NCBI RefSeq assembly: GCF_029873635.1 | Contig: NC_080422.1 | Span: 11,873,764 to 11,937,763 of the forward strand | Direction: 5' to 3' | DNA length: 64,000 bases | Source of the DNA: Malania oleifera | Lineage: Eukaryota; Streptophyta; Magnoliopsida; Santalales; Ximeniaceae | Shown here: positions 1 to 64,000 of the stretch, piece by piece | Numbering within the stretch: the stretch's first letter is position 1 | How the letters are laid out: each line of letters opens with the position of its first letter | The notes under the pieces: model-generated | Told to the model about the DNA's origin: nothing | The model's input: the letters and a program-made list of their open reading frames with translations, nothing else | Databases searched by the model: none | Program-made: the position numbers and the translations under genes

Positions 1-105
1 AATATGATTCATCAGTGCATCATAGAAACAAATAAACGAAAAGACAGATGAATGCTAATATTGCGCGCAGGACGATGGAAGAAAGGATTGTAAGCAAGTG
101 ATTAC

Positions 106-232
106 TGTAGGCAATGGCGGAGCCAACACCGGCGAAGACAAAGAGGAGAGTGGAGATGAACTCGGCGAGGTAGGCCTTGAAAGATCCCAAGCTGAACGAG
201 TCTTCAAACCTTCCAAATGCTATTCCCCCCAT
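106..232 (-). CDS. Aquaporin, tonoplast intrinsic protein (TIP2-like), exon 1 (5' part only)
   Basis: The exon encodes the first 42 residues of a TIP water-channel protein. It begins MGGIAFGRFEDSFSLG and runs into the first membrane helix (YLAEFISTLLFVFAGVGSAIAY). This N-terminus is typical of delta-type (TIP2) aquaporins, which move water and small solutes across the vacuolar membrane. The start is the only ATG in frame with the motif. A GT splice donor follows at 104-105, so the exon ends in phase 1 after the first base of codon 43; TIP genes commonly have an intron at this place. Reading on past the donor gives unrelated residues and a stop, which supports splicing. Bases 1-105 are the start of intron 1; the remaining exons, with the NPA pore motifs, lie left of the window. 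Family assignment is firm; the TIP2 subgroup is likely. Confidence 0.88.
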
Positions 233-283
233 CTTTGATTTCCTTAACTAACTAATAAGCTATTTTATTTCCACAGCTCTGAG

Positions 284-325
284 GGTGAAGGTGAAGGTGA
301 AGGTGAAGGTGAAGGTGAAGGTGAA
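284..325. repeat. (GGTGAA)7 hexanucleotide microsatellite in the aquaporin 5' leader
   Basis: Seven perfect GGTGAA units are followed by a degenerate one. They lie between the candidate TATA boxes and the aquaporin start codon, so the transcript would carry (TTCACC)n in its 5' untranslated leader. Small open frames across it are artefacts of the repeat. Confidence 0.85.
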
Positions 326-365
326 GATGAAGGGATGGGATGGGTGGTGAACACGATCAGATTAA

Positions 366-374
366 GATATATAG
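366..374 (-). promoter_or_regulatory. Candidate TATA box of the aquaporin gene
   Basis: CTATATATC on the minus strand lies about 135 bases upstream of the ATG. A second TATA-like stretch lies at 425-436. If the nearer one is used, transcription would start near 335-342 and the hexanucleotide repeat would be inside the leader. Inferred from position and motif only. Confidence 0.45.
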
Positions 375-773
375 GGAAAGCTCCTGCGCTAGCTAGCCTG
401 TCTGGCCCTTTCTTCTTCCTACTCATATATATAATAGACCTCTGCTCCCATTTTTCACTCACCAAAACATATCCATTCATTCATTCATGCATACGTACAT
501 TCATAGATACATACATACATGCATAAAAAATTATATGGTATAATGTTTTTAGATTAATGGGTTCATGAGTTTCTAGACTCTAGAAAAGGTCCCTCTCTTT
601 TGTTTTGATTATAATTAATATTGTCTCAAATATATTATAATTATTTTAGGAAAAAAGAAAAAATATTGTTAAAATTTCAGTTGAGGGGGATAAAATGGTA
701 GCTGTCACTGCCTTACTTTAATGGAATTGTCGCGATGCTCATCAATGATTCACCCATGTGAGGAACCAATGAA

Positions 774-821
<48 letters not shown>
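774..821. repeat. Compound (TG)n(AG)n microsatellite in the aquaporin upstream region
   Basis: A run of TG dinucleotides passes directly into a long GA run, about 540 bases upstream of the aquaporin start. GA/CT tracts are known binding sites of plant BBR/BPC GAGA-type factors; a regulatory role here is only possible. Confidence 0.85.
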
Positions 822-823
<2 letters not shown>

Positions 824-1189
824 AGATGAAGCATGATGATAGAAAAAACAAGAAAGGATGGGTGTGGGGGGCATGCATGTATAGATGCACGATCCGTTTT
901 GGTCCACAAACTGCACCGACCATGACCTAGAATGATCGAGACTGGCGTGAGGGTTGCCTGTACAATTTGTAAATTGAAAGGATAGGGTTAGTGGGTGTGT
1001 TACACATATAATTATCCTTAAAGATCATTAATTAATTTATTTGTATTAAATTAATTAAGGGTTTAATATAATGGGAAATGGCCGGCTTGATGAGGTGGAA
1101 TTGTGCTTTTTTTTTTTTGGGGAAAAAAAATGAGAAGAGGCTTGTTTGGCACTTTTATGTCTCCTTTAATTAATTGAATTTTTCACAAT

Positions 1190-1190
<1 letters not shown>

Positions 1191-1255
<65 letters not shown>
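1191..1255. repeat. (CT)n microsatellite, about 32 units
   Basis: An uninterrupted CT dinucleotide run of 65 bases, about 1 kb upstream of the aquaporin start. No gene is visible in the surrounding 930-1390. Confidence 0.9.
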
Positions 1256-1260
<5 letters not shown>

Positions 1261-1410
1261 CGGTTGTGGATATATATCAATGGATATCCACTCTGGAATT
1301 CTTTTGTCCTTAAGGTAGAACCAAGGCCCGGGTACACACTACATGCTGTTTAATTGGTGAATTTTCTTAATAAATTTTTACTATTCTTTTTTCCTTCAAA
1401 ATTATTTATT

Positions 1411-1622
1411 TATTTATTTGGTAACGAGGGACTCCTACCACCAATGAGCCGAATTGGACCCCCCAGTGTGGCAACAAACCCCGCCTATGTCGATAGTGCC
1501 CTCCATTAGTGTAGGATGTAATCACCGATATGCACTCAACTGGTAGGGTTCGAACCCCAGACACACCTCTCTTTCAAGGCTATCTAGCTTTCGTCCTTAC
1601 TACTTGAACTTGTGCCCGGAGA
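1411..1622 (-). mobile_element. tRNA-derived SINE with an 18-bp target-site duplication
   Basis: Read on the minus strand, the element has an A-box-like stretch (TTCAAGTAGTAAGGA, 1595-1609), then a perfect B box GGTTCGAACC (1547-1556) about 40 bases downstream, a 130-base body, and an AAAT-rich tail (1411-1420). This is the layout of a polymerase III-transcribed SINE. The same 18 bases (CCTTCAAAATTATTTATT) stand at 1393-1410 and 1623-1640, an exact target-site duplication that fixes both ends. It is non-autonomous and relies on a LINE reverse transcriptase. The clean TSD suggests a fairly recent insertion. The family name is not known to me. Confidence 0.85.
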
Positions 1623-1640
1623 CCTTCAAAATTATTTATT

Positions 1641-2179
1641 GGTACGACGCATAGTGGCTAGTCAAAGATTTAAGGACCCATATAAAGATGGGATGGGATA
1701 GAGGCCGTGGAAATTTATGAGGTGGGGATATCCCTATTTCTTCTTGTTGTCTTGAGGGATATTAGACTTTTTCGTGAATAATTTTTCAATATATTTGGTG
1801 TTTTAATTGTGTAAATAATTCATTTAAAATTGTAAGTGTGTTTACTTGCAAGATATTTGGATTTGTTTGCTTGGTAACTTAAGTCGACTTGATTCTAGTC
1901 CAACTTGAGCTACTCAAGAAGTTTAACGAGTTGAATTTCTTTTTTTGGTGTTTTATAATGCTAATTTCGAGCCTAATTAAGCTTTTACAATTTAATTATT
2001 TTTATATTATGCAAATATATATCAAACACATATAATATTTTATATACATTATATTATTTTAATATCAATTTATAATCAAATCAAGTTTTTAATTGAGCCG
2101 AACTTGAATTTAATAATTTTGTGATTAATTGAGTTTCAGTCGAGATTTAACACTGGAGTCAAGTTTTAAGCGCAGCGCG
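1641..2179. other. AT-rich intergenic DNA
   Basis: No gene, RNA or clear repeat is visible here. Confidence 0.5.
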
Positions 2180-3521
2180 CGCACACACAAACATACACTA
2201 AGTTTTCATTGAAAAATTATGGGTAAAATGAAAAGTATACTTCCCATTTTGTCAATTATTGGGGACATCCGAAAACATCTAATCAAAATTATAACCTTCA
2301 AATTAATTCCAAATAAGTTGGAAGATACTCATCCAATTAGTGATAGTAATTGCCTTTTCATTTACCTTTCATCGATTATATTATTCTTTACATAAAAAAT
2401 GATTAAAAAATTTTTTTTTAATCTGTTTTAAAATTAAGAAAGACTAAATACTAATGTCGAGTAAAATCAGTCTTTTGTTCGTTGATTTGGTACATTTCTT
2501 TTTCCACTTTTCTTGATAATCAAACATAAAAAAAAAAAAAAAATTTCTTCATATTTTACTTCCTTTTCTTTAATATTTTTTAAGTATCAAACTAAGTATT
2601 AATTTTTATTTGGAAACTTTTGTTATTAATACAATTTTTATCCCAAGCAAATTCGTATGAAAAGTTATAAGTTTGTGTATCGTAATGTGTCATATGTTTT
2701 CCCTCATCCATCTTATCACTTCTAATTATTTTTTTTCTACACCTTTTCAAATTTGTATTTAATTCTCCTTTGTATTTATTTCTTCTTACAAGCCTAACAA
2801 CCAGCTCATGTATGTATATATATAAGAATTTATTTATCTTTTCTTTTGTTTATATTTAAACTTTTTTTGCTAGACTTAAGTATGTAATATTTATTTTTTA
2901 TTCCTCTATGATTTTTATTGTTTCCCTTAGTAGATTTGATAAAATTGATAAAAAAATGTTAATTCAAATCGAATTCGGCCTACTTAAATCGATTCATAAC
3001 CAATCTCTACATTAAGAGCCCATTTAGATCAAGAATTTTACTTGAGAAAAAAAAAAAAAAAAAAGGAAAGGAAGAAGGAAACTCATTTTCCTTTATATTT
3101 TCCTTGTCTATTAATGGTCCATATGGATTAAGGATTTTATTTGAAAAAATGAAACAAAAAAAAGAGAGAAGGAAATTCATTTTCCATTATATTTTCCTTC
3201 TATATTAAATTTTACTAAAAATGAAAATTTATTTTTATATAAATAAAAAATAAGAAAAATTAAATATTAATATTTTATAAAATAAAAAAATTTCTTCATA
3301 AATTTGGTATATTTTTCATTTTCTCTTTTATTTTTCCTGATAACCAAACATGAAAACGTGGATTTCTTTATATTTTCCTTTATTTTCCCTAATATTTTTC
3401 AAATTCCAAATGGAGCGTAAATATTATAAAAAATGAAAGTTTGCTATAATATGATTAAAAATTAAGAAAAAACTAAACATTAATGATGTGTAAATTTGAA
3501 TTTCGTTTATAGATTTGGTAT
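2180..3521. repeat. Direct repeat A (left copy, 1.34 kb) ending at a copia insertion point
   Basis: This AT-rich segment is repeated in the same orientation at 6813-8166 with scattered substitutions and small indels. It starts in a CGCACACACAAACATAC stretch and ends with GGTAT, where copia sequence begins. It contains no gene. Two imperfect copies of a roughly 110-base module lie near 3010-3230. The outer ends do not have TG...CA termini, so it is treated as duplicated flanking DNA rather than as LTRs of the copia element. Confidence 0.85.
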
Positions 3522-6500
3522 TGAAACAAATTGAAATGAACTACTCTGCAAGAGGAAAATTCAGCATAGAACAGAGAGAGATGAAGATGGGAAAGAAGAA
3601 TTTGTCTTCCTTACTTTTCTCTTGCAAAACTGTACACTCGGGGGAAGATAAATAGGGAGAAGGAAAAGATAACAGAAAAGGGAATCTCGAGCAGGGAAAA
3701 AAACTGCCCAAACAGAAAGATAAAAAAAAATAACAAAAAAACGAACAACAATCTGTTGGAGCCATTCACGTGGGTGCTCTTTCTTCAGATTTCTGGTGGG
3801 AGCTGAGCTAGAGTTGCAGAATGGGCATGCTGAGCTGGAGTTGGATATCTAGCATCTTTAATTTGTAATAGCCCCCTGCAAGATGGAGAGTAGATGTTTT
3901 CTACTCCCATCTTGGACAAGTGAGAATAAAAGAGAGAAGAGGCTATAGGTTTGGTGAACATATTTGCCATTTGCGAGTGGTTGCTGACATGGTGAGTAAT
4001 GAGACTACCGTCTTGAATTTTTTCACGAATGAGATGACAATCTAGTTCAATGTGCTTTGTGCGTTCATGGAAAACTGGGTTTGCAGCAATGTGTAAGGCA
4101 GCTTGGTTGTCACAGAAGAGTGTGGCAGGTTGGGGATGAGTCACTTGGAGATCATTCAAGAGGTAACAGATCCAAGTCAATTCATAGCAAACCATTGCCA
4201 TGGCTCTGTACTCTGCCTCTGCAGAAGACCTGGAGATGGTGTTTTGTTTTCTGGATCGCCAAGAGATTAGAGAGGAATCAAGGAAAACACAGTAGTTGGT
4301 TATGGATTTTCGGCTATCAGGACATGAACCCCAATCACTGTCACTATATGCCTTTAACTATAAATTGGAATCTGAAGGATAAAAAAGTCCTTGACCTGGC
4401 GCCATCTTGATATATTTAAGAACCTTGTGTGCTGCATTTAAAAGAGGGACTCGTGGAGTTCCCATGAACTGGCTGAGGAGTTGAACAGAATAAGAGAGGT
4501 CTGGTCGAGTGATGGTCAGGTACATCAAGCGGCCAATAAGTCTTCTATAAATGGTGGGATCTCCAATAGATTCTCCTTCATCTCTCGACAACTTGAGATT
4601 TTGATCCAAGGGAATTTTAGCAGGTGTAGACCCAATGGTTCCCGTGTCTGATAGAATGTCCAATGCATACTTTCGTTGACAAAGATGGATTCCCTTTGCT
4701 GATCGTGCAACTTCGATGCCAAGAAAGTATTTGAGTTGCCCAAGATCTTTGATTTTAAACTTTTCATCCAAAGCTCCCTTAAGTTTTTCAATAGATCTCA
4801 TGTCATTGCTGGCCATAATTATGTCATCAACATAAACTAAGATGGCTGTGAAGGAACCATTATGCATTTAGGTAAACAAGCTGTAATCTCTTTTAGATTG
4901 GGTGTAGCCATGCTGGATGATGAAGGAGGAGAGTTTAGCATACCATTGCCTCGAGGCTTGCTTAAGGCCATACAAACTTTTAAGCAACCTGCAGACCTTT
5001 GTTTCATCTGCTGTGCGATAGCCAGGTGGCAGCTTCATGTACACTTCTTCATCAAGATCACCATGAAGGAAGGCATTGTTGACATCGAATTGATGTAGAT
5101 GCAAGCCTTTGACTGCTGCCAATGCTAGTAAAGCTCTGACAGATATCATCTTAGCTACAGGGGAGAAAGTTTCATGATAGTCTATGCCCTCTTCCTGTGT
5201 GTATCCTTTGCAGACCAATCTGGCCTTGTATCGTTCAATGGTCCCATTGGCATTGTATTTTATCTTGTAAACCCATTTGCATCCGATGGCTTTCTTACCA
5301 GGAGGAAGCTCTGTGATAGTCCAGGTTTTATTCTGTTCAAGAGCTGCGATTTCAGTCAGCATAGCTTTCTCCCAATTAGGATCCTTAACAACATCATGAT
5401 ATAAATAGGGTTCAGTGTTTTTAGTGATTGTGGTGACAAAGGCCTTGTGTTTAGGTGTAATGTTATGATAGGATAAAGAGGCACAAAGTGGAAAGGGACT
5501 ACCTGGAGCTGCAGGACCTCGTTTCTTGTTGGACTCCTGTGAATGGGTGAGAAAGCTAGCAGAGCTAGCTTGCTGACAGATGAAGTGTTCAAGGTGAGGT
5601 GGTGGCCTCTTGGTTCTAGTAGATCTCCTTGGGAGATGAGAACTATTTATAGTGTGGTCTAAGGTTTCACTAGGAGGTTGAGGTGATGTTGAAGGCTGAC
5701 TTGGCGTGTTTTGTGGGCTGTTAGGTTCAGTGGCATTAGCTGGTGTATAAGAGTCTTCATAGGAAAAATCCATGATGGTAGGTTGAGGAAAAGGAAGCTG
5801 AGTAGTTGGGAAAGTGGTGGCTTCTTCAGATTGCAAGGGGAAAATGTCTTCATGAAAAACGACATTCCTTGAGATGAATATTTTTTTAGTTTGCAAGTCC
5901 ATTAGTTTGTATCCTTTCACCCCAAAGGGGTATCCCAAGAAAATACCTTTTCTTGCTTTTGCATCAAATTTGTGTCTGTTATTTGAGAGAGTTGAGGCAA
6001 AAGCTAAGCAACCGAAGACTTTGATGTGGGCATATGCAGGCTTGGCTTTAAAAAGGAGTTCAAAGGGACTTTTGGATTTTAAGATGGCAGATGGAGTTCG
6101 GTTAATGAAGTAGACTGCTGTCAGCACACAGTCACTCCAATATCTGACAGCAAGCCCACTTTGGAATCTCAAGGCTCTTGCAACATTTAAGATGTGCTGA
6201 TGTTTTCTTTCAACTCTAGCGTTTTGTTCAGGGGGTCTCCACACAAGTTCTTTGGTGAATGATGCCCTTCTCATGATAAAATTGTTTCAGATCAAATTCC
6301 CCTCCATTGTCACTCTGAATGGTTTTGATTTTGGTTGCAAATTGAGCTTCTATTAGGGCACAAAATCCTTTTAAGGTAGAACTTGCATTAGATTTAAATT
6401 TCAAAAGATACACTCAAGTGCACCTGCTGAAGTCATCGACAATGGTAAGAAAATATGGAAACCATCATAAGAAGCTTCATTACATGGCCCCCAGAGATCA

Positions 6501-6812
6501 CAATGAATGAGTTCAAAACAATGTTCAGATTTGTGTTGACTACAAGGAAAAGGAAGCTTGGCTAAGGGACAAACAAAACAAGGCTTAGTAGTTAGTGAAC
6601 TTTTGCATACAAGTTCAAGATTGAGAAAATCTAATTTTACTGATGAAGGGTGTCCTAGGCGGTAGTGCCAAAGGTCCATGTTCTGGCTGTTGGTAATTGC
6701 AGCTGTTTGTGGATATGTTGATGACTTTGGACAGGGCTTGAGTCAAAGATGCTGGAGGAACTTCATTCTGCAGCAAATGGTATAACCCATTCTTCACCTC
6801 ACCCATTCCAGT
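3522..6812 (-). mobile_element. Ty1/copia retrotransposon fragment (copia-1), 3' half only
   Basis: A minus-strand copia element keeps the integrase, reverse transcriptase and RNase H part of its polyprotein (6812 down to 3785). Some 260 bases of 3' untranslated/LTR remnant follow and end in CA (TG on the plus strand at 3522). Gag, protease and the 5' LTR are missing: the element stops abruptly at a CACACA stretch near 6812. The order INT-RT-RNase H is diagnostic for Ty1/copia. The flanking GGTAT at 3517-3521 is the likely 5-bp target site. No second LTR lies in the window, so the LTR start cannot be fixed. Confidence 0.85.
3785..6812 (-). pseudogene. copia-1 pol remnant (integrase, reverse transcriptase, RNase H)
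   Basis: Domains in order on the minus strand: an integrase zinc-finger region (WHYRLGHPS, then CFVCPLAK); an integrase core with HCDLWGP, QSDNGGEF and an ERKH glutamate, i.e. the DDE triad; reverse transcriptase with an intact YVDD at 4823-4834; and RNase H with SAEAEY, CDNQAA and HIELDCH motifs, ending at 3785. Five lesions break it: a one-base loss near 6455, a TGA at 6414-6416, one extra base in the G run at 6231-6235, a TAA at 4868-4870 eleven residues before YVDD, and a TAG at 4358-4360. The last two stops are in frame with otherwise continuous coding sequence. The frame is otherwise well kept, so the element died relatively late. Not functional. Confidence 0.88.
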
Positions 6813-8166
6813 CGCACACACACAAACATACACTAAGTTTTCATTGAAAAATTATGGGTAAAATGAAAAGTATACTTCCCATTTTGTCAATTATTGGGGA
6901 CATCCGAAAACATCTAATCAAAATTATAACCTTCAAATTAATTCCAAATAAGTTGGAAGATACTCATCCAATTAGTGATAGTAATTGCCTTTTCATTTAC
7001 CTTTCATCGATTATATTATACTTTACATAAAAAATGATTAAAAATATTTTTTTTAATCTGTTTTAAAATTAAGAAAGACTAAATACTAATTTCAAGTAAA
7101 ATCAGTCTTTTGTTCGTTGATTTGGTACATTTCTTTTTCCACTTTTCTTGATAATCAAACATTAAAAAAAAAAAAATTTTTCTTCATATTTTACTTTCTT
7201 TTCTTTAATATTTTTTAAGTATCAAACTAAGTATTAATTTTTCATTTGGAAACTTTTGTTATTAATACAAATTTTATCCCAAGCAAATTCGTATGAAAAG
7301 TTATAAGTTTGTGTATCATAATATGTCGTATGCTTTCCCTCATCCATCTTATCACTTCTAATTATTTTTTTTTTCTACACCTTTTCAAATTTGTATTTAT
7401 TTCTCCTTTGTATTTATTTCTTCTTACAAGTCTAACAAGCAGCTCATGTATGTATATATATATATATAAGAATTTATTTATCTTTTCTTTTGTTTATATT
7501 TAAACTTTTTTTGCTAGACTTAATTATGTAATGTTTATTTTTTATTCCTCTATGATTTTTATTGTTTCCCTTAGTAGATTTGATAAAATTGATAAAAAAT
7601 TGTTAATTCAAATCGAATTCGGCCTACTTAAATCGATTCATAACCAATCTCTACATTACGAGCCCATCTAGATCAAGAATTTTACTTGAGAAAAAAAAAA
7701 AAAAAAAGGAAAGGAAGAAGGAAACTCATTTTCCTTTATATTTTCCTTCTCTATTAATGGTCCATTTGGATTAAGGATTTTATTTGAAAAAATGAAACAA
7801 AAAAAGAGAGAGAAGGAAATTCATTTTCCATTATATTTTCCTTCTATATTAAATTTTACTAAAAATGAAAATTTATTTTTATATAACTCAAAATTAAGAA
7901 ATATTAAATATTAATATTTTATAAAATAAAAAAGTTTGTTCATAAATTTGGTATATTTTTCATTTTCTCTTTTATTTTTCTTGATAACCAAACATGAAAA
8001 AGTGGATATCTTTATATTTTCCTTTCTTTTCCCTAATATTTTTCAAATTCCAAATGGAGCGTAAATATTATAAAAAATGAAAGTTTGCTATAATATGATT
8101 AAAAATTAAGAAAAAACTAAACATTAATGATGTGTAAATTTGAAATTTTGTTTATAGATTTGGTAT
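6813..8166. repeat. Direct repeat A' (right copy, 1.35 kb) with an apparently uninterrupted copia-1 target site
   Basis: This is the second copy of the 2180-3521 segment. Its right end reads GGTATATATATATAT at 8162-8176, where the left copy reads GGTAT followed by copia sequence. A' therefore looks like the pre-insertion state of the same site. Scattered differences from A show the duplication is not recent. Confidence 0.85.
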
Positions 8167-9640
8167 ATATATATATAAAAATTTTTTTTTCACTTTCCTC
8201 AATAATCAAATATGAAAAATATGAATTCCTTGATATTTTTCTTTTCTTTCCCTAATATTTTTCAAGTTCCAAATGACACCTAAATGAGTTGAATATGATT
8301 TAAACTTTTTTTATTCACCTCTAAATGAGCTGGTGGAGAGATTTAGGATTTTATCTAATTTTGGCGAAAGTCTACTCTTGCACTCCCAATTGGTCATGCC
8401 TACATTCAAACTCAAGCCCAAATATTCAATTTTCTTGTAATCAAAATGAAAGCTCCTATAAATTTATGATCACAAAAATTTTTAAAACTTTTTGTGATTT
8501 GTTATTAAATGTTTAACAATCATCAATTTAAAATTTTAAAAATAACTTAAGTTATTATGTTACAAATTAAATGTTCATCAGATGGTAAAAAATTATATTA
8601 GGGATGGAAATAATGAATTATTCACCATTCGTGAGGGATTATCAATCCAAACCACCATAAAAATTTGCAACTTAATTGAATCGAATATGTATTGTGATAT
8701 CCTTACCTGATAATTCACCTAATCTGTTATGATTATTCGACTCAATCTGTTTTACGAGTTCTACCTCTTTGTTGTAATTTGAAGGATTGATTTTTTGGAG
8801 TTGTGTGACCTTTTATTTGAAAGCATGATGTGGTTTGATTTCATTTCCTTTTTTATTATTGAAAATATAAACAAAGTTTTTAGGTAGAGTATGGTCTTTG
8901 GTTATGCTTTTATTCTTTTCTTGGTAGAACTATTGATCCAAAATGAGAAAATAAATCCCAAGTAAGTGATTTTCCCCCTCATTTTTAAGAGTATCATGCT
9001 AAGGTTTAAATTTTGATAATCGTGAAAAAGGATACAAAATATGAGATGAGCTTTCTATCCCTAATAATCTAGATTGTGAACTTTCAATTGACAAAAAGTT
9101 AAAAAAAAATACCAATACAAAAAGTAATGTTAGAAGGAAAATTTGTTGAGGGATGAATTGCCAAAACAATTTATTTTCAATTCAACTCACTTCACCCCTT
9201 ATATAGAATGACTTAAGTCATTATAAAAAGCCATCCTAAATGAACATTTCTTATCACACTTACCAAAATATGATTTATTGGAAATGTCCATATGCTTGTC
9301 TTTGAATTTATAATTTTAGAAAAAAATATGAATTTTTTTTCTTTAATTTGCAGTACTTTTTTGCCCATGAATTAAGAAATTCATCCATGCATCATTTTCT
9401 GTAATTGTGACCACAAGATTCATTATTTATGTTTGACCACACTAATAATTTTTTTTTTTTCCAATTTCTTGATCTTGAGTCCTTTTTTTTTTTTTTTTCA
9501 AAAGGATTTCTTTGCATCTGTCATCCACATACTATTTGTGATGCACCCAACATTGAAGTATTTAAGATAAATAATGCAAAAAATGTTCATTTTGTGTTCA
9601 AGGAAATTCTAGTGATAGGACATTGCAACTTACAAGAATA
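8167..9640. other. AT-rich intergenic DNA, no gene seen
   Basis: Long A/T runs and short chance open frames only. The segment at 8170-8290 continues the style of repeat A (poly-T, then CAAATGACACCTAAATG) and may belong to the same AT-rich repeat family. Confidence 0.5.
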
Positions 9641-9780
9641 TACAACAACAAAACGAAACCAAATTTTAAGTCCCACTAGGTGTGGTCAGTTACATGAATC
9701 CTTTTTCACCAATTTATGCGATCATAGACCATTTCTTTTGACAGATTCAGGGATATTAAATCCTTACTCACTATTTTCTC

Positions 9781-12700
9781 TCAAGTTATTTTAGGTCTAC
9801 CCCTACCCCTTCTACTGCCCCCCATAGTAACCAACTCACTTTTCCTTATTAATGCACTATGTGATTTACGTTGTAAGTGTTCATACCATCTGAGTTGTCC
9901 ATCCTTTATCTTATCTTCTATAGGAGTTACACCTAACTTACCGCGAATATGTTCATTCCTTAATTTATCTTTCAATGTTATGCCACTCATCCATATAAGC
10001 ATTCTCATCTTGGTAACTTTTACTTTTTGGATATTCTGTTTTTTCGTCGCCTAACATTCAGATCCATATAGCATAATTGGTTTTATAGTCGTTCTATAAA
10101 ATTTCCCTTTTAATTTTAAGGGTATTATATGATCACAGAGCACATTTGAAGCACTTCTCCATCTTACTCGACATGCTTTAACTTTATGCATCACATCATC
10201 TTCAATTTCTCCTTCAGCTTGCATAATAGATCCAAAGTATTGAAATCTACTAAAAAGTAAGGTGTACTCCTAAGAGGGAGGGGGGTGAATTGGGATTTAA
10301 AAATTTCTTTATGAATCATTTTATTAATTCTTTCTCAACTCTTTTTAGTTTTAGCAATCACACATGTAAGGTTTAATTTCAAATCACAAGTTCAGCCAAG
10401 ACACAATTTAATTTAAAATTTATGAATGAACTTGAATGCTTTGCAACTTTCAACAATCAAAATTAAAACTCAATAAGCCAATTCAATCAATCAAGATAAG
10501 CTTCACAATATGAAGTACTACAACAATTCTAGCAAGCTTCCAAGATTCAGTTCTTTTGATATTGAGCTGTAGATAATGAACGTACTCCCTTAGAAGGTTT
10601 CCGCAATTCCCAATCACAAAACAATTTCCAACAACTTAAATAAGCATCCGCACAGTTTATATGTGCTGAAATTTAAAGAGAATAAGGAAGAGAGTGACAC
10701 CGAGATTTTTACAAGATTTGGCTATACCCACCTACGTCCTTGCCTTAGGTACACCACACAAGGTAATACTATAACACTCCTTTAATTGGGCGAAGCAAAC
10801 CTTTTACACACTCCTTCAAGTAGGATGGAACCCTCATCTCCAATCGATACCTCACGCTTGGTAATTCAACGATTCAACAATCCTGAACCGTCAAAACAAC
10901 AAGAACAAGAACAATTCTTGTGTACAAAGAACACTCTCAAAATAGAGCTGATTAGTACAAGTTAAAGTACAACTAACATACTTCAATTTAAAATATCAAT
11001 ATAGAATTGAATTGAAGCTCAGAATTTTTATCACCGAGAAACTTCTTTCTTTGATTGAAAAACTCAATATATGTGTGCAAAGATCGGTGAGAATAGATTA
11101 GCAAGACTCAGTAGAGCTTCAGCAAGTATGTGTGAGCAAGAAGACTTTTGAAGAGTATGAGTGATAAGACTTGATTGCTGATTGTAATTGATGATTGTAT
11201 GTAGTTATGTATAACTTTTGGTTTTCCATGTATTTGTAGAGTTAAAAAGCATCTATTTCGTGTTCCCCAAGTTACTTTGAGTATTTCCCAAATTTTTTAC
11301 AAAAATTGGGGTCCAAGGATTCTAATTTGGAAACTTTTATTCATTGTTAAAAAATAGCCGTTATGAAATTCAATCGACTGGACTTATCAGGGTCAGTCGT
11401 CTGGACTTTGAATTTCAGTGAAATATCAAAGTCAGAATGAGGTCAGTCGTCTAGGTCAGTCGACTAGGCTTGTTCTGTCTTCTCAAAATTAATTCAACAT
11501 AAATGCCAGTCTTTTGGACAAACAAAAATCCATGCTTTTATATTGTTTGTTTCCAAAAACTTTTGTGAGCTTTTACTTGCCAAATTACTGAGTCTTTTGA
11601 AGATATTTTCTGGGATTTTTCAAAATTTGGTCTCTAAGTCAATAATTAATCCTAATGAACTTCAAAGCATTCATATTGACTTTTAATTGAAATACTTACA
11701 TAAGACTTTCTTAAGACTTAAAAAATCAATCTAAATGCGAAGTCTTCATGTATGTATTTCTTTGAGTCCATCTTGTCCTTGAGCTTCAATATTCCTTAAG
11801 CTTGCATCACATTGGTTTATCTTTGATCATTTTATTTGACCACTTGTCTTTGGAATGTAAGCTTTCAATTCAGCTTGTAATTACTTGATCTTGAAATCAT
11901 ATGCTTGATTCCTGAAACATCATCACTTTAACCAAAACATGTTAAATTTCCCTGATTTGTTATTATCAAAATAAGATTTGTAAGCCTTGTTAGGCCAACA
12001 TCTACAAGTGCTATTTATTTTTTCATCATCAAGTTTAACTTTCTCTCCAAATATTCTTCCTATCATTACTAAAATTATATTTCATATATTATGTCTTATT
12101 TTTACTTACCCTAAAGCCTCTAGATTCCAAAGTTTCTCTATATAATTCTAACTCAGCCTCTACTCCGTCCCTAATTTTATCAATTAATATAATATCATCT
12201 GCAAATAACATACACCATGAAACGTCCTTTTGAATACAGTTAGTCAGTTGGTCCATCACTAAAGTATAAAGATAAGGACTCAAAGCAGATCCTTGATGTA
12301 AACCTATGGTGATTGGAAATTCTCTAGTTTCTCCATCTATAGTCCTTACATTAGTCATTACTCCTTCGTACATATCATTAATGACATCAGTATACCTACT
12401 ACATACACCCTTTTTTTTCCTAAAACCCACCATAGAACTTCCTTAGGTATCCCATCATATGCTTTCTTAAGGTCAATATATATCATATGCAAGTCTCTAT
12501 TCTTTTCCTTAAACTTTTCCATTAATCTTTTTAAAAGATATATAGCTTTTGTAATAGATCTCCTAGGCATAAAAGCAAATTGATTTTCTGAGACATTCGT
12601 TTCTAACCTTAATCTTTGTTCAAGTATTCTTTCCTATAGTTTCATCGTATGACTTATAAGTTTAATTCTACAATAGTTATTATAATTTTGAATATCTCTT

Positions 12701-12790
12701 TTATTTTTGTATATAGGTATTAAAGTGTTTTTCTTCCATTCATTTGCCATTTTCTTAGTTTTTATAGTTATATTAAACAAAGTAGTTAAT
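9781..12790 (-). pseudogene. RTE LINE reverse transcriptase pseudogene
   Basis: Visible from N to C on the minus strand: KMANEWKKN and YKNKRDIQNYNN (fingers region), [39 protein letters not shown] and the catalytic FADD at 12194-12205. After the inserted LTR come FQYFGSIMQAEGEIEDD, KLKGKFYRTTIKPIMLYGSE, and the conserved C-terminal stretch MRMLIWMSG to RRGRGRPK. Lesions include a stop in the ERILEQRL region near 12635, a length change in the T run at about 12411-12418 that shifts frame, a stop at 12089, and the LTR insertion itself. FADD is intact, but the gene cannot be expressed. Confidence 0.88.
10251..12000 (-). mobile_element. Solo LTR 'd' (copia-type, same broad family as LTRs a, b, c), inserted in the RTE LINE
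   Basis: TCTAC is present at both flanks (10246-10250 and 12001-12005), a 5-bp target-site duplication. Read on the minus strand the LTR starts TGTTGGCCTAAC. It ends with the CACCCCCCTCTTAGGAGTACACC style of the other LTRs in this family, although its last bases have lost the CA end. GTCGAC-like motifs (ATCGACTGG, AGTCGACTAG) at 11371-11466 lie upstream of a degenerate TATA at 11226-11241. No coding region is present, so it is a solo LTR left by LTR-LTR recombination. Copia assignment is inferred from LTR style only. Confidence 0.75.
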
Positions 12791-12805
12791 CATATAATTC
12801 CGTTA

Positions 12806-13705
12806 TTACCTAAACAAACTATTATTATGTTATGCACATTACAATTAAGAATGCACTTTAATTAGTGTTCTAATATACAAACCAGTAATTTATATGAGAA
12901 GGAATACATTATTATCATCATCATTATAAGTTTAAAGACATTGAAGTAAGACTACTTATATAATTTTAAATATTATTTGAGATCATAAATTTTGAAATTC
13001 AAATTTGAATTTTTGTGAAGTTAAAAGCAACTGAATACAATTTTATATTAGATTTTATCAAAACTCATATAAATTTAAATTCAAAACTCGAATTTTATAT
13101 TCTCAAACATGAGATACATAAGGATGCAATTTCAAAGAACCTAAACCGAACCAACCAATCTAGTTAGAACTGAACGCCTATTCAATTTGGGTGGTACCAA
13201 AAGAAGGCAGATAAATCACTAAGCCTACTCTGGGCATTAAACTATTAATTATCTAATTCAATATTCTCAAATTTCAATTAATTTTTTCATTTCAATAGCT
13301 TCGTCCCCTAGCTTGATCCCCCCCCCCCCCTTTTTTTTAAAAAAAAAAATGATCTTATTTGCTTTCCAAGATATTTTTTTGATGATTTGCTCATTTCAAC
13401 TATTTAAAAATGAAAATTTGAAATTGCTATGCCATTAATTTACTTCATGTATATATACACACACACAAACACACACACATAAATATAGGATAAAAGATAC
13501 TTACACCCCTAAGGTTCGACAAAAAGATAGAGACCTTTCCCCAAGGTTTCAAAAATTCTACTAACCTCCCAAAAGTTTTTAAAATTCCACAAACCTCCAC
13601 TAAAATTTACTAAAAACACACAAATCTTTCATAAAAATTATTTATTTACAAAATAGAAGTAGAGATTTTTATTTTTTTGATAAATTTTAGAAAAAATTTC
13701 AAAAT
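12806..13705. other. AT-rich DNA flanking the nest
   Basis: No gene is seen. A poly-C/poly-T/poly-A junction lies at 13319-13349 and a (CA)n run near 13458-13480. From about 13490 an unidentified dispersed repeat begins (purine/pyrimidine blocks such as CCTTTCCCCAAGGTTTC). It is cut at 13710 by LTR a and resumes at 54210, which supports the insertion model. Confidence 0.55.
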
Positions 13706-13710
13706 TTTTG

Positions 13711-13950
13711 TGTTGACTTTTTGAGTCCAATCTCTATTTTGATATTGACAAACACAAGTGTCTCATGTGTGTGTCTAGTATTTTTAACAAGTTCATAATT
13801 CGGAATGTACACACAAAAGAGGAAGATCACATCATCCTAACTGTTCCATGAAGACTTGAAAAGCAAAAGAAGAAGAAGACATTTATTACATTTGTATTGC
13901 ATTTAATTTTTATTTTTGGTCTGTAATAATGCATTTATCTGCATGATATG
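13711..13950 (+). mobile_element. Outer solo LTR 'a', left part
   Basis: It starts TGTTGACTTTTTGAGTCC, preceded by TTTTG (13706-13710). After 240 bases it is cut by LTR b, which begins with a similar TGTTGACTCTGTGAGTCCG. Its right part is at 52492-54204, about 38.5 kb away, followed by a second TTTTG at 54205-54209. The matched 5-bp duplication and the in-register continuation show this is one LTR of about 1.95 kb split by later insertions. Confidence 0.82.
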
Positions 13951-15005
13951 TGTTGACTCTGTGAGTCCGATCTCTGTTTTGATGCTGACAAAACACTATG
14001 AACTTATGTGTGTATTTAGCATGTGCACAGGTCTTTAATTGAGATCACACATAAAGGACAAGGAGTATAGAGACCAAGACAGATTATACACGTTCACCTG
14101 GCATACTTCATTAAGTGAAGAGCATGAAGACTAAAGAAATTTCTATTTTTATTGTAATTGCATTTAGTTTTCGGGTTTGTAATAACGGACTGTATTATTT
14201 GCATGTCACGCATGATAGGGTATATGCTCAAAAGACCATAGACTGACTATAGGTCCCAAATCATTGCATGAAAAAGCCCCCTATAACTTAGCATTAACAA
14301 ATATGTGATTAGGGGTGTCTTCAAAAGGGAGTTAGAACTTGAATGGACAAAGTTGGTGTGTTCGGTTGACCAAACCCCAACACACAGAAACACTTCGGTC
14401 GACCGAACCTCCTCAGGGTCAAAAAGTTGACCACTTGGTCGACCATCTTAAAATGAATATCAATGCCCTGGTCGACCGGACTAGCATGTGGGAAATCCCA
14501 ACATCCTGGCCGACCAAACCTTTAGGTTTAATATGACTTGGTCGACCGAATACATGAAGTTTGGTCAACCGAACTAAATCTGGTCGACCGAACCTTGGAG
14601 TTCAAAAATTGCCTTAAGTCTGGTCGACCATCACTGCAGTTCAAAAATACTCTCGTTGACCGAATTGAGCAACCTGGTCGATCGAACCTTAAAAATGGTT
14701 GATCAACCCTCTCGGGTTGTCCAATTTTTATTGAAGTTAAACTAGGTTATTTTTAATTAAACTCACTTAATCTTTTTTAAAAATACCCAGCGTGTCTCCA
14801 ACAGCTATAATTTCTCCCAACTCTATAATTACTTCCTCATTTGCAAAATTAAGAGATAATTAGGATTTTGAGATTAGCCAAATTTCTCTGAAAATCATTT
14901 TGGCCAAAATCATTCATACTCCTATATTTCTTCAAATATATTGCCAAAATCCACTTCCTATATTCATCTAGCCATTTATTTTGAGTGAGATTGGTTTGTC
15001 ATACT
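13951..15005 (+). mobile_element. Second-level solo LTR 'b', left part
   Basis: It starts TGTTGACTCTGTGAGTCCG after ATATG (13946-13950). Its end is at 52491, followed by ATATG (52492-52496). It is interrupted at 15005 by element E and resumes at 51756; some of its own sequence may have been lost at that right junction. The left part holds the GTCGAC-type motif array and a weak TATA-like CTATAATTA near 14823. No coding capacity. Confidence 0.82.
14390..14700 (+). promoter_or_regulatory. Array of GGTCGACCGAAC-like motifs in LTR b
   Basis: About a dozen exact or degenerate copies of a GGTCGACCGAAC motif occur at irregular spacing, roughly 20-45 bases apart; exact GTCGAC cores are near 14398, 14438, 14472, 14541, 14583 and 14624. 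The same kind of array is found in LTR c (49780-50300) and LTR a (52505-52950). It sits between the LTR start and the TATA region, so it falls in U3. Possible transcription-factor sites or methylation targets; function inferred only from position. Confidence 0.6.
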
Positions 15006-15334
15006 TGTAGACACCCTATTTTTGCCTGAACATATTAGGGTTTTGGGAAGAAAGCTTATAAAAAGGCTCTTACGGGGGCACTCACACACAGTCGTGGGGG
15101 GAGGAGACAAAAAAACAAAAAACAAAAAAAAAAGACCTAGGCCTCTTATCTCTTCCCTCTCTTTTCCATGCACAGCCTCCCTTCTTGCTAGCCATCTCCA
15201 TCTTTTCTCCATCTCGCAGCCCCTCACAGGCTCACTTGCAACCGCCACCCCACCTCTCTCTCTCTTCCATCTCTCTTCCCTTTTCTCTTACTGTCACCCC
15301 CGCACACATAGCAGCACACCTACCAAGCTGCTCC
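15006..15334 (+). repeat. Element E 5' LTR, first part (U3 and TATA)
   Basis: Bases 15006-15334 match 47761-48112 of the 3' LTR. A TATA box (CTTATAAAAAGGC, near 15055) lies only about 50 bases from the LTR start, so U3 is very short and most of this long LTR would be transcribed leader. The segment ends GCTCC, the target site of Tekay-1. Confidence 0.82.
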
Positions 15335-15411
15335 TGTGATGACCCGAAGAATAATAGTATTTAAATAATGATTAAAAGGGTGGAAAATGGAGACAATAAT
15401 AGAAGGAGGAA

Positions 15412-15645
15412 GTCGACGACATTGCACTTTGGAAGGAATAACTGAGAGAAGTTATCAGGGCCTCATCGACGAACACGGGGGATTCGTCGACGAGGGTATA
15501 AGAGGACCTCGTCGACGAAGACACGATTCGTCGACGAGGAAATACCAAGAGAGGTTTTGAATAGACTGAATTTCGTTGACAAGGAGTGACTTTCATCGAC
15601 GAAATTATTGAAGGACTCGTCGACGAGATGACGTGGCTCATCGAC
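15412..15645 (+). promoter_or_regulatory. Array of TCGTCGACGA palindromes in Tekay U3
   Basis: Eight to nine exact or near-exact copies of the 10-bp palindrome TCGTCGACGA occur; exact GTCGAC cores are at 15412, 15486, 15511, 15530 and 15619. They end immediately before the TATA box. Equivalent arrays lie at 22510-22770, 34675-34865, 41630-41800 and 45880-46050, in each case next to the TATA box on the U3 side. The constant position in five LTRs argues for a cis-regulatory role; the binding factor is unknown. Confidence 0.7.
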
Positions 15646-15654
15646 GAATCCAAT

Positions 15655-15663
15655 CCTATAAAT
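15655..15663 (+). promoter_or_regulatory. TATA box of Tekay-1 5' LTR
   Basis: CTATAAATA at the end of the palindrome array; the CT-rich transcribed leader starts about 50 bases downstream. The same box occurs in the 3' LTR at about 22774-22782. Confidence 0.7.
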
Positions 15664-15712
15664 ATCAAAAACCCGAATTTAAATGTCAAAAATTAGCAAA
15701 ATTTCACACACA

Positions 15713-15746
<34 letters not shown>

Positions 15747-17418
15747 ATTCGGTTTCTCTCTCTCTTCTATCTTCGATTTTAGGCCGGATTTCCGCCGGTT
15801 CGACGATTTGAAGGCACCACGATACTTTTGGGGAAGTTCTCTCTGAATCTGCCGGAGCGGATCATTGGTAAAAGCAAGTTGGAAATCATCCCTCAGTTGA
15901 GGTAAGACTTTTTAAGTCAAATTTGGTCTTACAGTAGTTATAGGAAATGATATACACGTGAAAATACTGAAGTTTAGTACTGAGAGTTTTCATTTTCAGG
16001 GTATTGATTAGGAAATCCTACGGGTGTGAGACTAGTGTTTAAAGGGGCTTTTCTCAATCGTCAGGTAAGAGAATAAACTAAAACAGTTATTTTTCATGCA
16101 AATTATTATTATGTATGAGTAAATTTACTTTCAGAAAAGCATGTATTATATTTGTATATTACGAAGGAAATTGTACATTTGGGAAAAATACTGCTAATAT
16201 GTTGAAATGAATCTGTGTGTATGAGATGTCAAAAACTATGATTTGAGAATACAATGTATGGTTTTATATAGCAAATGTGTGGCATGAATATTATTTTACG
16301 AGGAAAATATCATGATATGGCAATCATATAAATGAAAAATATTTTGATAAATTATGAAAGAATATAGTACATTATGATGTTGAAATTACATGATAAATTG
16401 ATTATTTTCAGAATGATATACATATATGAAATGATTTTGGCGCGAGGTCGTATTTATGTATGATTTCAGCGCGAGGTCATATTTATGAGACGATCGGCAC
16501 GAGGCCGTATTTATGAAATTATGAAAGATGCTATATTATCATGTACTATATGTTATCAGAACCCAGATATTAGTTTAGTTCAGTTCAGGAGGTCGGTACC
16601 GTAATTTACAGATTAGATATCTATGATCAGATTGTTGCTAACCACCCCAAGAGGGGGTGGGAGATGGATAGTCGATGTGGCTTTCAGTAGAGTGTGGACG
16701 TCCACCTGGCAGTCCGGACCAGGGTGTGGCGGACCCATTGTACTTACAGACATTTTTGACTCGGCAGTGGTCGACCAGCCATTGTCGGGTCCCGCCTTCG
16801 GGTTGCACAACCCGTCATGGGAGGGGGGTAATACATGACATCAACTAACTATTCATCCTGAGTATGTTTTCAGTATTACCAGTTATAATAGATGTTTTAT
16901 GTACGATATGATTTATTAGCAAATATGAAAGTATATGATTATTCAGTACGATATGATGAATGTTTACAGAAATGTGAAATGTACTTTATATGTATAATTG
17001 CCTTAAATGTTCATGTTACCACACAACTGTATTTAGTTTATTTTCCTTTACTAAGAAGTGTCTCACCCCCGAACTTAATTAATTTTTTAGGAGACCCTGA
17101 GAGACCAGTGGGTCGTGGCTGCTGTTGAGCTTATTGAGTTACCCTACTAGGAGGGTAAGATTCTGATATAGAAGCAGGAGATTTTTGTTGTATGATCCTA
17201 GGATTAATTTGATTTTGGAGATTGTATATAAATACAGTATATTGATGATGTAGTAAACTCTGGTATTATGTTTTATGATTGGATGATTGAGATTTTACAC
17301 TTACTGCTGCTTAAGTTTCCGCTGTGATTGACAGGTATTCCCGCTACCCACGGGTTCAGGTTGATTTTTCTATTTAATATATTTCATTTTATATTAAGAT
17401 TTTTAAGGTCGTTACAGT

Positions 17419-17432
17419 TTAGTATCAGAGCC
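17419..17432 (+). other. Tekay-1 primer-binding site (initiator tRNA-Met type)
   Basis: TTAGTATCAGAGCC starts two bases after the LTR end. It is one change away from the TGGTATCAGAGC primer-binding site complementary to the 3' end of initiator methionine tRNA, usual for Tekay elements. Confidence 0.75.
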
Positions 17433-17709
17433 TAGGATACTAGGTTCTGTAAACTCTAGAGTGCAGCAGTAATAATACCAGAGTATAGGTTAAGAGGATT
17501 TGAGGTCTGATTTTGTAGTTTAGATGCAAGACTTTCGTGGTGGGTTGTGTGATTTTCCTGGGGTGACGATTTCAGGAAATTCAAATTATCGTCGGGTTGG
17601 GTATCTAGGTTGCAAGATTGAACCTCAAATTAAGATCAGAAGAATATATTATATGATTTGAGTAATATGTATAGTGAAGGGGTTCTGAGTTAAGTTATTT
17701 GTTTTCAGG

Positions 17710-18760
17710 ATGGACCCTGGTGGCAATAGTGCGCACGCTAGTGGAAGTGAGGGTGCTGGACCCTCAGGCACCGCGGGTAGTGATTCAGATGCTGTCTTAC
17801 GTAGCGTGGCACAACAGGTTATGACATAAATTGCCAGGAGTTCGAGGGAACAGGGTGGTCCATTGGCAAGCCATAGTAGTTCGATAGAGAAATTCATAAA
17901 GATGAATCCTCCAGCTTTCTTAGGGGGAATGAAACCTGTAGTTGCTGAAAACTGGGTGCAGGAGGTAGAGAAAGTGTTTGCAGTACTACAGTGTTTGAAG
18001 GAGCAGAGGGTACTATTTGCCACATATAAACTGACTGGAGAGGCCGAGAGATGGTGGTCGGCGGTGATATTATTAGAGCAGCAGAGGACTGTACTTGTGG
18101 AGATGACGTGGGAGTGGTTTAAAGAAATATTCTTCAACAGGAATTTTCCAGCCTCGTTCAGGGAGGCTAAGATTGAGGAGTTCCTGAATCTGAAGTAGGG
18201 ACAGGTGTCAATGCAGCAGTATGCGACGAGGTTCATCAAGTTATCTCGCTTCGCCCGTACATCATTCCAGATGAGGTGAAGAAGGTACGATAGTTTGAAA
18301 GAGGCCCGAGGAAAGAAATTTATAAGCAGGTATCGATACTGAAGTTGCAGGACTTCGCCGAGCTAGTTGACTGAGCTATTATAGCAAAAATTGGTGATCG
18401 GTTGGAGGCCGAGGAGCAGAGACAGAAGAAGAGATCTGCACCTTCCGGTTCCTAGTAGGGAGTCAGCCGTGCTTCATGGAAAAGAGGTGTTTATTATAGA
18501 GACCGGAGACAGGAGATTGGGAATCGCGGTTTCTAGGGTGTGCAGCCATCTCCATCTTACCCATCTTGCAGGAAGAGACACCTGGGGGAGTGTCGTGCTG
18601 GGCGGGGTGTCTGCTACAGGTGTGGGGAGTCAGGACATATGATGAGGGAGTGTCCGACACAGATTGGTGCTGCCCCTGCTCCTAGACCTACTCGAGCAGG
18701 TTACCAGGTGCCACGGGGAGGCCAGCAGAGGAATATGGCCCCAGCCAAGGTTTTTTATTT
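17710..18760 (+). pseudogene. Tekay-1 gag pseudogene
   Basis: The ATG at 17710 starts MDPGGNSAHASGSEG. A retrotransposon gag capsid region (KMNPPAFLGGMKP, AENWVQEVEKVF, LTGEAERWW) lies at about 17880-18200. A CCHC zinc knuckle (CYRCGESGHMMREC) that binds RNA lies at 18612-18653. Stops interrupt it at 17827-17829 (TAA) and 18196-18198 (TAG), with more between 18270 and 18530, and the knuckle is in a different frame from the start. The start is chosen because the same MDPGGNSAHASG opening occurs in Tekay-2. Gag would form the virus-like particle; this copy cannot. Confidence 0.85.
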
Positions 18761-21700
18761 GACGTTGAGCGATGCTAAGGCGGCCGGCGACGTGGTGAGA
18801 GGTACGGTTAATATGTTTTCATTTAAAGTTATTACACTTTTTGATTCTAGTGCCACACATTCGTTTGTGTCCTTGGGATGTGTTAAATTATGTGGGGTTG
18901 AAACACACTCACTAGGTGTCGAGTTATTAGTGGCTACACCGACCGGGTCAGCGGTGAGATGTAGTAGGATGCTTTATGGTTGCCTAGTTGATGTTCAGGG
19001 AAGAATTTTATCTGCTGATTTGGTGGTGCTAGATATGCACGGGTTTGACATCATCTTCGGCATGGATTGGCTAGCAGCTAATTCTGTTATTATAGATTGT
19101 CGTGCAAGGGAAGTGATATTCAGACCTCTAGGAAAATTAGAATTCAGATTTACAGGGTCACGAGTGCAATCTTTACCTCGGATAGTCTCATCTGTTTAGG
19201 CGAGGAGACTGCTCCAGAGTGGCTGTTAGGGATTTGTGACTTTTGTGAAGGAAATGTCAGAAAATGAATTAAAGCTTATCAATATATCTGTGGTGAAAGA
19301 ATTTACAGATGTGTTCCTAGATGAATTACCAGGTTTGTCGCCTGATCGTGAGGTAGATTTCCCTATTGATCTACTTCCAAGTACAACGTCGATCTCTAAA
19401 GCACCGTACGGAATGGCGCCAGTAGAGTTAGCAGAACTGAAAGATCAGTTGTAAGATTTTCTTGATAAGGGCCTTATACGACCTAGTGTATCTCCGTGGG
19501 AAGCTCCAGTACTGTTTGTGAAAAAGAAGGACGAGTCTATGAGGATATGTCTAGATTACAGGAAGATTAATAAGGTGACTATTAAGAATAAGTATCCTCT
19601 ACCCCGTATCGATGATTTGTTTGATCAGCTCCATGGTACACGGGTATATTCTAAGATTGATCTCAGGTCAGGTTACCATCAGGTAAAAGTGAAAGCAGAA
19701 GACGTCTTGAAGACGACCTTCAAGACCAGGTACGGGCATTACGAGTTTCTTGTTATGCCATTTGGTTTGACGAATGCTCCTGTGGTATTTATGAACTTGA
19801 TGAACAAAGTCTTCTACCAATACCTAGACCAGTTTGTTGTTGTTTTTATTAATGATGTACTAGTTTATTCGAGGAGCTATGAGGAGCATGAGACGCACTT
19901 GAGGCAGGTTTTGCAGACACTTCGGGAAAAGAAATTGTACGCCAAGTTCAGTAAATGTGAATTTTGGCTTGAGAAGGTTGTGTTCTTGGGGCATGTTGTA
20001 TCTGGAGATGGTATTTCTGTGGATCCTAGTAAAATTGAGGCGGTAGTGAATTGGGCTAAACCGATGAACGTCCAGGAGATCATGAGTTTCTTGGGGTTAG
20101 CTGGTTCTTACCATCATTTCTTTGAGGGGTACTCAGCTTTATCAGGACCTCTGACACGACTGATTAGGAAGAATGCCAGATTTGAATGGGACGATAGTTG
20201 TGAGCAAAATTTTCAAGAACTGAAGTAGAGGTTAGTTACAGCGCCTGTATTGATCATCCCGTTTGGGGGTGAGGGTTATACTATTTACAGTGATACGTCC
20301 TTGAAGGGACTTGACTGTGTACTGATGCAGCATGATAGGGTGGTGACATATGCATCAAGACAGTTAAAAGAATACGAAAAGAACTACCCTACCCATGATC
20401 TTGAATTGGCTGTAGTGGTACACGAATTGAAAATTTGGAGGCATTATCTGTACGGTGAGCAGTGTGAAATTTTTTCCGACCACAAGAGTTTAAAGTATTT
20501 CTTCACCCAGAAGGAATTGAATATGAGACAGATAATATGGTTAGAGTTAATTAAAGATTTTGATTGTACTATCAATTACCACTTAGGGAAAGCAAAAGTA
20601 GTAGCTGATGCACTGAGCAGGAAGTCTGGGGAATAAGTGTTGGCAGTTATGGAGATCCAGCGCCCGATCATGATGGATCTAGAGAGACTCGGCATTGAAT
20701 TGATGGAGAGTAATATTCCAGTATGTATCGCCAGCCTAGTGGTACAGCCTACTCTGCAGGAAAGAATTAAAGCCGCCCAGAAAGAAGATCCAAAATTGGT
20801 AGAGGTAATGGACAGAGTGCAGAGTGGTCAGGGAGAGGAATTTTGCATTTCAGATGACGGAGTTTTGCGGTTGCGTTCCAGACTGTATGTTCCTGCTGAT
20901 GCTGACGTTAGAAGGACTATTTTAGAGGAGGCTCACAGACCCTTGCATGCGGTTCATCCCGGTAGTACGAAAATGTACAGAGATCTGCGAGAGTTTTACT
21001 AGTGGAGTGGTATGAAGAGGGAGATCGTCGAGTATGTAGCCCAGTGTTTGACGTGCCAACAGGTAAAAGCTGAGCACTAGAGCGGGTCTGTTGCAGCCGC
21101 TATTTATCTTAGAGTAGAAGTGAGATCATATATCCATGGACTTCGTTTTAGGGCTGCCGTCGACATCTCATGGCTAGAATGCGATTTGGGTAATAGTAGA
21201 CTGATTGACTAAGTTCGCCCATTTTCTCCCTATCAAGATCAGCTACTCCCTTGGCCGATTGGTAGAGATTTACGTTCAGGGGATAGTTCGTTCCCATGGA
21301 GTACCAATATCCATAGTGTCAGATCGAGACCCGCGTTTCACGTCACAATTTTGGAGGAGCTTGTAGGAGGCTCTGGGGTCTCAGTTATCGTTTAGCATGA
21401 CATTCCATCCTCAGTCAGACGGACAGACTGAGAGGACGATACAGATACTAGAAGATATGCTCCGTGCATGTGTATTAGATTTTGGGGGTAGCTGGACTCA
21501 GTTCATGCTACTGGTGGAGTTCGCGTATAATAACAGTTACCAGTCCAGTATTGGCATGACACCGTTTAAGGCCTTGTACGGTAGGAGATGTGGATCTCCT
21601 TTGTATTGGGACGAGATAGGTGATTGGTGAGTTATGGGACCAGAGCTGGTACAGCAGGCGTACGATAAGGGTCGGCTTATCAGGGAAAGAATCAGTGCAT

Positions 21701-22186
21701 CTCAGAGCCAACAGAAGAGTTATGCCGACAATCGCCGCAAGAATTTGGAGTTTGATGTGGGTGATCACGTATTTTTGAAGATAGCTCTGTTAAAAGGAGT
21801 TATGAGGTTTGGTAGGAAGGGTACACTTAGCCCTAGGTTTATCGGTTCATTTGAGATTTTAGAGAAAGTGGGGCCGATGGCCTATAGGCTAGCTTTGCCA
21901 CCTACACTATCTAGGATGCACGACGTTCCACGTATCTATGTTGAGGAAATACGTTCTAGATCCTTCTCATATTATCATCTATGGTGAGTTAGAGCTCAGT
22001 GATTCACTAGTCTATGAGGAGGTACCAGTGCAGATTCTGGAAAAAAAGGAACAAAAACTACGTAATAAGAAGATTCCTCTAGTAAAGGTTCTATGGAGGA
22101 ATCATGTAGTAGAAGAGGCTTCTTGGGAACTCGGGGAGCAGATCAGACAAAAATACCCGCAACTGTTCCAGGAAGATCAGATGTAA
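18761..22186 (+). pseudogene. Tekay-1 pol pseudogene (PR, RT, RNase H, INT, chromodomain)
   Basis: In order: protease near 18800-19110 with the active-site triplet reading DSS instead of DSG (18843); RT at about 19470-20100, where the catalytic motif reads FIND (19845-19856) instead of FIDD, so one metal-binding aspartate is lost; RNase H (20250-20630, with IYSDTS, HDLELA and FSDHKSL); integrase with an HHCC finger (about 20930-21065) and core ([17 protein letters not shown]); and a C-terminal chromodomain at about 22010-22180 (YEEVPVQIL, VKVLWRNH, EASWE). The chromodomain marks it as a chromovirus, which tends to target heterochromatin. Stops at 19197, 19452, 20226, 20634 and 21000 and at least two frameshifts disable it. 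Confidence 0.88.
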
Positions 22187-22426
22187 TTAAGAAATGTGAG
22201 TAATATGTAATGTTTCTTTTGCAGGTACATGTAATATTCTAGTAGTAAGAGGTATTTTAGTTTTAAGGGAAAATTTTCTTTTGTATGTGTAATCTCTCAA
22301 GACTTGAAATGTAATCACGGTATTCCTCCGCCATAAGTAAGGGTAAGTAATAAAATAAGTAGACCATTTTGCCTACTAAGGGATGATAAATTACGTGAAT
22401 AGAAAATTTCAAGGACGAAATTTTAT

Positions 22427-22439
22427 AAGGAGGGGAAAA
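22427..22439 (+). other. Tekay-1 polypurine tract
   Basis: AAGGAGGGGAAAA lies directly before the 3' LTR start at 22440. It primes plus-strand DNA synthesis in LTR retrotransposons. The same block (reversed) adjoins the Tekay-2 3' LTR. Confidence 0.85.
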
Positions 22440-24005
22440 TGTGATGACCTGGCAAATAATAGTATTTAAATAATGATTAAGAGGGTGAAAAATGGAGACA
22501 ATAACAGAAGGAGGAAGTCGATTTCGTCGACGAACGCGAATGCACTTTGGAAGGAATAACCGAGAGAAGTTATCAGGGTCTCATCGATGAACACAGGGGA
22601 TTCGTCGACGAGGGTATAAGAGGATCTCGTCGACGAAGACAAGATTCGTCGACAAGGAAATACCGAGAGAGGTTTTGAGCAGACTGAATTTCGTTGACAA
22701 GGAGTAGCTTTCGTCGACGAAATTATTGAAGGACTTGTCGACGAGATGACGTGACTCGTCGACGAATCTAGTCTTATAAATATCAAAAACCCGGATTTAA
22801 ACGTAAAAAATTAGCAAAATTTCACTCTCTCTCTCTCTCTCTCTCTCTCCATTCGGTTTCTCTCTCTTCTCTCTTTGATTTCGGGCCGAATTTTCGCCTG
22901 TTCGACGATCTGAAACCACCACGACGCTCTTGGGGAAGTTCTCTCCGAATCCGTTGGAGTGGATCGTTGGTAAAAGCAAGTTGGAAATCATCCCTAAGTT
23001 GAGGTAAGACTTTTTAAGCCAAATTTGGTCTTACGGTAGTTATAGGAAATGATATACACGTGAAAATACTGAAGTTTAATACTGAGAGTTTTCATTTTCA
23101 GGGTATTGATTAGGAAATCCTACGGGTGTGAGACCAGAGTTTAAAGGGGCTTTTCTCAGTTGTCAAGTAAGAGAATAAACTAAAGCAGTTATTTTTCATG
23201 CAAATTATTATTATGTATAAGTAATTTTACTTTCATAAAAGCATGTATTATATCTGTATATTACGAAGGAAATTGTACATTTGGGAAAAATACTGCTAAT
23301 ATGTTGAAATGAATCTGTATGTATGAGATGTCAAAAACTATGATTTTAGAATACAATGTATGGTTTTATACAGCAAATGTGTGGCATGAATATTATTTTA
23401 CAAGGAAAATATCATGATATGGCAATGATATGAATGAAAAATATTTTGAGAAATTATGAAAGAATACAGTACATTATGATGTTGAAAGTACATGATAAAT
23501 TGATTATTTTCAGAATGATATACATATATGAAATGATTTCGGCGCGAGGTCGTATTTATGTATGATTTCGGCGCGAGGCCGTATTTATGAAACGATCGGC
23601 ACGAGGCCGTATTTATGAAATTATGAAAGATGCTATATTATTATGTACTATATGTTATCAGAACCCGGATGTTAGTTTAGTTCAGTTCAGGAGGTCGGTA
23701 CCGTAACTTACAGATCAGATATCTATGATCAGATTGGTGCTAACCACCCCAGGAGGGGGTGAGAGATGGATAGTCGATGTGGCTTTTAGTAGAGTGTGGA
23801 CATCCACCTGACAGTCCGGACCAGGGTGTGGCGGACCCATCATACTTACAGACATTTTTGACTTGGCAGTGGTCTGCCAGCCATTGTCGGGTCCCGCCTT
23901 CGGGCTGCACAACCCGTCATGGGGGGGAGTAATACTTGACATTAGCTAGTTATTCATCCTGGGTATGTTTTCAGTATTACCAATTATAACAGATGTTTTA
24001 TGTAT

Positions 24006-26536
24006 TGTAACGTCCCTCAATTTGCTAACATAAATTATCACATAATAAATAAAATGGTCAACCCGAACCCGTGGGTAGCGGGGACACCTATCAAACACAG
24101 CGGAAAACCTAACAGCAGTAAACATAAAATCTCAAACATCCAATCATAAAACATAATACCAAAGCTTTCTATAACATCAAAATACTGTTATGATATACAA
24201 CCTCCAAAAGTCAAAATAACACTAGGATTAAATAAAAAAAACTCCCGATCCTAGTTCAATGTTTACCCTTCTAGTAGGGAAGCTCAAATCACTCAATGGC
24301 GGCTCTAGCCCGCCGGTCTCACTGGGTTTCCTGAAAATCATTTAATGTTCGGGGGTGAGACACTTCTTAGTAAAGGAAAATAAATTAAATACAGCTGTGT
24401 GGCAACATAAATATTTAATACATTTATATGTATATAGTACATTTCATAATTCTATAAACATCATCATATCGTACTGGGTAAACATATATTTTCACATTTG
24501 TTAATAAATCATATCATACATAAAATCATCTGTTATAATTGTAGTACTGAAAACAAACCCAGGATGAATAGTTAGCCGGTGTCATGTATTACCCCCATGA
24601 CAGGTTGTGCAGCCCGAAGGCGGGACCCGACAATGGCTGGCCGACCACTGCCGAATCAAATATGTCTGTAAGTACGATGAACCCACCACACCCTAGTCCG
24701 GACTGCCAGGTGGACGTCCACACTCTACTGAAAGCCACATCGACTATCCATCTCCCATCCCCTCATGCGATGGTTAGCACTAATCTGACGTAGATATCTG
24801 ATCTACACATATAGCTACGGTACGGAGCCCCTAAACTGAACTAAACTAACATCTTGGTGGTGATAACATATAATACATGATCATACATATAACATCATTA
24901 CGGCCTCGTACCGAAAATATAGTAATTACGGCCTCGTGCCGAAAACATAAATACATGGCCTCGTGCCAATAACATAAATACGGTCTCGTGCCGATAACAT
25001 AAATACATGGCCTCGTGCCAATAACATAAATACGGCCTCGTGCCGATAACATAAATACATGGCCTCGCGCCAATAACATAAATACGGTCTCGTGCCGATA
25101 ACATAAATATATGGCCTCGTGCCAAAATTGTTTCAGGTATATATATTCTGAAAATACATCATTTATCACATAATCGTCAAAACCATCACAACATAACTCA
25201 TATTTTCATAATACCTGAAATCATGCTTTGTTCGTAAAATCTTTCACATCATAATACATTTCACATAAAATAATATTCATGCCACACATATGCTGTTAAA
25301 AGTTATACTTCATATTCTAAAATCGTGAACTACTTATATCTCATACATATATATACATTTTAATCATCATAGCAGTATTTTCCCAATCGTACATTTCATT
25401 CGTAATACACAATATAACATATGCTTTTCTGAAAATAAATTTACTCATAATCAATAATAATTTGTATGAAAAATTACTGCTTTAGTTTATTCCCTTACCT
25501 GACTATTAAGAAATTCGTTAGGATCCAAAATTTCACGCCCTTGGCGCCCGAAATTTAACTCTTGTAATTTACATTTTTTCTCAAATTAATTAATCTATTT
25601 CTCCAAAATAATACTCATCTAGCCTTCCTTAGGCTCCATATACCTCAAATTAACATTTAAACTATTATTTAAATCCCCACTTAATTTTTCAAATTTTGCC
25701 TGCGAGTCCCAATATTACACCCGCGGCGCTCACCCGGGTCCTAAATTCCAGAAATCCTACTTCAGTCCCAAATGCTTAATATTTTAGCATTTCTAAATTA
25801 ATGCTAATTAATTAAAAATAAGTCCCTTAATAATCGCCGCACTCCAAATTTGGAGTTTTGGCCCAACACCCTCACGAGAATTCTGTCCCACTAGACTTGT
25901 AGATAATCATCCCTAGATTCTTGTGGTGGTATCCGTTCGTCAATTGGGCTTATATTTTGCAAGAAATTAAAGAAAAAATTAAAAATGGCTTACCCCAGGG
26001 AATACGCTTACGCCGCTCCTACCACCGATCCGCTCCGGTAGAAATGATGGCAGCGGCGAATGGAGTCCAGTGGTATCTTCGAATTTTCGATCAGGTGAAA
26101 ATCCGTCACGAAATCGAGGAGAGAGGGAGAGAGAACGTGAGGAGAGAGAGAGATTACAGATTGCAGGAGGAAGAAAAAAATAAATAAATAAATAAAGAAC
26201 AAGAAGAAGAAGAAGATGATGTGGGGGGGGTGCTGCGCCAATTTCAAAATCACCTGAAGCTTCCTTAAGCTTCAGGTGATGTAATATATTTATATATATA
26301 TATATATATATATTAATATAATAATAATAATAATATATTTAATTAATATTAATAATAATATATTTTATTAATAAAATAAAAATAAATTTTAATTAATTTT
26401 TTTCCTTTTCTTTTAAATCCGATTAATTAATTAATTAATTAATTTATTTATTTATTAATTTATTTTTATTTATATATATATATATATTTTTGGAAATCAA
26501 TCCACTAATCTTTATATCTCTTTTTGGATTTTTACA
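24006..26536 (-). mobile_element. Solo LTR of a related gypsy family inside the Tekay-1 3' LTR
   Basis: A 2.53-kb segment with TG...CA termini (TGTAACGTCCC at its plus-strand left end), flanked by TGTAT/TGTAC. It lies in opposite orientation to Tekay-1. Parts of its U5 side (24050-24480), and its CGGCCTCGTGCCG motif, are recognisably related to the reverse complement of the Tekay LTR, but it lacks the TCGTCGACGA array. It contains (TA)n and other AT-rich runs at 26280-26490. No coding region. Confidence 0.78.
24899..25128 (-). repeat. Tandem array of a 26-bp motif (about 9 copies, dimeric order)
   Basis: Nine units built around GGCCTCGTGCC plus ATAACATAAATAC. Two variants alternate (GCCGATAAC and GCCAATAAC), giving a higher-order repeat of about 52 bp, present about three times. 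The surrounding Tekay LTRs have only three such units (16440-16515 and 23540-23620). Open frames across it are repeat artefacts. Confidence 0.85.
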
Positions 26537-27052
26537 TGTACGATATGATTTATTAGCAAATATGAAAGTATATGATCATTCAGTACGATATGATGAATGT
26601 TTATAGAAATATGAAATGTACTGTATATGTATAATTGCCTTAAATGTTCATGTTGCCACACAACTGTATTTAGTTTATTTTCCTTTACTGAGAAGTGTCT
26701 CACCCCCGAACTTAATTAATTTTTCAGGAAACCCTGAGAGACCGGCGGGTTGTGGCCGCCATTGAGCTATTGAGTTACCCCACTAGGAGGGTAAGATTCT
26801 GATCTAGGATTAGGAGATTTTGTTTATATGATCCTAGGATTAATTTGATTTTGGAGATTGTATATAAATACAGTATATTGATGATGTAGTAAACTCTGGT
26901 ATTATGTTTTATGATTGAATGATTGAGATTTTACACTTACTGCTGCTTAGGTTTCCGCTGTGATTGATAGGTATTCTCGCTACCTATGGGCTCAGGTTGA
27001 TTTTTCTATTTAATATATTTCATTTTATGTTAAAATTTTTGAGGTCGTTACA

Positions 27053-27580
27053 ACTTCGTTCTCTCCCGCCATCACACTCACCATTTGCAACAACGCACGT
27101 CCTCACCCTCATAGCTTAAGAACCTTAACAATAGCTGTGAACTAAGCACGGCCACCCTCGCTACCAAACTTCGGCAACCGCACCTCCATCGGAAACCACC
27201 CTCCAACTCTAGTAGTCTCCCACATCGCCACGCAGGCAAGCTGCTGCCCACACCGCTGCGCCCAGTCATAATCACCGTCACCACCTTCCACCCCGTTGCC
27301 GTAGCCACCTCACGACTAATCTTCAGCTCCTGCAAACTTAGCCACGACCCATCAACAATAGCAACTCCGGCGATCTTCCATCCGACATCACCAATATGAC
27401 AACCTTTTCCAACCCCGTTCGCCAACATCCCCTTGTCGTGAGTTCCCTGGTAAACTCCTCTCCACATGCACCCACACACACACACACATACATACTCACA
27501 CAGAGCATGCACAGGTATATATATATAGATATGTATATGTATATATATTTATTCATTTTGGTTTTATTTGAGTTTCAAAA

Positions 27581-27661
<81 letters not shown>

Positions 27662-27812
27662 CTAATGTTAAATTATTTATTTTTTTATTGCAGGATTTTT
27701 TTCCTCTTCTTTTGTAATAATGTATATTCAAGTAGTATGTATACATCTAACCTCAAATTTTTTTTTGCAGGGTTTTCTTTCTTTTTATAATAATATTTAT
27801 TAAGGTTATATA

Positions 27813-27854
<42 letters not shown>

Positions 27855-27906
27855 ACGTCAAGTCATTGTAGGAGTTTTTTTTTTAGAATAATATTTATTT
27901 ATGTGC

Positions 27907-27940
<34 letters not shown>

Positions 27941-28425
27941 TATCTGACGTCAATTTATTTTTTTTATTGCAAGTTTTTTTCTTCTTTCTGTGAAAATATT
28001 TATTTAGGTTTTTATTTTTAGGGTATTGACTATGCATGTTAAATAATGAATATATATTAGGATACAATATTTAACAGTAGATGTTGAGTAAGTATTATTC
28101 ATATTTATGGTTATATTTATTCAGGGTGTTTGTTATTACGACATATGTTTAATGTTTAACGTTTATATGTTTAGGGATGTGTACTAATTTTGGTGACCAT
28201 ACTGAATAAGTATATATTATTTTTAGAAATAACTCGTTTCCATAACTTCACAACTTCCTTGTCCTCTCATTGGTTTCCATATTTTAACCCTAAGTTCGAT
28301 TTGTTTCCTTAGTTAATGGTTTACAAATGTGTGTATTGTACATATCCTTAATTGTATATTAATATTAAAGGTAACTATTATATTATTGAAACATGTATAT
28401 TATCTTTATTACTATTATTAATAAT

Positions 28426-28464
<39 letters not shown>

Positions 28465-29190
28465 TATTACGTTTATTATTATTAATATTATTATTATTGT
28501 TACTATTATTATTATTATTATTATTTATTGTTATTATTATATTTGTCATTATTATTAATATTATTATTACTAATATTATCATTATCACTATTATCATTAT
28601 TATTATTATTACTATTATTAGTTATTATCATTACTATTATTATTCATTTTTTGAAGTATATGTATATTCAATTGCGTTATTTTTCGTATTTGTATTAATT
28701 TGTTATTAGTTTAGTATTATGATATTTTTGTTATTAAATATTCTCAATTTTTTTTCCTATGATTGCAATAAAATGGGTATAAGCTTTTTTAAACTTCACG
28801 TACCTCAGTTATGAGGGAATATATATATATAATGTATATATTTTGTATTATTTATTTATTTATTTTGCATGTGCATTTCACAAATTCGTAAAAGGGAGTA
28901 ATTTTAAAGATTTATTAAATTGGATCAGTGAGTTAATTTTTAATTAGTTAGGTACCGTTCATAAGAATGGGTGTGTAAGAGGTGCTAATACCTTCCTCCT
29001 CACGTAACTGAACTCACGACTCCTGCTTTGGTAATGCAGACTGATTCTACCCTTAATTGGGTAGTAATCAAGTGTTTTAACCACACTAAAATGTTAGTGA
29101 TGACTCCAATATTCCTGTTTTTCCCGAAAATTTAAACCACAATTTTTATCTCGCCACCCAGGGGCACCCGCGCTCTGGGACGTCGCGACA
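27053..29190 (+). repeat. Element E 5' LTR, second part
   Basis: Continuation of the LTR after Tekay-1; it matches 48108-49495 plus 51526-51755. It holds (TA)n runs (27585-27638, 27818-27850, 27906-27935) and a long ATT array (28425-28650). The end is CGTCGCGACA (29181-29190) next to the primer-binding site. Minus-strand open frames at 27078-27512 are shadowed by the LTR and are not taken as genes. Confidence 0.8.
28425..28650. repeat. Imperfect (ATT)n array in the E 5' LTR
   Basis: Long runs of ATT/TAT trinucleotides with occasional C or G. At 28575-28600 the sequence shows the uninterrupted form of the site that LTR c occupies in the 3' LTR copy (49491-51525). Confidence 0.85.
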
Positions 29191-29192
29191 GC

Positions 29193-29212
29193 TTGGCTAC
29201 TCCGCTGAGGAT
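29193..29212 (+). other. Element E primer-binding site region
   Basis: TTGGCTACTCCGCTGAGGAT starts two bases after the LTR end CGTCGCGACA. This LTR end followed by TTGGCxACTCC is a pattern I know from plant Tat/Ogre-type elements. The priming tRNA is not assigned. Confidence 0.6.
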
Positions 29213-29399
29213 GTTTGAGAGTCGAGCCAATAATTAATTAAGAATTGTCCCAATTTAAATTTATTAAGTCTTTTAATTATTCCACTTTATTTTGTAAATA
29301 AAATACTCCCATATTTGAATAAAATGGTTTGTAAAAATTATAACACGTTCGGACTTAGTAAAGACATATGTTTCCATAGTCGTAAATATCCTTGAATTA

Positions 29400-29830
29400 A
29401 TATTCATAAATATCCTTGAGTAATGTTCCCAAATAGGTAGATGTCCTTGATTAATGAGAATATTTAGTGCCCATATATGTAGATATCATTGATTAATATG
29501 AATTTTTAGTTCCCATATATGTAGGTATCCTCGATTAATGAGAATATTTAGTTCCCATATAGGTAGATATTCTTGATTAATATAAATATTTAGTTCCCAT
29601 ATAGGTAGATATCCTTGATTAATGAGAATATCTAGTTCCCATATAGGTAGATATTCTTGATTAATGTAAATATTTAGTCCCCATATATGTAGATATTCGT
29701 GATTAATGTGAATATTTAGTTCCCATAGATGTAGATAGCCTTGATTAATGTGAATATTTAGTCCCCATATATGTGAATATCCTTGATTCAATGTGAATAT
29801 TTGTTACTATGTTTGAAAATATTATGGATT
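29400..29830. repeat. 42-bp tandem repeat in the 5' leader of element E (about 10 copies)
   Basis: Units of 42 bases such as TTCCCATATAGGTAGATAT plus CCTTGATTAATGAGAATATTTAG repeat with moderate divergence. Because 42 is a multiple of three, one minus-strand frame (29791-29486) stays open with a 14-residue period; this is not evidence of a gene. Confidence 0.85.
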
Positions 29831-31246
29831 TAATGTGAACATTTAGTTGCCCTATTTAATACCCTTGATTTAAATAATTGTTGTCAGTGTTGTTTGAATA
29901 AGCATGTGATTAATTGTGAATAAGCATATGACATGCATGTGGGGTAGCAGGATTTGGCTAAGTTGGGATTCACACACTTTCACACGCCTTCTACCTGGGC
30001 TTTCCTTGTTAAGATTAGATAGGAGTGTAATAGTGTCAGTCCCTTCGTGATAGAGTTTGATGAGACCTGCAAACCACTCCGCTCAGTACGGGCTTTATCC
30101 GGACCCCTATTGGGGAGGATTGAAGTTCAATCAAGGGACCTTGTCATAAATAAGAAATAGAGCCTAGCCACACATAACTATCCAGAATCGCTTGCCTAGG
30201 ATATAGCCCTAAAGAACCCTATATATACAATCCTACCTCGGGTCGGGACAAGAGCCACATCATCCTCCACATACTGTCATTTGTATATATGTTTTGAAAT
30301 ACTTTGTGGTATGTCATGCATTTTGCATCCATATTAGGCATCCATATCACTTATCCGATATTCTGGGAAAGTTTAATTTGATAATGGAAGATTCACATTT
30401 AACCACCAAATATACCTCGTACCCAAAAATGGAAAATGAGATCTAGCCCTAATCTGTGATAGAAGAACTACCCTGGTATATGCTTGTAGGTTTTCCCTAG
30501 AAGAATTGAGCCCACTAGCCCATACCACAGACCCCCAAAGCCCAATAGCGAGACCTAGGCCTACTCTTTAAAAAATAAAGTACTTCGCCTAATCATTTTA
30601 AAATATGGGTCGATCCAAACCTTTTCAAATAACTCAGGCCCAAGTCTTTAAAAAAAAAAAAAAAAAAAAAACCGGCGGCCAACCTTTTTCTAATCAAACA
30701 ACCGGACCTAGGCTCAATTTTCAAAAAGTCAAACCCAAATTTCAAAACCCAAGCCTGAACCCATTTTTAAATAAAAATCAATCCCGACTCCTTTTAAACA
30801 AACCAAACTATATGAGCCATCACTAGAGAAGTGAATAATTAAAGAAAGAACTGATTACTCAGCAGATAAGTCAACTTTTCGAGGGTCATCAGAGAAAGTA
30901 AATGTCCATCAGAGTTGGTTTAATTTTGAAGTCTTTCATTAGTTGATAAGACTTTTCTCAGAATTCTGGCAAAGTGGTTGTTTGGGTTGCATTGCGCTCA
31001 TGCATTCATGCATAATTTCACGCATAGTCATGCATGATAGGCTGCATGCAAGTTCATATCTCTGTTTGTATGTCTGATTACACTAGTTACATCCATGCAT
31101 AAACACCTATCGCATCCCATGATCATGCATTAAACATTCATGCATTCCATAATAATGCATTCATGGTTCTAAAAAAGGAAGTTTGATCCGTAGCTCTCTT
31201 AAGGAAAGAAGCCGCCTAAGTAATCAAAAGCAATATTGAGACCACT
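29831..31246. other. Element E untranslated leader upstream of gag
   Basis: No gene is seen. It includes an A run at 30651-30670 and repeated CATGCAT motifs (31000-31160). A long leader between primer site and gag is usual in Tat/Ogre elements. Confidence 0.6.
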
Positions 31247-32725
31247 ATGTACCCATACAACACCAGGCAAAAGGCAAGAGAAATGAGTAAACAACTGAAA
31301 AACAGAGTTATGGGTCTGGAACAGGGACAAAAGGAAATAAACGATAAAATAAGTAAGGTTCTAGAGCTGTTAATGAACAAAGGAAAAGCAGTGCAGGTTG
31401 ATCCTGAGACAGATGCAGACCCCACTCATCCTCTAGGGTTCACCTCAGATCATGGACAAACATCAGCTCCACCACCTGTCATCATGGAGGGTTCAATGCC
31501 AAATATCTCTCCATTTATCCCTACTGTGCCAGCACAGGGGTTCCTAGTGGTAGGAACACCCCAGGTAGTAGCTTCTGATATGGGGATGAACAGATCTGAA
31601 GTTGAGCGTCGTTGTGACGTGCTGGAGGAACACTTGAGAGCCATTGAAGGATCTAATATGTTCGACTCCGTTAATCCTAATGACCTTTTCCTGGTGCCGA
31701 GGGTCACTTTGCTGCCAAAATTCAAGATGTCGGACTTTGAAAAGTTTGACGGAACTTGGTATCCTAGAACCCACTTTGTGATGTACTATCAAGCGATGAT
31801 AGCTTACTCAAATGACAAAAAGCTAATGATGCACTACTTTCAAAAAAGTTTGACCGAGTTTGCTATACGTTGGTACATTCAGCAAGATAAGGCCTAGATC
31901 CGCACTTGGAAGGACTTGGCCAACACCTTTGTTACTCACTACCGCCATGTGACGGAGATGGCACCTGACCAAATGACTTTATAAGAAATGGAGAAGAAAT
32001 CCACAGAAACGTTTAGAGAATATGCTTATAAGTGGAGGGATATGGCGATCTAGGTGGAACCCCTGGTAAGTGAGAGGTCATTTCTTTGTTCGTGAGCACA
32101 CTAAAAGACCCTACCGCATGCATCTTTGGGGAGAAACTTCCCACAATTTCATTTATATTGTGGTTGCAGGAGGGAGAATTGAAGTCAACATCAAGGCGGG
32201 TCTAGTTACGGATGGTGGAAACGAGGCCGGTTCGGGCAAGAAATAGACCAATAGGAAGAAGGAGGAGGAGGCACAAATGATCCAGGGCAGTTTAATTGGA
32301 AGAATTAGTACACAAGAGGTGGGAACCAATGGCTAAAGAGAAACTTTGTTGTTGAACCTTCGGTAAATCAAACAGTGCATACGAGCATGAGACCCCAATT
32401 CATGGCTCCTAGGCTCATGCCAACCCCTCAGAATCAACAAGCATGAGACAAGAACGTATCTAGAAACTTCCGAAGGGTGGACTCCATTCCCATGACATAT
32501 GCCGAATTATTTTCTCAGCTATGGGAAAGAGGAATGGTATCTGCAATCCATGGAATGCCCATTACGAACCCTCCTCCGCAGTGGTATGATCCTGAGGCCC
32601 ATTGTGAGTACCATGCTAACTCTCCCGGCTATACTATTGACCGATGTTGGGCCTTTAAGCATAAAGTGCAATCATTAAGAGATGCGGGATGGTTAGCTTT
32701 TGACGACAAACAACCAGAAGTCTAG
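31247..32725 (+). pseudogene. Element E gag pseudogene (Tat/Ogre type)
   Basis: It opens at 31247 with MYPYNTRQKAREMSKQ and a coiled-coil-like N-terminal part (residues about 10-50). The capsid region follows (KFDGTWYPRTHF, MMHYFQKSLTEFA, RWYIQQDKA; then TWKDLANTFVTHYRH, TETFREYAYKWRD). A C-terminal zinc-binding stretch with CEYHANSPGYTIDRCWAFKH lies at about 32600-32660. These blocks are typical of Tat/Ogre gag. Stops at 31895-31897, near 31981 and near 32052, and a frame change before 32477, break it. The pol that should follow is missing. What remains downstream is Tekay-2 and non-coding sequence. Confidence 0.8.
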
Positions 32726-32799
32726 GGGAATCCTCTACCCAATCACGGGGAAGGAAGTGGTTAACATATCTGGAAGATTCTTGAATCAATGGTTTTACT

Positions 32800-32823
32800 T
32801 GTAACATCCTCAAAATTCTTACC

Positions 32824-32865
<42 letters not shown>

Positions 32866-34187
32866 ATCTACATCCATACCTAAGCAGAGGAAACAAAAAT
32901 CATATAACCATTTATATATATGCTATACAATACCAGAACCCAGTGTATACATGCCATAACCATACAAAATAAAACCCCCCAGCATCAACTACCTCAAAAA
33001 TACAAAACTATACCAAAAACTCACCCTATAACCAGGGTAATCAAAATACTCTCTATCCGCGAGCCTGATTTGCTCGCCCAACTATCTCACCTGAAAAATG
33101 GTAATGTAATGGGGTGAGTCAACGCTCAGTAAGTGGAAATATGCTATTACTAGTGTGTGACGACCAAGTCATAAAATTATAATAATAGTATTTGAAAACT
33201 GTAGAATCTAGCAATTCTGTACAATACATGTATAATAATTTAAAACATTTGTATCATTTGAACTTTCTATCATTCATAGTGATACATCATACTATATACA
33301 ACAAAAGCTGTAAAGTTGTATGCATATACATAACTGTGTTCTTTCCTTGGGACTCTATATGTCATGATTTGACCCCTCATGACAGGGTTGTGCGGCCCGT
33401 AGGCGGGACTTAACCTGGTCGGCCCTCCAGGTAAGTCACTATACTCTACACTACCTAAGCCTGGTCAAACTGCATACTCTCTTAGGCGCGGGACTGGCTA
33501 CCTCAGTCCGGCCAAACTGCATACTCTCCTAGGCGCAAGACTGGCTGCTACCTCATCAAATCGATCCCCTCAACCCAACGAATTGGGGAACTGTATACTC
33601 TCCGAGCACGGCCGACGGTACCCACATACTATTTGAGATATGTGGTTGCACTCTATCTGTATCTAGCAATGGTACCGTGCTCTGTAATCTATATTTGTAC
33701 TGTATCTGTCTGTAATTTTTCCACAGGGATCTGATACTATATATATACATACTATACTCTTTATACTGTTTTCATTATATTTCCAAAATAACCATAACAC
33801 TATATTGCTATACTGTACTGTAATATTTGTAGCATCTTGATGCTATAATGTGTAATCTATCTGTACTTTCTTTCTATATAATCTGTCTGTAATCTTTCTT
33901 TCTATATAATCTGAGTGTTATGGCATTTAGGAAAACACAACTTTCTATATATACTGAATATACTATTCTGAATAAATATCTGTATACTGATATATATATA
34001 TATATATATATGTTTGTGTAATCATCTGAATAAAACTGTATATGTATACAAATTATGTCTGTATAAAATCTACAATTATCTAACTATATCTGTATAACTT
34101 GAAATACTAAAAAACTGCATATCAATATCATGTACTCAGGCCACACATACTTTGAAAATTCACATTCTATATAATATTTGGCATACA

Positions 34188-34231
<44 letters not shown>

Positions 34232-34923
34232 GATAACATAAATAAGTTCCTAGTATAGCATATTTTCCTTATCTTTGAAAAGCTCCTACTATACTTTAGC
34301 CCGATACCCGCAGGGCTCTCCACTCAACACCCTGAAAACTACATCATCCAGAACAAAATATCAGTATTTTCTTACCTACAACATTTCTCATTACTGAGGG
34401 AAAGACAAATACTGAATAAAATGTCTTACCTTGAGATTGGGATGAAATCCAAACCAACTTTTCCAACAATCAGCTCCGGCAGACTTGCAAAGAACTTCGC
34501 TAGGAGTGTCGTGGTAACCTCAGATCTTTGATCCAGCAAGAAACGGACCCGAAAACGAACAGAGAAGCGGGAGAGACCATATGAGAGAGAGAGAGAGAGA
34601 GAGGAGAGAGAGGAGAGAGAGAGGAGCACTGAAATTGGATAAAATCCGAGTTTTTCACTATTTATAGGGCCAAATTCGTCGACGAGACACGTCACCCCGT
34701 CAACGAGTCCTTTAGTAATTTCGTCAACGAACCTTACCCCCTCGCTGATGAAATTCAGACTGCCCAAAAACCCCTCTCGGTATCTTCTTATCGACGAAAC
34801 TTGTCTTCGTCGACGAGGTCCTCTTATGCCTTCGTCGACAAATTCCCTGTGTTCGTCGACGAAGCCCCTTGAAATTCTCTTCTTTTTAATTATTCAAATA
34901 ATATTATTATTCAGGTTGTTACA
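32800..34923 (-). repeat. Tekay-2 3' LTR
   Basis: A 2124-base LTR with (TA)n tracts at 32828-32857, 33990-34010 and 34190-34222. On the minus strand the TCGTCGACGA-type array lies at 34865-34675, directly before a CTATAAATA TATA box near 34670-34662, then a GA/CT tract at 34580-34622. The region 33360-33660 carries repeated GGCCAAACTGCATACTCTC blocks. Confidence 0.86.
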
Positions 34924-34942
34924 TTCTCCCCTCCTTATAAAA
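34924..34942 (-). other. Tekay-2 polypurine tract
   Basis: On the minus strand TTATAAGGAGGGGAGAA lies directly before the 3' LTR start, nearly identical to the Tekay-1 tract. Confidence 0.85.
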
Positions 34943-35175
34943 TTTCGTCCTTGAAATTTACTATCTGTATCTCCATCTATACACTTCATCATTCCGTACA
35001 AGAAAAAGGTCTACTTATTTTATTTCCTGCCCTCACTTGTAGTGGAGGAATACCGTAGCTACATTTATGTTCTGGGAAATTACACATATAAAACTAAAAA
35101 CTATCTACTAACTAAAATCAATACATGTACCTGCAAAAGAAATTTATCTAACTATTATACTTTACCTGAGTACCT

Positions 35176-38100
35176 CTATACCTCTTGGAACAACTGTGGG
35201 TATCTCTGTCTGATCTGCTCCTCGAGCTCCCAAGAAGCTTCCTCTATGGCGTGATTCCTCTACAAAACTTTAACTAACTGTATTTCTTTAGTGCGTAAAG
35301 TCTGAACCTTTCTATCCAAAATCTGTACTGATACTTCTTCATATGCCAATGAATCCTTAAGCTTTATCTCTGCATAGCTAAGGATGTGAGATGGGTCTAG
35401 GACGTATTTCCTTAACATGATAACATGAAACACGTCATGAATTCGAGCCAAAGCTGGCGGCAAAGCTAACCTGTAGGCAACTGACCCTATTCTCTCAAGT
35501 ATCTCAAAAGGACCAATATACCTAGAACTCAACTTGCCATTCTTTCCAAACTCCATAACTCCTTTCAGAGGAGCTATCTTCAAAAATACTTGATCTCCCA
35601 CATCAAACTCCAACTTCCGGCGGCGAGTGTCTGCGTAGCTTTTCTGCCGACTCTGTGCTGTACTAATTCTTTCTTTAATTAATCTGACTTTGTCAGACGC
35701 CTGTTGTACTATATCTAGACCCAAAACTCACATTTTACCTACTTCATCCTAAAAAAGAGGAGAACGACATCTCCTGCCATATAATGCCTCGTAAGGTGTC
35801 ATGCCGATGCTAGCCTGATAACTATTATTGTAAGCAAACTCAACTAACGGCATAAACTGAATCTAACTGCCTCCAAAATCAAGCACACAAGCACAAAGCA
35901 TATCTTCTAGTGTTTGAATTGTTCTCTCAGTCTGATCATCTATCTGGGGATGGAAAGCAGTGCTAAAAGCTAACTGTGTACCCATAACTTTCTGAAAATT
36001 CTTCCAAATTGTGAAGTGAACCGAGGATTTTGGTCGGAGACTATGGATACTGGAACACCATGGACGCGAACTATCTCCTGAACATATATCTCTGCTAACC
36101 TGTCCATGGAATAGCCGACTTTAACAGAGATGAAATGAGCGGTCTTCGTCAAACGATCCACAATCACCCAAATCGCATTCAACCCCTGTCGCACTGGTGG
36201 TTACCCCGTAACAAAATTCATAGAAATGTGGTCCCACTTCCACTCTGGAATAAACAACGGCTGCAACTACCCTATTGGCCTCTGGTGCTCAGCTTTAACC
36301 TGCTGACACGTCAAGCATTGCTGAACAAACTCGGCTATCTCCCTTTTCATTTCACTCCACAAAAAGTACTCTCGCAGGTCCCTGTACATTTTTGTACTGT
36401 CGGGATGGACCGTGTATAGGGATCGTGAGCCTCCTTTAGTATAATTCTCCTGATTTCAGTATCTGCAGGAATACATAGCCTAGTACGGAATCGAAAAGCT
36501 CCGTCATCTGATATACTGAACTCCTCTCCCCGACCATCCCACATTCTAGCCATCACCTCTGCTAACTCTGCATCATCGCCCTGAGCTGCTTTAATCTTCT
36601 CGTATAGTGTAGGCTGAACCACTAGACTGGTAATAACTGCTTGAGGACTTTTCTCTACCAATTTTATATTGAGCCTCTCCAAATCCATCAGAATTGAGTG
36701 TTGAATCTCCATAGCTGTCAATACGGGTCCCCCTAATTTCCTGCTCAGAGCATCTACCACTACATTTGCTTTTCCTGGGTGGTAACTAATCGTACAATCA
36801 TAGTCTTTAATAAGTTCTAACCACCTTCTTTGCCTCATATTCAACTCTTTCTGGGTAAAGAAATACTACAGGTTCTTGTGATCCACGAAAATCTTGCACT
36901 TTCCACCATATAGGTAGTGCCTCCAAATCTTAAGTGCATACATCACTGCAGCAAGCTCTAACTCATGGACAGGATAATTCTTCTCATATTCTTTAAGCTG
37001 TTTGGACACATATGCAATGACCCTGCCATGCTGCATCAACACGCATCCAAGACCCTTCAAAGAGGCATCACTGTATATTACAAAACCGTCCTCCCCAGAT
37101 AGAATAGCTAATACCGGAGCTAATACTAACTGCTGCTTTAACTTTTGAAAACTCTATTCATAGTCATCAGTCCATTCAAATTTTACATTTTTCCTCGTAA
37201 GTCATGTTAATGGACCTGATAGCCTGGAGAAACCATCCACAAAGCGCCGATAATAACCTGCTAATCTTAGAAAACTCCTAACTTCCCGAACATTTCCCGG
37301 CCTTTCCCAATTTACCACTGCCTCTATTTTACTCGGATCTACTGATACTCCTACTTCTGAGATCATATGGCCAAGAAAAATAACTTGTCTTAACCAAAAC
37401 TCACATTTCTTGAATTTCGCATACAATTTTCTTTCCCTTAATATCTGCAACATTAGCCTCAAATGATACTCGTGCTCCTCAAAACTCCTCGAGTAGACAA
37501 GTATATCATCAATGAACACAACCATAAACTGGTCCAAATACTAATGAAACACACGATTCATCAAATGCATGAATATTGCTGGTGCATTAGTCAACCCAAA
37601 TGACATTACTAAAAACTCGTAATGCCCATACCTGGTACGAAATGCGGTCTTCAAAATATCTTCTGCTTTAACTTTCACCTGATGATAGCCTGACCGTAGA
37701 TCAATTTTAGAGTAAACCTAGGTCTTCTAGAACTGATCAAATAAATCATCAATCCTAGGGAGAGGATATTTATTCTTGACTGTCAGTTTGTTTATCTCCC
37801 TATAATCGATGCATAATTTCATGGTTCCATCTTTCTTTTTCACGAACAGAAATGGCGCTCCCCAGGGCGATACACTGGGCCTGATAAAACCCTTATCCAG
37901 TAATTCCTGTAGCTGATCTTTCAGTTCTTTTAACTCGACTGGAGCCATACGGTACGGTACTTTAGATACTGGTGCAGATCCTGGCAACAAGTCTATAGTA
38001 AACTCAACCTCATAATCTGGTGGCAAACCAGACAATTTTTCTGAAAATACATCTGAAAACTCTCTCACTACTGGTATATCAGCTTGTCTCAATGCTTCTT

Positions 38101-39651
38101 TTGGCACTTCTTTTATGTAGGTGACATACCCCTGACAACCATCCTGTAGCAGTCTCCTCACCTGAATAGCCGACACCAGTTATAACGAGGCACGCATGTG
38201 TGAACCCGTAAATCTAAATTTTGGCTCACCCGGCGGTTTGAAAATTACTTCTTTCTTATGGCAATCAATACTAGCGTGATAAATAACTAACCAAACCATA
38301 CCCAATATCACATCAAATCCCTGTATATCCAGGACCACAAGATCGACTAAAAGCACTCTCTCCTGAATATTTACTGAAAAATTCCAAAGTACCCTCCTGC
38401 ATCTAATCACAAATCCCATCAGCGTACCCACAGACAATTCTATATCTAATGGATGTGTCTCTATTCCAGCTATTTTCACATATCCCGCCCATATAAAAGA
38501 GTGGGTAGTACCTATATAAAAAAAAATAATAATTTTATATGGTAAAACAATCAGAGTACCTGTGACCACGTCTCTAGTCGTCTCAGCGTCTCTCGGTGTC
38601 AACGCGTAGACCCTCGCCGACGCAGTGTTCCTTTGCTGACCACCGCGGGGCGCCTGATATCCACCTTGAACCGGTCTGGGAGCCTGTGCATAATTCGACG
38701 GCATCAGACACGATCGAGCCATATGATCGGGCCTCCTACATCGATAACAAACATTCACCCCCAGTCGACACTCACCAGGATGTCTCCATCCACATCTAGG
38801 AAAAATGGCAGGAAGCTGTTCGCTTTGAAATCCACTATGCTCTACCATCTATCTCTGGCATTCGCCAAATCTACCCCCTCTCCAAGGGCCTCGACTAGGA
38901 CCCGCCTAAAAACTCGAGGGCACAGTCCTCTTTCTTTGACTCTGCGTCTCAGTCTCCCTAGGCAAACTTTCCTCTGCTATAATAGTCTTGACAACCAACT
39001 CTGAGAAGTCCTAGATCCTCAGTATTGCCACCTGCCTGTAAATATCACACCTCAAGTTTCTCTCAAACATTCTAGCCTTCTTTGCTTCATCTGGGACAAT
39101 ATAGGGACAGAAACGCGATAGCTCAATAAATCTCGCAGCGTACTGTTGTACGGTCAACGACCCCTAGGAAAAACTCAGAATTCCTGTACTCGAGCATCTC
39201 TAACTGAAGAAGGATAATATCTATCAAAGAACATATCCCTGAATCGGGCACAGGTCATCAGAACTGGTATCACCCTTTGCTCCTCCAACAGTTTGGTGGC
39301 TGACCACCATCTCTCGGCCTCCCCTGCTAGCCTATATGTAACATATAAGACCCTCTTCTCATCGGTGCAGTGAAGTACTATCAAAATCTTTTCTATCTCT
39401 TACACCCAATTCTCAGTAACTATAGGATCGATCGCTCCAGAAAAAGCTGGTGGATTCATCTTCATGAATTTCTCTATGGTACATCCCTGAGCTGAAGATG
39501 GACCTCCCTACTCTCTAGAGCTTAACGCTATCTCAGCCATAACTTGCTGAGCCACACTACGCAACACAACATCTGAATCCCCACCTACTGCGCCAAAAGG
39601 ACCAGCATTATCATTCCCACTAGCGTGAGCGCTATTACCTCCTGGGTCCAT
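35176..39651 (-). pseudogene. Tekay-2 gag-pol pseudogene
   Basis: Starts at the ATG at 39649-39651 (MDPGGNSAHASG, as in Tekay-1) and ends at 35176. Gag: MNPPAFSGA, HCTDEKRVLYVTY, GEAERWWSA. Zinc knuckle CYRCRRPDHMARSC at about 38749-38708. The protease active-site triplet reads YIG instead of DSG (aspartate codon 38516-38518 changed). RT has [18 protein letters not shown] and an intact FIDD at 37505-37516. RNase H has IYSDAS and VHELELAA. Integrase core motifs include VSDQNPRFTSQF. The C-terminal chromodomain is at about 35370-35176 with a stop inside it. Stops include 39508-39510 and 39400-39402 in gag and several in pol. The integrase finger is frameshifted near 36420. Not functional. Confidence 0.88.
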
Positions 39652-39952
39652 CTTGCAAACACATAGAACACCGTTTCATAAATCTATTTCCCTACAAACC
39701 CAACTTATTCAACTAAAACTCTAAATTTTCTATAATCCCTCATTCCTGATCCTAACCCCAAATCACATCCTATAACCTAAATACATAACTCGTCGATAGT
39801 TTGCTATGGCTATCTTGAAGTTGTCACCCCAGGAAAAACACAGAAACCACCACGAAATCCTGTATTCAGATCACAGAACAAAACCTCAAATCATTTCTCT
39901 ATATTCTGGTATTGTTTTCTGCTGCACTTTAGAGTCTACAGAACCTAGCAAC

Positions 39953-39970
39953 CTAATCTTTAATACCAAA
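39953..39970 (-). other. Tekay-2 primer-binding site, decayed
   Basis: On the minus strand TTTGGTATTAAAGATTAG follows the 5' LTR end; it resembles the TGGTATCAGAGC initiator-tRNA site with transitions. Confidence 0.6.
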
Positions 39971-39971
39971 T

Positions 39972-41152
39972 TCTAACATTCTCAAAATTCTTACCATTTT
40001 TTTTATATTTTTTATTTTATATATGTATATCTACATCCATACCTAAGCAACAAAAACACAAATCATATAACCATTTATATATATGCTATATAATACCAGA
40101 ACCTAGTGTATATACGCCATAACCATACAAAATAAACCCCCCCAGCATTAACTACCTCAAAAATACAAAACTCTATCAAAAACTCACCTTATAACCAGGG
40201 TAATCAAAATACTCTCTTTCCGTGAGTCTGATCTGCTAGCCCAGCTGTCTCACCTGAAAAATGGTAATATAATGGGATGAATTAACACTCAATAAGTGGA
40301 AATATGTTATTACTAGTGTGTGGCGACCGAGTCATAAAATTATAATAATAGTATTTGAAAACTGTATAATCTGGCAATTCTGTATAATATATGTATAATA
40401 ACTTAAAACATTTGTATCATCTGAACTTTCTATCATTCATAGTGTTACATCATACTATATACAATAAAAGTTGTAAAGTTGTATACATATACATAACTGT
40501 GTTCTTTCCCTAGGACTCTATATGTCATGATTTGACCCCTCATGACAGGGTTGTGCGGCCCGTAGACGGGACTTAACTTGGTCGGCCCTCCAGGTAAGTC
40601 ACTATATTCTACACTACCTCAGCTCGGCCAAATTGCATACTCTCTTAGGCGCGGGACTGGCTAACTCAGTCCGGCCAAACTGCATGCTCTCCTAGGCGCG
40701 AGACTGGCTGCTACCTCGTCAAATCGGCCACCTCAACTCAGTGAACTGGGGAGCTGCATACTCTCCAAGCACGGCCGATGGTACCCACATACTATCTGAG
40801 ATATGTGGTTGCACTCTATCTGTATCTAGCAACGGTACCGTGCTCTGTAATTTATATCTGTATTGTATCTGTCTATAATCTTTCTATAGGGATCTGATAC
40901 TATATATATACATACTATACTCTTTATACTGTTTTCATTATATTTCCAAAATAACCATAACACTATATTGATGTACTGTAAATACTGTAATATTTGTAGC
41001 ATCTTGATGCTATAATGTGTAATCTATCTGTACTTTTTTTCTATATAATCTGTCTATAATCTTTCTTTCTATATAATCTGAGTGTTATGGCATTTAGGAA
41101 AACACAACTTTCTATATACACTGAATATACTGTTCTGAATAATATCTGTATA

Positions 41153-41195
<43 letters not shown>

Positions 41196-41856
41196 TATGA
41201 TAACATAAATAAGTTCCTAGTATAACATATTTCTCTTACCTTATCTCTGAAAAGCCCTTACTGTACTCTAGCCCGATACCTGCAGGGCTCTCCACTCAAC
41301 ACCCTGAAAACCACATCCTCCAGAATAAAATATCAGTATTTTCTTACCTACAACATTTGTCATAACTGAGGGAAAGACAAATACTGAATAAAATGTCTTA
41401 CCCTGAGATTGGGACAAAATCCAAATCAACTTTTCTAATGATCAGCTCCGACAGACTTGCAAAGAACTTCGCCAAGAGCGTCGTGGTAGCCTCAGATCTT
41501 CGATCCGACAAGAAATGGGCCCGGAAACAAAGAGAGAAGCGGGAGAGACCATATGAGAGAGAGAGAGAGAGAGAGAGAGGAGCATTGAAATTAGATAAAA
41601 ATCCGAGTTTTTCACTATTTATAGGGCTAGATTTGTCGATGAGACATGTCACCTCGTCGACGAACCTTACCCCCTCGTTGACGAAATTCAGACTGCCCAA
41701 AAACCCCTCTCGGTATCTTCTCGTCGACGAAACTTGTTTTCGTCGACGAGGTCCTCTTATGCCTTTGTCGACGAATCTCCTGTGTTCGTTGACGAGGCCC
41801 TTGAAAATTCTCTTCCTCTTAACTATTCAAATAATATTATTATTCGGGTTGTTACA
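39972..41856 (-). repeat. Tekay-2 5' LTR
   Basis: Matches 32800-34923 along its length, but about 200 bases between two (TA)n tracts are missing at about 41157-41192. The GTCGAC-type array lies at 41800-41630 and the TATA (minus strand) at about 41626-41615. The terminal base pattern at 39972 (TCTAAC) has decayed from TGTAAC. Confidence 0.85.
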
Positions 41857-43947
41857 TTACTCGTCGATCATAGAAGCTAAAATACTAGATTAGCAAGCTT
41901 TTGATTATCCAATCCTTTTCATATGATGTGCTTTTGTTTTCCTTATTGTTGTTTTCCTTTTGTAATCCGTTGATGCCTTTGTCTCGGAAGATTTTCTTTC
42001 ATCAATAAAATGAATTAAGCATTTCATTATATCACTTGCATCATAAGTTCAGTTGCCAAATTTTGTTTGCTTACGTTTCATGCGGGAATAAGGAAAGTAA
42101 CATTGCCAGTATTCACGAGCCGGAAAGATATGTTAATTTTGAAAATTTCATCCAAGAGGCAGAAGTAGAGAAGGATGAAACAATCGTTCTCACCTTATTG
42201 AATTCAGATGTTATGAAGAAGTATTTTACTCTCTAAGGAATGGAACGAAGTGGTTGTGTTGTTTCGACAATTACATGTCAGTTCATCACTTATGTTTTGA
42301 TCAAATGATAGATGATCATCTTTGGCCAACTAGTTATCTATAAAAAGAACCAAATATTGATTTACCATTTGTTAACCTATTTGAACCTGATTATTAAACC
42401 AATTTTTCTTAAAAGTCAGTTCACCAGAAATTTAACTTGTGTTTGGATGCCTTAACGTTTGGCGAGTCGTTCGAGACAATAATTATTACCAAAAGGATGG
42501 TAGACCATTTTTCAACTACCCAAAAGAAAGGAAAAGAAGAAATCTCTTACAAGCCCTTTTGAACTTAAAAAAATTTCAATTCTTGATTAACCAGTCAAAG
42601 GATCACACCCCACACTTGGACAGTTTTAAAAAGATCAGTCCCAAATGAGGTTAAAATAAAATGCTAAAATGTCCTTCATGAAAGGAAAAACAGAAAGTGT
42701 AGTAAAAGAAGAATATGTAAGAAAAATAGAGAAAAAAAGAAAGAAAAATAAGCAACATGATTCATATGTGATCTTTGACTAGCGAATACCTGCGATGAGA
42801 TTAATAAATTTTGAGCCTTATTTAAATATTTCTTTCTTTAACCCATACCCCTAGTCTACATTATGATTCAAATGAAAGTCCTAACCAGATTGGTATACAT
42901 TGTTGTCTCAAATAATTTGTCAGACTCAATGTTGAGTCTGAACTACGTAATAACCTGATCCTGAAAAGGTATGTAGGCAGCTTGTTTAAATGACAAGTTC
43001 GATCAATATCTTGCAAAGCGCCTCAACTCTAACTGGGGGCATAAAACGTCATTATGAGATAGAATTTTTGAGCTTTAGTTTCCCTTTTATTCTGAAAACC
43101 TATATCTTTAAGCCTACGTTTTGTCTCAAGTCTTAAAGACCATCTTGAGATCAAAACATGGATTGAACTTGATTAAACTAAAGACAATAGTTAAATGAGA
43201 GATTTCCAGTGGTTTCATAGTAGAAGAGGAAAAGTGATCCTTGAAAAGACTAGGGCATTTGGTAAAAAGAAAGAATCAGTCATTCAATTGGATACATTAA
43301 CATCAACGTCATATGACTTTTGAATATTTGTATGAATTTTTCTTGTGATAGTATTGAAACATGGTAAAACATTTATTTTGTGCGCGTTACCTTTTGACTT
43401 AGTAAAGTGATGTCCTAATTGCATAATCATTCTAAAAAAAAAAACCTTCTTAATCTTCAAAGTGTTAAAAGAGGATGGGTAGTCAAAGGGTTTCAAAATC
43501 ATCAGTAGTTTCTATAAAGAAGATCTCTGTAAAGGAAGAACAGTCTAACTGGGGCAAATGTCATGTCAAGTTTTAGAGATCTGCTAACATCAGGGTCAAG
43601 ATCAGTGACAAATAAATTCAACTGGGACAAATTCCGAGTTGAGTTTCAGTGGGACCTATTTAAGCACATTCTTATAAGATTGAAGTATGAAAACAGGGTC
43701 AAGATCAACTATAGATCCATTCAACTGAGGCAGATTTTGTGATTGAGTTTTATTTGTGCAAAGTGAATCACCTTCATGACCGGATGAATCAAGAAAATTG
43801 AGCCAAGATCAGTTACAGATCCATTCAAATGCGGTAAGTTTCATGTAGAAATTCAAAAAAATGGCCAAAATAAAAGATGAGGTTATTGATCATAGGCGCG
43901 CTAGGAGAAAAAATTCATGCATTGCCATGCATTTCATCCACCACCAT
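41857..43947 (+). other. Element E internal region, non-coding
   Basis: After the TTACT duplication, E resumes. Short open frames (42036-42236, 42439-42648) show no motif I recognise. No protease, RT or integrase motif is visible on either strand. The end of the stretch carries the 106-bp repeat described separately. Confidence 0.6.
43590..43850. repeat. About 106-bp degenerate tandem repeat (about 2.5-3 copies)
   Basis: The blocks GGGTCAAGATCAGTGACA, GGGTCAAGATCAACTATAGA and AGCCAAGATCAGTTACAGA recur at about 106-base spacing. Each is followed by TTCAACTGGGACA-like sequence. Confidence 0.6.
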
Positions 43948-43971
43948 TGTAATGACCTCAAATTCTTACCA

Positions 43972-44021
<50 letters not shown>

Positions 44022-44866
44022 GTGTATTAACATTCATACCTAAACAGCGGAAACACAAATCATACAACCATTTAGATTTATGCAAAACAACACCAGAATC
44101 CAATATCTACAAACCATAGCCATACAAAAATGTCCTTCTATCATCATCTACTCAAAAATATACCCAACTCTATCAAAAACTCACCCTAAATCAGGGTGAT
44201 CAAACACTCACTCTATCCGCGAGCCTGATCTACTCGCTTAATTGGATCACCTGAAAAATGTTAGAGTAATGGGATGAGTCGACGCTCAGTAAGTGGAAAT
44301 ATGCTATTACTAGTGTGTGACGGCTAAGTTAAGAATACTTTTAAAAATAGCAACTAAATTGTAATGCAACAATTTGTAAAATACATCTTTCAAGCATGTC
44401 TATCTTTCTCAATTTAAATTATATTGTATCATCTGTATTTTCTACTTTTCATACTGATAATATCATACTATATTCATCATACACTGTAATACTGTATACA
44501 TATACATAACTGTGCTTTATCCCTGAGACTTTGTACGTCATGATTTGACCCCTCATGATAGGGTTGTGCGGCCCATAGGCGAGACTTCATTTGGTCGGCC
44601 CTCCAGATAAGTCAATATACTCTACACTATCTCAGTCCGGCCAAACTGCATCCTCTCCTAGGCGTGGGACTGGCTACTACCTCGTCTAACTGGCCCCCTC
44701 TACCCAGCGTACTGGGGAGCTGCATCCTCTCCGAACACAGTTAGACGATACCCACATACTATCTGAGATATGTGGTTGTACTCTATCTGTATATAGCAAC
44801 GGTACCGTGCTCTGTAACTGTATCTGTATTGTGTCTGTCTATAATCTTTCCACAGGGATCTGATAC

Positions 44867-44898
<32 letters not shown>

Positions 44899-46129
44899 TT
44901 CTTTTACTGTTTTCGCCATGTTCCAAAATTACCATAATGCTATCTTTATGTACTGTATATATACTATAAAACTGTATACTGCATCCGTAGCATCTTGATG
45001 CTACCTTTGTATCTCTGTTTGTATATTCTGTATGTTATGGTAATAGGAACATGACATGCTAAAACTCTGTGTGTACTGTTCTGTATAAAACTGTAATATA
45101 AATATTGATCTGAATAAAACTGTATGCATGTATACATATATATGTATCTATCTGTTTCATGAAATTGTTCATAAGAATACTGTATATGCATGTAAATCTC
45201 TCTGTATAGTCTCTGTGAATACATCTCTATATCTACACCTGTATATTCTGTATAATTTCATATACTAAGAAGAACCATATAAACTGTACATACTGTCTAC
45301 TTCCATGCATTCCGTATAGTATGATATATATTATAAAACCTATATAAATTACTTCATCTCATGAAAATCACTTAGGTCACACAATCATTTAAACTCATAT
45401 TTGATAAAAATTGTATAATAAACTAGCATGAATATACATCTATAAAATCTTTGTTAACTTTATTAAAACTCCTAGCATAGCATATTTCTCTTACCTTAAC
45501 TTTGAAAAGTCCCTATATAATGCTGGCTCTATACCCGCAGGATTCTTAATTCAACATCCTGAAAACACAATATCCTAAAACAAAATATTAGTATTTTTCC
45601 GCCTACATCATTTCCTATAACTGTCATAAGATCAAAATCTGGAAAAAAGACCTTACCCTAAATTTGGGATGAAATTCAACTTTGTTTTCCCAACGATCTG
45701 CTCCGGTAAACTTGTAGAGAACTCCGCCAGGAGCGTCGTGGTAGCTTCGGATCGTCGATCCGGCAACTGGTAGGGCCGGAATCGAAGAGAGATGGGAAAG
45801 GATTCGTAGAGAGAGAGAGGGGGGGGGGCATTGGTAAATGGATAAAAATCCTGGTTTTCAAATATTTATACTATCAGATTCATCGACGAGACATGTCACC
45901 TCGTCGACGAGTCCTTCATTAAATTCGTCGACGAAGCCCCATGTTCGTCGACGAAATTCAGGCTACCCTCAGAACTCCTCTCGGTACTTTCTTGTCGACG
46001 AAGCCCTGTGTTCGTCGACGAAATCCTTTATGCCCTCGTCGACGAACACAACTATGAGCTTCTTCTGTTTTTGCTTCCCTTTTCCTCTCTTTTAATATTT
46101 AAATATCGTTATTTTTCCGGGTCGTTACA
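43948..46129 (-). mobile_element. Solo Tekay-type LTR in element E
   Basis: ACCAT is at both flanks (43943-43947 and 46130-46134). The 2182-base segment starts TGTAATGACC and ends GGGTCGTTACA on the plus strand, and is similar to the Tekay-2 LTR along its length. On the minus strand the GTCGAC-type array (46050-45880) precedes a TATA-like TATAAATA near 45872-45864. No internal domain, so it is a solo LTR from intra-element recombination. (TA)n tracts lie at 43978-44019 and 44873-44898. Confidence 0.88.
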
Positions 46130-46191
46130 ACCATACATTTCATGCAGTACTATACATTTCATATATTGCATAGAAAAATAAATGAATACAT

Positions 46192-46440
46192 ATAGCAACA
46201 TATCCCTGCATTCTAACATCACAAGTTAGCAACATACATGCATATAACAACATATCATTGCATTCTAGCATCACGAGTTAGCAACATGCATACATATAGC
46301 AATATATCCCTGCATTCTAGCATCACAAGTTAGCAACATGCATGCATATAGCAATATATCACTGCATACTAGCATCACAAGTTAGCAACATGCATGCATA
46401 TAGTAACATATCACTGTAGTCTGGCATCACAAGCAGTAAT
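46192..46440. repeat. 52-bp tandem repeat (about 4.7 copies) in element E
   Basis: Units contain TATCCCTGCATTCTAGCATC and ACAAGTTAGCAACATGCATG and recur at 46201, 46253, 46305, 46357 and 46409. Confidence 0.85.
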
Positions 46441-46530
46441 AGAGCTTCCTTCACACTTGTCTTGTTGAATAAGTTTTTGAAATGATCATTTGGCATCCTG
46501 GACTGAGCAATTCCGGTTGTGCTAATATTT

Positions 46531-46650
46531 GAAACTGGGGCAACCGACCCCAGGCATACATTGATTTACCTAGAAACTGGGGTAGCTGACCCTAGATACA
46601 CATTGATTTATTTTGAAATAGGGGCAGCAGATCCCAAAGACAAGTGGATT
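46531..46650. repeat. 42-bp tandem repeat (about 3 copies) in element E
   Basis: GAAACTGGGGCAACCGACCC-type units start at 46531, 46573 and 46615. The CTGGGG-type motif resembles the non-coding blocks at 43540-43840. Confidence 0.7.
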
Positions 46651-46745
46651 CATTCATTGAAATCAAGGCCCTACACCCAAGTGGATTTCCCCAATAGAGT
46701 AACCATTTTTCAAACTTTGGTTTCACACCTTATTACTGCTTGAAG

Positions 46746-47557
46746 TGGCTCGGATCCTCGTATCCGCTACGGCACAGATTCTTACATTCGCAGCAAGTCA
46801 TTATTGTGTCTTATGGCTCAGATCATCGTATTAGCTATGACTCGGATTCTTACATTCGAAGTAAGCCATTATTATGTCTTATGGCTCAACTCATCGTATC
46901 CGCTACGATTCGGATTCTTACATTCGAAGCAAATCACCATTGTGTCGTATGGCTCGGATCATCATATTCGCTACGGTTCAGATTCTTACATTCGCAGCAA
47001 GTCAGCATTGTATCGTGTAGTTCAGATCATCGTATCCGCTATGGCTCGGATTTTTACATTCGAAGCAAGCCACCATTGTGTCGTATGGCTCGAATCATCG
47101 TATCTGCTACGATTCAGATTCTTACATTCGCAGCAAGTCATCATTGTGTCGTATGACTTGGATCATCGTATCCACTACGGCTCAGATTCTTACATTCGAA
47201 GCAAGCCACCATTGTGTCGTATGACTCGGATCATCGTATCCGCTACGGCTCGGATTCTTACATTCGAAGCAAGCCACCATTGTATTGTATGGTTCAGATC
47301 ATCATATCCGCTGCGACTCAGATTCTTACATTTGCAATAAGCTATCATTGTGTTGTATGGCTCAGATCATCGTATCCGCTACGGCTCAGATTCTTACATT
47401 CGCAATAAACCATCATTGTGTCATGTGGCTCGGATCATCATATGCGCTACGACTCTGATTCTTACATTCCAAGCAAGCCATCATTGTGTCGTGTGGCTCG
47501 GATCCCCGTATCTGCCTCGGCCTGGATTCTTACATGCAGTGCAAGTCAATGCTGCAT
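46746..47557. repeat. 68-bp tandem repeat (12 copies) in the 3' region of element E
   Basis: Twelve units of 68 bases follow head to tail, each with TGGCTCGGATCATCGTATCC and CGGATTCTTACATTCG. A half-unit resemblance (GGCTCGGATCATCG and GGCTCGGATTCTTAC) shows an older internal duplication. Variants CGAAGCAAGCCACC and CGCAGCAAGTCA are interspersed. Sixty-eight is not a multiple of three, so a single frame reads a repeat only every 204 bases; the open frames of up to 178 codons here are artefacts of few stop codons in the unit. Confidence 0.92.
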
Positions 47558-47747
47558 ACTCCCCACTTGGATTCTTAGATTTAGTGCAAATCATCCCTAG
47601 TTGGTAGAAACAAACGACACTTGATTAACCTGAAAGCCATAGGTAGTTGTATGACCTGGCTAAAATAAGTATCTTTTATCTTTGCAGGCTTGTTGCTATA
47701 AAAACATAGGAAAGTTCCTATCGTTACATTGAAGCAACAAAGCCTAC

Positions 47748-47760
47748 AAAGAGGGATAAC
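47748..47760 (+). other. Element E polypurine tract
   Basis: ACAAAGAGGGATAAC lies immediately before the TGTAGACACCC start of the 3' LTR. Confidence 0.65.
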
Positions 47761-50700
47761 TGTAGACACCCTATTTTTACTCGGACCAAATATAATAAAG
47801 AGTTTTTTATTATTATTATTATTAGGGTTTAGGGAAGAAAACTTATTAAAAGGCTTTTAGGGGGCACTCACACACACAACCGTGGGGGGGGGGGGGGAGA
47901 CAAAAAAAAAAAGAAAAAGGCCTAGGCCTCTCATCTCTTCCCTCTCTTTTCCACGCACAGCCTCCCTTCTCGCCAGCCATCTCCATCTCGCAGCCCCTCA
48001 CGGTCTCACTTGCAACCGCCACCCCACCTCTCTCTCTCTTTCTTCAATCTCTCTTCCCTTTTCTCTCACCGTCACCCTCGCACGCGCAGTAGCACACTTA
48101 CCAAGCTGCTCCATTCTCTCTCGCCATCACGCTCACCATCTGCAACACTGCACGTCCTCACCCTCACAGCTTGAGAACCTTAACAATAGCCATGAACTAA
48201 GCATGACCACCCTCGCCACCAAACTCCGGCAACCGCACCTCCATCGGAAGCCACCCTCCAACTCCGGTAGTCACCCACACTGCTGCGCCCAGTCGTAATC
48301 ACCATCACCACCTTCCACCCCGTTTCCGTAGCCACCTCATGGCTAATCTTCGACTCCTGCAAACTCAGCCACGACCCATCAACAACAGCAGCTCCGACGA
48401 TCTTCCATCCAGCATCACCATTATGACAACCTCTTCTAGCCCCGTTCGCCAACACCCCCCTATCGCGAGTTCCTTGGTAAACTCCTCTCCATATGCACCC
48501 ACACACACACATACACACTCACACAGAGCATGCATAGGTATATAAATAATAAATATATATATATATATATATTCATTTTGGTTTTGAGTTTCAAAATTTT
48601 AATTTTTTAATTTTTTTTACTGTATGTGTTGTGCCTATTGAATGGTTGAGTTTATATATGTATCTAATGTTAATTTATTTATTTATTTATTTTATTGCAG
48701 GATTTTTTTCCTCTTCTTTTGTAATAATGTATATTCAAGTATTATGTATACATCTAACCTCATTTTTTTTTTATTGCAAGATTTTCTTTCTTTTTATAAT
48801 AATATTGATTCAGGGTATATATATAACGTTATTTCATTGCAGGAGTTTTTTTTTTTTTTTAGAATAATATTTATTTAGGTGCAATATATATATATATACA
48901 TATCTGACGTCAATTTGTTTTTTTTTTATTGCAGGTTTTTTTCTTCTTTCTGTGATAATATTTATTCAGGTTTTTATTTTTAGGGTATTGACTATGCATG
49001 TTAAATAATGAATATATATTAGGATACAATATTTAACAGTAGATGTTGAGTAAGTATTATTCATACTCATGGTTATATTTATTCAGGGTGTTTGTCATTA
49101 CGACATATGTTTAATGTTTAACGTTTATATGTTTAGGGATGTGTAGTATTTTTGGTGACCATACTGAATAAGTATATATTATTTTTAGAAATAACTCGTT
49201 TCCTTAACTTTACTACTTCCTTGCCCTCTCATTAGTTTCCATATTTTAACCCTAAGTTTGATTTGTTTCCCTAGTTAATGGTTTACAAATGTGTGTATTG
49301 TGCATATCCTTAATTGTATGTTAATATTAAAGATAACTATTATATTATTGAAACATGTATATTATTATTATTATTATTACCATTATTACGTTTATCATTA
49401 TTAATATTATTATTATTGTTACTATTACTATTATTTATTGTTATTATTATATTTGTCATTATTATTAATATTATTATTACTAATATTATCATTATTGTTG
49501 ACCTTATAGGTCACATCCGATTTTAATAATGACAAATACTCTAGTATTTGATAGCTTTCAAGTTTGTGTGCAAGTTTATATTAGCAAATCAATTGATGGC
49601 ACACAAAGTAAAGCCTGAAGACCCTGAAGACTATTTCTTGTTGTAATTTATATTATTTGGGCCTGTAATAATTTATATCAGTCTATAATAATATCTGCAT
49701 GTCATACATGTAGGTTTTGTAAGCTCAAAAATGACCGTAAATTGATCATAGGGACTGAATGACCTTAGGGCACACTTCAGTCGACCGAAGGTCAATCGAC
49801 GCTATGTTTTTGGGAGACCTTAGTAAGACCTTAGAACCCAATACTAATGCACATATATCATATAGAATTTAGGAGTGTTAAATATAAATTGAATTGAATA
49901 TTATAGGAAAATTTAAGAGAGCTGGGGTGGTCGAACCCTAGGAGTTCAAAATTCTTTGAGTGCCCGGACTGTTGAAAAGTCAACAGATGACCTAGCTCTC
50001 GGGCAATTGAACCATTTCTATGCGTATCTTCCACGAGTGCCTGAACCCTCTAAAAGGGACCCCTCACCAACTCGGGCTACTAAGGAATTTAGTTCAAAAT
50101 AGGTCACGGGTGACCGAACACGTGCGTTTGGGCTACCGAACATAGTATCGGGCACTTGAACCTACGAACAAATGTTTCTGACTTTTGTTCAAGTTATCGA
50201 ACCTACACTCAGGCCGCCGAAATGTTTTTAAGGATTTTTAAAAAAATGAGTCTGGTTGGGCGACCGAACCTCGATTCAGCCACTCAAACCTTGTCGGGTT
50301 AAAATTATTTTAACTAAGGTAAATACAAGTTAATTTGGGTTAATACTTCCTAAGCATTTTAGAACTTTTCTAATAATACTGAAGGTCCCAAACGATTATA
50401 TTTTTTACCTTACCTATAAATATAGGCTCATTTGTGAGGATTAGTAACAATTAGCAAAAATCATTAGTGCAAAATCCTCTCTTTTTCAAAAACTCATTGC
50501 CCAAAATAATCTCAAATACTTATTCTCATGATACATTTTAGCATTGTGAGAGTTTATTGAGTGGACTAATGCTTATTAGAGGTTGCTTATACTCCCATTA
50601 TTTTTCTTGATTGATTGTTATTGTTTTTAGGGAGTCAAGCAAGAGTTTTCCCATAGATTTTTATTTGATAAATCTAGTGTTGGGAAAAACTCATTAGCTT

Positions 50701-51755
50701 AAGGATCTTTGCATTGTTATTGCAAAGATTCCTATAGCTTGATTTTGTTGTATAAAATATTTTTAACAAGCTATTATTTTGTTTTTCAAACAGCTCTTGA
50801 GCCTACTTTCTTGAAGAAAATATTTTGAGTTGTTTTGAATATTTGCAGCATCTTTGAAACCCTGATTTACTATTGAGATTTGATATATATTGTTTCAAAG
50901 AAATAGCTTGATTAGAACACTCTTGATCATATTAGTAATAATACCTTGTTGAGTGTTGCTTGCACAAAATCACATCACTGACCTTACATTTCCTATATGG
51001 TTGATGTGTGATTGATTAAGTATACTGTGCGTATTGTAGTACATACCTGCTTAGTTGAGAAGCACATTTCCGTGTACGTCAAATTCCATATTTGTTGTAT
51101 TTTAGGTGCAGGTCTGAAGAGGGAGACTAGCCCTGTAGAATAGTCCCGATCTGGCTTAGACCCGATTAGGAAAGCTAGGTGCGCTATCCTGGTAAGGTAT
51201 GTTGGTTGAAGTCAACCCCTTGAATTGACCTAGTTGTAACAGGTGTCGCTCCACCCGTTAAGTGAGTGGTAGTGGAATCCTTGTACTAGTGTAGCCAAGG
51301 CGGGGACGTAGGCAGTATTGACTGAACCCCGATAACATATCGTGCGGTTTCTTTACAATTCTGCAATTTATTTACTGTACCTATATGTTTTATTGTGAAT
51401 GATTGAGTTTATTTTTGCATAGATAGACCCTAGGTTGCGTCACACTGCTGATCTTGTTTAACCTAGGAAGAATTTAAAATACCCAAATCACCCCCCTCTT
51501 GGAATACACCAAAACTAACAATTATCACTATTATCATTATTATTATTTCTATTATTAGTTATTATTATCATTATTATTATTATTATTCATTTTTTGAAGT
51601 ATAGGTATATTCAATTCCGTTATTTTGAGTATTTGTATTAATTTGTTATTATTTTAGTATTGTGATATTTTTGTTATTAAATATTTTCGATTTTTTCCCT
51701 ATGATTGCAATAAAAAGGGTACAAGCTTTTTTAAACTTCACGTACCTCATTTATG
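47761..51755 (+). repeat. Element E 3' LTR, truncated and split by LTR c
   Basis: Bases 47761-49495 and 51526-51755 match the 5' LTR up to 28813. The last 370-380 bases of the LTR are missing; sequence switches to LTR b at 51756. It contains the uninterrupted form of the Tekay-1 target (48108-48120). A minus-strand open frame (48518-48180) corresponds to one in the other LTR but is not supported as a gene. Confidence 0.82.
49496..51520 (+). mobile_element. Solo LTR 'c' (copia-type), inserted in the E 3' LTR
   Basis: ATTAT is at both flanks (49491-49495 and 51521-51525). The LTR starts TGTTGACC, ends AAAACTAACA and is 2025 bases long. A GGTCGACCGAAC-like array (49780-50300) precedes a strong TATA (CTATAAATATAGGC, 50414-50427). 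The 3' part (51100-51310), with GAAGAGGGAGACTAGCCCTG, matches LTR b at 52074-52255. No coding region. The LTR style (TGTTG...CACCCCCCTCTTGG...AACA) suggests SIRE-like copia; no internal domain is available to prove it. Confidence 0.85.
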
Positions 51756-52491
51756 AGCTTTAAACCCTATTATTTTAAGTTTTACATTTGAAAAACATTA
51801 TTGTGATATTTGGTTAAGGTTATAGAGAGCTTTTGATTAATTACATTACAAGCACATTATCTTAAAATCAAAAATTTTACTCTCACATACACACTTTGAC
51901 ATACATACTGTTGAGAGTTAACACATTAGTTAACAAAATCTCACTTGAGTTTAATATCCTATCATATATAAGTGCATTAATTGATTAAGCATAGTGGTAC
52001 ATATCTGCTTAGCGTAAGAAGCACATTTTTTTGTACATAAATTTGATTATTTGTTGTATTCTAGGCGTAGACCTGAAGAGGGAGACTTGCCCTGTAAAAA
52101 GTCTTGAATTGGCTTTAATCCGATTAGGAAAGTTAGGTGCACCATCTTGGTAAGGTGTTGTATTCGATGTCGCTCCACCTGTGAAGTGAGCCCTTAGAGG
52201 AATCCTCTTACTTGTGAGCTTGAGACGAAGACATAGGCAGTATAGGCCGAACCCCGATAACATATCGTGCGTGTACTTTATATTTTCGCAATTTATTTTC
52301 TACACTTTCATTTTCAACATATGTATGTTACATGCCAGATTCATTATATGCTTCATATGTGTTGATTAGATTTACGATTAGTTAGACAGACCCTAGGTTG
52401 TGGTTTTACTGCTGCTGGAGTTTAGTTGAACGTAGACATAAATTTTTAAATACTCAATTCACCCCCTCTTGGGAATACATCAATTTCAACA
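51756..52491 (+). mobile_element. Solo LTR 'b', right part
   Basis: Resumes directly after the truncated E LTR and ends CAATTTCAACA, followed by ATATG (52492-52496), the duplicate of 13946-13950. The segment 52074-52255 matches LTR c 51115-51310. Confidence 0.8.
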
Positions 52492-54204
52492 ATATGACTT
52501 AATGCTCAGATCGACCATAGACAAACCTTAAGGCAGGTCGACTAACGTTGGATTTTTTGGTTTTTAAATAGTCCCGGTCGACCAACCAAGTAACGTTTAA
52601 ATCACCACGATTAACCGAACACACTGTAGGCTAGAAGTCAAAATGTTGACCATGTCTCGAGCGACCAACCTAAAATGAACATACCTTCCACGGTCGACCG
52701 AACCATGAAACATGGGTTTTCCACCTACCCCGGCCGACCGACCTTATGGGTCAAAAACACCTCACTCAACCGACCCTTATAAACCGGCAGACCAGCCTTA
52801 TGTTCGAGCGACCGAACTTATGAAGGTTTGGCAAATTGCATTAGCTCAGCCAACCGATCATTACCCACAGCTAACCAAACCTATTTCTGAAAACAAATTG
52901 GTTGTGAGTGTTCGATCAACCGACATTGAAGGTTAGCCGACCGAACCTCTCAGGTTCCAAATTTTTTAAGGGATTAAATGTAATCAATTTTTAATTAAAC
53001 GATTTGAAAAATACCCAACGAGTCCCTAACGGCCATATTTTTCTAAAAAACTATATATGTCCCTTCATAAGCTTAGATTAGTAATTTTGATTAGCAAATA
53101 ATTTTCTCTCAAATATTTTTAATCTCTTATTAATCAAAATTACCCCACTTATATTTTTATTGCAAAATCATTGTTGGGATAAAATTTTTATATTCTCCAA
53201 ACTCTCTTTATTTATTACTCTATAGAAAATCTTTTGAAAGAGAACATATACTTTTGTTTGGGCATTTTGTTTTTTTTTCAAAACCACTTACTCTCTCAAG
53301 CCTTCGCTTTTGTAAATCAATCTTTGAGAGTAAGATTAAAGGTTTTTCACATTATTTTGCTTTGATAAATATTTTTGTGGATAAATTTTTATTTGGGTTT
53401 AAATCTTTACTGTGCATACATATACATTATTTTTCAAAGATTGAAAATGTTATTACGAGAAAAACACCCTTAATCTCTGAGCAATATTTTATATCATTAG
53501 AGTGTGCATTTTGAGCTTAAACATGTATATCTTTACTAGTATTTTTTAAAAGCATTTCATATATACAAAAAATATTTTTATTGCACTAGTTAGGTTCATC
53601 CCGTAAATTGAATAGGAGAGTTTCCACCCCGTAGGGGGGACCAATTAGTTTCAGCCCGAAAATTGAATTAGGGATTTTCCGCTCCGTAAGAGAGACCAGT
53701 TCGGCTCAACCTAATAATTGAACTGGAGTATTTCTCGTTCTGTAAAGAGAGGTGTGAAGGTTGGGGTCAGCCCTATTAATTTGACTTGGGGTTTACCTGC
53801 CCCCGTGAGGAAATGTTGTAAACAGCTTCTACTCTCTCCGTTTAAGTGAGCAGAAACAGTGGAATCCTTGGGAATATGTCCAAGGCGAGAAGATAGGCTG
53901 ATTCGGTCGAATCTCAATAACAAATATCATGTGTTCCTCTTTCCTTATCTCATTTAATTTCTCCACTTTAATTTTCATACGTATATGTTTGTTCATTTAC
54001 AGTTATAATCATTTGCATGCACACATTCAATTTAAATGAGATTTGCGGCACTCATGTATGTATGTATTTATTTTTCAATTTTTTTACAAACACGTGTATA
54101 TTTTGAATGAAATATGATATGTGGTGAATCGACGCTTACTTTAAATTAACCAAAAAATTTTGAAACCCAATTCACCCCCTATTGGAATCATACTAATTCC
54201 AACA
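52492..54204 (+). mobile_element. Outer solo LTR 'a', right part
   Basis: Continues from 13950 and ends ACTAATTCCAACA, followed by TTTTG (54205-54209). It holds a GGTCGACCGAAC-like motif array (52505-52950), a TATA candidate CTATATATG (53051-53059), and three GGTTCAGCCC/GTAAAGAGAG-type imperfect repeats at 53590-53800. No genes. Confidence 0.8.
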
Positions 54205-54209
54205 TTTTG

Positions 54210-56361
54210 AAATCCCAGGAGATCTTTGAAATTTTTTAAAAATATTTTAAAAAATATATTTTTTTTGGGTCAAATCTCTCAAGGAGTAGTGTGCTTTGTC
54301 CATAAAGATATAATTATATATGATATGATGTTGATGTTGTAGGCTCAACCATCAGAATTGATCCAAGGTCCGACCAATCCAATGATTTCACTAGATTGGC
54401 TCACCTAGTTTTCAGAATCATAGAAAATATGCTATCAATATTTTAATAATTATAATAATAACTTGGTGACACTGTAATCATCTAATAAGGCTTCACTGAT
54501 GACATAACAATTAAATTTGAAATTTCATGTCAAGTAAGAAAAATAAACACAAAAAGAGTGCTTATATATATATACATGCTATATCCATAAGTTAATTTAA
54601 CTTGGAATCCATATAAGTAGATTTATGTTCGGACCGACAGTATTCTTTATTTCAGAATTAAAGGACTTCAATAGATGTGGCAGTGAAATTTCATAGAAAA
54701 ATTACTTTCTTTTTTTGGCAATGAAAATTTTGGGGTGAGACTTTTGTTTCACTAAAATCTTTAGGTCCAGCTTAGAATTTAAAAATCTTAATAAAAGAAA
54801 TTAAAAATGTAAAGAAGTCCACTTCTTATATTTGTTTATAAAATAAAAATGAATGAAAATATGAGTTTTAGGCATCATTTACATTTTTTTTTTTTAATTT
54901 TTAACCACATTAAATAAATATTTGTTTTTAGTAATACTTGGTATATAGGGAAAATATAATGAAAAAATTAAAAAAAAAAAATTTTGTTTTTCTTTTCTTT
55001 TCCTTGATCAAAACGGACCGTTAATGGCTGTGAGAATGAAATTTTATACCAAAACAAATTTTTTTCTTTGGGCTATGAAATTTTAGGGGTTGGAGATTTT
55101 TGCGGATTAGCAGCAGCCTGACATTTGGTTTCATGGATAGACATAAGAGTCCATCCGATCGACAGCGTCCACTTTAAATTATATGGCCCAATTTCTATTG
55201 TTTGAAAAATAAAGAAATCCGGCATTGGCACAATTTTAAATGACGGACTGCTTCCTTAGTTAGTGTATAGTAAATGAAGAATGGGACCTATTGGAAAATG
55301 ACACAGTTTTACAAAATTATGTTTAATGCTACAACTATCTTTATCCTCAGGGAAAGGAAGAAAAAGACATCTCGCCATAAAAAGCAACCTCTAATTTATG
55401 ATGTTGAAGCCTGAATACTCTAAAATGGCAAAACAAGACGTTGAGCCTGAAGACACGTATCAATTGGCCGCTATCACTTAGTTGGAACCTTAATGGAAGT
55501 TTAAGAGTTTTAAAAACTTAAAATTTTAAATTTGAACTTGAAGTTGTGAAGAATTAAACAAGATATCATATAAAATTATATTCAAATTCATCCTAAATCA
55601 ATACTTTCAAAGATAACGACAATGAATTCAAGAAAAATAAATAAAAAAAAACTACCCTCTCATGTTTGGTTATTGAAAAATAAAAAAAAATAAAAAACTA
55701 CATATGTAAAAAATAAAAATAAAAAACAACTGAATTTATGTTTTATTCTTATTAATTTTTAGGCCCTAAAATTGTTTCTTTTTATTTTTTGCTTTTTCAA
55801 AAGAGGAGAAATGCATTTTTTATCTTTTGCTTCTGTGTTTTTACCACCACACCCAGATCACATTCTCTGATATCATTCAATACTGACAACGGCCAGGAGA
55901 GCTTGATAGTAGGCCTTTCCAAACCACCTCATTAAACAATGTGAGCTTTCGATCAACTGAAGCATACTTTTCCCAGAGAAGAGTAGAGAGAAATTATTGG
56001 TATCTTAAATGACACCCGCACTAAAAGCCATGGACGAGTAATTTATCATTTACTGAAAAAAAACGATGAGTGGTTGGAAGGGCATAGAAAGCACAGAGCA
56101 CAAGGGCAGAACTTAATTGGGTTAGATGTGGCAGACTTTTTATCTTGAGTTCTCACTTGCTAAATTCAATGCATGCACAGCTGCCTCTGTACCATGTAGT
56201 ATTTAGGATCTCGAATTCAGGCATGATCCTTTAGAACATTCATTTCCCCTCATGTTTATAAAATTTCCCACTCAACAGTGATCCCTCACTGTAAAAAATT
56301 GATGAGACATCCCTCTAATGACCTAAAAGCCTAAACTGGCCCCCATCCAACCGCTCCAGGT
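54210..56361. other. Upstream region of the WD40 gene
   Basis: AT-rich DNA without coding sequence. The first roughly 80 bases continue the dispersed repeat interrupted at 13710. The nearest nest boundary lies about 2.2 kb from the WD40 start codon, so distal promoter elements could have been displaced or replaced. Confidence 0.5.
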
Positions 56362-56370
56362 CTATATATA
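56362..56370 (+). promoter_or_regulatory. TATA box of the WD40 gene
   Basis: CTATATATA lies about 65 bases upstream of the ATG; a transcription start near 56395 would leave a leader of about 40 bases. Inferred from motif and spacing. Confidence 0.65.
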
Positions 56371-56432
56371 TTTAACAAACTTTAATCCCAGACAGTGCTT
56401 GAAGCGTAAGTCCATCTCTTCGCACCGGTGCC

Positions 56433-57785
56433 ATGGAAATCTATGGCAAAAGAGCCCCTAGGAGCATCATGGATGAAGAAAGAAAAAATATACATTTAGG
56501 CAGGAGAGTTTCCTTTGGAAGCTGTCAAAATACATCGGACTCCACTTGCCACATTGCTTCAGCAAGAACATCATCTGCTTCCGCATCATCGATCCCAATG
56601 TCACTTATGAGTCCCGAGACGCCATGGGCACTCTCTCCTGCACACTCATCTCCCTCTCCAACTCTTCTCTACCATTGTTTGGCTTCTGTCCACCGCCATG
56701 AAGGTAACATCTTATCTATTGCAGTCTCAAGAGATTTCATATTGACAGGCTCTGAAAGTAGTCGAATTTATGCATGGAAGCAACCGGATTGTATTGAAAT
56801 GGGCTATATTAAAGCGAATTCTGGAAAAGTTCAAGCCATCTTGGCATGTGGGAACCTGCTCTTCTCTGCTCATAATGACTGCAAAATTCGTGCATGGGAT
56901 GTCACACTCAAAGAAAATTTTCGACCAAAGAAGATTGCAAGCTTACCTCGAAAAAACTCGTTCTTACTGTTTCCAAAGAAGAATACCAATCAACACAAAG
57001 ATTCCATCTCCTCCATTGCTTACAACCATGTTGAGAAGATTTTATACACAGGCTCATGGGACAAAACTGTAAAAGCTTGGAAGGTCTTAGAAAATCGGTG
57101 TATTGATTCTTTCATGGCTCATGAAGGTCGAGTTAATGACATTGTCATCAATCAACTAGATGGGTGTGTTTTCACCTGCTCCTCTGATGGCACAGCAAAG
57201 ATATGGAGAAGAGTTTATGGAGAAAGCTCACATAATCTCATCATGACACTGAAATTTCAACTCTCTCCAGTCAACGCCTTGGCATTGAGCTCATCACACA
57301 GCACTTGCTTCCTCTACTCTGGCTCGTCAGATGGGCTTATAAACTTCTGTGAAAAAGAGAGAATGTCCAACAGATTTAACCATGGAGGATTTTTAAAAGG
57401 CCATAATCTTGCAGTTCTTTGCCTAGTAACAATAGGGGAACTAATCTTTAGTGGTTCGGATGATGCAACAATACGAATATGGAGGAGAGAGGAAGGAAAC
57501 AACCTCCATTCATGTCTTGCTGTCATGGAAGGACATCATGGGCCAGTGAGATGCTTAGCTGCTTCTTTGGAAAGAGAGAATACTGTTCATGGACTGTTAG
57601 TTTATAGTGCAAGCTTGGATCGAACATTTAAGGTATGGCGGGTTAAGGTGCTTCCTACTGAGAAGGTGAATTTTGAGGAGCCAGAAACAAATTATCAGCA
57701 AACAGAGATGGCGGAGTTCGAAATGAGCCCAGTATTATCACCTTCATGGGTGGAGAAGAGGCTTCAAGCCAAAAATTTTCAGTAG
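56433..57785 (+). CDS. WD40-repeat protein, JINGUBANG-like, single exon
   Basis: An intact 450-residue protein in one exon. The N-terminus (1-80) is Ser-rich and likely disordered, ending in the SPxxSPSPTLLYHC stretch usual for the JINGUBANG-like family. Seven WD40 repeats follow at about 85-116, 128-156, 188-217, 228-259, 277-307, 321-351 and 367-403, with GS-D and W-K/R signatures (GSWDKTVKAWK, CSSDGTAKIWR, GSDDATIRIWR). Together they should form a seven-bladed propeller, a platform for protein contacts. In Arabidopsis JINGUBANG acts as a negative regulator of pollen germination and tube growth; a shared role here is inference. Blade 5 ends NFCE, with Cys at residue 306 where the family has Trp. 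The ATG at 56433 is chosen because it follows GTGCC and is followed by G, and no upstream in-frame ATG fits. Confidence 0.92.
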   Translation: MEIYGKRAPRSIMDEERKNIHLGRRVSFGSCQNTSDSTCHIASARTSSASASSIPMSLMSPETPWALSPAHSSPSPTLLYHCLASVHRHEGNILSIAVSRDFILTGSESSRIYAWKQPDCIEMGYIKANSGKVQAILACGNLLFSAHNDCKIRAWDVTLKENFRPKKIASLPRKNSFLLFPKKNTNQHKDSISSIAYNHVEKILYTGSWDKTVKAWKVLENRCIDSFMAHEGRVNDIVINQLDGCVFTCSSDGTAKIWRRVYGESSHNLIMTLKFQLSPVNALALSSSHSTCFLYSGSSDGLINFCEKERMSNRFNHGGFLKGHNLAVLCLVTIGELIFSGSDDATIRIWRREEGNNLHSCLAVMEGHHGPVRCLAASLERENTVHGLLVYSASLDRTFKVWRVKVLPTEKVNFEEPETNYQQTEMAEFEMSPVLSPSWVEKRLQAKNFQ

Positions 57786-57793
57786 GGGCGGCA

Positions 57794-57811
57794 GGGGGGG
57801 GGGGGGGGGGG
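57794..57811 (+). repeat. G18 homopolymer just after the WD40 stop codon
   Basis: Eighteen consecutive G residues start nine bases after the TAG, inside the presumed 3' untranslated region, with further short G runs on both sides. It could form a G-quadruplex in DNA or RNA, or it could be length-variable. Confidence 0.85.
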
Positions 57812-58379
57812 TGGGGAATGTATTGAGAATCTAATCCAAGGTTCTAGCGTAACAAAGGTAGCTTATTTTGTGCCCAGGAACTGTTTAAGAAATTTAATCT
57901 TAAAATGAATAGTCTACTGGTGTATATATTCAGAATTTGATATTAGTTTCTTGGAATATGCTTTCCCACCCTATGAACAGGGTGGTAGGCTACATTGACT
58001 GCTTTATTTATATCTTTTATTATTACTAGCAAATTTCTTACGTGCAACTTTTTCAAGTGAATAATGTTGATTAAATATGTTTATTATTAGTTCTATAAAT
58101 GAATATATTTATTAAATACAAGAACTAAAGGTCACATTGTAGTATATATTATTTTTTCTTTTGGTCCAATTTATAGTGCTTTTTTTTCAGTTCATTTGAT
58201 AAAAAATTCATGAGTTAAAGTAGAGCTTTCTAGTTTCATAATTTTTGGTTTTAATAAGATATCCTTTATGCACAATGCAAACTTGTTTAATCAATAATAC
58301 ATTGGAAGATAAGAGATTACCACTTCAGTTAAAAGCTTACCTGTGCATACCAGTTGCATGTTGAGAGATAACAAATGAT
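57812..58379. other. Intergenic DNA after the WD40 gene
   Basis: Presumed 3' untranslated region and AT-rich spacer. No further gene or clear repeat seen. Confidence 0.5.
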
Positions 58380-58520
58380 AAATAACACCCATAACATGGA
58401 ATAAGATATTTTTAAAACACATACAATAAATGCAGGCAACAAGATTAGAACCAGGAACCTCCTGGCAACCATTACTCTGATACCAAATTCAATTACCTCT
58501 CCACCAAAAAGTTAAAGCTG
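58380..58520 (-). mobile_element. SINE-like fragment (tRNA-derived)
   Basis: On the minus strand an A-box-like TGGTGGAGAGGTAA (58506-58493) is followed about 40 bases on by a B-box-like GGTTCTAATC (58453-58444). TTTGGTATCAGAG between them resembles initiator-tRNA sequence. No target-site duplication was found, so the ends are approximate. It might instead be a leftover primer-binding region of an LTR element. Confidence 0.4.
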
Positions 58521-58766
58521 TTAGATTGTGGACCAACAATGTATATCATGCTTAAAGAAGAATAATGGCATTGGCAACTAGACTTTGGCAATGTGAAGAT
58601 ATTTTGTTTAAGAAAATTTAGAAAGGATAAAATTGGTCAAATAAAACAGCATACTTTTTTAGACCTATTTAAGGGTATTTTTGTGTAAACAAACATAAAA
58701 AAATAAAGACATTTTTGTCAAACAATGTTTTACACACACTACACATTCATACTTCTATTATTATTG

Positions 58767-60671
58767 TTGAAGAATTGGGTAAAATGGAAGACCTAGGCAC
58801 AACAAGAGATCTCTCCCTCTATTTATAATTAATGTCAAGTACATACCAATGACCGAAAAACTTTATAAACTCACACTTACCAACATAACGCTAACAGATA
58901 CTAATAATTCTAATGACCATAATAACAATTAATGCTCCCCCTCAAGTTGGAGCATAGATATCATATGCTCCTAGCTTGTTACATATGAATTTAACATAAG
59001 CACTCCCCAAGGCTTTCGTGAATAAATTAGCAAGTTGCAAATCAAACAACTAATGAATGATTGTAGTTAGCCTGTGCACAAGTTTCTTCGAAACAAAGTG
59101 ACAATCAACTTCAATGAGTTTTGTCTGCTCATCGAAGATCGGGTTGAAGTCAATATGAATAGTAGCTCAGTTATCAAACATCAACTTCATAGACAGAGAA
59201 TGTGGAAAACCCAATTCTTTCAACATGTTTTTCAACCAAACTAGTTCACATGTAGTGTGAGCCATGGGCACTACTATGGTTAGGCATGTTTCTTACTCTT
59301 TCGAGAGACCAAATTACTAGTAACAAAGATACAATACCTAATTGTTGATCTTCTATTGGAAATTGACCAAGCTAATTTGCTTTTATATATCCCTAAATAT
59401 AAGTGTGATCTCAATCTTGATATAAAAGACCTCTCCCAGACGCACCTTTGAGATAGCTCAAAATGCAAAATAACTACATCTTAAAGACTTTTTCTCAAGG
59501 AATCAAACTAACTCACAATACTTACTACAAAAGAAATATCCAATAAAGTGACTAAGATGATTCAACTTTCCAACAAGTCAATTGTACCATCCTATGTCAG
59601 GCTACAAACCACCCATATCTATCTTACCATTAGGATCCATGGGTGTATCAACATGTTTTTGGATCCTGACAACCCAATCTTATCTAATAGATCAAGAACA
59701 TACTTCCTCTATTACAAGTGTTCCGTATGAGATGTAGATACTTCTATACCTAGGAAGTAGTTCAGTGGTCTCAAATCTTTGGTCTAAAACTTAGTCTATA
59801 GGAAATGCTTTAGGTCGTGTATACTTTGATACACACCACCAATAATCCCAATATCATCGACACACACACACACACACAAAAACACTCATCAGTATTCACA
59901 AAATCATCGACATAAACGAAAAAGAATCTGACAAAGTGATATACTGCACAACATTGGAGGCCAAACTCAAGTACTATAGTATTAAATCGTCTAAACTATG
60001 CTCCACGAGATTGTTTTAAACCATATAATGATTTTTTGCATAGATGCACCCCATTGAGCAACAAACCTAGGTAGGTTCCTCCATATAGACCTCCTCCTAA
60101 AGATCGCCATGTGGGAAAGCATTCTTCACCAATGTCACGTGATGGCTAAGAAGATGAACAAGCGTGCTTTAGTAACTAGATAGACTGTGTCTAAATAAAT
60201 CAAACCATACACTTGACAATATCCCTTAGCAGCAAGACGAGCCTTCAAACGAGCCATGACACCAACTGGATTGGCATTCATAGCATACATCCAGAGACAA
60301 ACAACCAGAGACTTATCAAGAGGTACCAACTCCCAAGTATCATAATCTTGTAGCACATGCATCTCTTCAATCATTGCAGTCCTCCACCCATAATCGAGTA
60401 GGGCTTTAGAAATAAATTTTGGAAGAGCAACAGAAGACAGAGTACTAGAAAAATTGTGATACATGGGTGAAAAAAAATCATAAGAAACAAAATTTGAGAT
60501 TGGACGTTGGGTAAAAGTGTGTTTACAAAATCTAAAGGGTTTTTGTGTTCCTGTACTGGCAGTGTAATCCAGGAAGTTTCCAGCAAATGTTGTGGCTTCC
60601 GGCAGCTGCTGGCTGTTTTTCAGGCCAATCACATATGGTAGTGCTGGCAATTCTCCTATGATGGTAGACAA
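58767..60671 (-). mobile_element. Ty1/copia remnant (copia-2), RT to 3' end
   Basis: Minus-strand copia sequence runs from an RT N-terminal region (60671) to the RNase H end (58942), then a polypurine tract TTGAGGGGGAGC (58946-58935). A short LTR-like segment with inverted TGTTG/TAACA ends lies at about 58767-58892 and contains a TATA-like ATTATAAATAGAGGG. About 40 bases separate tract and LTR-like segment, so the LTR limits are uncertain. Upstream domains are missing. Confidence 0.75.
58942..60671 (-). pseudogene. copia-2 RT-RNase H pseudogene
   Basis: RT motifs on the minus strand: WRTAMIEEMHVLQDYDTWEL, ARLKARLAAKGYCQ, an intact FVYVDD at about 59921-59904, and PLNYFLGIEV near 59770. RNase H is recognised by SKLAW/RRSTI-type blocks near 59360, IEVDCHFVSKKLVH at about 59130-59080, and a C-terminus LANLFTKALGS to AYDIYAPT ending at 58942. 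Numerous stops and frame changes occur, and a (CA)n expansion lies just after YVDD at 59861-59880. Clearly dead and older than copia-1. Confidence 0.78.
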
Positions 60672-60689
60672 GCAGCGGATTTATGGTCA

Positions 60690-60790
60690 TAGGCTTCGGT
60701 TTTCAGGGTGGCTGTGGCAATACTCATGCTTACCAACATAAGGCTACGGTTTTCATGGTGGCTGTGGCAATGCTCAAGTTTACCAACATA
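60690..60790. repeat. Two-copy 64-bp direct repeat
   Basis: Two imperfect copies of a block with GGTTTTCAGGGTGGCTGTGGCA and CTTACCAACATAA stand head to tail. Origin unknown; they adjoin the copia-2 break. Confidence 0.6.
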
Positions 60791-60904
60791 ACACTAGCAC
60801 ATAGCAATAATGATAAATGACCAAACTGACCATAAAAAATTATCTTGCATGCTAACCAATCAAAATATATTAGAATTTAGAACCAGTTTTTAATAATTCA
60901 AGCT

Positions 60905-61441
60905 TCAATACAATATATTGCAGATAGGCAGCCATATAACGCTTTATCCTTGGATGCTTGTCTTATGTGTTTGAACAGGTCAGACTTCTTGGACCATAGT
61001 TGCTTGCTGCTTGTTGAATAGACTGTTTAGTTTCTTCGTTCAGAATTGGACATCTGAATTCTCTGGAGTGCTGCTTACATCTTTTAGAGGATTTGGTAAG
61101 AACAAGGATGCTAGAAGATTGTGGACACCTGCTCTCTTTGTTGTTTGGGGAATTTGGTTGGAACGAAATGACCATGTCTTTAACGAGTGGTCTTTGACTT
61201 TGCTTTGGGATAAAGTTGATTTTCTCACTTTCCTTTGGGATTTTTATTCTGATTGCTTCAAAAGGATCAGATTCTCAGATTTTCAGAGGGTCTGGCTGGC
61301 AGTATTACAAATGATGTTTCATTATTCTTTTACTTCTCCTTTTCTTTTGCTCCTTAGAAGGATACTTTATCCTTTGCCTGGTAATTCTTTTCTCTCTTCA
61401 GAAATTTCTTTTTCTATCAACAAATACTTCAAGCTTCAATA
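60905..61441 (+). pseudogene. LINE ORF2 3' remnant (zf-RVT and downstream region)
   Basis: A plus-strand frame at 61011-61441 reads RRLWTPALFVVWGIWLERND and VFNEWSLTLLWDKVDFL. The WxxWxERN block is typical of the C-terminal part of plant L1-type LINE polyproteins, behind the zf-RVT domain. Just upstream (60905-61010) another frame reads CLMCLNRSDFLDH, the likely end of the zinc-binding domain, followed by stops. No poly-A tail or target-site duplication was recognised, so it is an internal fragment. Confidence 0.65.
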
Positions 61442-62141
61442 ATCGCCTACTACCATCCTGTGCATTGGCCTGATTCCTCATACTCCTACAGTGCAACTTT
61501 GACAGCACTGCCTAAGCTCATATAAAAAAGGACATGATATGTACCGTTTAAATATAGCAATCCTTAAGAAAATACAAATGAGAGCACCAAACTGGGCCTT
61601 AGTTGTATTACAGATTACAGTGCACAAATACAGGCATAAAAAATTAGACTACATAGTGTGCAGCCTATAAATTCTGCAATCTGCATTGAGGGGCTTTTTT
61701 GGAGAAGCAATTTCTTGATTAAGTGATGGGGATCACACTCAGCAACATTTTTATGTCTACTACAGGCAGAGACATAATATAGGGTCTTTATGATTATCTA
61801 GGGTTTCTATGATTTAAATAGTTTACAATTATGTGCTGGGCTATTTTTTAAGGATTTGATATTTTCTAGAGATTGTTTCCTCATCTAGTAACAGGAGAAA
61901 GCCTATTTAAAGGCTTGATGTATAACCATGAAAGGCAGATCTAAATATTGAGAATTACGCCTTAAACTGAGTCTTGCTTCAATTTTCCCTCACTTTATTT
62001 TTCCCAATTATGTTATGTTCTTCTAGTTTTCTCTTAATTTTCTGTCATTTTCGACCTGACTCTGTTTCCAATCAGTCCTGCACCACAAAGAACTTAAAAT
62101 ATCTAAAGCTATCTTTATTTATTTTCGATAAAAAAAAGAAA
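61442..62141. other. Unassigned spacer, possibly an old LTR
   Basis: No gene seen. The stretch around 61900-62060 has a CTATTTAAAGGC TATA-like box followed by pyrimidine-rich sequence, which looks LTR-like, but no termini or duplicate copy are visible. Confidence 0.35.
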
Positions 62142-62866
62142 TGTTAAGAAAGAAAAGGAGTACAATCAATAGCGGAAAATAAATCCTCAAAATAAAAATA
62201 AAAAAAACTAAAAAACAAACCTAACATTGGGAAAGAAAGGCAACAAACAAAACCAACGCAACGGATAAATCTTTCCTTGCCAATAAACCAGTGAAGAGCA
62301 CAATATCCAACAATGACAACCAATAATCGCAGCAAAATATTCAAGTAAGAATCTGCCAGAAGCACACGAAAAATCACGCCCAATAGAGACACAATTTTAA
62401 TATGAAAAACCCCTTCAATGTGAAGGGTAAAAACCACGGGGCCTAAGAGACCCAATAAAAAAACTCCACTATAATTTAAGGGGCAAGTTTACAACAACTC
62501 AAACACCACAAAATACCCACAAACATAGAGCAAAGACAAATCCCCAAACACACACAGATATATATATATATATATATTAAGAATCACAAATAAATAGCAA
62601 AGAGTTTGCAAGAGATCACCCAAAACGCAGTGCTGTCAAAATTTCAGCAAAATTGGACCACAAATGACCCTCCGATCGACCGCTTGATAAAAAATGCTCT
62701 GATTGAAATTATGAAATTCTGCAACTCCTCGCTATTTCAAAAAAAGATGAAGCCATTTATTTATTTATTTTGCCTCTCTCCACCCATGCCTTATAAATAG
62801 CCAGCCCTAATGGGCTTCTAGAAATAAAAACTCGGGCCCCTTTTAAAAATTGGGCTGGACCTAACA
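62142..62866 (-). repeat. copia-3 3' LTR
   Basis: Inverted terminal TGTTA/TAACA, an internal TATA box and a (TA)n run at 62558-62577. The plus-strand CCCCTTCAATGTGAAGGGTAAA block at 62410-62435 can form a hairpin (CTTCAATGTGAAG). Open frames inside are not genes. Confidence 0.8.
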
Positions 62867-62915
62867 AATCTACCCCTCCAGCCCATGAGAGGAACGAGAC
62901 ACTTCAACAAGCTTA

Positions 62916-63963
62916 TCACTGATAATTGACGTCGGCCGTCTTGGAAAACAGCTCAAGTTTCTCACAAGGCACCATCTTTGTCATCATATCAACAACATTT
63001 TCATCCGTGTGAATTTTTTCAAGTTCAAGCAACTTAGAGTTCAAAACATCTCGAATCCAATGACATCTCACATCAATATGCTTTGATCTACCATGAAAGG
63101 CTGGATTCTTACCAAGATGAAAAGCATTTTGATTATCACAAAATAACACACCTATTCTGAGTGAACCCAAGTTTACGCACAAACTCCTTCATCCACGTCA
63201 CTCTTTGCATGTCTCAGTAGCTGCAATGAACTTAGCTTTTGTAGCAAAGAAAGCAACACATTTTTGCAATCTGGATTGCCAAACCACAACTCTCCCTGCA
63301 AAGGTAATCAAATAGTTTGAAGTAGATTTCCTCGAGTCCAAAGTCCAGCTATGTCTGAATTTGTATAGCCAACGAGCACATGTTTTCTAGACCCATAAAA
63401 AAGTTTCAAATCAGTAGTGCCACGAAGATATCTCATAATCCACAACAAAATAATAAAGTCATCATCAGAGAATTTTTAAACAAATAAACAATGATAAGAT
63501 GTAGTCTTCCTGTAGCCTTGTTGAATCATAACAGACTCGAACTTCTTGTACCATTGCCTAGGAGCATGTTTCAGGTCATACAAGCTCTTCTTCAATCTAC
63601 AAACATAATTCTATTTTCCTTTCACCTTAAAATGCTTCATATAAATTTCCTCCTCCAAATCACCATGGAGAAAAGTATCTTCACATCCATTTGCTCATCC
63701 TCTAAATCAAGACTAGCTTCCAAGCCCAAAAGAACACGGATTGAAGACATTTTCTCTATTAGTATGAAGATATCCTCAAAATCAATCCCCTTTTTTTGAG
63801 TAAAGCCTTTGACAACTAATTTGACTTTGTATTGTAGTTGTGAAGTATTATCTTCATGTTTTACCCTATAAACCCATTCATTCTTCAATGTTTTCTTGTC
63901 TTTGGGTAACTTGACAAGATCAAATGTATGATTGTCATGTAGAGACTTCATTTCATCTTTCAT
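62916..63963 (-). pseudogene. copia-3 RT-RNase H pseudogene with internal deletion
   Basis: The RT start (MKDEMKSLHDNHTFDLVKLP, VKLVVKGFTQKKGIDF, MSSIRVLLGLEASLDLE) is at 63963-63690. A frame change follows at about 63680-63675. Next come FLHGDLEEEIYM and SLYDLKHAPRQWYKKFE (to about 63530). Sequence then passes within about 20 codons from the YHCLFV region straight to MRYLRGTTDLKLFY near 63440-63410. The catalytic YVDD segment, which belongs between these blocks, is absent. RNase H ends with CDNQNAFHLGKNPAFHGRSK and HIDVRCHWIRDVL, stopping at 62916. Not functional. Confidence 0.8.
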
Positions 63964-64000
63964 TTCTTCAAGTCATTCTTCTTTCCATTCACTTTCCATA

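What the first reader, a model, noticed from the sequence alone, without database searches (positions are those of the whole stretch)
13706..54209. Five-level nest of LTR elements, readable from its target-site duplications
Seen: LTR a starts at 13711 after TTTTG and its end at 54204 is followed by TTTTG. LTR b starts at 13951 after ATATG and its end at 52491 is followed by ATATG. Between them, E starts at 15006 and is itself entered by Tekay-1 (GCTCC/ACTTC), Tekay-2 (TTACT), a solo LTR (ACCAT) and LTR c (ATTAT); Tekay-1 holds another solo LTR (TGTAT/TGTAC). The pieces of each LTR join in register after removal. The order of events is therefore a, b, E, then Tekay-1, then the solo LTR in its 3' LTR. 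About 40.5 kb between two host genes comes from repeated self-insertion at one spot.
Basis: partly seen in the sequence, partly recalled or inferred. Interest (0 to 1): 0.85.

Follow-up and report, generated by a model that had tools for sequence, protein, structure and literature searches.

The report
Nested plant retrotransposons, five layers deep
A 40-kb stretch of what looks like a plant chromosome was built by jumping genes landing inside older jumping genes, five layers deep; this is a real but ordinary pattern, in which one layer has also lost part of its edge and seems to belong to a family without its own copying enzyme.

Summary
The nest is real. The window lies in a 1.49-Gb genome. 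Outermost a (solo LTR, TSD TTTTG) holds b (ATATG), which holds E, which holds Tekay-like T1, T2, a solo LTR and c; T1 holds a further solo LTR: five levels. Of eight insertions, six have an empty-site comparison that fits (sister LTR or other genomic copies), E in b has one that shows a deletion, and a has none.

One claim fails: E and b do not join in register. E has no TSD. Of 29 relatives of b, 28 carry 138-201 bases missing here. E's 3' LTR stops 375 bases short of its end at 29190. A deletion of about 570 bases across the E/b border explains both.

LTR distances are E 0.095, T2 0.087, T1 0.072. They agree with the nesting, but E and T2 are not separable (z 0.8).

E has gag but no detected pol. 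Four of four relatives checked share its layout after gag, so it looks like a gag-only family.

Nested LTR elements are long known; wheat 3B reaches eight layers (PMC4290129, passages). Interest is low.

The parts
13706..13710 (.). TSD of a, left (TTTTG)
13711..13950 (+). LTR a, 5' piece (last 5 bases = TSD ATATG of b)
13951..15005 (+). LTR b, 5' piece
15006..15334 (+). E 5' LTR, first piece (last 5 bases GCTCC = left TSD of T1)
15335..17416 (+). T1 5' LTR
17417..22439 (+). T1 internal region: parts of gag, protease, RT, RNase H and integrase, weak Chromo match; in several separate open frames
22440..24005 (+). T1 3' LTR, first piece (ends with TGTAT)
24006..26536 (-). Inner solo LTR, Tekay-like, inside T1's 3' LTR
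26537..27052 (+). T1 3' LTR, second piece (starts with TGTAC)
27053..27057 (.). Right TSD of T1, decayed (ACTTC)
   Evidence: the sister LTR reads GCTCC
27058..29190 (+). E 5' LTR, second piece; LTR end at 29190
29191..32799 (+). E internal: leader with 42-bp tandem repeats, gag remnant about 31220-32725; last 5 bases TTACT = left TSD of T2
32800..41856 (-). T2, Tekay-like element (LTRs 32800-34923 and 39972-41856)
41857..43947 (+). E internal, stretch after gag without detected coding domains (starts with TTACT, ends with ACCAT)
43948..46129 (-). Solo LTR, Tekay-like, in E
46130..47760 (+). E 3' untranslated region with 52-bp and 68-bp tandem repeats
47761..49495 (+). E 3' LTR, first piece (last 5 bases ATTAT = left TSD of c)
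49496..51520 (+). LTR c (solo LTR) in E's 3' LTR
51521..51757 (+). E 3' LTR, last surviving piece; the part corresponding to 28816-29190 is missing after it
51758..52491 (+). LTR b, 3' piece; about 197 bases of b missing before it
52492..54204 (+). LTR a, 3' piece (starts with TSD ATATG)
54205..54209 (.). TSD of a, right (TTTTG)

Best explanation
This is a five-layer nest of LTR retrotransposons formed by ordinary, independent insertions that leave 5-bp TSDs. Recombination between the two LTRs of an element left a, b, c and two Tekay-like elements as single LTRs. An illegitimate deletion of about 570 bases then removed the end of E's 3' LTR, E's right TSD copy and about 197 bases of b. Shown: nesting order, TSDs, empty sites, missing sequence. 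Inferred: that one deletion removed both sequences; that the solo LTRs were once full elements; that E moved with proteins supplied by a pol-bearing relative (no such partner was looked for).
For: TSDs and termini. Empty sites in sister LTRs: T1, the inner solo LTR and c. Empty sites in relatives: b in a, 5 of 29 non-self relatives abut exactly (L047, L048, L054, L056, L059); T2 in E, 4 of 4; the solo LTR in E, 2 of the 3 that reach it. Deletion: 28 of 29 b relatives carry 138-201 bases absent here, 25 of them 190-201. The two LTRs of an E relative part company at the equivalent of 29188, whereas the window's 3' LTR stops at the equivalent of 28815. LTR distances: E 0.0951 +- 0.0075, T2 0.0866 +- 0.0073, T1 0.0722 +- 0.0063. 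Gag-only E: no pol domain in the E ORFs scanned. tblastn of T1 protease, RT and RNase H finds T2 (positive control, E 3e-132 for RT) but nothing at E 1 or below in three E pieces and four relatives' stretches. One relative's open frame matches Retrotrans_gag at 1.5e-8.
Against: T1's TSD matches at only 3 of 5 bases. E has no TSD, so its insertion into b rests on its TG start lying where b's match to relatives stops, and on b resuming right after E. E and T2 distances are not separable (z 0.81). E's LTR distance varies along its length (0.087, 0.088 and 0.139 in three pieces), and part of it is low-complexity. The empty site of a was not seen. 24 of 29 a relatives showed no abutting match. At the solo LTR in E one of three relatives (L075) has no match to the right flank. 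One b relative (L035) lacks the extra bases through a deletion of its own.
Confidence: 0.93

Rival explanations
1. The E/b border is not a later deletion: E inserted abnormally in one event, with loss of target bases and an incomplete 3' LTR end.
For: E has no TSD. Both losses sit at one border. Only about 2 bases of microhomology (AG) are visible when searches are compared.
Against: E's 5' end is intact and starts with TG, and some 2 kb of the 3' LTR is kept. Partial LTR deletion by illegitimate recombination is described in plants (PMC7251063, introduction passage).
Confidence: 0.15
2. Some junctions are assembly joins between repeats.
For: The region is highly repetitive, and no reads were available.
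Against: Seven elements have 5-base duplications at their ends, two of them decayed by substitutions, and other copies show sites without the insert. A misjoin would not create these.
Confidence: 0.03
3. E is an ordinary pol-bearing Ty3 element that lost pol in this copy only.
For: The window copy is damaged in other ways.
Against: Four of four relatives run from gag straight into the same stretch. They are the 2nd, 4th, 9th and 17th of 43 listed places; the rest were not read.
Confidence: 0.05

Closest known systems
Nested LTR-retrotransposon clusters of large plant genomes (maize, recalled; bread wheat 3B, PMC4290129, passages)
   Same: Elements inside elements, 5-bp TSDs, solo LTRs, truncations
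   Different: Nothing in kind; five layers here, up to eight layers and clusters up to 301 kb in wheat 3B
Tekay-type chromoviruses (Ty3/gypsy)
   Same: T1 and T2 have Ty3-type protease, RT, RNase H and integrase-region domains; T1 has a Met-tRNA-like primer site (recalled) after its 5' LTR and a weak Chromo match
   Different: Clade not tested by a tree; the Chromo match is below Pfam's cut-off
TR-GAG non-autonomous LTR elements (PMC6022998, passages)
   Same: E and the relatives examined have gag and no detected pol
   Different: No whole-family survey; five copies looked at, the window's included
Tat/Ogre lineage (PMC7004042 and PMC6317226, passages)
   Same: Tandem repeats in the 3' untranslated region before the 3' LTR; long LTRs
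   Different: No pol, so the second RNase H of the Tat lineage cannot be tested

Membership tests
Nested LTR-retrotransposon cluster | Host element pieces flank the insert, with a TSD at the insertion point | tested here: met
   Met for a, b, T2, the solo LTR in E and c exactly, for T1 and the inner solo LTR in decayed form
Nested LTR-retrotransposon cluster | E inserted in b with a TSD | tested here: not met
   ATACT/CTTTA; deletion across the border
Nested LTR-retrotransposon cluster | Empty site in independent copies | tested here: met
   Six of eight insertions fit; E in b shows a deletion; a not available
Nested LTR-retrotransposon cluster | Inner element younger than host by LTR divergence | tested here: inconclusive
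   T1 below E by z 2.3; T2 and E not separable, z 0.8
Tekay chromovirus (T1, T2) | Ty3-type pol domains | tested here: met
Tekay chromovirus (T1, T2) | Chromodomain after integrase | tested here: inconclusive
   T1 Chromo E 0.0016, 18.8 bits against cut-off 25.1; none in the T2 ORFs scanned, which did not cover all of T2
Tekay chromovirus (T1, T2) | Clade placement by RT/integrase tree | not tested
   No reference set was used
TR-GAG (E) | LTRs plus gag | tested here: met
   LTRs in the window and one relative; gag by Pfam in one relative, the window's own fragments gave no Pfam match but align with it
TR-GAG (E) | No RT or integrase in the family | tested here: inconclusive
   No RT found in the window copy and the post-gag stretches of four relatives; integrase was not used as a tblastn query and most copies were not read
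Tat/Ogre (E) | Second (archaeal-type) RNase H | not testable with these tools
   No pol found in E
Tat/Ogre (E) | Tandem repeats in the 3' UTR | tested here: met
   52-bp and 68-bp arrays; suggestive only

The most novel reading that the evidence does not exclude
E belongs to a numerous gag-only LTR family (possibly Tat/Ogre-derived), spread by a pol-bearing partner and old enough to have diverged subfamilies. It would be a good case for asking why gag is kept while pol is lost.
Probability: 0.55. Interest if true: 0.3.

Novelty: new member of a known kind. Interest (0 to 1): 0.17.

Why it matters
It illustrates the layered growth and erosion of plant intergenic DNA, with a relative order that does not depend on a molecular clock. 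It also shows that TSDs alone misread one layer: without comparison to other copies the E/b deletion is invisible. The gag-only E family is the part that could reward further study.

Tried and rejected
Tried: reading E as a clean insertion into b. Rejected because relatives of b carry extra bases there and E's LTR is longer than its 3' copy. Tried: looking for the missing b bases elsewhere in the window; in the 16 relatives compared they match only the corresponding parts of c and a, plus two short reverse-strand matches for L013. Tried: E gag by Pfam on the window's own fragments, no match; a relative's open frame matched. Tried: tRNA genes in the window, none. Considered: misassembly and abnormal insertion (see rivals). 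first gave LTR distances with borders off by up to six bases; one search repeats them with the corrected borders, and the change is under 0.001. The rates used for ages (1.3e-8 and 7e-9 per site per year) are recalled, so ages are rough: T1 2.8 or 5.2 Myr, T2 3.3 or 6.2, E 3.7 or 6.8. LTR age order is itself weak evidence: 1042 of 4126 nested pairs in 15 plants show the reverse order (PMC7251063, abstract and passages). The names Tekay, Tat/Ogre, LINE and tRNA-Met primer site rest partly on recall. c and the solo LTRs were not assigned to a lineage.

Full report
Setting. The window is G000:C6:11873764-11937763 of a 1.49-Gb genome. The retroelement types suggest a plant (recalled), but the species was not identified. 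Self-comparison of the window gives the repeat map on which the rest builds.

Layers. a (13711-54204) has TSD TTTTG; b (13951-52491) ATATG; c (49496-51520) ATTAT; T2 (32800-41856) TTACT; the solo LTR 43948-46129 ACCAT. T1 (15335-27052) has GCTCC/ACTTC and the inner solo LTR (24006-26536) TGTAT/TGTAC. In the uninterrupted sister LTRs these sites read GCTCC and TGTAC, and all three differing bases are transitions, so these are decayed duplications in the right place.

Independent empty sites. b in a: of 29 non-self relatives of a's first 235 bases, five have a's 3' piece starting at 52492 where the 5' piece ends, with a 4-5 base overlap as expected of a TSD (L047, L048, L054, L056, L059). Of the other 24, five show no match to the 3' piece and the rest match only from further in. 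T1 in E, c in E and the inner solo LTR in T1: the sister LTR in the window lacks the insert. T2 in E: four of four relatives run across the site (L069 and L070 with an 8-base overlap, L076 with 6, around TTACT; L075 by spacing). The solo LTR in E: L069 and L070 run across it, but in a short CATTTCATGCA-type repeat, so exact register is not shown. L075 reaches the site but has no match to the right flank, and L076 does not reach it. a: no empty site available.

The E/b border. E starts with TGTAGACACC where b's match to relatives ends, but there is no TSD. Of 29 non-self relatives of b, 28 have 138-201 bases between the two b pieces that the window lacks, 25 of them 190-201; the remaining one, L035, has a deletion of its own. 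In an E relative on C1 the 5' and 3' LTRs (L072, L074) are alike up to the equivalent of window 29188, and the window's 5' LTR reads CA at 29189-29190, so the LTR ends there. One hit also stops at 29190. The window's 3' LTR stops at the equivalent of 28815. So 375 bases of E, about 197 of b and E's right TSD copy are gone. One illegitimate deletion is the simplest reading; about two bases of microhomology are visible. This contradicts the finding's statement that the pieces of each LTR join in register.

Dates. Kimura distances between LTR pairs, taken piece by piece: T1 0.0722 +- 0.0063 (2063 sites), T2 0.0866 +- 0.0073 (1875), E 0.0951 +- 0.0075 (1908; its three pieces give 0.139, 0.087 and 0.088). 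Nothing inner is older than its host; E exceeds T1 by z 2.3 and T2 by only z 0.8. Such tests are weak, since 1042 of 4126 nested pairs in 15 plants show the reverse order (PMC7251063, abstract and passages).

What the elements are. T1 and T2 carry Ty3-type gag, protease, RT and RNase H parts and the integrase-region SH3 domain, spread over several open frames. T1 has a Chromo match below the cut-off. E has a gag remnant, 42-bp tandem repeats in its leader and 52-bp and 68-bp arrays before its 3' LTR. No pol was found: Pfam on the E ORFs scanned gives no pol domain, and tblastn with T1's protease, RT and RNase H finds nothing in E's 7.3 kb of internal sequence or in the stretches of four relatives, while it finds T2. 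Integrase was not used as a query. The four relatives (2nd, 4th, 9th and 17th of 43 listed places) share the step from gag to the stretch 41857-43947, so the lack of pol is probably a family trait and not this copy's accident. The gag search saw 2135 first-look candidates, of which 40 were scored; the family is probably numerous, but its size was not measured. Gag-only elements are a described class, TR-GAG (PMC6022998, passages), and 3' tandem repeats are common in Tat/Ogre elements (PMC7004042, passages). After the LTR end, 8 of 26 b relatives continue with ATTGGTATCAGAGCC at two or fewer mismatches, a tRNA-Met-type primer site (recalled). So b is the LTR of a family with full elements.

Verdict. 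A genuine, well-preserved five-layer nest, ordinary for a large plant genome: wheat chromosome 3B has 30,199 reconstructed nested insertions, up to eight layers and clusters up to 301 kb (PMC4290129, passages).

Noticed in passing
window 2178-8166: Direct repeats of 1.35 kb, 97.3% alike (K2P 0.027), around Copia-type RT on the minus strand. As delimited, the repeats lack TG..CA ends and a TSD, so the borders or origin are unclear.
   Followed up: partly
window 12089-12633, minus strand: Reverse transcriptase remnants (RVT_1), LINE-like by recall, about 1 kb left of the nest; ORFs at 9781-10269 gave no Pfam match.
   Followed up: partly
window 20-247 and 56403-57785: Aquaporin-like exon (MIP) at the left edge and a long WD40 ORF 2.2 kb right of the nest.
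   Followed up: partly
window 60135-60680 and 63637-63972, minus strand: Two further Copia-type RT (RVT_2) remnants right of the WD40 ORF, the first below the curated cut-off.
   Followed up: no
window 46746-47535; L073: The 68-bp array of the E family is at least about twice as long in the relative L073 as here, so array length varies between copies.
   Followed up: partly
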